A DNA stretch of 35,486 nucleotides from Caldisericum sp. GTDB taxonomy: Bacteria; Caldisericota; Caldisericia; Caldisericales; Caldisericaceae. The notes under the pieces were generated by a model that saw nothing but the letters and a program-made list of their open reading frames with translations, was not told where the DNA came from and did not search any database. Positions 1 through 35,486 of this stretch are shown piece after piece; the first letter of the stretch is position 1, and the number at the start of each line of letters is the position of its first letter. The position numbers and the translations under genes are program-made. Location of the stretch: the NCBI GenBank assembly GCA_020692945.1, contig JAIMJY010000006.1, positions 1 through 35,486 on the forward strand, in the 5' to 3' direction.

Positions 1-28
1 CTATAATGTTCTTTGGAGGTGAATTTAG

Positions 29-658
29 ATGCTTATAAAATGGCTAGGTCATTCGAGTTTTTATATTGAAACGCAAGGAAAGAAAATTCTAACTGATCCA
101 TATGACCCTTCTATCGGTTATCCGAAGAAGTTTCCGCCTGTTGACACAATAACTGTATCCCATGAACACTCAGACCACAATTTCATCAAAGGGGTCCCTT
201 CTTATAAAAACGTAGTGAGGGGAAGTATTGAAAAAACGATTGATGGAGTAAAATTCAAAGGAATTGGTGCTTCACATGACAACGAAAAGGGCCTTAAGCG
301 AGGCCTTATCACGATGTTCAAAATCGAATCGGAAGGGCTTTCAATTTTACACCTCGGGGATCTCGGTACCCTCCTGAGTAAAGACCAGTTAGAAAGTATT
401 GGCAAAGTCAACATACTGATGATTCCAGTTGGAGGCGTTTACACAATTGACAAAACTCAAGCCGAAAAGGTAGTCGAGCAAATAAGCCCAAATATAGTTT
501 TGCCAATGCATTACAAGACAGAATATTTGAAATTCGACATCGATCCTGTAGATCCATTTCTAAAAGGTAAGCATTACACAGAGGTTGATCACCTCGATAT
601 TACAAAAGACACACTTCCCATAGAAACTCAAATCATTTTGCTCAAACTTGGCTTATAG
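29..658 (+). CDS. UPF0173-type metal-dependent hydrolase (metallo-beta-lactamase fold)
   Basis: A 209-residue soluble protein with the metallo-beta-lactamase fold. The metal-binding signature HEHSDHN is at residues 45-51, and further likely ligands are in LHLGDLG (near 107-113) and LPMHYKTEY (near 158-166). Length and motif order fit the YtkL/UPF0173 family, whose physiological substrate is unknown. A GGAGGTG ribosome site at 15-21 precedes the ATG by 7 nt, and a TATAAT at 2-7 may be the -10 of its promoter, with the -35 outside the window. The 3' end overlaps the convergent lgt gene by 17 nt. The family call is sure; the substrate cannot be read from the sequence. Confidence 0.88.
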   Translation: MLIKWLGHSSFYIETQGKKILTDPYDPSIGYPKKFPPVDTITVSHEHSDHNFIKGVPSYKNVVRGSIEKTIDGVKFKGIGASHDNEKGLKRGLITMFKIESEGLSILHLGDLGTLLSKDQLESIGKVNILMIPVGGVYTIDKTQAEKVVEQISPNIVLPMHYKTEYLKFDIDPVDPFLKGKHYTEVDHLDITKDTLPIETQIILLKLGL

Positions 659-1442
659 GAACATTTTTACGCAAAATAAAATGCAGAACTGTGGCTAAGA
701 TAACCATGAATAGCGCGCCCAGTTGATTTGGCGTGAGACCAAAGAAGCGTGTAGGTATATAACGAATGAATTCAACAAAGAATTGCGTTACCGAGAACAC
801 ATACAAGAAAATTACAAACACCTGACCATAGTATGAAGTTTTCTTTTTCATAAGAACCCAGAGCACAACAAAAAGGGTAATCCACCCACCAAGTGAATTG
901 AGCAGTTGAGCAGGGAAAAGTGGCTTGTTGAGAAGCTCGCACTCAGAATTTGTGTTAGTAAACACATTTACAAGCGGAAAAACCTTTGGCCACCAAGATG
1001 GCACAACGACCCCGTGGCAACAACCGTTGAAAAAACAGGCAAACTTGCCTATACCATACCCTATCGCAAGACCCGGACTTGCAACGTCAAGAAGGCCCCA
1101 GAGGGAGATTTTATAGCGTTTTATTGCAAAAAGCACTGCAATGAGTCCTCCAAAAAACATTCCTTGAAAAGAGAGGCCCCCTTCCCATACGGCAACTATT
1201 TTTAAAGGATGGGAAATATAGAAAGATAACCATGGAGATGTAAGAATCCAAAAAATGCGCGCTCCAATAATTCCACCAATAATTGCCCAAATTGCAATAT
1301 TTAGAAAATCGTCCTCCGAAATTTTCATTCGAGTTTTTGCAAAATGCATTGCCAAAAAAATCCCTGCGATGGTTGCGGTTGCAATAATGACTCCAAAAGT
1401 CCTTACCGTGAAACTGCCAATGTGAAATAAAATTGGATACAT
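642..1442 (-). CDS. lgt: Prolipoprotein diacylglyceryl transferase
   Basis: Lgt transfers diacylglycerol from phosphatidylglycerol to the lipobox cysteine of prolipoproteins at the cytoplasmic membrane. The 266-residue product is hydrophobic throughout, with about seven predicted membrane segments. It shows family motifs: the early FGVIIATA segment, IIGARIFWIL, WEGGLSFQG, GYGIGKFACFFNGCCHG and the late FFVEFIRY. The position of the usual arginine of the Lgt signature loop reads as lysine (IGKFACF), and the histidine of E. coli SFHGG is Gln; both regions vary between lineages. It follows the HerA-like gene by 12 nt and probably shares its transcript. The link to DNA processing genes looks like simple co-transcription. 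Confidence 0.9.
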   Translation of the reverse strand: MYPILFHIGSFTVRTFGVIIATATIAGIFLAMHFAKTRMKISEDDFLNIAIWAIIGGIIGARIFWILTSPWLSFYISHPLKIVAVWEGGLSFQGMFFGGLIAVLFAIKRYKISLWGLLDVASPGLAIGYGIGKFACFFNGCCHGVVVPSWWPKVFPLVNVFTNTNSECELLNKPLFPAQLLNSLGGWITLFVVLWVLMKKKTSYYGQVFVIFLYVFSVTQFFVEFIRYIPTRFFGLTPNQLGALFMVILATVLHFILRKNVPISQV

Positions 1443-1454
1443 CTCCGCCTCCTT

Positions 1455-2990
1455 TTACTCTCCATAAAGGTCTTTGTTTGGATCACCGTGAGGAGAATTT
1501 AACTGCATCTCCTTGAAGAAATCCTCGCCAAATTCTCTTACTCTCATTGCAACTGGCATCGGCACAGAAAAACCAAACAAAAGAGACTCTCTTGCCTGAA
1601 GGCTTCTAAGAATCTTTTTAAGTCTTGAGCCACCTCCAACGCCTTGAAAGACTGAATCTATATCACTCTCGTCCATCATTTGTAAGACGAAGCGCGTCCC
1701 TACCTGAGACAGCACTTCAGGATCAATTTCGCTCGGTCGCTGATCGATAATAAATAAGGTAACATTGAATTTTCGCATTTCTCTGGCAATTATTCCAAAA
1801 ATATTTCTTTCTTTGAGGTTTGTAGACAGAAATTTATGGGCCTCTTCAATTACGATAACCGTCCTTAAGCGCTTTAATTCGGAATCGCTCATTGATTCAT
1901 GCTTTCCGTGAATCCTACGAGAAATGATGTTAGCAACAAGAAAATAGACAAGAGCAGAATTTTTGTACTTCCCAGAGAACTGCACAACAACTGAAATTCC
2001 ACTCTTTAAATAGTTGAGTATCTGGTTTATGCTGCTTTCTTCCATAGTATCCTGAAGAAAGTCAAGCTCCGAAAGCCTCGTTGTATGCCTTATCAACGCA
2101 GAAAGAGAAGCAGAGTTTACCCCTAATGATTCCGAAATCTCCGCAAGCTCTTCGTCAGTTTTCCCTTGAAGCGAGAATAGAAACTTGAGCCATTCTTTGC
2201 CCTTCCTTCTTCTTACAAGAAGTGCAGTCTCCTCGGATTTTTCAGAGTAATGAAGTATTTCAGAGGTAAGAGCAATGTCCTCTGGATCCACGTCTACATA
2301 AGGAATCGTAATAATGCTGTCAGCATCAGGGTTATGTGCTACGTCAAAAACCTTAACATTCTTTGGAAAGAATGTTTTGAGAGAAGGCTCAACGCGCCCT
2401 TCCTCATTTTTTGAAGAGCGACCGTATTCATTATGCATGTCGAAAATTAGAAGAGAAGCAATCTCGTTTCTGATGAGCCCCGAAAAAACTATCTTTGCAA
2501 GAACTGTCTTGCCTGAACCCGTGATCCCAAAGATTGCATTGTTCCGCATAGAGAGTTTTTCAAGGTCAACGTATATATGCTCGTCCATCGTAAGGGGAGT
2601 CCCAATGAAAAATGGTTTTCCACCTCTTTTAAAGACAAGCTCGATATCTCTATTTTCCGCAAGGCGGACTGAAGAAAAATGCTCTGGTACAGTTTTGATA
2701 GACATTAGGTTACCATCCGGGTCAGCCATAACATAAGGTGAGAGCTGAATCTCAGAATATATGATGCTCCCCGAAAGAGCAAGTTTTTGAAGAGGCGTCT
2801 CGGGAGGGTCAAAAAATACGTCCTCGTTTGAAGAAAGTAATCTCAGATCGTCAATAATGCCAAAAAATTTGTAGATCCTTCCTTCTATTACTGCAAAATC
2901 GCCTATCTTCAGGCTCTCAGGTGAGACGTCCCTTAGAAGCCTTACAGCAAAACCCTCGGTCACCGAACCAGATTTTAGAAAACCAATCAA
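1455..2990 (-). CDS. HerA-like hexameric ATPase / DNA translocase (DUF87)
   Basis: A 511-residue HerA/FtsK-superfamily ATPase. HerA proteins form hexameric rings that translocate double-stranded DNA, usually with a partner nuclease (NurA in archaea) in end resection. Visible are an N-terminal beta-rich HAS-barrel-like region (1-130), Walker A GITGSGKT at 155-162, the following LLIFDMHNEYG strand, and Walker B VIVIEEAHKFL in the last third, followed by an arginine-rich stretch (IAREMRKF, DQRPSEIDP) typical of HerA. The start is a TTG at 2990, chosen because GGAGG lies 8 nt upstream and the codon overlaps the previous gene's TGA as TTGA, implying translational coupling. The partner nuclease is not obvious, so the process served is inferred. 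Confidence 0.85.
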   Translation of the reverse strand: MIGFLKSGSVTEGFAVRLLRDVSPESLKIGDFAVIEGRIYKFFGIIDDLRLLSSNEDVFFDPPETPLQKLALSGSIIYSEIQLSPYVMADPDGNLMSIKTVPEHFSSVRLAENRDIELVFKRGGKPFFIGTPLTMDEHIYVDLEKLSMRNNAIFGITGSGKTVLAKIVFSGLIRNEIASLLIFDMHNEYGRSSKNEEGRVEPSLKTFFPKNVKVFDVAHNPDADSIITIPYVDVDPEDIALTSEILHYSEKSEETALLVRRRKGKEWLKFLFSLQGKTDEELAEISESLGVNSASLSALIRHTTRLSELDFLQDTMEESSINQILNYLKSGISVVVQFSGKYKNSALVYFLVANIISRRIHGKHESMSDSELKRLRTVIVIEEAHKFLSTNLKERNIFGIIAREMRKFNVTLFIIDQRPSEIDPEVLSQVGTRFVLQMMDESDIDSVFQGVGGGSRLKKILRSLQARESLLFGFSVPMPVAMRVREFGEDFFKEMQLNSPHGDPNKDLYGE

Positions 2991-3568
2991 ATTTTTACCT
3001 CCAAACTTTTGATGAACTGCTTTAAAGTTGAATAATCATTTCGAAATATAATCGAAAGTCTCGTAAGAATGCGCAAAAGTTCTTTGTCCCTGTTTATTTG
3101 AGGCACTGAAACAATGAATTTTCTAAGTAACCGCATTATCACTTCATTTCTTTGAGGAAGCATCGTTTCATCGATTCTAAACAGGAAATCCATGAAAGAA
3201 GAAGAACTTAGGACCTCTGTAAATTCAGCGTCTTCAACCCAATATAGAAGTGTGTGAATGTCTGGAACACCAGTAGGAGCTTCGTACTTTGTACCATTTA
3301 GTTCACAAACGGGAACCAACTGGTACATCCATCTCATTAGAAAAGTCGATTGCGGTTGTTCGCTTTCGATATCACCATAATCAAGTCCGTAAGGAGCAGG
3401 AGTCCTTCCAGGTATCCTGCTTTCTACAAACTGGTCAACCACAATGAGATAGCGCAATGGCTTACTGTTATTCTTTAGAAGGGAACCAATAGGTGGAATG
3501 AAATCCCTTTTTCCTTCCGCTGCAATGAAACTTGGTCTAAGTAATAAAATTTCTCCTATACTTTTCAT
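2987..3568 (-). CDS. Unrecognised protein coupled to the HerA-like ATPase
   Basis: A 193-residue soluble protein that I do not recognise. There is no signal peptide or membrane segment. The N-terminal third contains a hydrophobic strand ending in an acidic residue (LRYLIVVDQF, near 39-48). The C-terminal half is helical, rich in Leu, Ile and Arg. Its stop overlaps the TTG start of the HerA-like gene, so the two are almost certainly made together and the protein is a candidate partner or loading factor. HerA operons often carry NurA, but the diagnostic NurA Asp-Gly-Ser/Gly motif is not evident, so I do not call it NurA. The ATG lies only 7 nt after a TGGTATAAT extended -10 box and has no Shine-Dalgarno sequence, which suggests a leaderless mRNA. 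Confidence 0.7.
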   Translation of the reverse strand: MKSIGEILLLRPSFIAAEGKRDFIPPIGSLLKNNSKPLRYLIVVDQFVESRIPGRTPAPYGLDYGDIESEQPQSTFLMRWMYQLVPVCELNGTKYEAPTGVPDIHTLLYWVEDAEFTEVLSSSSFMDFLFRIDETMLPQRNEVIMRLLRKFIVSVPQINRDKELLRILTRLSIIFRNDYSTLKQFIKSLEVKI

Positions 3569-3583
3569 TTTGAGAATTATACC
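3569..3583 (-). promoter_or_regulatory. Extended -10 promoter with leaderless start
   Basis: On the minus strand TGG-TATAAT (TATAAT at 3581-3576) is followed by 7 nt and then the ATG at 3568. A transcript starting at the usual distance would begin at or next to the ATG. No -35 close to consensus was found (TACTAA at 3604-3599, spacing 17). Confidence 0.5.
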
Positions 3584-3639
3584 ATATTATTGAAATAATT
3601 AGTATAATGTTACAAAGAATTGAAGGAGGAAAAAGAAAA

Positions 3640-4485
3640 ATGATCATTGATGGAAAAGAGATTGCAGCAAAAATAGAGACTGCATTAAAAAGAGAAGTGG
3701 ATAGTCTCAAGCTCAATATGATTACGCCTTCTCTTACCCTTCTACAAGTGGGGGAAGATAAGGCAAGCGAAAGTTACGCAAGAAACATCACAAGAGAAGC
3801 TGATAAAATTGGTATATACGTTGAGCACTACAAAATCCCCTTTGAGGTAAACGAAAAGGATCTTATAAGAGAAGTGGAAAAACTTAATGAAAGGAAAAAT
3901 ATCAATGGAATTCTTCTTGAACTGCCTTTACCACCTCATATCAATAAGAATGCAATTATCGAAGCAGTTTTTCTCGAAAAAGATATCGACGGTTTTCATC
4001 CTGCAAATATGGGTAAACTACTCGAAGGTGCACCAGCTTTTATACCAGCAACAGCCCAGAGCGTACTCGAAACAATAAAAAGTGTTGTGCCATTTATAGA
4101 AGGACAGCACGCAGTTGTCGTTGGAAGAAGCAACATCGTAGGCAAACCAACTGCCTTACTCCTGTTAAATGAAAATGCAACGGTCACTATTTGCCATTCG
4201 AGGACGAGGAACCTTCAGGCCATAACGAGAACAGCAGATATACTTGTTGTGTCGATTGGAAGGCCAATGATGATAGATAAAAGCTATGTAAAAAACGGAG
4301 CAATCGTAATTGACGTTGGAATAAACAAAATAGAAGGGAAAATAGTTGGCGATGTCAACTTCAACGATGTTTACGATATTGCTGGCTGGCTCACACCTGT
4401 CCCAGGAGGCATAGGACTTCTTACAACGCTCATGTTGCTCAAAAATACGATAAAAGCAGCGAAGATCCAAAATAATATTCCATAG
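3640..4485 (+). CDS. folD: Bifunctional methylenetetrahydrofolate dehydrogenase / methenyltetrahydrofolate cyclohydrolase
   Basis: FolD interconverts 5,10-methylene-THF and 10-formyl-THF, feeding one-carbon units to purine synthesis. The 281-residue product has the normal length. The catalytic region SESYARNITREADKIGI includes the conserved Tyr-x3-Lys-type region, ILLELPLPPHI and EKDIDGFHPANMGKL follow, then the NAD(P) loop VVGRSNIVGKPTALLL and the C-terminal signature TPVPGGIGLLTTLMLL. The start is the ATG at 3640, because GGAGG lies at 3625-3629, ten nt upstream; an in-frame upstream ATG at 3607 overlaps a TATAAT (3603-3608) that may be the promoter -10. It is followed co-directionally by the interrupted phosphoribosyltransferase, across a 190-nt gap filled with palindromic repeats. 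Confidence 0.95.
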   Translation: MIIDGKEIAAKIETALKREVDSLKLNMITPSLTLLQVGEDKASESYARNITREADKIGIYVEHYKIPFEVNEKDLIREVEKLNERKNINGILLELPLPPHINKNAIIEAVFLEKDIDGFHPANMGKLLEGAPAFIPATAQSVLETIKSVVPFIEGQHAVVVGRSNIVGKPTALLLLNENATVTICHSRTRNLQAITRTADILVVSIGRPMMIDKSYVKNGAIVIDVGINKIEGKIVGDVNFNDVYDIAGWLTPVPGGIGLLTTLMLLKNTIKAAKIQNNIP

Positions 4486-4539
4486 AAAATTTTTCAATAT
4501 AACGACAAATAATCGCAAAGGCAGCAATTTATTATTTTC

Positions 4540-4612
4540 TTAATCCTTTATAACTTGCAATCTTTTCAGCAAGCTTATCCCCGATCCTTATCAGGGGATT
4601 CCAAAGGAGTAA
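4540..4612 (+). repeat. Pair of 36-nt palindromic units, head-to-head
   Basis: The first unit (4540-4576) has a TTAATCCTTTAT spacer and arms AACTTGC/GCAAGCT around AATCTTTTCA. The second (4577-4612) is in the opposite orientation, with arms ATCCCC/GGGGAT around GATCCTTATCA and ending CCAAAGGAGTAA. Unlike the other pairs, the two hairpins abut with no spacer between them. A third, degenerate palindrome (ATTGC...GCAA, about 4613-4642, containing AAAGACGGCAA) follows directly. The block fills the gap between folD and the phosphoribosyltransferase. Confidence 0.75.
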
Positions 4613-4863
4613 ATTGCAAAGACGGCAACTGCAAGGGAATAAATGAAAGAAAAGAAAGTAAATTCATTAAAAGGAACATGAATTACAGAAGATTAAAGGT
4701 TCTTATCAAAGAAGAGGATGTGAATAGACGGATTAAAGAACTATGCGAGGAAATAGCCAACGATTACCATGGCAAAAAGCCTATTCTCCTATCAATTCTC
4801 AAGGGAGGAGGTTTCTTTCTTGCAGATCTTGCAAGGTCCATAAAACTTGATTTAACAATAGAT

Positions 4864-4902
4864 TTACTCCTTTGTAAACTGCACTCTTCGTAAGCAGTTC
4901 AT
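4864..4902 (+). repeat. Palindromic unit inside hpt (carries in-frame TAA)
   Basis: TTACTCCTTTGT spacer, arms AAACTGC/GCAGTT, loop ACTCTTCGTAA. It sits in the hpt frame between the codons for LTID and ISASSYGG. The insert is 36 nt once one ambiguous original codon is allowed for. Reading through it gives LLCKLHSS, a stop, then AVH. Confidence 0.85.
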
Positions 4903-5025
4903 ATCTCTGCTTCAAGCTATGGAGGAGAAACTGAATCCTCCGGAAATGTGAGGATATTGAAGGACCTATCACAACCGATTGAAAATAAGGATATTATTCT
5001 TGTTGAAGACATAATAGACACAGGC

Positions 5026-5064
5026 TTACTCCTCTGTAACCTGCGCTCTTTTTCAGCAGGTTCT
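5026..5064 (+). repeat. Palindromic unit inside the hpt PRPP loop
   Basis: TTACTCCTCTGT spacer, arms AACCTGC/GCAGGTT and loop GCTCTTTTTCA. It is inserted in-frame as LLCNLRSFSAGS, in the same frame and orientation as the unit at 4864 but without a stop. It splits the conserved DTG-x-TL motif. Confidence 0.88.
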
Positions 5065-5272
5065 ACCCTAAAATCAATATACGACATGCTCAAAACAAGA
5101 AATCCACACAGCATCAAAGTCTGTGTGTTGTTAGACAAACCTTCTCGAAGAAAGGTCAAAGTGCCTGTCCATTACAAAGACTTTGAGATTCCTGACCTTT
5201 TTGTTGTGGAATTCGGAATTGATTTGAGAGAGAGATACAGAAATCTTCCGTACATAGCATATCTTGAATGAT

Positions 5273-6601
5273 CTAACCCAAAATATTTTTCTTCACAATC
5301 TCTCTTCCTTTTTCTATAAGTTTTGCTGAAGCTCCTTTAATGAATTTCTCTTTTATTACGCCTTCAGAGCCGACGATTCTATCTAGCTCCCTTAAGAAAC
5401 TTCCTTTCCTTTTTCTTGAAAATTTTTTTACTTCCCCATAAGCATCCAATCCTTTTTGCCTTAAGAGAAGCTGGAGAATCTCAGAAAAAATCTCAGAGTG
5501 GTTTAACATGTCTTCTCTGATCTTATCTTCCTGCACTTTCATGCTTTGAAGTCCATTGTGCAACATTTTTAAAGAAAGCAGAAGATACGCAAACGACATT
5601 CCAATATTTCTTTTAACGGTAGAATCGGTTAAGTCCCTTTGCAGCCTGGATTTAAGGAGTTTATTGGAGAGAAAGCCAAACATTGCCTCGGCAAGCTCTG
5701 CGTTACCTTCGCTGTTTTCAAATTTTATTGGGTTTATTTTATGTGGCATTGTAGACGAGCCCACGGACTCTTTAGAAACAGTCAAAGAGATGTACTCGAG
5801 AAGGAAATAATTCCAAATGTTTCTATCCGCATCAATAATAACTGAGGAAATCCTCTTAAGCATATCAAAAAGTTTAGCATAGGAGTCTGCCGGCAAAATT
5901 TGAGTTACGAAAATATTCGGCTTTAAGCCTAAATCCCTAACGAAACGCTCAGAGAAAGAAATCCAATCAACCTTTGGGTAGAGAGCGGTAAGCGCATTAT
6001 AGCCTCCTGTTGCTTCTGCAACCTTACCTTCAATCTCAATGTCCTTCAAATCCTTGTAGAGTATCGATAACCTCACTGCATAGTTTATAAACTGTTTACC
6101 AAGTGTAGTTGGAGTAGCGGGTTCCCCATGAGTAAAAGAAAGCATTGAAAGAGATGCATATTCTTCACTTTTTTGTAGAAGAGACTCAATTGCATCTTTA
6201 AGGCTTTTAAGAATAACGTTTCTCCCTTCGTTAAGCATGAGACCATAGCAAAGGTTATTGACATCTTCGGAAGTTAATCCAAAATGAACGAAAGTTTTAA
6301 GATTAGGCAGGACAACGTCTTTTAAAAACTCTACAACAGCATATACGTCGTGTTCCGTTTTTGCCTCATATTTTTTGATCTTTTTTAGTTCTTTAATAGA
6401 AAAACTTTCCTTTATCCTGTCTAAGCATCCTGCGTCAAAGTTAATGCCAGTTTCTTCTAAGAATGCCTTGAGGTAATCTACCTCAACAAAAACGCGTTTC
6501 CTCACGAGGGCGAATTCCGAAAATATCTGGGAAAGCTCCGAGACAAAATCGAAATATCTACCATCAAGAGGAGAGATTTCAAAAAAGTTATCTGTACTCA
6601 A
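5273..6601 (-). CDS. purB: Adenylosuccinate lyase
   Basis: PurB performs two eliminations of fumarate: SAICAR to AICAR, and adenylosuccinate to AMP. The product (about 442 residues) is of the longer E. coli-like type, with the N-terminal FEISPLDGRY, HFGLTSEDVNN, FTHGEPATPTTLGKQF, and the superfamily signature GSSTMPHKINPIKFEN carrying the mobile-loop serine. I favour the TTG at 6601 as start because AGAGAGGTG lies six nt upstream; an in-frame ATG at 6625 has no ribosome site. It overlaps the 3' end of purA by 14 nt, so the two enzymes of the IMP-to-AMP branch are co-translated. It converges with the hpt remnant with only 1 nt between. Confidence 0.93.
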   Translation of the reverse strand: MSTDNFFEISPLDGRYFDFVSELSQIFSEFALVRKRVFVEVDYLKAFLEETGINFDAGCLDRIKESFSIKELKKIKKYEAKTEHDVYAVVEFLKDVVLPNLKTFVHFGLTSEDVNNLCYGLMLNEGRNVILKSLKDAIESLLQKSEEYASLSMLSFTHGEPATPTTLGKQFINYAVRLSILYKDLKDIEIEGKVAEATGGYNALTALYPKVDWISFSERFVRDLGLKPNIFVTQILPADSYAKLFDMLKRISSVIIDADRNIWNYFLLEYISLTVSKESVGSSTMPHKINPIKFENSEGNAELAEAMFGFLSNKLLKSRLQRDLTDSTVKRNIGMSFAYLLLSLKMLHNGLQSMKVQEDKIREDMLNHSEIFSEILQLLLRQKGLDAYGEVKKFSRKRKGSFLRELDRIVGSEGVIKEKFIKGASAKLIEKGREIVKKNILG

Positions 6602-7868
6602 TTGTATCACCTCTCTCGGGTCCATAAGAAAGAATTGTTACGGGGATCCCTGTAAATTTTTCGATAAAGAAAATATATCTTCTAATACCAGCAGGAAGCG
6701 CATCCTTGGCGCGCCCTTTGAGAGCTTCCCACTCGGCCTTCTCAAGGTTTTCGAGTAGCCCAAAAGTCTCATAAATAGGCTTAACCATCTGAAGGTCGTA
6801 AGCGTTTGGAGGAAAATAATCTAATTGTTTCCCGTTCAATTCATATGAAACTGCCACCACGAGATCAGCAATTGATGGGAGAATATCTATTTTGGTAACC
6901 GCTAATTCCTTTATTCCACTTACTTCCACTGCAAATTTGAGTGCAAAGAGATCAAGATAACCAATCCTCCTTGGCCTACCTGTTGTTGCACCGTATTCGT
7001 TACCTTTTTTTCTCAGTATTTCAGCATCAGTTCCATTTATTTCGGTTGGAAACGGTCCTTCGCCCACTCTCGTAGTGTAAGCTTTGGTTATGCCTATAAC
7101 CTTATCTATCGAAGAAAAAGAAACACCCGTACCTGTAAAGGCACCCTGTGCAATTGTATTTGATGAAGTTACAAACGGGTACGTTCCAAAATCAATATCA
7201 AGAAGGACTCCCTGTGCTCCTTCAAAAAGCACTTTTTTACCGTCCTTAAGAAATTTATTTACAAGAAACGATGTACTTTTAACAAACTGTGCAATTTGTT
7301 TTCCGCAGGCTGAATACGAAGCAACAATTTTTGTTTTATACGATTCGAAATCTTCAGGTGTCGTTATTCCTTCAAAGATTAGATAGTCGCGTTTTGCATC
7401 GATAACCTTAGAAATAAAATCCCTTGCATTTGGATGCGTTATATCGCAAATCCTCAGATTAGTCCTTTCCATTTTGTCTTCATATGCAGGACCAATGCCC
7501 TTTCCAGTCGTACCAATGCCATGCCCCTTTGCCCTGTCAATTTCTTTATGGTAAGGCAGTATAACATTAGCTCTATCACTTATAAAAATAGATGGATTAA
7601 TACCAATTGATACGAGATTTTCAAGTTCGCTGACAAGCTCCACAGGGTCAATTACCATTCCATTCCCAAGAATACAGACATTGCCATTTAGAGCACCTGA
7701 TGGGATTTGGTGAAGGCGCACCTCTTTTCCATTATAGAAAACCGTATGGCCAGCATTTGCTCCACCGTTGAATCTGACCACAACATCCATATCTTTCGAA
7801 AGAAAGTCGACAATCTTTCCTTTCCCTTCATCTCCCCACTGCGCTCCAACAACAATTATTCCTGCCAC
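6588..7868 (-). CDS. purA: Adenylosuccinate synthetase
   Basis: PurA makes adenylosuccinate from IMP, aspartate and GTP. The 426-residue product has the usual length. It begins with the GTP-binding P-loop VVGAQWGDEGKGKIVDFL, then RFNGGANAGHTV, the IMP-site TTGKGIGPAYEDK, LFEGAQGVLLDIDFGTYPFVTSSN, GEGPFPTE and TTGRPRRIGYLDL. The start is a GTG at 7868 behind GAGGAGG; an ATG two bases upstream of it is out of frame. It lies downstream of nadC with a 111-nt gap that holds a palindromic pair. NadB and PurA both use aspartate, but the linkage may simply be operon organisation. Confidence 0.96.
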   Translation of the reverse strand: MAGIIVVGAQWGDEGKGKIVDFLSKDMDVVVRFNGGANAGHTVFYNGKEVRLHQIPSGALNGNVCILGNGMVIDPVELVSELENLVSIGINPSIFISDRANVILPYHKEIDRAKGHGIGTTGKGIGPAYEDKMERTNLRICDITHPNARDFISKVIDAKRDYLIFEGITTPEDFESYKTKIVASYSACGKQIAQFVKSTSFLVNKFLKDGKKVLFEGAQGVLLDIDFGTYPFVTSSNTIAQGAFTGTGVSFSSIDKVIGITKAYTTRVGEGPFPTEINGTDAEILRKKGNEYGATTGRPRRIGYLDLFALKFAVEVSGIKELAVTKIDILPSIADLVVAVSYELNGKQLDYFPPNAYDLQMVKPIYETFGLLENLEKAEWEALKGRAKDALPAGIRRYIFFIEKFTGIPVTILSYGPERGDTIEYR

Positions 7869-7944
7869 ATGAACCTCCTCTTATAACTTTTGCAAAAGTT
7901 GGTGGAATTAAATTTAAGATAAAATCACTTTCTACCGTTCTCTT

Positions 7945-8020
7945 TTACTCCTCTGGAATTCACTGAAAAAGAGCGTAAATTACAAAAGATTAAACCTACG
8001 TTCCTTTTCAGTAGGTTTAA
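7945..8020 (+). repeat. Tandem pair of 36-nt palindromic units overlapping the 3' end of nadC
   Basis: Unit 1: TTACTCCTCTGG, arms AATTCAC/GTAAATT (7957-7963 and 7975-7981), loop TGAAAAAGAGC. Spacer ACAAAAGATTA. Unit 2: perfect 8-nt arms AAACCTAC/GTAGGTTT (7992-7999 and 8011-8018), loop GTTCCTTTTCA. The period between the 7-nt arms is 36 nt. Unit 2 and part of the spacer encode the last 13 residues of NadC. Confidence 0.85.
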
Positions 8021-8852
8021 TCTTTAAATTAATGTCAAGACTTTTCGCAGAATGGGTAAGTTTACCCATTGAAATAAAATCAATGCCAAGAGGTGCTATC
8101 AGTTTGATATCTTCCTGAGACATGTTTCCTGAAACTTCAATAAGGCATTTTCCATTGATTATCTTCACTGATTTCTTGATTGTCTCAATATCCATATTAT
8201 CGAGCAGTATTACATCAACGTTACTTGAGAGTGCTTCTTTTACTTCGTCAAGGTTGCTTACCTCTACCTCTATTTTATAATACGGAGAAACTTTTGCCTT
8301 TACCTTTTTTACTGCCTCTGCAATTCCACGAGCTGCTTTTATGTGATTATCTTTTATGAGAACCATATCATACAACCCAAATCGGTGATTCTCGCCACCT
8401 CCGACTTTTACGGCATACTTCTCTAATACTCTAAGAAGAGGCGTTGTTTTCCTTGTGTCAAGGATTTTTACTTTTGTTCCGTGAGCAGCCTTCACACAGT
8501 TGTATGTATACGTTGCAATGCCAGAAAGCCTTTGAAGGAAATTCAGAGCAACACGCTCACCCTCAAGAATTGCTTTTTCCTTTCCGTACACCTCTGCAAT
8601 GATGTCGCCACTTTTTATAAACGCCCCATCAGAAACTTTTAAGGTAACAACAGCTTCAGGATCTAAAAAATGGAAAACTTCTTCAATAAGCGGAAGTCCT
8701 GCGATGACACCGTCTTCCTTCATCATTACAACGGCTTTACCGTACATATTATCACTCACTATAGCTTCCGTTGTTATATCACCAGATCCTATATCCTCTT
8801 CAAGTGCCTTTTTAATGATTTCTCTTAAAAGATGCTTCGGTATTGACATCAC
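7980..8852 (-). CDS. nadC: Nicotinate-nucleotide pyrophosphorylase (quinolinate phosphoribosyltransferase)
   Basis: NadC joins quinolinate and PRPP to give nicotinate mononucleotide, the third step from aspartate to NAD. The 290-residue product has EEDIGSGDITTEA at the N-terminus, LNFLQRLSGIATYT, the substrate-binding LDTRKTTPLLRVLEKYAVKVGGGENHRFGLYD, KDNHIKAA, and late barrel strands VDVILLDNMD and GIDFISMGKLTHSAKSLDI. The start is a GTG at 8852 immediately followed by an ATG, behind GGAGGTG. Its first 41 nt overlap the end of nadB. The last 13 residues (IKPTEKERRFNLL) are read from a palindromic repeat and are not part of the conserved fold, so the ancestral stop was probably replaced by the insertion. 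Confidence 0.95.
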   Translation of the reverse strand: MMSIPKHLLREIIKKALEEDIGSGDITTEAIVSDNMYGKAVVMMKEDGVIAGLPLIEEVFHFLDPEAVVTLKVSDGAFIKSGDIIAEVYGKEKAILEGERVALNFLQRLSGIATYTYNCVKAAHGTKVKILDTRKTTPLLRVLEKYAVKVGGGENHRFGLYDMVLIKDNHIKAARGIAEAVKKVKAKVSPYYKIEVEVSNLDEVKEALSSNVDVILLDNMDIETIKKSVKIINGKCLIEVSGNMSQEDIKLIAPLGIDFISMGKLTHSAKSLDINLKIKPTEKERRFNLL

Positions 8853-10512
8853 GATAAATCACCTCCCCACTCTTTACTCCTCTGTAATTCACTGATAAGG
8901 AGCGTGGATTACAAGGGATTAAAACTGCGCTCCTTTTTAGCAGTTTATCTAAAACAACGTGCTTTAACCATTCGTCACTCGTGTTAGGAAAATCAAATCT
9001 ATAGTGCGCGCCTCGGCTCTCTTCTCTTGTCAATGAGGCATAAGTCATTAGGTAGGCTGTTACAAGTATATTTTTTAGCTCCAAAAAATGCTTACTCTGT
9101 GAGAACATGCCTTTTATTTCTTTTTGCCACTTTTCAATAATTACAAGTGCTTTTTCCAAACCATCTCCACTCCTCATAATACCTACATTATTCCACATTA
9201 ACTGCTGGATATCCTTGCGAGAAAAAGATAAGTCAGGTTTCTCGATAAAAGTCAATTCATTTGAACCATCAAAAACAACATTATCCGTTGAAGAATCAGC
9301 AAGAATTGCTTCAATGCAGGACTTCCCAAACACAAGACATTCAAGAAGAGAGTTACTTGCAAGTCTATTAGCACCATGAAGCCCGGTACAGGCAACCTCG
9401 CCGCAGGCGAACAGATTCTCCAAACTCGTTCTTCCTAACTCATCTGTTTCAATGCCACCCATAAAATAGTGCGCCGCGGGCTCTATAGGGATGGGCGCTT
9501 TTGTGATATCGAAACCAAATTCTTTGCAAGTTGCATAAATGGTGGGAAACCTTTCATGTATTCTCATCTCACCTATGGGAGAAAAGTCAAGGAATATATC
9601 TGCGTTAGTTCTTTTAGCCTCGCTCAACACGGCTCTTGTGGCAATATCTCTTGGCGCTAAATCGGCAAGTTCACTGTAGTTTACCATAAACCTTTCACCG
9701 TAATTATTAAGTAAAACTCCGCCTTCGCCTCTTACCGCTTCAGAGATCAGAAATTTTCGCTTAAGAGGAACTTTCAAAGTGGTAGGATGAAATTGGTAAA
9801 ATTCTAAGTCCATAAGTCTTGCCCCTGCTCTAAAAGCAATGGAAAGCCCAGAACCTTCAACTCCATCAGGATTTGTGGTATTTTGATAAAGCTGACCTGC
9901 TCCTCCTGTCGCCAAAATGAAATACTTTGAAAGGAAAATTTCCACTTCGTTAGAACTGTTCAGAAATGCTCCTCCAACAACAGTATTTCCGTTTGTTGTA
10001 AGGTCAATAAGGTCATAATTCTCAAATATTTTTACATTGCTCCTCCGGCTCGCAATTCGAATAAGCGTTGTCTCCAATTCTTTACCTGTAGCGTCTCCAC
10101 CAGCATGTATTATTCTTCGTTTGCTATGAGCACCCTCTTCTGTTAAAGCCAAGTTTCCGTCTGTCTTATCAAATTTAACGCCAAGGGAAATCAAATCCTT
10201 AATTCTTTCTATCCCTTCCTTTACAGTCTTTTCTACTATCGATTTCTCATTGAGACCCGCTCCTGAATAAAGCGTATCCTGAATGTGAAATTCAACCGCA
10301 TCGTCAGGACCTAAGGCAACCGCAATGCCACCCTGAGCATAGTAACTGCTTCCATCGTTAAGTTTCCCTTTACTAAAAATTGCAACTCTGAAGTTTGATG
10401 GAGCATTTAGTGCGGCAGTTAATCCTGCAACACCACTTCCAACAATAATGATGTCGTATTCACCTTTGACGTTCTCTTTGGAGAAATTTACAAGGAACCT
10501 TTCAAAATTCAT
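8812..10512 (-). CDS. nadB: L-aspartate oxidase
   Basis: NadB oxidises L-aspartate to iminoaspartate with FAD; NadA then uses the product. The 566-residue protein shows the FAD Rossmann loop IIIVGSGVAGLTAAL (residues 21-35), GSSYYAQGGIAVAL, the RRIIHAGGDATGKELE region, the substrate site FHPTTL and SEAVRGEGGVLLN, ACGEVACTGLHGANRLASNSLLE, and a helical C-terminal domain ending SRGAHYRFDFP. After DEWLKHVVLD the frame enters two tandem palindromic units (8874-8947), which encode about 25 residues starting KLLKRSAV, then crosses the nadC ribosome site and start. The tail is therefore acquired. The ATG start overlaps nadA as ATGA. Confidence 0.95.
   Translation of the reverse strand: MNFERFLVNFSKENVKGEYDIIIVGSGVAGLTAALNAPSNFRVAIFSKGKLNDGSSYYAQGGIAVALGPDDAVEFHIQDTLYSGAGLNEKSIVEKTVKEGIERIKDLISLGVKFDKTDGNLALTEEGAHSKRRIIHAGGDATGKELETTLIRIASRRSNVKIFENYDLIDLTTNGNTVVGGAFLNSSNEVEIFLSKYFILATGGAGQLYQNTTNPDGVEGSGLSIAFRAGARLMDLEFYQFHPTTLKVPLKRKFLISEAVRGEGGVLLNNYGERFMVNYSELADLAPRDIATRAVLSEAKRTNADIFLDFSPIGEMRIHERFPTIYATCKEFGFDITKAPIPIEPAAHYFMGGIETDELGRTSLENLFACGEVACTGLHGANRLASNSLLECLVFGKSCIEAILADSSTDNVVFDGSNELTFIEKPDLSFSRKDIQQLMWNNVGIMRSGDGLEKALVIIEKWQKEIKGMFSQSKHFLELKNILVTAYLMTYASLTREESRGAHYRFDFPNTSDEWLKHVVLDKLLKRSAVLIPCNPRSLSVNYRGVKSGEVIYRDVNTEASFKRNH
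8874..8947 (+). repeat. Tandem pair of 36-nt palindromic units translated as the NadB tail
   Basis: Unit 1: TTACTCCTCTGT, arms AATTCAC/GTGGATT (8886-8892 and 8904-8910), loop TGATAAGGAGC. Spacer ACAAGGGATTA. Unit 2: arms AAACTGC/GCAGTTT (8922-8928 and 8940-8946), loop GCTCCTTTTTA. The period is 36 nt. It lies inside the nadB reading frame, 6 nt upstream of the nadC Shine-Dalgarno, so the hairpins are in the nadB-nadC translational junction. Confidence 0.87.
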
Positions 10513-11441
10513 ATTTCAAACATCCTTTCAATTGCAAGCCTTGCCTTCTCTCTAACATCTTCTTTTACCTTAACAACGTATTGCATATTCTCAAGTGAAG
10601 ACAAAACTTTTCCTAAGGTTATCTTCTTCATATTTGGGCAGAAAATTGGTTTGGAAAATGTATAAAATTCTTTAGTAGGATTCTCTTTCTTAAGCCGATA
10701 AATCAAGCCTTCCTCGGTTCCTATTATAAACTGCTTACGAGGAGTGCAGTTTACAGAGGAGTAGAACTCTTTGTTGTTGTCGTTTTTAACATAGTTGAGA
10801 ATGCCCGTCGTACTTTTCACTGCATCTGCAAGTGCTAAAACTTCTCTTTTGCATTCAGGATGAGCAACGAACTTTGCGTCAGGATGAATCCGCTTAATTT
10901 CAAGGACGTCGCTTCTATCAATCACGTTGTGGGTGGGGCAAAAGCCGTCCGAAAGGTAAACTTTTTTTTGCGTATACTCTTGCACGTATGAGCCCAGATT
11001 TCTGTCTGGAATAAAAATCACTTCTTCCGAAGGAACCTTTTCAACGATGCTTACGGCATTGGAAGATGTGCAACAGTAATCACTCATGGCTTTAACTTCA
11101 GCACTCGTATTTACGTAAGCAACAACAAGCGCTTTAGGGTGCTCTACTTTCAATTTTTTAATCTCGCTTACCGTAATTGAGTCGGCAAGAGGGCAGCCAG
11201 CATTCATATCAGGTATCAATACAATCTTGTCCGGGGCTAAAATTGAGATAGTTTCAGCCATAAAGTAAACACCGCAAAGCACTACAACACGCTCTTTCAA
11301 TGTCTTTGCAATTTTTGCTAATTCAAGTGAATCACCAACAAAATCCGCAACATCCTGGACTTTAGCTATCTGATAATTATGAGCAAGAATCACTGCATCT
11401 CTCTCTTTCCTGAGATTGTTAATTTTAGTTACTATATCCAT
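10509..11441 (-). CDS. nadA: Quinolinate synthase, with a 12-residue repeat-encoded insert
   Basis: NadA condenses iminoaspartate with dihydroxyacetone phosphate to quinolinate, using a [4Fe-4S] cluster. The 310-residue product has ILAHNYQ, VLCGVYFMAET (first cluster Cys), MNAGCPLADS, YVNTSAEVKAMSDYCCTSSNA, the central FIPDRNLGSYV, AHPECKREVL and FCPNMKKITLGKV (late Cys). The strand normally reading KEFIIGTEEG is interrupted after NNKE by FYSSVNCTPRKQ, encoded by one 36-nt palindromic unit (10731-10766). The frame stays open and all other motifs are intact, so the enzyme is probably functional with an added loop, which itself carries a Cys. It is the first gene of nadA-nadB-nadC-purA-purB, with a good promoter upstream. 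Confidence 0.95.
   Translation of the reverse strand: MDIVTKINNLRKERDAVILAHNYQIAKVQDVADFVGDSLELAKIAKTLKERVVVLCGVYFMAETISILAPDKIVLIPDMNAGCPLADSITVSEIKKLKVEHPKALVVAYVNTSAEVKAMSDYCCTSSNAVSIVEKVPSEEVIFIPDRNLGSYVQEYTQKKVYLSDGFCPTHNVIDRSDVLEIKRIHPDAKFVAHPECKREVLALADAVKSTTGILNYVKNDNNKEFYSSVNCTPRKQFIIGTEEGLIYRLKKENPTKEFYTFSKPIFCPNMKKITLGKVLSSLENMQYVVKVKEDVREKARLAIERMFEI
10731..10766 (-). repeat. Palindromic unit inserted in-frame in nadA
   Basis: On the nadA coding strand: TTCTACTCCTCTGT spacer, arms AAACTGC/GCAGTTT, loop ACTCCTCGTAA. The 36 nt encode FYSSVNCTPRKQ. The frame used differs from the one used in hpt, so the element is open in more than one frame. Confidence 0.9.
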
Positions 11442-11476
11442 TGTGCCTCCATTACTTAAACCATTGAAGCCAATAA

Positions 11477-11505
11477 ATTATACCAGAAAAATGCAAGAAT
11501 GTGAA
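11477..11505 (-). promoter_or_regulatory. Promoter of the nadA-nadB-nadC-purA-purB cluster
   Basis: Minus strand: -35 TTCACA (11505-11500), 17-nt spacer, -10 TATAAT (11482-11477) preceded by TGG (extended -10). The predicted transcript has a leader of about 30 nt with GGAGG before the nadA ATG at 11441. Confidence 0.7.
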
Positions 11506-11582
11506 AATTAAACAGAGCAAAGCCGCTAAAAGATTAAAAAGTCTTTACTAACTCACTGCGAATTCTGACATTTTTAATTAGA

Positions 11583-12518
11583 TTACTCCCTCCTATAAGG
11601 TTTGAGGAGTGCAGAAGGAGCAGATGCCCTCCTTGCGCTTATTATCAATACAAGAATAGTCAACACATATGGAAGCATTAGGTAAACCTGGAACGGTACG
11701 CTAATTGAAGTCCCTTGTAACCTCAAACCAATAGCATCAATTCCTCCAAAAAGCAAAGCTCCCCAAAAAACTTTTGCAGGGACCCAATTTGCAAAAATTA
11801 CCAAGGCTATTGACACCCATCCTCTTCCGCCAACGATATCGTAGAGGAACATGTTGAATTCTGCTAATGTAAAGAATGCACCGCTCAAACCCATCAATGC
11901 TCCGGCAATCATGAGAGATATATAGCGTATTTTATAAACATTAACTCCAACAGCGTCTGCAGCTTCTGGATTTTCTCCAACAGACCTTATGGATAAACCG
12001 AAATTTGTTTTAAAAAGCAAGTATCCAGAAATTGGTACTGCAATCAATGCAAAATAGGTAATTATTGTCTGGTTAAATAAAACTGGGCCAATGATTGGTA
12101 TTTTTGAAAGAAGTGGAATACTTATCGCTGTAAAAGGAGTAATTGTTGGTGGAACCGTAGGAGAACCAATAATTGCCCTGTAAAAGTAATAAGTTAGTCC
12201 TGTCGCAAAAATCGTAATTCCTAAACCAGAAACATGTTGGTTCAATCCAAGCGTTACAGTAAGAAAAGCCATAAACAATCCAAAGAGAAGTCCGGAGAGA
12301 CTAGCTAAAGTTACTCCGAGCCAAAGATTCTTTGTAAGGTATACCGTAATAAATCCTGCAAAAGCACCAAACATCATTATCCCTTCTATTCCCAAGTTTA
12401 ATACTCCAGAGCGCTCAGAGAATGTTTCTCCAAGTGTAGCAAGAATCAACGGAGTTGCTACCCTCACCGTTGCCGCTAAAAAACCTATCCAGAATGGTAA
12501 AGTAAGAAAGCTGCTCAT
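11583..12518 (-). CDS. Nucleoside/sugar-type ABC transporter permease (BPD_transp_2 family)
   Basis: A 311-residue integral membrane protein with about eight to ten hydrophobic segments. It has the conserved cytoplasmic loop SIRSVGENPEAADAVGVNVYKIRY, characteristic of permeases that work with Bmp-type lipoproteins in nucleoside import, and RGWVSIALVIFANWVPAKVFWGALLFGG near the end. It starts with an ATGA overlap with the other permease gene. The cluster follows guaA-guaB, consistent with a purine nucleoside or nucleobase substrate, but specificity lies in a binding protein that is absent here. No binding-protein gene lies within the window. Confidence 0.87.
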   Translation of the reverse strand: MSSFLTLPFWIGFLAATVRVATPLILATLGETFSERSGVLNLGIEGIMMFGAFAGFITVYLTKNLWLGVTLASLSGLLFGLFMAFLTVTLGLNQHVSGLGITIFATGLTYYFYRAIIGSPTVPPTITPFTAISIPLLSKIPIIGPVLFNQTIITYFALIAVPISGYLLFKTNFGLSIRSVGENPEAADAVGVNVYKIRYISLMIAGALMGLSGAFFTLAEFNMFLYDIVGGRGWVSIALVIFANWVPAKVFWGALLFGGIDAIGLRLQGTSISVPFQVYLMLPYVLTILVLIISARRASAPSALLKPYRRE

Positions 12519-13585
12519 TTTCCCCTCCCAATCTTAATTCTGTACTCGAATAGTAAAAGCATCATGAGCATAACGATAAGGGTTATGCCCTGAATTACAT
12601 CTGAAATGTAAATAGGGATATGCAAATTGTAACTCATAACATTGGCTCCTGTTATGACCATAGCAAAGTAAATTGCTGCCAACAGTATACCAATCGGATT
12701 AAGTCTTCCGAGCATAGCAATGACAATTCCACTGTACCCATAACCAGGTGAAATTGTTTGAATCAAATGATACTGCACTCCTGCAACTTCCCCAACTCCT
12801 GCAAGACCTGCAATGCCACCGCTTATTATGGAAACGATTATTATACTCTTAACAGTGTTTATTCCGAGAAAATTCGAAGCACGAGAACTTGCTCCTGTTG
12901 CCCTAATTTCAAATCCAAGTTTTGTTTTCTTGATTATAAACCACATAAAAGCAACGGCTAAAAGAGAAATTATAATTCCCAAATGAAGCCTTGACTGGGG
13001 AATAAGTTTTGGAAAGTAGGCATTTGGTGCAATAGATGGAGAAGATGGATACATTGTAACGGGATCTCTCCAGGGACCGTTAAGCAAAGCGCTTACTATG
13101 TATATCATCACGTAATTCATGAGAAGCGTTGTAACAACATCGTCAACCTTCAATTTGGCTTTAAGATAGCCAGGAATAAACGACCAAATTGCACCAGCAA
13201 CAATGCCTGCAACAATTATTACAAGAACATAAACAACAGGGCTAAACGGAAGTTTCATTAAGCCAAACCATGTTGCAGCTAAGGCTCCTGCATAGAGCTG
13301 GCCTTCAGCTCCTATGTTCCAATACTTGGCAGTAAAAGCAAACGCAACAGCAATGCCCGTAAGTATAAGAGGAGATGCCTTTACGAGCATTTCCAGCAAA
13401 GCAAATTTAGAACCAACGGCGCCTACAAACATATAATAAAAAGCAGTAAATGGGTTCTTTTTAAGAATGAGTAAAAAGATTGAAGAAATCGCAAGTGATA
13501 TTAAAATTGCAATAAAAGGAGCAAATATCTGGAACCAAACTGGAGGAGTATTTCTTTTTTCCAGTTTAACGCTAATTAGACCCAC
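12515..13585 (-). CDS. Nucleoside/sugar-type ABC transporter permease, second subunit
   Basis: A 356-residue membrane protein, the partner of the permease at 11583-12518. It carries LLILKKNPFTAFYYMFVGAVGSKFALLEMLVKASPLILTGIAVAFAF-type N-terminal features, then NIGAEGQLYAGALAATWF, LKAKLKVDDVVTTLLMNYV, and the coupling-loop EIRATGASSRASNFLGINTVKS. This matches the YufP-like subunit of Bmp/Nup nucleoside importers. The start is a GTG at 13585 that overlaps the end of the ATPase fragment by 14 nt. Because the ATPase is truncated, this transporter may not work unless a complete ATPase is encoded elsewhere. Confidence 0.87.
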   Translation of the reverse strand: MGLISVKLEKRNTPPVWFQIFAPFIAILISLAISSIFLLILKKNPFTAFYYMFVGAVGSKFALLEMLVKASPLILTGIAVAFAFTAKYWNIGAEGQLYAGALAATWFGLMKLPFSPVVYVLVIIVAGIVAGAIWSFIPGYLKAKLKVDDVVTTLLMNYVMIYIVSALLNGPWRDPVTMYPSSPSIAPNAYFPKLIPQSRLHLGIIISLLAVAFMWFIIKKTKLGFEIRATGASSRASNFLGINTVKSIIIVSIISGGIAGLAGVGEVAGVQYHLIQTISPGYGYSGIVIAMLGRLNPIGILLAAIYFAMVITGANVMSYNLHIPIYISDVIQGITLIVMLMMLLLFEYRIKIGRGK

Positions 13586-14300
13586 CTTTAACCTCCCTTT
13601 TCAAAGAGCCTGCCATCATTAACCCAATTGTTTCAATATCAACCTGCTCGCATTCTCTGTCAATAATTCCCATTATTCCACCTTCATACATAACCAATAT
13701 TCTGTCGCTTAAATGTATTATCTCATTCAAGTCTTCTGAAATGAGCATGACTGCGGATCCTTTTGTTTTTGCATGTAACAATTTCTCGTGCATATACTCT
13801 GTCGCTCCTATATCCAGTCCCCTTGTAGGTTGAGATGCAATGATCATTTTGGGTTGTTGAGAAAGCACTCTTGCAAGTATGACTTTCTGAAGATTCCCTC
13901 CAGAGAGAGTTCTAGTTATGTCATATACGCTTGAGATTTTAATATTATATTCCTTGACAAGTTTCTTTGCCACTTCTTCTATCTTTGAGTAGTCAATTAA
14001 CGCCCCTTTGGAATAAGGAACTTTGTCATAATACTCAATTACCAAATTTTCAAGGACAGGAATATCCAAAATGAGCCCATCTTCCATTCGATCTTCTGGA
14101 ATCCTTCCTACGCCCATTTTAATAATTTCCTTTGGTGATTTTCCAGTAATATCCTTCCCTTCGAGAAAAAATTTTCCATTTCTAGGTATTCTAACGCCAC
14201 AAATTACGTCTTCGAGTTCTTTCTGTCCGTTTCCTGAAACTCCTGCAATGCCAAGTATTTCGCCTTTTCGTACATCAAAAGAGATTCCTTTTAAAGCCAT
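13572..14300 (-). CDS. 5'-truncated ABC transporter ATPase (C-terminal half of a two-domain protein)
   Basis: Bmp/Rbs-type importers use one ATPase of about 500 residues with two ABC domains. Only the second domain is present (242 residues). The frame stays open upstream to a stop at 14381-14379 and encodes AEEALFKVDNLSVVNEKGI, the inter-domain linker of the full protein, so about half the gene is missing. The surviving domain has the degenerate second-domain features: a Walker A without lysine (GIAGVSGNGQKEL), a normal signature LSGGNLQKV, and SQPTRGLD where the catalytic Glu is Gln. Typical second domains look like this and depend on the first for ATP hydrolysis. The frame ends 31 nt from the guaB stop, where a short inverted repeat (ACGTATCACATACGT) marks the junction. 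Confidence 0.82.
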   Translation of the reverse strand: MALKGISFDVRKGEILGIAGVSGNGQKELEDVICGVRIPRNGKFFLEGKDITGKSPKEIIKMGVGRIPEDRMEDGLILDIPVLENLVIEYYDKVPYSKGALIDYSKIEEVAKKLVKEYNIKISSVYDITRTLSGGNLQKVILARVLSQQPKMIIASQPTRGLDIGATEYMHEKLLHAKTKGSAVMLISEDLNEIIHLSDRILVMYEGGIMGIIDRECEQVDIETIGLMMAGSLKREVKGGSN

Positions 14301-14411
14301 TATCCCTTTCTCATTAACTACAGAAAGGTTATCAACTTTAAAGAGAGCCTCTTCTGCTTTGTACGTATCACATACGTTTTATTTAAACCTTCATGAGGTC
14401 TATTTGGTTTC

Positions 14412-15875
14412 TCATTTTGAAAACCGCTGAACCTCATAGTTGGAGGCCTCTTTTGTTATGAAGACATCGTGAGGGTGGGATTCTTTCATTGAAGCAGCGG
14501 TTATCTCTACAAACTCTGAAACTTTATGGAAATCTTCAATAGTTGTCGCTCCACAATAAGCCATTCCTGATCTTAATCCACCTATAAGTTGGTATAGCAT
14601 TTCTTCTACTTTACCACGGTAGGGTACCATTCCTTCAATGCCCTCAGGTACCATCTTGTCAAGAGGGAGATTTTCCTGATAATACCTATCTCCGCTGCCT
14701 TCCTTCATTGCGCTCAAACTTCCCATTCCTCTATAGGATTTAAATTTTCTTCCTTCATAGAGTATTATTTCTCCTGGGGCTTCTTCTGTTCCTGCAAGAA
14801 GACTTCCCAGCATAACCGTTGAAGCACCTGCTGCAATTGCCTTGACTACATCACCGGAATATCTAATTCCACCATCTGCAATTACTGGAATGCCATACTT
14901 AAAAGCCTCAGAAGCGCAATCCATTATTGCTGTAAGTTGTGGAACTCCAACACCTGAAATAATCCTTGTAGTGCATATTGAACCAGGACCTACACCAACC
15001 TTAACAGCATCGACTCCTGCTTCTATAAGAGCTCTCGTGCCTTCTTTTGTTACAACATTTCCTGCTACCAGCTGAAGCTCAAAGAACTGTTCTTTTATTT
15101 TCCTTACAACTTCAATAACATTTCTCGTATGACCGTGAGAAGTATCAACAATAACAACGTCAACATCCTCGCTCACTAATGCTTTTACTCTTTCCAATGC
15201 ATCTTTTATTCCAACTGCTGCCCCTGCCATGAGACGGCCTCGATTGTCCCTTGCAGCATTTGGATGGTCAAAGAATGAACTTATATCTTTTATCGTTATT
15301 AAACCAACAAGATTGCCATCCTTGCCAATAATCGGGAGTTTCTCAACTTTGTGCTTTTGAAGAATCGCCTTCGCCCCTTCAAGTGTTACTGGAGCATATG
15401 ATGTAATCAGTTTCTCAAAAGAAGTCATAAGCTCCTTCACTTTAGTATTCTTCCTTTCCTCAAACCTTATATCTCTGTTTGTAAGGAGACCTACAAGTTT
15501 ACTGTTCTCCACCACTGGCAGTCCGCTAATTTTATAATAATGCATAAGGTTTTCTGCATCTTCAATAGTTTGTTCTGGAGTGATTGTTATAGGATTAATA
15601 ATAACACCGTTCTCTGAAAGTTTCACTCTTCTTACTTCCTTTGCTTGGCGTTCAATGCTCATATTTCTATGTATGATTCCAATACCGCCCTCTCTTGCAA
15701 CCGCAATTGCCATAAGAGACTCCGTAACAGTATCCATCGCAGCAGAAATAATTGGAATGTTCAGCACCAATTTCTTTGTAAGCAGTGTCTTAACATTTAC
15801 ATCTCTTGGTAAAACCTCGCTGTACCTTGGCACAAGCAAGACATCGTCAAATGCATAAGCTTTCTTAAATTCCAT
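14412..15875 (-). CDS. guaB: Inosine-5'-monophosphate dehydrogenase
   Basis: GuaB oxidises IMP to XMP with NAD, the committed step to GMP. The 487-residue product is full length: the N-terminal barrel strand [22 protein letters not shown], two CBS domains (roughly 95-205, with [19 protein letters not shown]), [33 protein letters not shown], the catalytic-cysteine loop [33 protein letters not shown] and the flap [10 protein letters not shown]. The start is the ATG at 15875: GGAGTGA lies just upstream and overlaps the guaA stop, whereas the in-frame ATG at 15890 has no ribosome site. It is in an operon with guaA upstream and the transporter remnants downstream. Confidence 0.96.
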
Positions 15876-15880
15876 TTTTA

Positions 15881-17392
15881 TCACTCCCATTCTATCGTTG
15901 CAGGGGGTTTGTCCGTTACATCATAGACAACCCTCCCCACTTCAGGTATTTCACCTGTTATTTTTGAAGATATTTTTCTCAAAATTTCATAGGGCATCAT
16001 GTGCCATGAAGCAGTCATTCCTTCAAGGCTATCCACTGCTCTCAGTGCTACAACATAGTCGTAAGTCCGCTTGTCCCCCTTCACTCCAACACTTCTTACA
16101 GGTAGAAGTACCGCAAAAGTCTGCCATATCTTATCATATTCGCTTGTTTCTTTCAAGATTTCAAGCATAATATGATCAACCTTTCTCAAAATCTTGACTT
16201 TCTCCGGGGTAGCCTCTCCAATGATTCTTATGGCAAGCCCAGGCCCTGGGAAAGGCTGCCTGTTTAAGATCTCTTTAGAAATATTTAGCAGCTTACCTAT
16301 GTCCCTCACTTCGTCCTTAAAAAGCTCTCTAATCGGCTCAATGAGTTTGAGGTGCATCAAATCCGGAAGACCCCCAACATTATGATGACTTTTAATCCTC
16401 GATGAAAAAGAGGAAGAGCCCGCTGATTCTATAACATCTGAATAGATTGTTCCCTGAAGGAGATATTCTGCATTGATCAATCTGGCTTCCCTCTCAAAAA
16501 CCTCAATAAACAACTTTCCAATCATTTTTCTTTTCTCTTCGGGATTTTCTACTCCTTCTAATCTTTTAAAAAAGAGCTTCGAAGCATCAACCACTTTCAC
16601 TTTGATACCAATATCAGCAAGAACCTTCGGTACAGCGATATCCTCCTCGCGAAGAAGACCATGATCAACAAATATAGGAACCAGATTTTCTCCGATGGCT
16701 TTTGATACTAAGACAGTTGCAACAGTTGAATCAACGCCACCAGAAATAGCTCCTATAACCTTCGAGTTTGAAACAGTCTTTCTTATCTCTTTAATTTTTG
16801 CCTCAACAAAGTCATCTATCCTCCAGCTCTGTTTTGCCTTACAAACATCAAAAAGAAAATTCTTAATTATCTCGTTTCCATATTCAGTCTGACTTACTTC
16901 AGGATGGAACTGCAGAGCATAGATATTCTTCTCTTTTGACTCAAATCCCGCAATTATCCCGTTCTCACTTTTAGCAGTAAGGATAAAGCCCTCAGGCAAT
17001 TTTTGAACGGTATCACCATGGCTCATCCAGCTTGAAATTTTTTCTGGCAAATTATTAAAAATCTTTGAATCAAAAGTTTCTACAGATGTAAGACCATACT
17101 CAAATGTTTTGCCTCTTGCAATTTTTCCATCAAAAACTTTTGCTAATAATTGCATTCCATAGCAGATTCCGAGAACAGGTATACCTTTTTCAAGTAAATT
17201 AATATTAACCTGAGGAGCATCTTTCAAATAAACACTCGCAGGTCCCCCTGACAGCATTATACCGACCGTATCAGGCATGACGGAAACATTCTCAGGGCTT
17301 TCAACCCGTGAGTATACTCCAAATTCCCTTATCCTTCTCGCAAGGAGTCTCGTATACTGCGAACCATAATCAACTACAATTATTTCATCCAT
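15881..17392 (-). CDS. guaA: GMP synthase (glutamine-hydrolysing)
   Basis: GuaA aminates XMP to GMP using glutamine and ATP. The 503-residue protein has the class I glutaminase domain ([33 protein letters not shown] with the nucleophilic Cys, and [11 protein letters not shown]), the ATP-pyrophosphatase P-loop [15 protein letters not shown], and the C-terminal dimerisation domain with [16 protein letters not shown] and the [10 protein letters not shown] terminus. The ATG at 17392 has AAGGGG ten nt upstream; an in-frame TTG at 17401 is too close to that site. It is the first gene of the GMP operon. The upstream 496-nt gap includes minus-strand TATAAT boxes at 17543-17538 and 17602-17597 but no convincing -35, and I recognise no purine riboswitch core. 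Confidence 0.96.
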
Positions 17393-17888
17393 CTCGTTCA
17401 AACCCCTTAAAAATTTTACGCTGCCCCCTTCTTATGTGCGGTCACGTACAGGAAAATAAACACTGGTTCTCGGTTGCCAATTCCATTCATAAAGAAGATT
17501 TTGTAAACATTTTCAAACTTTATTCTATTATTACAGAATTATACATAATACGGGAAAAAACAAAATATTAATACCCAGTTTTTTCAATGTTTCAAAATTA
17601 TACTACAGTGAAATTTTCTATCTGTAATTGCTACCTTTACAATTACTTAACCTCCTCCCCTCTAAGTCATCTTTGTTCTTTTTTTTCTCCATCTCTGAAA
17701 GAGGATTAAGGCGTAGGCTTTATCACACGCTCTTTTCCGTGCAAAAGCAAGTGACTCGAAGAGCCCGTGGCAATATCGTTGTTTTAGTTCCGATTGATGC
17801 CAGGCACCAGGTCAGTAATTTTTGATGAAGCAATTTGTACGCTTTCAAAAACACACAAAAACTGTTAAAATACATTCAAGGAGGAAAT
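17393..17888. other. Intergenic region between divergent guaA and ahcY
   Basis: A 496-nt stretch with no supportable gene. It holds the leaders of both divergent genes. A more GC-rich patch around 17720-17790 (CACACGCTCTTTTCCGTGC, CCCGTGGCAATATCG) resembles the dispersed repeat near 34.2 kb. TAAAAT at 17666-17671 relative to no gene was ignored; TAAAAT at 17866-17871 could be an ahcY -10 but has only a weak -35. GGAGG at 17880-17884 is the ahcY ribosome site. Confidence 0.5.
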
Positions 17889-19100
17889 ATGAAAAACGAA
17901 GGACTTCTGAAACTTGAATGGGCGAAGGAACACATGCCGATACTTAAAATGCTTGAAAAAGATTTTGCAAAACGCAAACCATTTAAAGGGATTAATATTG
18001 CACTATCCATACACCTTGAGGCAAAAACTGCAAATCTTTCGCTTCTTTTAAGGAGTGGAGGGGCAAACATCTTTGTTACAGGTTCAAATCCACTCTCAAC
18101 ACAGGACGACGTCGTTAGCGCTCTTATAGAGAAAGGAATGACCGTCTTTGCTCATCATGGAGAAAGCGAAAAGGAGTATTGGGAGAACAGAAACAAAACA
18201 TTAGACATCAAGCCACAAATAATAGTTGATGACGGGGGGGATCTGGTGTATCTTGTCCACAAGAAAAGGAAAGAACTTCTTAAGGGAATCATCGGCGCAA
18301 ACGAGGAAACAACGACAGGCGTTATAAGAGATAAAGCGCTAGAAAAAGCAGGTAAATTGAAATTTCCTGTAATTGCGGTAAACAACGCAAAGTGCAAACA
18401 CTTCTTTGATAACAAATACGGCACAGGACAATCCACCTGGGATGGAATAATGCGCACCACAAACATCACTGTTGCAGGGAAAACAGTTGTTGTTTCAGGG
18501 TATGGATGGGTAGGGAAAGGCATTGCAATGCGTGCAAAAGGACTTGGGGCAAAAGTAGTAGTGACCGAAGTTGATCCAATAAGCGCAATGGAAGCATATA
18601 TGGATGGGTTCGACATAAGAGAAATGAAAGATGCAGCAAAAATTGGAGATATATTCGTAACTGGGACAGGTAACACAAACGTGATTGACTCAAGACACTT
18701 TGAACTTCTGAAAGACGGGGCAATCCTTGCAAACGCTGGGCACTTTGATGTTGAGGTAAAAATGGACGACCTCAAAAAAATTGCTAAGAGCCATCGCGAG
18801 GTTAGAAAAAATATCACCGAATACACACTTCCAAACGGAAGGAGGGCCTATGTCCTTGGTGAAGGACGGCTCGTTAACCTTGCTTGTGCAGATGGACATC
18901 CTATTGAAATAATGGACCTTTCATTTGCAGTGCAAGCACTTGCGGCAGAGTACATAGTAAAAAACAAACTCGAAAATAAGGTGTACGATGTTCCAGACGA
19001 GATAGACCAAAAAGTAGCCGATGCATTCCTTGATTCATACGAAATTAAAATTGACAAGCTCACAAAAGAGCAGATTAACTATTTAACAAAACCACATTAA
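17889..19100 (+). CDS. ahcY: Adenosylhomocysteinase (S-adenosyl-L-homocysteine hydrolase)
   Basis: This enzyme hydrolyses S-adenosylhomocysteine to adenosine and homocysteine with bound NAD, clearing the product inhibitor of methyltransferases. The 403-residue protein is the shorter archaeal/thermophile-like form. Features are [11 protein letters not shown], the substrate region [30 protein letters not shown], the ETTTGVIR substrate loop, [23 protein letters not shown], the NAD Rossmann loop [39 protein letters not shown], and [21 protein letters not shown]. The start ATG at 17889 follows CAAGGAGG; an in-frame upstream ATG at 17835 has no site. A palindromic element begins right after the stop. 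Confidence 0.96.
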
Positions 19101-19135
19101 TCTGCTGAGTAAAGTACAGATTACAAAATATTAAA
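19097..19135 (-). repeat. Palindromic unit between ahcY and the next gene
   Basis: Arms AATCTG/CAGATT (19099-19104 and 19117-19122) around a GAGTAAAG-type loop, then ACAAAATATTAAA. The element is in the reverse orientation, and its right flank runs straight into the GGAGG that serves the gene at 19146. Confidence 0.65.
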
Positions 19136-19145
19136 GGAGGGAAAC

Positions 19146-19874
19146 ATGTCGTTCATTATAACGGTTTATGTGCCATCAGGCATCGTAATGGCGTCAGATA
19201 GCAGGCAAACAGTAGCACTCCAGCGCACTGACAACCAGGGAGCTACACCCATTCCAATCGTTAGCTCAGACTACGTTTACAAAACATTTCTACTGCCTAA
19301 GCAGGCCATTGGGATAAGCACCTTTGGAGAATCGCTTCTTGGGAGAATGCCAACTGATTTCCATATCAAAACATTCGAAGAAGAGTCGCTTACAGAAAAA
19401 GACGACGTAGAAATGGTAGCAGAAAAACTGCTGAATTTTTTCAAAAGAAACTTCCCAAATGCAGATACATCTTTTCACATTTCAGGCTACAAAAAGAAGG
19501 ACAAAGTGAGCATGCCTTTTGTGTATCACTGCAATATCAAGAGAGCAGAACTTCAAAGGTTGAACTTCAACAAGCAAAATAACCAGGTTCTGTACGGTGC
19601 AAGCTGGGGAGGCGAAGGAGATATAATAGCTGAGATTCTTCAACCTGTACTCATGAAAGATGCCACCGGAAACCCGAAAGAAATTCAAAAACCACCGGTT
19701 ATATGGGATGCAATGCCGATTCAGGATGCAATTGATTTTGCTACCTACGCAACTAAAACAACAATTGACACAATGAAGTTCCAGGCACGACCAAAGACAG
19801 TCGGCGGCCCAATTGATGTACTTCTAATAACTCCTGAGGGAGCAAGGTGGGTCAGAAGAAAGGAAATTGAGTAG
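19146..19874 (+). CDS. Uncharacterised protein, possibly proteasome-like Ntn-hydrolase fold
   Basis: A 242-residue soluble protein. The N-terminus (SFIITVYVPSGIVMASDSRQTV) resembles the first two strands of proteasome beta-type Ntn hydrolases, where a GVVLAADSR-like segment follows the catalytic Thr; here no Thr follows the initiator Met, so the classical self-processing nucleophile is absent. A turn KTFLLPKQAIGISTFGESLL and the later LYGASWGGEGDIIAEIL also fit an alpha-beta-beta-alpha sandwich. I can offer only a fold guess, not a function. It has a strong AAAGGAGGG site 5 nt before the ATG and lies 45 nt after ahcY, with which it is probably co-transcribed. Confidence 0.65.
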   Translation: MSFIITVYVPSGIVMASDSRQTVALQRTDNQGATPIPIVSSDYVYKTFLLPKQAIGISTFGESLLGRMPTDFHIKTFEEESLTEKDDVEMVAEKLLNFFKRNFPNADTSFHISGYKKKDKVSMPFVYHCNIKRAELQRLNFNKQNNQVLYGASWGGEGDIIAEILQPVLMKDATGNPKEIQKPPVIWDAMPIQDAIDFATYATKTTIDTMKFQARPKTVGGPIDVLLITPEGARWVRRKEIE

Positions 19875-19906
19875 GGTTTTTCTCAATTAGCAGGACACTG
19901 TCTAAA

Positions 19907-20695
19907 ATGTTATGGTTTGCACTCGCATTAGTTTTTCTTGCAATTGTTTATGGAATTTTTATTGAGCCTAATACGCTTATTAAAACGGAGCTAAATTTAA
20001 ATTTTGAGGGTTTGCAAAAACCTTTGAAAATCATCCAGATTTCTGACTTGCATGCAACAAAAATTTCTCGTCCTTTCATAAAGGCTCTCAAAGCAATAGA
20101 GAAAGAGTGTCCTGATTTTGTTTTTATAACAGGCGACTTTGTTGGTTACAATAGGCATTTGCTTTGCAAGGATTACCTTGCAGAAATTGCAAAAGCCTGC
20201 CCAAACACATATGCCATTTTGGGCAATTGGGACCACAAGGCAAAAAACTTTAAACGCCTTGTTCAAGAAATACAAGAAACAGGAATAAAATTGCTTATTA
20301 ATGAACATATCGGCGCAAAAGGTATTTTTATTGCAGGAGTTGACGACCCATATAGAGAAATGGACAATTTGCCAAAAACTTTCAAGAATATTCCAAAGAA
20401 CGGCTTTGTAATTCTGCTTGCACATTCTCCTGATATAATTTACAAGGCCCTGCCATATAAACCTAAACTTATTTTATCAGGACACTTGCACGGTGGACAG
20501 GTTGCTTTACCCTTCATTAAGTTTGCCATTTATTCACCTTCAAGGTATTGGGTAAAATTTTTGAAGGGGCTATACAAAATAGAACAAACCTATCTCTATG
20601 TGAATAGAGGCATCGGCGAAAGCCATTTAAGAATTAGGATTTGCTCTCCTCCTGAGGTTGCGATAATAAATCTAAAATCTGCAGATAATTTATAA
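19907..20695 (+). CDS. Membrane-anchored metallophosphoesterase (YkuE/LpxH-like calcineurin fold)
   Basis: A 262-residue protein with an N-terminal hydrophobic segment (residues 1-17) that probably anchors it to the membrane, followed by a complete calcineurin-type metallophosphoesterase domain. The metal motifs are in order: ISDLHATK, FITGDFVGY, LGNWDHKA (GNxxH/D type), LLAHSPDI and SGHLHGGQV. Family members of this type include B. subtilis YkuE and phosphodiesterases acting on phospholipid-like or nucleotide substrates; the substrate here is unknown. It lies 32 nt downstream of the proteasome-like gene on the same strand. Confidence 0.87.
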   Translation: MLWFALALVFLAIVYGIFIEPNTLIKTELNLNFEGLQKPLKIIQISDLHATKISRPFIKALKAIEKECPDFVFITGDFVGYNRHLLCKDYLAEIAKACPNTYAILGNWDHKAKNFKRLVQEIQETGIKLLINEHIGAKGIFIAGVDDPYREMDNLPKTFKNIPKNGFVILLAHSPDIIYKALPYKPKLILSGHLHGGQVALPFIKFAIYSPSRYWVKFLKGLYKIEQTYLYVNRGIGESHLRIRICSPPEVAIINLKSADNL

Positions 20696-20750
20696 AAGCA
20701 ACTCCTCTTACATCGTAACCCCTTATTAATCAGGCCAAGCATTCTGACAA

Positions 20751-20824
20751 AAACCTGCTGAGAAAGTCGCAGATTTAATCCCTTGTAATCCACGCTCCTT
20801 ACCAGTGAATTACAGAGGAGTAAA
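20751..20824 (-). repeat. Tandem pair of palindromic units in a convergent intergenic gap
   Basis: Reading +: arms AACCTGC/GCAGATT, loop TGAGAAAGTC; spacer TTAATCCCTTGT; arms AATCCAC/GTGAATT, loop GCTCCTTACCA; ACAGAGGAGTAAA. This is the same two-hairpin layout as at 8874-8947 in the opposite orientation. It lies between the convergent genes ending at 20695 and 20993, where it could end transcripts, though there is no T-run. Confidence 0.82.
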
Positions 20825-20992
20825 GAAAATTACGTGAGGCAACATGAGGGTGTATTACATTTTAAAGCGAGATTTCAAAATACAAGAAAGGTATTTCGCA
20901 ATCATATGAAAAACAGTAAAATTTGATAAAGCAAAACTTCTAAAAGTAAGTAGCGTTACTAGGAGGGTTTAAAATCATTTATGATACACAAA

Positions 20993-22219
20993 TCAAATCC
21001 CAAATTTCTTTTTTAATATCTCCAGCGCATGAAGCGCTGCAAGCTTTGAGTGCTCGTAGTAGATACCGCCTTGAAGATATGCAACATATGGCTCCTTCAT
21101 TGGGGCATCTGCAGAAAGTTCAATGGATGAACCCTGCACGAATGTGCCTGCTGCCATGAGGATTTTGTTTCCGTATCCTGCAAGAGGCGAAGGCTCAATC
21201 TCTGCATCAGAATCTACAGGTGAAGCGCTCTGTATTGCCTGGGCAAACGCAATAAGCATGTCGGGAGTTCCCAATTTTATCGCCTGAACGATATCGCTTC
21301 TTTTTTCGTTAAATCTGGGCTTTACTTCAAATCCAAATTCCTCAAAGAGTCTTGATGCAAACAGTGCCCCTTTCAAAGCATTTGAAACAACAAGCGGAGC
21401 ATAGAAAACTCCCTGGAGGAAAAGCCGTGTTAATCCAAGCATAGGGCCAATCTCACGCCCAACTCCTGGTGCTGTAAGCATAGCCTCAATTTTTCTTATA
21501 TATTTTTCTTGACCAACGATATATCCACCTGTTGGGGTAATCCCACCGCCCATATTCTTAATCAAAGACCCAATGACAACATCTGCTCCAACGTCTGCTG
21601 GCTCAACAGCCTCTACAAATTCTCCGTAGCAATTATCAACCATAATGCAGGCTTCAGATTTTACTTCCCTAACACGCCTTATTGCCTCTCCAATTTCCTC
21701 CACGGTAAGGGATTTCTTAAAGGAGTATCCTCCAGAGCGCTGGATTGTAATAACGGAAGCTCTCTTAATCTTTTCTCTATCGAACTCTTCTCTTATATCG
21801 AATTTGTCAAAGTTAATGCCATATTCTGCAAGTGAGCCCTCAACTTTTCGGATGCCAATGATTCCCTCTCCTGTTTCGTAAGGTTCACCTGTAATATAAA
21901 GAAGCAGATTTCCTGGCCTCAATAAGCCGAAAAGAGCTGTAGAAATTGCATGAGTGCCTGAAACAATCTGCGGACGCACAATGGAAGCTTCTGTTTTGAA
22001 AATTTCTGCATATACCTTCTCAACCTTGCCCCGCCCTGGGTCGTTGTAACCATAACCTGATGTGTCTCTAAAATCAACATCATGCACGGATGACTTTTGA
22101 AAAGCTTCAAGCACCTTCACAAAGTTTTTTTCCCGAACCTTATCAATTTCTTTGAAAAAATCAGTCAGTTCATTTTCAATGTTTTCGCCAATACTCAAAA
22201 TTTCATTACTTAGTTTCAA
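20993..22219 (-). CDS. Met-gamma-lyase-like PLP enzyme (aluminium resistance protein family)
   Basis: A 408-residue fold-type I PLP enzyme of the family annotated as methionine gamma-lyase-like or aluminium resistance protein (YnbB). Seen are the N-terminal FRDTSGYGYNDPGRGKVEKVYAEIFKTEA-type segment, RPQIVSGTHAISTALFGLLRPG, the cofactor-binding Asp region CIMVDNCYGEFVE, and the lysine loop VIGSLIKNMGGGITPTGGYIVG where Lys is the likely Schiff-base residue. The true reaction is not established for the family. The start is a TTG at 22219 with AAAGGAG seven nt upstream. A palindromic repeat pair occupies its 5' region, downstream of miaA. Confidence 0.87.
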   Translation of the reverse strand: MKLSNEILSIGENIENELTDFFKEIDKVREKNFVKVLEAFQKSSVHDVDFRDTSGYGYNDPGRGKVEKVYAEIFKTEASIVRPQIVSGTHAISTALFGLLRPGNLLLYITGEPYETGEGIIGIRKVEGSLAEYGINFDKFDIREEFDREKIKRASVITIQRSGGYSFKKSLTVEEIGEAIRRVREVKSEACIMVDNCYGEFVEAVEPADVGADVVIGSLIKNMGGGITPTGGYIVGQEKYIRKIEAMLTAPGVGREIGPMLGLTRLFLQGVFYAPLVVSNALKGALFASRLFEEFGFEVKPRFNEKRSDIVQAIKLGTPDMLIAFAQAIQSASPVDSDAEIEPSPLAGYGNKILMAAGTFVQGSSIELSADAPMKEPYVAYLQGGIYYEHSKLAALHALEILKKKFGI

Positions 22220-22231
22220 ATAGAAACTCCT

Positions 22232-22298
22232 TTATTCCTCTGTAACCTGCACTCTTTTTCAGCAGGTTTATTCCTCTGGAATCCGCACTCATTTTCTC
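22232..22298 (+). repeat. Tandem palindromic units, second one broken
   Basis: Unit 1: TTATTCCTCTGT, perfect arms AACCTGC/GCAGGTT (22244-22250 and 22262-22268), loop ACTCTTTTTCA. Unit 2 starts after TATTCCTCTGG with AATCCGC (22280-22286) and ACTCATTTTCT, but has no closing arm. The period is exactly 36 nt. Confidence 0.87.
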
Positions 22299-22339
22299 CT
22301 ATGAATTTGCTCCACCTAAAGAAAAAAAACAAAAAGAGG

Positions 22340-22380
22340 GATTGCCACGCTCGTAAAAGACACTTGCTCGCAATGACAAA
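22340..22380. repeat. Fragment of a second dispersed repeat family
   Basis: GATTGCCACGCTCG followed by GCTCGCAATGACAAA. This inverted-repeat arrangement is the kind of short dispersed repeat found in many bacterial genomes and matches fragments near 34.2 kb (GTCATCGCAAGG, GAGATTGCTTCGCTTCG). It abuts the palindromic unit at the end of miaA. Confidence 0.5.
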
Positions 22381-22417
22381 TCCGACTGTCATCGTTCACT
22401 CCTTTTCAGCGGATTTA
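22378..22417 (+). repeat. Modified palindromic unit encoding the MiaA C-terminus
   Basis: Arms AAATCCG/CGGATTT (22378-22384 and 22410-22416). The interior keeps TCACTCCTTTTCA next to the right arm but is longer than usual and begins with bases from the neighbouring second-family repeat. The miaA stop lies inside it. Confidence 0.65.
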
Positions 22418-23306
22418 CTAATTTCTCTATTTCTGGAAGCACGCTTTTTAAATTAGAACTGTCAAACCAAATTACATCACGCTCTTTTTTGAACCATGTA
22501 ATCTGCCTTTTTGCAAAGTTGCGCGTTCTTTGCTTGATTATTTCCCGAGCATCGTCAAGCGTAATGTGTCCTTCAAGATAATCGATTAATTCCTTATAAC
22601 CAATTGCCTGAAGCGCTGTTTTAGACCATTTTTCGTATTTGCTCTTTAACTCCTCAACCTCTTTTACAAGACCTTTTTCAAACATTATATCAACACGTTC
22701 GTTTATGTTCTCGTACAACTTTTCTCTATCTTTTGTTAAGCCTATCTTCAAAAATTCCAGATTAGACGGGTTATTTGTAACAGACGAAATCAATTTACCG
22801 GTTTGTTTGTAGTATTCAACTACCCGAATGAGCCGTTTACGGTCAGAAGCACCAATGCGACTTACTGCAACAGGATCAATTTCTGCTGCATTTTTTCTAA
22901 GTTCCTCTATTGGGATATCCATAAGAGCTTTTCGGAGTTCAAAATTTGGTTCGACTGATTCCTCAACGGGAAAATTTTCCGTGACTGCTCTTATATAGAG
23001 CCCAGAACCTCCAACTATGAGTGGAACTCTTCCTCTCTCCACAATCTCAGGAATTAAATTCATCACGTTTTTTTTAAAATCAGCAACACTATACTCCTCT
23101 GAAATATCAATTATATCAATCATATGGTGGGGAATTTTATCACGAATCTCTTTTGAAACTTTGGCTGTACCTATATCCATGCCTTTGTAAAACTGCATAG
23201 AATCGGCAGAGATGATTTCTAATGGAAATCTCCCTGCAAGATATAGAGTAACATCACTTTTGTGGGTAGAAGTTGCACCAAGAATAACGAGAATCTTATC
23301 TTTCAC
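22389..23306 (-). CDS. miaA: tRNA dimethylallyltransferase
   Basis: MiaA adds a dimethylallyl group to A37 of tRNAs reading UNN codons; MiaB then methylthiolates it, and its gene is directly upstream. The 305-residue product has ISADSMQFYKGMDIGTAK, HHMIDIIDI, YSVADF, LIVGGSGLYIRAV, RIGASDRKRLIRVVEYY, TALQAIGYKEL and the C-terminal RTRNFAKRQITWFKKE. The P-loop is unusual: LGATSTHKSD, with His where GxTxxGK[ST] has Gly. The GTG start at 23306 has AGAGGTG upstream and overlaps miaB by 11 nt. The last residues (about NPLKRSER) are read from a modified palindromic repeat. Confidence 0.94.
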   Translation of the reverse strand: MKDKILVILGATSTHKSDVTLYLAGRFPLEIISADSMQFYKGMDIGTAKVSKEIRDKIPHHMIDIIDISEEYSVADFKKNVMNLIPEIVERGRVPLIVGGSGLYIRAVTENFPVEESVEPNFELRKALMDIPIEELRKNAAEIDPVAVSRIGASDRKRLIRVVEYYKQTGKLISSVTNNPSNLEFLKIGLTKDREKLYENINERVDIMFEKGLVKEVEELKSKYEKWSKTALQAIGYKELIDYLEGHITLDDAREIIKQRTRNFAKRQITWFKKERDVIWFDSSNLKSVLPEIEKLVNPLKRSER

Positions 23307-24588
23307 CGCTTATAACACCTCTTAAATGAAAGGCATCAGCCGAAATGACTTCAACATGAATTATATCACCTGTTGCAATGTTTGAGGCATTTTCTACAAT
23401 TACAAGTCTATCCTCTGGAATCCTACCGTAGGCTTTTGATGAGTCAATATTCTCAACAAGCACCTCAACGGTGCCCCCAATATAAGAGGTGTTTTTTTCA
23501 GTGGAAATTGCATTTTCAACTGCAAGAAGCCTGTTCAAACGCTCATTTTTCACTGCATCTTCTACTTGCTCCATCCTTGAGGCAGGCGTATTAGGGCGGA
23601 TTGAATATGCTGCTGTAAATACTTTATCAAAGCCAATTTCTTTTACAAGGCTCTCTGTTAAAAGAAAATCTTCTTCGCTTTCTGTAGGAAAACCTACGAT
23701 AATATCAGTTGTAAATGATGCGTTTTTAAAATATTTCCTTATTTCGTTTACGAGGTCTATATAATATTCCCTCGTGTAGCCACGTTTCATAAGCTCTAAA
23801 ATTCTGTCGCTACCAGATTGCACAGGCAGGTGAAAATGATTCTCCAAATGTTTTAGATTGCCGAGCCTTTTTACGATTTCATTATCAAAATCCTCAGGAT
23901 GCGCCGTAAGGAATCTTAGTCTTTCAATTCCTTTTATCTTGTCGACACTTTCAAGGATATCCGTAAATCCATTTTCGACGCCGAGATCTCTGCCATAGTG
24001 GTTGATGTTTTGCCCAAGAAGCGTTATTTCCTTTACGCCACTGTCGACAAGACGCTCAACCTCAGAAATAATCTGCTCTTTTGGGCAGCTTCTTTCCCTT
24101 CCTTTCGTTATTGGGACAATACAGTACGTGCAAAAATTATTGCAGCCATAAATTATTGGAACAAAAGAAACGGCCCCCGCACTTTTGCCAGGCACTTCGC
24201 CTTGCGAAGCATCTTGTAAAAGTTCACTTACTTTGCTTATGACGTCTTTCCTGCGCTCTTCGAGGCTATCGCTTCCTTTTAGCACAAGAAGCACTGAGTC
24301 TTTTCCTATCCTTTTAATTCTGCGCTCCTCGACTGTTGCAACACATCCTGTGACAATGCTAAATGCTTTTTTGCTTTTTCTTTTTTCAAGGCTTCTTACG
24401 TACCCAACCTCGCTCATCAGTTTTTCCTGGGATTTTTCGCGCACCGCACAGCTATTAAAAACTACAACATCAGCATCTTCAACGAAATCTGTTTCCTTAA
24501 GTCCAAGGTAAAGCAAATCTTCTCTGAATTGTTCTGATTCGTACTCGTTTATCTGGCAGCCGTATGTAACGATTTTAAACTTCGTCAT
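23296..24588 (-). CDS. miaB: tRNA-2-methylthio-N6-dimethylallyladenosine synthase
   Basis: MiaB is a radical-SAM methylthiotransferase that converts i6A37 to ms2i6A37 in tRNA. The 430-residue product has the N-terminal UPF0004 domain with three cluster cysteines (TYGCQINEYESEQF, FNSCAVREKSQEKLM, IVTGCVA), the radical-SAM triad GCNNFCTYCIVP followed by TKGRERS, VGFPTESEEDF, and a C-terminal TRAM domain (VEVLVENIDSSKAYGR to the end). It overlaps cca upstream by 14 nt and miaA downstream by 11 nt, making a tRNA-maturation operon. The linker before the radical-SAM triad (LLQDASQGEVPGKSAGAV) is not palindrome-derived. Confidence 0.95.
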   Translation of the reverse strand: MTKFKIVTYGCQINEYESEQFREDLLYLGLKETDFVEDADVVVFNSCAVREKSQEKLMSEVGYVRSLEKRKSKKAFSIVTGCVATVEERRIKRIGKDSVLLVLKGSDSLEERRKDVISKVSELLQDASQGEVPGKSAGAVSFVPIIYGCNNFCTYCIVPITKGRERSCPKEQIISEVERLVDSGVKEITLLGQNINHYGRDLGVENGFTDILESVDKIKGIERLRFLTAHPEDFDNEIVKRLGNLKHLENHFHLPVQSGSDRILELMKRGYTREYYIDLVNEIRKYFKNASFTTDIIVGFPTESEEDFLLTESLVKEIGFDKVFTAAYSIRPNTPASRMEQVEDAVKNERLNRLLAVENAISTEKNTSYIGGTVEVLVENIDSSKAYGRIPEDRLVIVENASNIATGDIIHVEVISADAFHLRGVISGER

Positions 24589-25657
24589 AAATTTGCCTGC
24601 ATTTCTCCTTTAAAATTTCGATTCTTGCCTCTTTGAGCGACCCAACCTCGTAAGCAAGGTTCTTAATATCGTTTCCACTTAATTTTACTTTGACCCACTT
24701 ATCAATGATCGACGCAATCCTCAGTGCTTTGGAAATCGGCAACTTGGCTATGGCATTAGCCAAAAGAACTCGTGCATCGTAACGAAGAAACAGTTTAAAT
24801 AAAGACCCAAAATCTTCGGGAGCATCAATTGACTTTACTTCATCAATAATTTTTTTCTCTCTGCCATTAAAGCCTATGTCAAAATCGGGGATTTTTATCG
24901 CAATGAGTGCTACTTTTGCCAGAGTGCCGTATGAAATTTCCTTGTTGACTTCTCTCCCGAGTAAACCAAATTCATCTATCAACGAGCCTCTCCTTTCGAT
25001 ATCGTTCACGTCAATCTTGAATATAACACTTAAATTGCTCGCTATCTTCCCAAAGTCACATTGAAAAGACTTCTTTAATTCTTCTCGAATGCGCTCTTTT
25101 TTGATTGAATTTGACATGCCAAATCCATCCTTAACAAATTGTTTGGTCGCTTCTTCAATTGAAAGGTCCAAACAAGAGGCAAAACGGACGGCTCTAAATG
25201 ACCTGACGGGGTCATCAGCAATTGAACTATCTTTTACAACGCGCAAAACTTTGTTATTAATATCGTCAAAAGCACGACTATCGCTAAATACTGAATGCTT
25301 CTTGACGTTGTAATAGATTGTGTTAATTGTAAAATCCCTGCGTGCCATATCTTCCTCAATAGGTAAGAGCATACCCATAAAATCGAACTTTATCCCTTTT
25401 TGTATTACTCTTAAGAGTTTGAATTTTCCGCTTGAAAGAAAAAAGTATTTAATCTTTTTATTTCCAAGAAATTTCTCAATATTCTCAATAGCATAAGGAT
25501 GAACAACAAAGTCAAAATCAACAATATTTCTCCCTAAAAGAAAATCTCTTACTGACCCTCCGACAAGGAAAAGCTCATCAATTCCTTCTAATAACTCGAT
25601 TATAAAAGTTGACTTAAGGGAACGCTCTATCAAACTTATTTTGTTTTGAGTATTCAT
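24575..25657 (-). CDS. cca: tRNA nucleotidyltransferase / poly(A) polymerase family protein (CCA-adding type)
   Basis: A 360-residue class II nucleotidyltransferase. The catalytic head shows LFLVGGSVRDFLLGRNIVDFDFVV with the two metal-binding Asp residues, the DFMGMLLPIEEDMARRDFTINTIYYNV motif, and the FDDINNKVLRVV and DPVRSFRAVRFAS motifs that follow in CCA-adding and poly(A)-polymerase enzymes. The helical C-terminal half is divergent. Sequence alone does not tell a CCA-adding enzyme from an A-adding or CC-adding one; a CCA role is favoured by the miaB-miaA context. It lies between ymdB and miaB, with weak ribosome site and a 14-nt overlap with miaB. Confidence 0.87.
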   Translation of the reverse strand: MNTQNKISLIERSLKSTFIIELLEGIDELFLVGGSVRDFLLGRNIVDFDFVVHPYAIENIEKFLGNKKIKYFFLSSGKFKLLRVIQKGIKFDFMGMLLPIEEDMARRDFTINTIYYNVKKHSVFSDSRAFDDINNKVLRVVKDSSIADDPVRSFRAVRFASCLDLSIEEATKQFVKDGFGMSNSIKKERIREELKKSFQCDFGKIASNLSVIFKIDVNDIERRGSLIDEFGLLGREVNKEISYGTLAKVALIAIKIPDFDIGFNGREKKIIDEVKSIDAPEDFGSLFKLFLRYDARVLLANAIAKLPISKALRIASIIDKWVKVKLSGNDIKNLAYEVGSLKEARIEILKEKCRQIYDEV

Positions 25658-25680
25658 TTGGTTGTTTCAAAGGTCTTTTG

Positions 25681-26460
25681 CTAAAGAGGCTCCATCCATT
25701 TTCCCCTACTAATCGCCGTTGCTCTCCCACCGTCTGCAAGGTCAACTATAACATAGTAAAGCGCAACTACACCCTCGGCTGGCTTAAACGGCCATGGTAT
25801 CATTGTAAGAAATCTTTTGAGGGCAATATCCTTATCAAGCCCTATAATTGACTCTTCTACTCCACACATTCCTACATCTGTAATGTAAGCAGTACCTTTG
25901 GAAAGTATTTTTTCATCAGCCGTTGGGATATGAGTGTGGGTGCCAACTACTGCACTCACTTTCCCATCAAGGTAGTATCCAAGTGCCTGTTTCTCGCTCG
26001 TTGCCTCGGCATGAAAATCAACGAAAATATAAGGTGTTTCTTTTGCAATTTCGCGTGCTATTCTCTCTCCAACAAAAAATGGCGAGTCTATTGGAGACAT
26101 TTCAATGCGTCCTTGCAAGTTAATAATTCCAAGTTTCATCCCATTCTTTGTCAGGATAATATCTCCCTTCCCTGGCACTGACTCATGAAAGTTTGCAGGC
26201 CTCAAAAGGTTTGGAACCTCTTGCATCCTATCCCATATTGCTTTCTTGTCGAAAGTGTGATTACCGCCCGTAAGCACATCTATTCCATAAGAAAACAAAT
26301 CCATCGCCATATCGTATGTTATGCCTGCTCCATGTGCAGCATTTTCAGCATTTGCAATTACAAAATCGGGATGAGTGTTGCTAATGATTTCTTTTAAACC
26401 GCGCTTTACTGCCGTCCTTCCAGGTTCGCCAAAAATATCACCAAGAAAAAGTATTCTCAT
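25681..26460 (-). CDS. ymdB: YmdB-type metallophosphoesterase (2',3'-cyclic nucleotide phosphodiesterase family)
   Basis: A roughly 260-residue calcineurin-like phosphoesterase of the YmdB/TIGR00282 family, which hydrolyses cyclic nucleotides and affects biofilm and RNA turnover in Bacillus. Motifs: ILFLGDIFGEPGR, VIANAENAAHGAGIT, LTGGNHTFDKKA, FVDFHAEATSEKQALGYYLDG, VVGTHTHIPTADE and DVGMCGVEESIIGLD. The second of two adjacent ATGs (26460) is chosen because GAGGTG lies 4 nt upstream; the first (26463) would be too close. A strong terminator hairpin sits just before its ribosome site, so it may be expressed by read-through or from a promoter I cannot see. Confidence 0.9.
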   Translation of the reverse strand: MRILFLGDIFGEPGRTAVKRGLKEIISNTHPDFVIANAENAAHGAGITYDMAMDLFSYGIDVLTGGNHTFDKKAIWDRMQEVPNLLRPANFHESVPGKGDIILTKNGMKLGIINLQGRIEMSPIDSPFFVGERIAREIAKETPYIFVDFHAEATSEKQALGYYLDGKVSAVVGTHTHIPTADEKILSKGTAYITDVGMCGVEESIIGLDKDIALKRFLTMIPWPFKPAEGVVALYYVIVDLADGGRATAISRGKWMEPL

Positions 26461-26474
26461 CATTCACCTCAAAC

Positions 26475-26500
26475 CAAAAAGTGCTAGCAGAAGCTAGCAC
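26475..26500 (-). terminator. Rho-independent terminator downstream of rplY
   Basis: Minus strand: perfect 8-bp hairpin GTGCTAGC-TTCT-GCTAGCAC (26500-26481) followed by TTTTT. It is 110 nt after the rplY stop and only about 15 nt before the ymdB start. Confidence 0.87.
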
Positions 26501-26535
26501 GAAATGTACATACAAACATTCTACGAAGTCTTCCT

Positions 26536-26610
26536 GTACTCCTCTGGAATCCGCCCTCTTCTTCCGCGGATTTACTCCTCTGAAAACTGCACTCTTCTTC
26601 AGCGGATTGT
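26536..26610 (+). repeat. Tandem palindromic units downstream of rplY
   Basis: Unit 1: GTACTCCTCTGG, perfect arms AATCCGC/GCGGATT (26548-26554 and 26566-26572), loop CCTCTTCTTCC. Unit 2: TACTCCTCTGA, AAACTGC (26584-26590), loop ACTCTTCTTCA, right arm GCGGATT (mismatched, as if taken from the other subtype). The period is 36 nt. A further half-unit ending GCAGGTTTA (26632-26640) lies in the end of rplY. Confidence 0.85.
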
Positions 26611-26613
26611 AAG

Positions 26614-27339
26614 CTATTTCTTCTCTTCTTTAGCAGGTTTAGCTTCTGGTGTTTTGGCAGCCTTTCCAGTTTCTGGAGTTTTGGCAGCCTTTCCAGTTTC
26701 AGGTTCTTTGCCTTCCTTAGTAGATTCTGGAGACGCAGCAGTAGCAGCGGCAACTTCCTCTACGGCAGGAGCAGGAGCAACTTCTTCAACAGTAGGTGTA
26801 ACTACGGAGAAGACAACTGTGTCTGGCGGAGTGAGAAGCTTCACCTTATCACTTAATGAAAGGTTATGAACGTAAATTACATCCTTGATTTCAAGGTTAG
26901 TCACGTCAACTTCAACTTTCTCTGGAAGGTCTGTAAGGAGTCCTTCAACTTGAAGCTCACGCAGTGTCTGGTCAAGTATTCCGCCTAACTTTACGCCTTT
27001 TGCTTCTCCGACAGCAACGACAGGAACCTTTGTATAAACAGGCTTACTGAGATTTACTGTTTCAAAATCAACATGGAGAATCTTTCTTCCAATATGTTCT
27101 TTTTGAATTTCTTTAAATATTGAAGGATGAACCGTACCGTCGATATCAAGATCGACGAGAACGTTTTTTCCATATTTTTCTGTAATAAGAACAAGGTCTC
27201 GCTCTTTCACTTTAACGGTAACGCTCACGGCACCTTCTCCGTAAACCACAGCTGGAACGAACCCTTCACTTCTAACTTTATTTAAACTTCCTTTTGTGTT
27301 TACTTCTCTCTTTACTGCACTTAATTGAACTCTTTTCAC
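26614..27339 (-). CDS. rplY: Ribosomal protein bL25, CTC type with low-complexity tail
   Basis: bL25/CTC binds 5S rRNA on the large ribosomal subunit. The 241-residue product has the N-terminal L25 domain (VKREVNTKGSLNKVRSEGFVPAVVYGE), the IGRKILHVDFETVNLSKPV strand region, and the TL5/CTC C-terminal beta domain (VKLGGILDQTLRELQVEGLLTDLPEKVEVDVTNL type). It ends in an Ala/Glu/Lys/Pro tail with two copies of PETGKAAKT. The GTG at 27339 is chosen over the ATG at 27357, because the ATG lies inside the GGAGGAGG site that serves the GTG. The final residues KPAKEEKK are read through sequence resembling a palindromic half-unit. Confidence 0.92.
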   Translation of the reverse strand: MKRVQLSAVKREVNTKGSLNKVRSEGFVPAVVYGEGAVSVTVKVKERDLVLITEKYGKNVLVDLDIDGTVHPSIFKEIQKEHIGRKILHVDFETVNLSKPVYTKVPVVAVGEAKGVKLGGILDQTLRELQVEGLLTDLPEKVEVDVTNLEIKDVIYVHNLSLSDKVKLLTPPDTVVFSVVTPTVEEVAPAPAVEEVAAATAASPESTKEGKEPETGKAAKTPETGKAAKTPEAKPAKEEKK

Positions 27340-27374
27340 GAGTATATCCTCCTCCAAATAAATTTCAACATTAA

Positions 27375-27401
27375 ATTATACATATTTTCAATCTTTTTCA
27401 A
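27375..27401 (-). promoter_or_regulatory. Probable promoter for rplY within the end of prs
   Basis: Minus strand TATAAT at 27380-27375 with TTGAAA at 27401-27396 (15-nt spacer, or 16 if TTTGAA is counted). The -35 overlaps the last codons of prs. It would let rplY be transcribed separately from the tdh-prs operon. Confidence 0.45.
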
Positions 27402-28350
27402 AGAGTTCCGAAACAGACTCATGCAATATAATTCTCTTTATTGCCTCGCCAACAAGCGGGGCCACACTCAGCACGGTCACTTTTTCTGAAGGTTGCCTCT
27501 CTGTTGAAGGTACCGTATCAGTAATAACAAGTTCTTTTAAGGGGGAATTGTTTATTTTATCCACAGAATCTTTTGCAAAGACCCCGTGCACGGCCGTAGC
27601 GTAAACTTCTTTCGCGCCTCTCTTTAGAACTTCCTGGGCGGCACTAATAAGAGTCCCTCCCGTATGGATTGCATCGTCTACAAGGATTACGCTTTTGCCA
27701 TTAACTTCTCCTATGAGCCTCGATGTGTCAACTTCCTCTGGGCTCAATCTTTTTTTAACAAAAATAGCCTGCGTTGAACCAGGAATCTCCTTTGCAAAAT
27801 CTGTTGCTCTTTGAACTGCTCCTACGTCTGGTGCAACAACGACTGGCTTTTTTAAATTTTTATCCCTGAAGTATTTGCCAAGAATCTTCACGACAGTTAG
27901 GTTATCCATAGGAATATCAAAGAATCCCTGAATCTGTCCCGCATGAAGGTCAACAGAAATGACCCTTGTTGCACCTGCAACGGTGATGAGGTTTGCTACA
28001 AGCTTTGCTGTTATTGGCTCTCTTGACTTAGTTTTCCTGTCCTGCCTTGCATAGCCAAAAAAAGGCACGACTGCACAGATAGTCCTTGCCGAAGCCCTCC
28101 TAACCGCATCCATCATAATAAGTAATTCAAATAAGTTTTCTGCGGGTGAGAACGTGGATTGAACAATAAAAACATCTTTACCTCTAACGTTCTCAAGGCA
28201 CCTGACTTGAATTTCCTCGTCAGGGAATCTCGAGACAAGCGCCTCAGAAAGCGGCAACTTGAGGTAATCTGCTATGTCCTTTGCAAGAACCGGATTTGAA
28301 TTGCCCGAAAAAAGTTTAGCCTCTCTAAGGCTCGGTACTTCCTTTATCAT
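27388..28350 (-). CDS. prs: Ribose-phosphate pyrophosphokinase (PRPP synthetase)
   Basis: Prs makes PRPP from ribose-5-phosphate and ATP; PRPP is used by NadC and by Hpt and PurA-pathway enzymes encoded in this window. The 320-residue product has KLFSGNSNPVLAKDIADYL, SRFPDEEIQV, FIVQSTFSPAENLFELLIMMDA, PFFGYARQDRK, VDLHAGQIQGFFDIPMDNL, and the PRPP loop VILVDDAIHTGGTL. The ATG at 28350 follows AAAGGAGG; a longer frame upstream merely overlaps the end of glmU. The glmU stop lies 26 nt inside this gene, an unusually long coupling overlap. The glmU-prs pair is a common bacterial arrangement. Confidence 0.95.
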   Translation of the reverse strand: MIKEVPSLREAKLFSGNSNPVLAKDIADYLKLPLSEALVSRFPDEEIQVRCLENVRGKDVFIVQSTFSPAENLFELLIMMDAVRRASARTICAVVPFFGYARQDRKTKSREPITAKLVANLITVAGATRVISVDLHAGQIQGFFDIPMDNLTVVKILGKYFRDKNLKKPVVVAPDVGAVQRATDFAKEIPGSTQAIFVKKRLSPEEVDTSRLIGEVNGKSVILVDDAIHTGGTLISAAQEVLKRGAKEVYATAVHGVFAKDSVDKINNSPLKELVITDTVPSTERQPSEKVTVLSVAPLVGEAIKRIILHESVSELFEKD

Positions 28351-29710
28351 TTGATAATTTCCTCCTTTTAACCCATCCTTCTTTATTGACTTGCTTTGTC
28401 CTTCCGATAGCCAGCGCATCCTCGGGAACTTCCTCCGTAACAACAGAGCCTGCCGCAATATATCCGTTTCTTTTAATTACAAGCGGTGCAACAAGCGTGC
28501 TGTGAGAGCCGATGAAAGCGTTATCCTCAATGTAGGTTGGATTCTTTTTACTTTCTTCAAGCCCACTGAAATTGCAAGTGATTGTTCCTGCTCCGATGTT
28601 CACATTTTTTCCAACGGTTGCATCGCCGATATAGCTCAAGTGCGGCACTTTTGTATTTTCATTAAAGCGTGATTTTTTTACCTCAACAAACGTGCCAATC
28701 TTTACTTTTCTTGCAAGAATATTTTCGGGCCGAACATATGAGAAAGGTCCTATAGTGCAGTCCTCGCCAATGAGCGAATTCAAAACAACACTCATCTGAA
28801 CTAATGTACGGCTTCCAATAACTGAATCAATAATTCTTGTATAAGGCCCAATCATTGCGCCACCACCTATTTGCGTATGACCCTCGAGGATGGCCCCTGG
28901 AAGAATAGTAACATCACGCCCAACTTCAACTCCATAATCAATGCTTACTGTTTCGGGATTCATTATAGTGACACCGTTTAGCATGTGGTTCTTTAAAATT
29001 TCATTTTTTATAACGCCTGCCGCAAGGGAAAGCTCGTACCTGTTGTTCACTCCATACACGGGAAGGCGTCTTTCAAGAGTTTTGACTCCAATTTTTGCGT
29101 TCTTTCTTAGAATTGAAAGTACATCAGTTATATAATATTCACCCTGAGCGTTATTGTTTGAAATTTTTCGGATTGCCTTCAAAAGAACCCCTTTACTAAA
29201 AATATACACGCCTGTATTTATTTCTTTAATTGCCTTTTCTTCTTCGGTTGCATCAGCCTCTTCGACAATTTTTGTAAAAACAGCTCCATCACGAACAGTC
29301 CTTCCAAGCCCTGAAGGGTCATCGGCAATTGCGGTAAGAAGTGAAATGTCATTTCCATTTGCATTGTGAAAATTAATAAATCTCTTTATATCATCTGCCG
29401 TCAAAAGAGGATTATCTCCTGTCGTTACGATAACCTGTGAACTATCATCAATATTAGCAATGGATTCAAGTCCTTTTTGCACGGCATCTCCAGTGCCAAG
29501 AGGAACATTTTGATAAGCAATGACCAAATTATCAAATAATTCCCTTGGGATACTTTCTGAAATAACAACGACTGTTACATCGGAATTGGGTTTTACGGAA
29601 TCGATTGCATATTTTACAATTTCACGCCCTGCAATTTTATGTAGAACCTTGGGCGTTTTGGAATACATTCTCTTGCCAATGCCAGCCGCAAGAATAATTG
29701 ATGCTATCAT
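28325..29710 (-). CDS. glmU: Bifunctional UDP-N-acetylglucosamine pyrophosphorylase / glucosamine-1-phosphate acetyltransferase
   Basis: GlmU makes UDP-GlcNAc, the precursor of peptidoglycan, in two steps. The 461-residue protein has the nucleotidyltransferase domain (IILAAGIGKRMYSKTPKVLHKIAGREI, NVPLGTGDAVQKGL, TTGDNPLLTADDI) and the C-terminal left-handed beta-helix of hexapeptide repeats (from GVTIMNPETVSIDYGVEVG through FVEVKKSRFNENTKVPHLSYIGDATVGKNVNIGAGT-type segments to TLVAPLVIKRNGYIAAGS). The start shares one base with the kbl stop (TAATG). The DNPLLT motif stands where many GlmU have DxPLL/D-G-D-V-P-L. Length and motif order are normal. Confidence 0.95.
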   Translation of the reverse strand: MIASIILAAGIGKRMYSKTPKVLHKIAGREIVKYAIDSVKPNSDVTVVVISESIPRELFDNLVIAYQNVPLGTGDAVQKGLESIANIDDSSQVIVTTGDNPLLTADDIKRFINFHNANGNDISLLTAIADDPSGLGRTVRDGAVFTKIVEEADATEEEKAIKEINTGVYIFSKGVLLKAIRKISNNNAQGEYYITDVLSILRKNAKIGVKTLERRLPVYGVNNRYELSLAAGVIKNEILKNHMLNGVTIMNPETVSIDYGVEVGRDVTILPGAILEGHTQIGGGAMIGPYTRIIDSVIGSRTLVQMSVVLNSLIGEDCTIGPFSYVRPENILARKVKIGTFVEVKKSRFNENTKVPHLSYIGDATVGKNVNIGAGTITCNFSGLEESKKNPTYIEDNAFIGSHSTLVAPLVIKRNGYIAAGSVVTEEVPEDALAIGRTKQVNKEGWVKRRKLSNDKGSTEP

Positions 29711-30894
29711 TAGATAACTCCTAAACGTTTGCCAACTTCGATAAACTTCTCCACGCCAAAATCGATGTCCTCCTTACTGTGGGCAGCAGAAACCATCACC
29801 CTGATTCTTGCCGTTCCTTTAGGCACTGTTGGGGCAACGATTCCCTGAGCAAACACGCCAACTTCAAAAAGCAATGCACTGAATTCTTTTGTAGTTTTTT
29901 CGTCCCCTATGATGACAGGCGTGATTGGAGTTTGGGAGTGTCCTGTGTTAAATCCTGCGGTTTTGAATTTGCTCTTTATATAGTTTCCGTTATCCCAGAG
30001 TTTTTTGACAAGAGAGTCATCCTCTTTAAGCAAATCTGTCACGGCAATAAGAGCGGAAGCATCGGCAGGCGAAAGCGGTGTGCTGAAGAGGAACGGGCGA
30101 GCCCTCTGTCTCATGTAATCAATGAGCACCTTAGTCCCTGCAACATAACCGCCAATTACGCCAAATGCCTTAGACAGAGTTCCTACATCGATATCAACCT
30201 TGCCTTCGAGGTGGAAATGACTGAGTATTCCACGGCCGTGGTCGCCAAGAACTCCCTCGCCGTGAGCATCGTCAACCATAGTCATTGCACCGTATTTATT
30301 TGCAATCTCTACGATATCTGGAAGAAGGGCAATATCTCCATCCATACTGAAAACGCCATCTGTAACTATGAGTTTTCTTCCTGAAAAGTCTTTATAGTCT
30401 TCAAGTTTATTATTGAGGTCTCTCATATCAAGATGCCTAAATCTAATTATTGAAGCTTTGCTGAGCCTACATCCATCAACGATGCTTGCATGGTTCAATT
30501 CGTCGCTAAATATCAAATCGTTTTCCCCAACAACAAGCGGAATCGTTGCTATGTTTGCCAGAATGCCAGATTGAAGAAGGATTACATCTTCTGCCCCTTT
30601 GAAGAGAGCAAGCTTCTTTTCAAGCTCCTCATGCAATGTTAAAGTGCCTGCAATTGTCCTTACGGCACCTGCTCCAACACCAAATTCGTCGATTGCATTC
30701 TTTGCACTTTCCTTTATCTTCTCGTTTGTTATGAGACCAAGGTAATTGTTTGCGCAGAGATTAAGCATCCTGCGTCCGTTGATTGAAACCCAGGGCCCCT
30801 GGGCGCTTTCAAGCACTCTTATAGCGTTGTAAAGCCCCTGTGCCTTGAGGCTATCAAGCTCCTGAGCTAAAAAATCAAACTTAGAATTTTCCAT
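29710..30894 (-). CDS. kbl: Glycine C-acetyltransferase (2-amino-3-ketobutyrate CoA ligase)
   Basis: Kbl cleaves 2-amino-3-oxobutyrate with CoA to glycine and acetyl-CoA, the second step of threonine degradation after Tdh. The 394-residue alpha-oxoamine synthase has [104 protein letters not shown], the PLP-lysine region [18 protein letters not shown] and [13 protein letters not shown]. It follows tdh by 9 nt, its ribosome site overlapping the tdh stop. Siblings such as AONS (BioF) and ALAS look alike; the tdh neighbour decides for Kbl. Confidence 0.93.
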
Positions 30895-30903
30895 TTTAAC
30901 CTC

Positions 30904-31932
30904 CTATGGAATCAATAACACTTTTCCTGACATTTGAGTCTCCATAAGCTCCATCCCTTTGCCAAACTCTTCAAGTGGAAACTTATGGGTAATCACGGGT
31001 GAAACATCGAGCCTGCCCGAATTTAAAAGGTTAGACACGATATTCCACGTCTCAAATATCCTGCGCCCGGTAATGCCGTAGATGCGTATCTTTTTAAAAA
31101 TTACATCGTCGTTAAAGTCAATGCTCACGGAATTATCAAACAAGCCAAGAAGCGAAACTCTCCCGCCAGGGCGAACAGACTTTAACAAATCGTTCAGTGC
31201 ATGGGCACTGCCAGAAAATTCAAGCCCTACGTCAACGCCATGCCCATGAGTTTCATCAAGAACAATCTTTTTCACGTCAACAGACTTTGCGTTAACAACA
31301 ACATCTGCACCCATCTTCTTGGCTATATCAAGACGATAATCGCTCAGGTCTGAAACGATAATTTTGGTTGCTCCAAATGCTCTTGCAACACCAACTCCCA
31401 AAAGTCCGATAGGCCCTGCACCAGTGAGGAGTACAGTTTTTCCTGCAATATCCTCTGCAAGGACAGTATCAACAGCGTTTCCAAGGGGCTCCTGTATGGA
31501 TGCAAACTCTTCTTTGATTGTTGGGGAGTTCACCCACAGCACCTTTTCAGGAACTGCCACGTACTCTGCGAAGGCTCCATTTATGTCAACGCCTAAGATT
31601 TTCAGATTTTCACAGATTTCAGGATGCCCTATAAGACACTGGAAACAATGCCCACAATAAATGTGTGTTTCTGCGGAAACGAAATCTCCTTTTTTAACAC
31701 GGCGAACATTTTCACCTACCTCAACAACAGTACCCGCAAATTCGTGCCCTGCTATAATTGGAGGCTTTATTCGTCCCTTTGCCCAATCGTTCCAAACATA
31801 GATATGGAGGTCAGTTCCACATATTGACGCTACTTTAACTTTGATGAGTGCCTCGTCGTCACCTACCCGGGGAATTGGAGTTTCCTTTAGTGCAAGCCCT
31901 CTTCCTGCAATCTCTTTCCATAAAGCTTTCAT
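30904..31932 (-). CDS. tdh: L-threonine 3-dehydrogenase (zinc-dependent)
   Basis: Tdh oxidises L-threonine to 2-amino-3-oxobutyrate with NAD+. The 342-residue medium-chain dehydrogenase has the catalytic-zinc Cys in ASICGTDLHIYVWNDWA, GHEFAGTVVEVG, the structural-zinc cluster CGHCFQCLIGHPEIC, a Rossmann loop LLTGAGPIGLLGVGVARAFGA, and FSGSAHALNDLLKSVRPGGRVSLLGLF. The DLHIYVWNDWA signature is typical of Tdh within the family. The ATG at 31932 has GAGGAGGAAC upstream. It heads the tdh-kbl-glmU-prs operon; a minus-strand TATAAT at 32057-32052 could be its -10. A palindromic unit (31988-32030) lies in the resulting leader. Confidence 0.93.
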   Translation of the reverse strand: MKALWKEIAGRGLALKETPIPRVGDDEALIKVKVASICGTDLHIYVWNDWAKGRIKPPIIAGHEFAGTVVEVGENVRRVKKGDFVSAETHIYCGHCFQCLIGHPEICENLKILGVDINGAFAEYVAVPEKVLWVNSPTIKEEFASIQEPLGNAVDTVLAEDIAGKTVLLTGAGPIGLLGVGVARAFGATKIIVSDLSDYRLDIAKKMGADVVVNAKSVDVKKIVLDETHGHGVDVGLEFSGSAHALNDLLKSVRPGGRVSLLGLFDNSVSIDFNDDVIFKKIRIYGITGRRIFETWNIVSNLLNSGRLDVSPVITHKFPLEEFGKGMELMETQMSGKVLLIP

Positions 31933-31987
31933 TTGTTCCTCCTCTCACGCCAAAAACCTTTTGAATAACCCCATTGATGTATTAATC

Positions 31988-32030
31988 TTAATCTTCTGGA
32001 ATCTGCTGATAAGGATCGCGGATTACTGGC
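31988..32030 (+). repeat. Palindromic unit in the tdh leader
   Basis: TTAATCTTCTGG spacer, arms AATCTGC/GCGGATT (32000-32006 and 32018-32024), loop TGATAAGGATC, then ACTGG. The loop matches the one at 4577-4612 (TGATAAGGATC on the other strand). Confidence 0.8.
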
Positions 32031-32240
32031 TTGAAAACAAAAAAAAGTTTAATTATAATATCACTTAATTCTTCCATTGTTATCTCCAAAATATTTTATC
32101 ATTTTTTAGAAATTTTCCTATACTCTAATCTGTGCGATTTTCCAAATTTTCAATGTTCGAACGGGATCAGCTTACCCCTTCAATAATTCGTACGAGAAGA
32201 TTATTCATAGGGAATGAGTTATGAATACAAAGAAATAAAC

Positions 32241-32279
32241 GTAATCTTCTGTAATCCGCACTCTGCTTCAGCGGATTCA
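32241..32279 (+). repeat. Palindromic unit, intergenic
   Basis: GTAATCTTCTGT spacer, perfect arms AATCCGC/GCGGATT (32253-32259 and 32271-32277), loop ACTCTGCTTCA. Confidence 0.85.
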
Positions 32280-32635
32280 TACAAATGATTAAGGACAAGG
32301 TTGCTTCGCTCCTCATTTGCTGCAAACTTTTTAACCCTCTCATACTCTCCCTATACGTAAATATACAAAGGGGTATAGAGATTTTTTAAAGAAAGCAAGG
32401 AAAAACGCAGAAAAAAGATTTTTTAAGAAACTTTTAAGAGGCTATTGACATAGATCTTAATTTTGCTAAAACAATGTAAAGAAATTTTGTGAACTGATGC
32501 ATAAGTTTGTATATTAAAAATGATAAGTTTGGCGACAGTATCGCTGATTACAAAAGAGTAGTTGACCCATCGTAGCTTTAAGGGAACAATACAAAAATAG
32601 ATTTTAGAAATACTAACATATTCAGGGAGGAAATA

Positions 32636-33844
32636 GTGGAAAAATACAAAATTTCTAAGTGGAGATGGATTGTTCTTGCTGTTTATATGTACATAGCAGT
32701 TCTTACACAATTGTATTGGTTAAACTTTGCTGCAATTGACACCTATCTTGAAGAACATCTTCAAATCCCTGCAATGAAAGTAGGCTTTCTTACTCTTGTA
32801 TTTCCCTTGCTGTTCCTTTTTCTTTCTATACCATCAGGTATTATTATCGACAAAAAGGGATATAAATTTGGAGTAAGCATAGGTGCCATCCTTACGGGAG
32901 CATTTGCTCTATTTCGTCTGATCAATCCCAATTCTTATAACATCCTTTTAATTTCTCAAATAGGAATATCTATTGGCCAGCCTTTCGTGTTAAACGGCAT
33001 TACGAAACTTTCTCTTACCTGGTTTCCAAAGAGAGAAGAAGCTACAGCGGTAGGGCTCGGCTCCTTATCATTATTTCTTGGCATGATAATAGGGCTCGGT
33101 GCAACGCCTCCACTCGTCGAATCCCTTGGATTTAAATCGATGTTACTCATCTACGGTGTTATGGGAGCAATAAGCATACCAATCTTCTTTATCTTCACGA
33201 AAGCCAAACCTTCCTCTGCTCAAAATGAAATAGGCACAGAGGAGATTTCATACATCGACGGCATAAAAAAAATTTCCAAAATAAGAAACTTCATTATCCT
33301 CGGGTTTATAGCTTTGATTGGCATCGGAGTTTTTAATGGGCTGCTAACGTGGCTTGAAAAGATACTGAATGAAGTCCACCATATCTCAATGATAAAGGCT
33401 GGCAATATCTCCTCGATGTTAGTCCTGAGCGGCATGATAGGATGTATAGCAATCCCCATGATTTCTGATAAAGTTATGAAAAGGAAACCATTTCTTATGA
33501 TTGCGTCCTTAATCGGCATAATATCGGTTATAGTTCTGATGTTTGCAAGAAGTTTCTTAGTTGACGCGGTAAACGCAATCGTAATGGGATTCTTTGTCGT
33601 TTCCACACTTCCGATAATCCTTACAATGTCGGCAGAGATTGCAGGAGAAAAATTTGCAGGGATTTCTTCGGCATATCTTCAGCTTTTAGGCAACGGAGCT
33701 GCCGCTGCTATCGTTCCGATAATAGAAGCCATTCATAAATTAACGGGACAATACACCTTGCCACTTGCAATGCTTGCAGTGCTATTTGGGATACTTTTTA
33801 TAACTGTGCTATTCATAGGAGAAACTTTTAAGAAACAGTTTTAA
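32636..33844 (+). CDS. Major facilitator superfamily transporter, substrate unknown
   Basis: A 402-residue membrane protein with twelve predicted helices in two six-helix bundles and a central hydrophilic loop (about 185-205, KAKPSSAQNEIGTEEIS). The MFS loop 2-3 motif is present as GIIIDKKGYKFGVSIGAIL (G-x3-D-x2-G-x-[KR] type), with a weaker equivalent ISDKVMKRKPFL in the second half. The N-terminus (ISKWRWIVLAVYMYIAVLTQLYWLNFA) resembles the FLVCR-like and related uncharacterised MFS proteins of anaerobes. The start is a GTG at 32636 behind GGGAGGAAA. Specificity cannot be read from the sequence; the divergent neighbour tdh gives no firm clue. Confidence 0.88.
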   Translation: MEKYKISKWRWIVLAVYMYIAVLTQLYWLNFAAIDTYLEEHLQIPAMKVGFLTLVFPLLFLFLSIPSGIIIDKKGYKFGVSIGAILTGAFALFRLINPNSYNILLISQIGISIGQPFVLNGITKLSLTWFPKREEATAVGLGSLSLFLGMIIGLGATPPLVESLGFKSMLLIYGVMGAISIPIFFIFTKAKPSSAQNEIGTEEISYIDGIKKISKIRNFIILGFIALIGIGVFNGLLTWLEKILNEVHHISMIKAGNISSMLVLSGMIGCIAIPMISDKVMKRKPFLMIASLIGIISVIVLMFARSFLVDAVNAIVMGFFVVSTLPIILTMSAEIAGEKFAGISSAYLQLLGNGAAAAIVPIIEAIHKLTGQYTLPLAMLAVLFGILFITVLFIGETFKKQF

Positions 33845-34573
33845 AAATTTACAAGACAGCTAACCCTGGATTTTTCTTATTGATTTTTAGTAAATTGTGA
33901 TTCAAGTTTGTTTGGATAGTGTCCAATCGTGCAATGTTTGATTAAGACTTAACCTGAGCTTTTCTCCAAATGTTCCTATAATCTTTTGGAATTGGTAAAG
34001 ACGGCAATAGATGAGAGTAAACGCTGTGTTTGCGATTCGCAAGGAAAAGAGTGCGCAAAGACTTTTTTCTTGTCACCCTGAGCGCTTTTTGCGCAATCCT
34101 TTCTCGACGAAGTCGAGTGGGTTTCTCTTTCTTACTCTGTCACTGCGAGAAGTAAGTGAAATAAACGACGTGGCAGTCTCGCACCCCTTCTGTCATCGCA
34201 AGGGTACACTCTTCTTGTGCCCGTGGCGATCTCGCTTTTAGGTATTCCTCAAAAGCCAACGGCGAGATTGCTTCGCTTCGACTTGACTTCGTCAAGGAAC
34301 AGAGCGCAAAGACAGGAAAAAGGCAAAAAGGCTTTCTAAACCGTTGCAGAATGGAAGTGAAATAGAAAGAGATGATTGATTTTCATTTTGTTGTATCCGC
34401 TAAATTAAGGGATAGTGTATAATAAGTAGAGGGAGAAAGGATAAATATTTTAAGAAAGCGATTACCAGACAAAATGCTTGGTATATAAACAATTGTTTTA
34501 TAAACGAGTTGGCGAAAACTGACAGCAAGATATTTATATTAATAAAACAATAATATAAAAAAGGAGGAAAATA
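33845..34573. other. Intergenic region rich in dispersed repeats
   Basis: 729 nt with no supportable gene; the open frame at 34011-34241 lies across repeats and looks spurious. A degenerate palindromic unit (about 33972-34013, ATTGGTAAAGACGGCAAT core) resembles the third hairpin near 4613-4642. A second-family repeat begins at 34071. At 34150-34340 there are hairpin-forming segments such as CTTGACTTCGTCAAG. TATAAT at 34418-34423 may be a -10 for the reductase gene, with no clear -35. Confidence 0.5.
34071..34149 (+). repeat. Second-family dispersed repeat, copy 1
   Basis: Starts TGTCACCCTGAGCGCTTTTT, contains the hairpin CTCGAC-GAA-GTCGAG, then GTGGG and TCTTTCTTACTC, and ends TGTCACTGCGAG. 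Nearly the same sequence recurs at 35283-35362 in the same orientation. It is visibly richer in GC than its surroundings. Confidence 0.85.
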
Positions 34574-35239
34574 ATGAAAGTATTCACAGTTAACGGGAGT
34601 CCAAAGATGGAGAAAGGAAACACTTCTCTAATCCTGAATCCTTTTCTTGAAGGAATGAGAGAAGCAGGAGCAGAGTATGAGCTCTTTTACACAAGCAAGC
34701 TCAAGATTGGTCCATGCATAGGCGATTTTATTTGTTGGGATGAGAAACCCGGGAAGTGCATCATTAATGATGATATGCAAATGCTATATCCAAAGCTCCG
34801 CAATGCAGATATTCTTGTCCTGGCGACACCTGTATACGTACCCCTTCCAGGTAATTTTCAAAATTTTTTAAATAGGCTTTTACCATTAATTGATCCTGTA
34901 CTTCAGGTAAAGGCGGGCCGGACTCGGGCAAAGCTTCACAAAGATGTTAATATTAGCAAAATCGTGCTTGTATCAACTTGCGGCTGGTGGGAGAAAGGCA
35001 ATTTTGGAACAGTCATTCGCATAGCCAAAGAGTTTGCAAAGGATGTAAACGTAGAATTTGCAGGTGCAGTGCTCAGGCCTCATTCTGATTATCTCGGCAA
35101 AGATAATAAGAAGACAATGAGAGTTTTTGAGAATTGTAAGCTTGCAGGCTACCAGCTTGTAAAAGAAGGAAAAATGCATTCCGATACTCTCAAAGTTATC
35201 GGCAGTCCACTTGTATCCAGGAAAAAATATGTTGATTAA
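34574..35239 (+). CDS. Flavodoxin-fold NAD(P)H:FMN reductase-like protein
   Basis: A 221-residue flavodoxin-like protein of the iron-sulfur flavoprotein / NADPH-dependent FMN reductase type. The FMN phosphate loop is VNGSPKMEKGNTSLIL (residues 6-21) and a second flavin-contact region is ATPVYVPLPGNFQNFLNRL. The segment GPCIGDFICWDEKPGKC is the cysteine region that in related iron-sulfur flavoproteins reads CxxCxxCx(n)C; here one cysteine is Asp, so three Cys remain and a [4Fe-4S] cluster is doubtful. The ATG follows AAGGAGGAAAATA. It stands alone between two direct copies of the second-family repeat. Substrate unknown; a role in redox balance or quinone reduction is a guess. Confidence 0.87.
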   Translation: MKVFTVNGSPKMEKGNTSLILNPFLEGMREAGAEYELFYTSKLKIGPCIGDFICWDEKPGKCIINDDMQMLYPKLRNADILVLATPVYVPLPGNFQNFLNRLLPLIDPVLQVKAGRTRAKLHKDVNISKIVLVSTCGWWEKGNFGTVIRIAKEFAKDVNVEFAGAVLRPHSDYLGKDNKKTMRVFENCKLAGYQLVKEGKMHSDTLKVIGSPLVSRKKYVD

Positions 35240-35282
35240 GAAATGAATTAATTAAAGGAAGCTCAGGTAGACCTGCCGTCCC

Positions 35283-35362
35283 TGTCACCCTGAGCGCTTT
35301 TTGCACACTCTTTTCGTTGACGTAGTCGAGTGGGTCCCTCTTTCTTACTCTGTCACTGCGAG
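35283..35362 (+). repeat. Second-family dispersed repeat, copy 2
   Basis: TGTCACCCTGAGCGCTTTTT, then a diverged hairpin (GTTGAC-GTA-GTCGAG), GTGGG, TCTTTCTTACTC and TGTCACTGCGAG. It is a direct repeat of 34071-34149 about 1.2 kb away. Confidence 0.85.
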
Positions 35363-35456
35363 GCGGTGAGGTTTTATGAATGAGGGCAAGGTTCTAGAAT
35401 AAGGAGGAAGCAGAAAAGATAGTAAGTGCTGAATTTGCGAAAAGAAGATAAAACAT

Positions 35457-35486
35457 AACCTGCTGAGAAAGATCGCAGGTTACAGA
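35457..35486 (-). repeat. Palindromic unit cut by the window end
   Basis: Perfect arms AACCTGC/GCAGGTT (35457-35463 and 35475-35481), loop TGAGAAAGATC, then ACAGA, the beginning of the reverse spacer ACAGAGGAGTAA. Confidence 0.85.

What the first reader, a model, noticed from the sequence alone, without database searches (positions are those of the whole stretch)
4540..35486. A 36-nt modular palindromic element family with covarying arms
About 17 units share one architecture: 11-nt spacer plus a 25-nt hairpin (7-11-7). Pairs at 7957/7993, 8886/8922, 22244/22280 and 26548/26584 keep an exact 36-nt arm-to-arm period. The arms vary together: AACCTGC/GCAGGTT, AATCCGC/GCGGATT, AAACTGC/GCAGTTT, AACCTAC/GTAGGTT, AATTCAC/GTGAATT, ATCCCC/GGGGAT. 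Compensatory change across copies means the hairpin, not the sequence, is kept. Rickettsia palindromic elements and REP/BIME units are the nearest known concepts; I recognise no described family with this sequence. No mobilising enzyme is in the window.
Basis: seen in the sequence. Interest (0 to 1): 0.85.

Follow-up and report, generated by a model that had tools for sequence, protein, structure and literature searches.

The report
Tiny mobile hairpins inside essential genes
A 36-letter DNA hairpin has spread to hundreds of places in this bacterium's genome, including the middle of many important genes, where it mostly adds twelve extra amino acids instead of breaking the protein; how it copies itself is unknown.

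Summary
The window holds about 20 copies of a 36-nt unit: an 11-nt spacer and a 7-11-7 hairpin. At least 234 distinct hairpins lie in the half of this 1.5-Mb draft genome that I read, against a null of zero. A sister genus has about 98 copies; other members of the family have few. The arms covary far beyond shuffled controls. Isolated copies have sharp edges. Excising exactly 36 nt restores empty sites, in a relative's gene and in other units, so the "36-nt period" pairs are tandem or nested insertions.

37 copies interrupt 26 conserved genes, typically as exact 12-, 24- or 36-residue in-frame inserts (argS, mnmE, cmk, gcvPA/B, nrdD, recF). Others, such as nadA, carry inserts too. Four of the six reading frames are used; the two stop-containing frames almost never are, so the inserts are translated.

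Best reading: a non-autonomous, probably single-strand-mobilised palindromic element that works like Rickettsia palindromic elements and intragenic REPs but lacks their defining tags and loop size. No Y1 (HUH) transposase, TnpB, IS110 or reverse transcriptase was found in the genome. New variant of a known kind; the mobilising activity is unknown.

The parts
4539..4613 (.). Degenerate pair of units upstream of hpt: one + at 4539-4575 and a hairpin ATCCCC/GGGGAT at about 4563-4613
   Evidence: cmsearch E 9e-4; hairpin score 21 bits; read
4661..4697 (-). Unit overlapping the start of the hpt homology
   Evidence: cmsearch 38.7 bits
4696..5271 (+). Hypoxanthine phosphoribosyltransferase-like gene (hpt) that carries two units
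   Evidence: 45% identity to a G006 protein of 183 aa across both inserts; named from its PRPP-binding motif VEDIIDTG
4863..4898 (+). Unit inside hpt, 12 codons, reads LLLCKLHSS*AV: contains an in-frame TAA
   Evidence: Alignment with 12-residue gap in the G006 homologue
5025..5060 (+). Unit inside hpt, 12-residue in-frame insert next to VEDIIDTG
   Evidence: cmsearch 59.3 bits; alignment; DNA fold -6.2 kcal/mol, z -4.2
7944..8017 (+). Nested pair: host unit (arms AACCTAC/GTAGGTT) with a reverse 36-nt unit inside (7957-7994, -); supplies the C-terminal codons of nadC
   Evidence: Excision of 36 nt restores a 53-bit host unit
8873..8946 (+). Nested pair: host unit (arms AAACTGC/GCAGTTT) with a reverse 36-nt unit inside (8886-8923, -); lies in the C-terminal part of the nadB ORF
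   Evidence: Excision of 36 nt restores a 52-bit host unit; fold z -4.0; ORF
10728..10765 (-). Unit inside nadA: in-frame 12-residue insert
   Evidence: 12 extra columns found only in this protein among 22 NadA; the insert is the only region of low confidence in the model
10509..11441 (-). nadA, quinolinate synthase, host gene
   Evidence: NF006878 401.8 bits, cut-off 294
19099..19135 (-). Weak unit
   Evidence: cmsearch E 1.8e-4
20747..20824 (-). Nested pair: host unit (AATCTGC/GCAGGTT) with a reverse unit inside (20774-20811)
   Evidence: fold z -3.6
22231..22266 (+). First unit of a tandem pair
   Evidence: cmsearch 60.6 bits
22267..22418 (+). Second unit of the tandem pair, split by another dispersed repeat; its right arm forms the C-terminal codons of the miaA-like ORF (22389-23306, -)
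   Evidence: Read directly; ORF; homology to G006 stops at 22416
26535..26608 (+). Tandem pair, period 36
   Evidence: Tandem repeats finder period 36
32000..32026 (-). Hairpin with poor spacer
   Evidence: cmsearch E 0.0022
32240..32277 (+). Single unit
   Evidence: cmsearch 47.1 bits
35457..35486 (-). Unit cut by the contig end
   Evidence: cmsearch 40.1 bits, truncated

Best explanation
It is a non-autonomous mobile hairpin element of 36 nt that works like Rickettsia palindromic elements. Shown: copies are net insertions of 36 nt with sharp ends, placed after a YT dinucleotide and before AT-rich sequence. Because the unit itself ends in TT, and has AA at its stem base (TT on the other strand) and a T-rich loop, new copies also land next to or inside old ones and give tandem and nested arrays. 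Shown: 36 nt is 12 codons and four of the six frames are open, so copies survive inside conserved genes as translated 12-residue inserts, while copies in the stop frames are almost absent. Inferred: the arms covary because the folded single strand is what an enzyme supplied in trans recognises during copying, with insertion into single-stranded target DNA. Not identified: that enzyme.
For: Genome-wide family. Covariation. Sharp edges. Empty sites: a transposase gene in G005 lacks exactly 36 nt; a paralogue and a G006 site agree. 28 nested insertions restored by removing 36 nt. 39 units crossed by homologous protein alignments, no frameshift, typical gaps of 12, 24 or 36 residues. Frame use 36 open to 1 stop, P 6e-6 per unit and 4e-4 per gene. 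NadA insert unique among 22 homologues and modelled as an unordered loop on an intact fold. G.T and A.C mismatches nearly equal outside the closing pair, so no sign of selection on one RNA strand.
Against: No candidate mobiliser: Y1_Tnp, TnpB, RVT_1 and IS110 families absent from the genome. No population data, so present-day mobility is not shown. Copies are on average 72% identical, so much of the spread may be old. One gene-internal copy lies in a stop frame (L192:3006) and another carries a TAA (window 4863).
Confidence: 0.8

Rival explanations
1. A true REP/BIME family mobilised by a REP-associated tyrosine transposase (Y1, HUH) that has since been lost from this genome or is missing from the draft.
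For: Hairpin units, arrays in both orientations, T-rich target, no clear target duplication. A Y1 gene exists in G007, which also has about 98 copies.
Against: No GTAG tag in the consensus. No Y1 gene in G000. No unit near the Y1 genes fetched from relatives. Presence of Y1 does not follow copy number across genomes.
Confidence: 0.12
2. A functional RNA hairpin (terminator, stabiliser or regulator) kept at each site by selection.
For: Paired arms are conserved; most copies are intergenic.
Against: No enrichment between convergent genes. Both orientations occur inside genes (12 sense, 25 antisense). G.U is not favoured over A.C outside the closing pair. Sites are not shared with G006 in the genes compared.
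Confidence: 0.05
3. The insert is removed from the message or skipped by the ribosome, as in mitochondrial bypassing elements.
For: Two genes hold in-frame stops within a unit. Some sites are next to conserved motifs, such as VEDIIDTG in hpt.
Against: Strong avoidance of the two stop frames, which removal would make unnecessary; some or all of the stop-bearing genes may be decaying.
Confidence: 0.04
4. Local slippage or template switching made the repeats in place, without mobility.
For: Tandem copies with period 36 exist.
Against: 116 of 187 clusters are single units at unrelated places; empty sites at single insertions; almost the same inner unit in different host units.
Confidence: 0.01

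Closest known systems
Rickettsia palindromic elements (RPEs)
   Same: Dispersed palindromes inserted in-frame in unrelated housekeeping genes and translated, no dedicated transposase known (PMC10969869, PMC3733652).
   Different: The review gives about 150 bp for RPEs; here a fixed 36-nt unit with an 11-nt loop, hundreds of copies, nested and tandem insertion, in an unrelated lineage.
CGTC-tagged REPs (include RPE-4 and RPE-6)
   Same: Short hairpins, arrays in both orientations, intragenic copies, no associated transposase (PMC3733652).
   Different: CGTC tag, 4-5-nt loop and CCA tail are absent here (against PMC3733652).
GTAG REPs / BIMEs with RAYT
   Same: 20-40-nt palindromes, hundreds of copies, mostly intergenic, arrayed (PMC3733652).
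   Different: No GTAG tag, no RAYT in the genome, 11-nt loop.
Organelle short palindromic repeats (Volvox)
   Same: Short palindromes that insert into one another and occur in both orientations (PMC2670323).
   Different: Those spread in intergenic DNA and introns rather than coding sequence and have 3-5-nt loops.
Mitochondrial bypassing elements of yeasts (byps)
   Same: Many short hairpin inserts within genes (from memory).
   Different: Byps are skipped by the ribosome; here stop frames are avoided, which points to translation.

Membership tests
GTAG REP / RAYT system | Unpaired GTAG tetranucleotide at one end | tested here: not met
   Consensus ends are TTTACTCC and GGATT; no GTAG
GTAG REP / RAYT system | Associated tyrosine transposase gene flanked by the repeats | tested here: not met
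   PF01797 absent from G000; no unit in the flanks of the Y1 genes fetched from relatives
GTAG REP / RAYT system | 20-40-nt palindrome in many copies, in arrays | tested here: met
CGTC REP | CGTC tag at one end | tested here: not met
CGTC REP | 4-5-nt loop and CCA-like tail | tested here: not met
   11-nt loop with conserved sequence
Rickettsia palindromic elements | In-frame insertion in unrelated genes, translated | tested here: met
   translation is inferred from frame use
Rickettsia palindromic elements | Sequence similarity to an RPE family | not tested
   No RPE sequences were compared directly; Rfam gave no hit
MITE | Terminal inverted repeats of a parent transposon plus target-site duplication | tested here: not met
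   No duplication beyond TT; no parent found among the four families searched
CRISPR array | Identical repeats separated by unique spacers of even size | tested here: not met
   The 11-nt spacer is itself conserved and copies are dispersed
Any Rfam RNA family | Match at gathering score | tested here: not met
   0 matches in the window

The most novel reading that the evidence does not exclude
The hairpin is propagated by an enzyme or host process not so far linked to any palindromic repeat, and it seeds new 12-residue surface loops across the core proteome of a deep-branching bacterial family, independently of Rickettsia and of RAYT-type REPs.
Probability: 0.35. Interest if true: 0.85.

Novelty: new variant of a known kind. 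Interest (0 to 1): 0.64.

Why it matters
In-frame palindromic insertions are best known from Rickettsia, and for the related CGTC repeats no dedicated transposase is known. A second, unrelated lineage with a shorter and more frequent unit, clean empty sites, nested insertions that fix the exact ends, and at least 26 interrupted conserved genes gives many natural replicates. It makes two open questions testable: what copies such elements, and how often mobile DNA adds tolerated segments to essential proteins.

Tried and rejected
(1) Arms copied from the target site: suggested by hpt and nadA, where arm and target match; across 89 isolated units the left flank does not match the arm above chance. 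(2) Target-site duplication: none detected beyond TT. (3) RAYT, TnpB, RT and IS110 as mobilisers: none in G000. (4) Units flanking Y1 genes in relatives: none. (5) Terminator role: no gene-orientation bias. (6) RNA-level selection after insertion: G.U not favoured over A.C except at the closing pair. (7) Composites amplified as 72-nt blocks: reverse composites show no correlation of inner and host similarity (r about 0), so independent nesting is favoured; the direct class shares almost the same inner unit in different hosts. (8) A naming scan with NadA returned no named member of this lineage, so no tool named the organism.

Full report
What was checked. The window is one contig (C69) of a 1.505-Mb, 207-contig draft genome, 99.4% complete. 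A pattern for the spacer gives 145 genome hits against 1 for the reversed control. I collected units by spacer and loop alone, without looking at the arms, and then tested the arms: 825 of 1025 cells in the inner five pairs are Watson-Crick, against 540 +- 14 when arms are shuffled (smaller set). On 72 aligned units 94.8% of cells pair, two-sided changes are 99 against 32 shuffled, and sliding the partner by one column drops pairing to about 40%. The covariation claim holds. The shuffles ignore relatedness, and the 72 units were picked with some regard to pairing, but the arm-blind set and the slide control make an artefact unlikely.

Anatomy. Isolated units (90) have sharp edges: information rises at position 1 and falls after position 38, with background on both sides. 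The unit is TTTACTCCTCT (spacer), GT, a 7-bp stem AANNNNN/NNNNNTT with free inner bases, and an 11-nt loop [AG][CA]TCYTTTTCA. Left of the net insertion is YT (62 TT and 18 CT of 88); right of it is mostly TA, AT or AC. No longer duplication is seen. As single-stranded DNA the unit at 5025 folds at -6.2 kcal/mol, z -4.2.

The net insertion is 36 nt. A transposase gene of G000 and its 83%-identical relative in G005 differ by 36 nt at the unit. A paralogous locus on contig C92 and a site in G006 agree. The 72-nt arrays that look like BIMEs resolve in the same way: removing 36 nt restores a complete second unit with paired arms, for example TTTACTCCTCTGTAA|ACTGCGCTCCTTTTTAGCAGTTT at window 8873-8946. 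28 such nested cases were found. 18 are reverse insertions near the stem base; most of the others share nearly the same inner unit in very different hosts. That is evidence that units move and carry their own arms. A control of excisions at shifted places also restored units in 116 of 832 trials, mainly because shifted cuts in tandem arrays do so, so I rely on the non-tandem classes.

Copies inside genes. With proteins read from all of G006, 39 units are crossed by a homologous alignment, none with a frameshift. In the clean cases the gap is exactly 12, 24 or 36 residues for one, two or three units; mnmE carries three, and a molybdopterin dehydrogenase FAD-binding subunit three. Some alignments are loose around the insert, so the exact residue count is secure only for the clean cases, and one (L054:13420) lies on the strand opposite to a gene and is probably spurious. 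Genes with units include argS, gcvPA, gcvPB, cmk, mnmE, a moeA-type protein, leuS (C-terminus), dxs (N-terminus), nadA and recF, and an anaerobic ribonucleotide reductase, two P-type ATPases, a PolX-like polymerase, an ABC-F-like ATPase, an M50 protease, a YchF-like GTPase and an IS transposase. The unit has two open frames on each strand. Of 37 scored units, 18+6 read the antisense open frames, 7+5 the sense open frames and 1 a stop frame, where a third would be expected (P 6e-6 per unit, 4e-4 counted per gene). Hence the inserts are translated and under selection. 37 units lie inside homology-supported genes where 175 would be expected by length, so most insertions in genes are lost. NadA shows the case cleanly: 12 extra columns in one of 22 proteins, and a structure model of mean pLDDT 92.9 in which the only segment below 50 is residues 222-232, the insert, between a helix and a strand.

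Distribution. Model hits: G000 at least 146 (the search saturates), G007 98, G006 13, G002 10, G005 6, G013 6, several others 2 or 0; outside the family one hit in one genome. In G006 my stricter scan finds 10 units, none inside an ORF of at least 120 aa. G006 is one contig of 1,558,103 bases; from memory that is the size of Caldisericum exile, which would place the lineage in Caldisericaceae. No tool named it.

How it works. Shown: dispersed net 36-nt insertions, paired arms, target preference, nesting, and frame selection. Inferred: arms stay paired because the folded strand is what is copied or cut. The near equality of G.T and A.C mismatches outside the closing pair (48 against 44) argues against selection on one RNA strand after insertion and fits recognition as DNA. 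Insertion after a short T-rich target without a clear duplication, and a unit end that recreates the target, resemble single-strand transposition by HUH enzymes. But no Y1, TnpB, RT or IS110 gene was found in this genome. The enzyme may be lost, missing from the draft, or of another kind.

Known or new. No paper found in the held library describes such repeats in this lineage. The element behaves like Rickettsia palindromic elements (PMC10969869) and intragenic REPs (PMC3733652), but it fails the tag and loop features of the GTAG and CGTC superfamilies as that paper defines them. I call it a new variant of a known kind.

Limits. One draft genome carries most of the evidence and half of it was read, with preference for contigs that hold units. 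The comparison proteome is one relative. Copies in G007 could not be read. Two genes hold in-frame stops in a unit (window 4863; L192:3006) and may be decaying or use another start.

Noticed in passing
window 34071-34149, 35283-35362 and about 22325-22400: A second family of dispersed repeats (TGTCACCCTGAG..., ...CACTGCGAG / CGCAATGACA); a copy of this type splits the unit at 22267-22418.
   Followed up: no
L053:621-3323 (-): Anaerobic ribonucleotide reductase with a probable intein that itself holds two units; a further unit lies in its ATP-cone region.
   Followed up: partly
L166:2710-3825 (+): An IS transposase gene (rve domain) interrupted in frame by a unit; the intact-site relative is L277 in G005.
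   Followed up: yes
window 4863-4898 and L192:3006-3043: Units that bring in-frame stops into genes with homologues: decaying genes, alternative starts, or unusual decoding.
   Followed up: partly
L178:2302, L158:6593, L041:14363, L053:1788, L165:4118, L180:11156: A near-identical sub-family (TACTCCTCTGTAATCCGAGATCATTTTCATCGAATT and close variants) sits at the same point inside different host units; perhaps the most recently active form.
   Followed up: partly
Contig ends of C25, C34, C80, C89, C150, C154, C179, C186, C205 and window end 35457-35486: Many contigs start or end inside a unit, so tandem or identical copies probably break the assembly and copy number is underestimated.
   Followed up: no
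window 26644-26710: 27-nt tandem repeat coding the C-terminal tail of a ribosomal L25-like protein.
   Followed up: no
G007 (C60, C32, C86, C70, C73, C38) and G001:C190: The second high-copy genome has five TnpB-like genes and one Y1 gene, and G001 has a reverse transcriptase; none of these families is in the window's genome.
   Followed up: partly

Follow-up and report, generated by a model that had tools for sequence, protein, structure and literature searches.

The window analysed here, a stretch of 35,486 nt from Caldisericum sp., contains an hpt gene (hpt2) interrupted by two repeat units inserted in frame. Such a gene could be a pseudogene, or its inserts could be repaired at the level of the RNA or the ribosome. 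The pseudogene reading is far ahead of all others. We put the probability that hpt2 was recently inactivated by two insertions of an interspersed palindromic repeat at about 0.93. Recent inactivation by the two units was the default of the first-pass annotation, and it is supported by an intact main hpt, a long branch and the loss of an invariant glycine.

The two units, S1 and S2, are in the same orientation and frame, one with a TAA and the other parting DTG from TL in the PRPP loop, as described at first pass (Table 1). The conserved element spans 37 nt in both, with a net gain of 36 nt each over the empty site. S1 (TTACTCCTTTGTAAACTGCACTCTTCGTAAGCAGTTC) reads LLLCKLHSS*AV, while S2 (TTACTCCTCTGTAACCTGCGCTCTTTTTCAGCAGGTT) reads LLLCNLRSFSAG and is stop-free. 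S2 separates EDIIDTG from (S)TL, and the best solved HPRT aligns to hpt2 with a clean gap of exactly 12 residues at this site. The PRPP-binding loop has a known functional role in HPRT, and an insert of 12 codons there would abolish PRPP binding. We infer that no active enzyme is made from hpt2. The empty site of S1 is well defined, with DYIAASSYG in the orthologues and DYISASSYG in the window gene after removal of 36 nt. Taking out 36 nt at each insert gives an HPRT of 173 residues, the length expected at first pass, which scores 201 bits against NCBIfam TIGR01203 (cut-off 150). The removal restores ...LTIDYISASSYG..., where the Tyr is common to all three orthologues. S1 and S2 match the genome-wide repeat core with 0 mismatches, and a 38-nt consensus matches S2 and one intergenic copy in the window, two matches in all, versus none in 100 shuffles. 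The nearest other copies to S1, with 4 mismatches in 37, are at L098:15470 and inside nadA. Judged from sequence, the TAA of S1 may have come along with the insertion event: the loop variant of S1, CGTAAGCAG, also occurs in nadA in another frame, there read CGT AAG. Apart from this unusual loop, S1 and the nadA copy, which lie 5.8 kb apart and inverted, have similar flanks in common. Local copying could be behind their likeness.

Table 1. Features of the window in and around hpt2 and other copies of the repeat family.
Feature	Positions	Strand	Remarks
Degenerate repeat-family copies between folD and hpt2	4539..4613	.	D2 copy 4539-4568; inverted arm I5 4577-4612
hpt2, second HPRT gene with two palindromic inserts, probably inactivated	4678..5271	+	plain translation with TAA and 12-aa insert
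Insert 1 (S1), single 37-nt palindromic repeat copy	4864..4900	+	net gain 36 nt
TAA in frame within S1	4891..4893	+	
Insert 2 (S2), single 37-nt repeat copy	5026..5062	+	net gain 36 nt
purB (adenylosuccinate lyase), convergent neighbour of hpt2	5273..6625	-	also in G008 and G012
Repeat copy inside nadA (ORF 10509-11441)	10728..10764	-	gene's own strand; stop-free frame FYSSVNCTPRKQF
Fully palindromic element, two ~20-nt arms and short loop	20768..20826	+	intergenic
Tandem repeat pair, 36-nt period	22231..22296	+	intergenic
Tandem repeat pair, 36-nt period	26535..26608	+	just beyond ORF ending at 26614

To judge from the sequences compared, hpt2 is a redundant second HPRT paralogue. The first-pass annotation had proposed a search for another hpt gene, and the genome of the window does encode an intact main hpt (G000:C162:42567-43127; TIGR01203, 223 bits) in the setting tilS-hpt-ftsH, with neighbours named by eye from translations. 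Such an intact gene was one half of what had been named as evidence against a repair of the inserts, and this half is present. Intact and insert-free hpt2 genes of full length are found in three relatives (G008, G010 and G012) at 65-69% identity, and in G008 and G012 the gene adjoins purB in the same convergent order. Identity to the same three relatives is 71-73% for the main hpt, a modest difference. The near-complete relatives G002, G003, G006, G007 and G011 show a single HPRT each, and an hpt2-like match was not found in several near-complete relatives. Because several near-complete relatives show one HPRT only, hpt2 looks dispensable in the family.

Decay of hpt2 was judged from tip branch length and invariant residues; dN/dS was dropped as a test of decay because synonymous sites are near saturation. 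The tip branch of hpt2 in the tree is 0.46, compared with 0.09, 0.07 and 0.03 in the three orthologues, which is about five times the closest sister (0.09). Residue 154 is Glu in hpt2 (G154E) and Gly in 77 of 77 background HPRTs, and the earlier statement that there is no other lesion was not quite right. Some observations speak against a pseudogene. Once both units are left out, the remaining frame is open and near normal, and pairwise dN/dS to the nearest orthologue is low (dN 0.23, dS about 2.2, near saturation), which means that the loss must be recent or that some selection may remain. The long branch may partly be due to a fast lineage, as the main hpt of the same genome is also long-tipped (0.23). 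The pairwise dN of 0.23 with saturated dS indicates that hpt2 evolved under constraint until late in its history and that the loss is recent.

The repeat core has 211 matches in the 1.5-Mb genome (115 plus, 96 minus; at most 3 mismatches), and a reversed control pattern has one. A profile search of 819 kb of this genome, in contigs picked mostly for repeat matches, detected 264 copies, which fall into 181 clusters and are often arranged in tandem with a period of 36; these counts are lower bounds. A hairpin stem of five base pairs covaries across 141 distinct copies when set against the column expectation and slid controls. The position pair 16-36 is Watson-Crick in 117 of the 141 copies, with 64.8 expected from the columns; pairs 18-34 and 19-33 covary likewise and pair 20-32 more weakly. 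The element also exists as a full palindrome of about 50 nt. Four of the six frames are stop-free in the consensus. Of 17 relatives from the same family, just one, G007, has the repeat in high number (50 matches). It is sparse or absent in the others (10 matches in G002, 0 in G008 and G010), being nearly absent from G008, G010 and G012. A RAYT transposase as the mover of the repeat was rejected, since no Y1_Tnp/RAYT (PF01797) protein was found in the genome of the window; 5 of 14 control genomes gave a match. The assembly is fragmented into 207 contigs, with many breaks in copies of this repeat. Several contigs end inside the repeat (e.g., C80:10, C154:12, C25:7 and C89:15 of G000), so the repeat probably limits assembly and the true copy number is probably higher. 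The window contains other repeats as well. A second type, unrelated to the 36-nt unit, has two copies at 34071-34149 and 35283-35362 (TGTCACCCTGAGCGC... and GACGAAGTCGAGTGGG...), and similar-looking repeat translations occur near hpt2 in relatives (L069-L071). Within the ORF at 26614-27357, the part that encodes the C-terminus contains a 27-nt tandem repeat (26641-26694).

Repeat units also occur inside other genes, which were recognized with the proteins of the relative G006 (about 1.16 Mb read) as a guide. Within the 819 kb sampled, 26 repeat clusters fall into gene-like matches, from which the share of copies within genes can be given approximately. At least 22 otherwise intact genes carry in-frame units, and none has a stop inside a unit. 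Circularity was checked by counting a gene as intact according to stops outside the insert. On average, 62% of the six frames per copy are stop-free by chance, and the chance of 21 independent genes all being stop-free is about 4e-5. A stop within a unit was seen in a single gene-like match, L152:13433, which contains seven stops and is probably not a gene. L145 was counted, as its stop lies outside the insert and a frame of 757 aa runs through the unit. Genes with in-frame units encode MnmE (three units), ArgS, GcvPA, GcvPB, RecF, NrdD, YchF, an ABC-F protein, a calcium ATPase and Cmk. Gene-borne units occur in either orientation and in several reading frames, and insert sites often coincide with alignment gaps. 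For argS and cmk, one full match each was found in the genome, and no second full copy. NadA of the window has about 12-14 extra residues relative to solved NadA and a NadA family match of 387 bits. The insert peptide of ArgS is predicted to be LLSWNPRSFSAD. Since MnmE and ArgS of relatives lack the inserts, as judged from match lengths, these inserts arose in the lineage of the window. Larger insertions are found too. At L155:11156-11299, several repeat units extend a gene of ~275 residues in frame by about 56 codons without a stop. Three tandem in-frame units, with ~36 extra residues each time, are present at L152:15486-15594 (the P-type calcium ATPase) and L100:3344-3451 (MnmE). The units in other genes are likely translated. 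With at least 22 otherwise intact genes carrying it in frame and free of stops, the genome seems to tolerate the repeat by translating it.

The open frames elsewhere bear on the repair mechanisms raised at first pass. Bypassing of the inserts by ribosomes, as in T4 gene 60 or the mitochondrial byp elements of Magnusiomyces, would make a normal enzyme from hpt2. Both inserts are in frame and can form hairpins (z-score of -3.0 for S2) between otherwise open coding flanks, much like the hairpin-bearing inserts within the coding sequences of those systems. The GGC before S2 and the GGT 36 nt later, proposed as take-off and landing codons, are indeed present. However, the GGT consists of the last stem bases of the repeat and the following T (GCAGGTT), and any copy of the CCTGC/GCAGG type read in this frame supplies it, which leaves only the upstream Gly as a coincidence. 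S1 has no such pair, as the first-pass annotation had already recognized. Bypassed inserts either break the frame or, like that of gene 60, open with a stop that adjoins the take-off codon (PMC5009743). The Caldisericum units instead keep the frame and have neither feature at the take-off site: S2 is stop-free after the putative take-off codon and the stop of S1 is the tenth codon. If inserts were skipped or removed, the reading frame of the units would not matter, and keeping the frame and avoiding stops in otherwise intact genes would be needless. The second hpt also removes the need for bypassing, which thus finds no support and appears exceedingly improbable.

Excision from the transcript would equally restore a normal HPRT frame. 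Yet stops are avoided in the other repeat-bearing genes (at least 22), and an Rfam search of the window matched no family, on which ground self-splicing or another known RNA in the window was rejected. At 36 nt, the units are far shorter than any self-splicing intron known to us. Excision is unsupported and hardly to be expected. Just as implausible is a broader version, in which either ribosomal skipping or removal of the units at the RNA level lets hpt2 supply some normal HPRT, and the open frames elsewhere act only as a fallback. A truncated or altered product serving some different function, made for instance of the N-terminal 71 residues, could account for a frame that is open up to the stop in a gene constrained for most of its history. 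Such a protein would miss the PRPP loop, however, and no sister genome encodes a truncated form; the lost invariant glycine and the long branch argue in the same direction. We regard this as very unlikely.

By its behaviour, the 36-nt repeat represents a family of protein-coding palindromes in a Caldisericota lineage that resembles the Rickettsia palindromic elements (RPEs) and the Wolbachia palindromic elements (WPEs). It shows dyad symmetry with hairpin potential and many copies in both orientations with a lineage-specific spread. Likewise, stop-free insertions are found in frame in several unrelated genes and are absent from mnmE and argS of relatives. RPEs are short palindromic many-copy repeats that have entered unrelated genes without shifting the frame and persist there as open frames (PMC10969869). 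The likeness to RPEs is one of behaviour, as these measure about 150 bp (PMC10969869), whereas the Caldisericum unit adds 36 nt net (12 codons), forms tandem arrays with a period of 36 and resides in a Caldisericota host. WPEs are in-frame coding palindromes too, and one of them contains the premature stop seen in addA of isopod Wolbachia strains (PMC4224334), which closely parallels the case of S1 in hpt2. They belong to another lineage, though, and their inserts are much longer. Outside Rickettsiales, palindromic repeats with coding potential are described for Methanocaldococcus jannaschii (Suyama et al. 2005, as cited in PMC2996958); the likeness is by description of the cited work and the host is an archaeon. 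REPs, the elements that go with RAYT transposases, are also small high-copy palindromes, of 20-40 bp and mostly intergenic (PMC3733652). In contrast, a sizeable share of the Caldisericum copies lies inside genes, in a genome without a Y1_Tnp/RAYT match. Our search of the open-licence literature found no description of such repeats in Caldisericum.

We suggest that a short palindromic repeat, interspersed and compatible with open reading frames, inserts in the genome at 36 nt (12 codons) per unit and that units can grow in tandem. With most of the six frames stop-free, units in tolerant places of genes would add short translated peptides to the protein and persist under selection. In hpt2, the catalytic PRPP loop would have received one unit, and the second would have brought a loop variant reading TAA in that frame. 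Nothing essential would have been lost, given the intact standard hpt between tilS and ftsH. It is in the obligately intracellular Rickettsiales that coding palindromes are best known, with one archaeal case cited as well. A Caldisericota family with hundreds of copies, which lengthens core genes by twelve codons or a multiple of twelve, shows the phenomenon to be wider. The repeat family amounts to a compact natural experiment on the tolerance of proteins to peptide inserts, and hpt2 is likely a case in which this element has instead killed a redundant gene.
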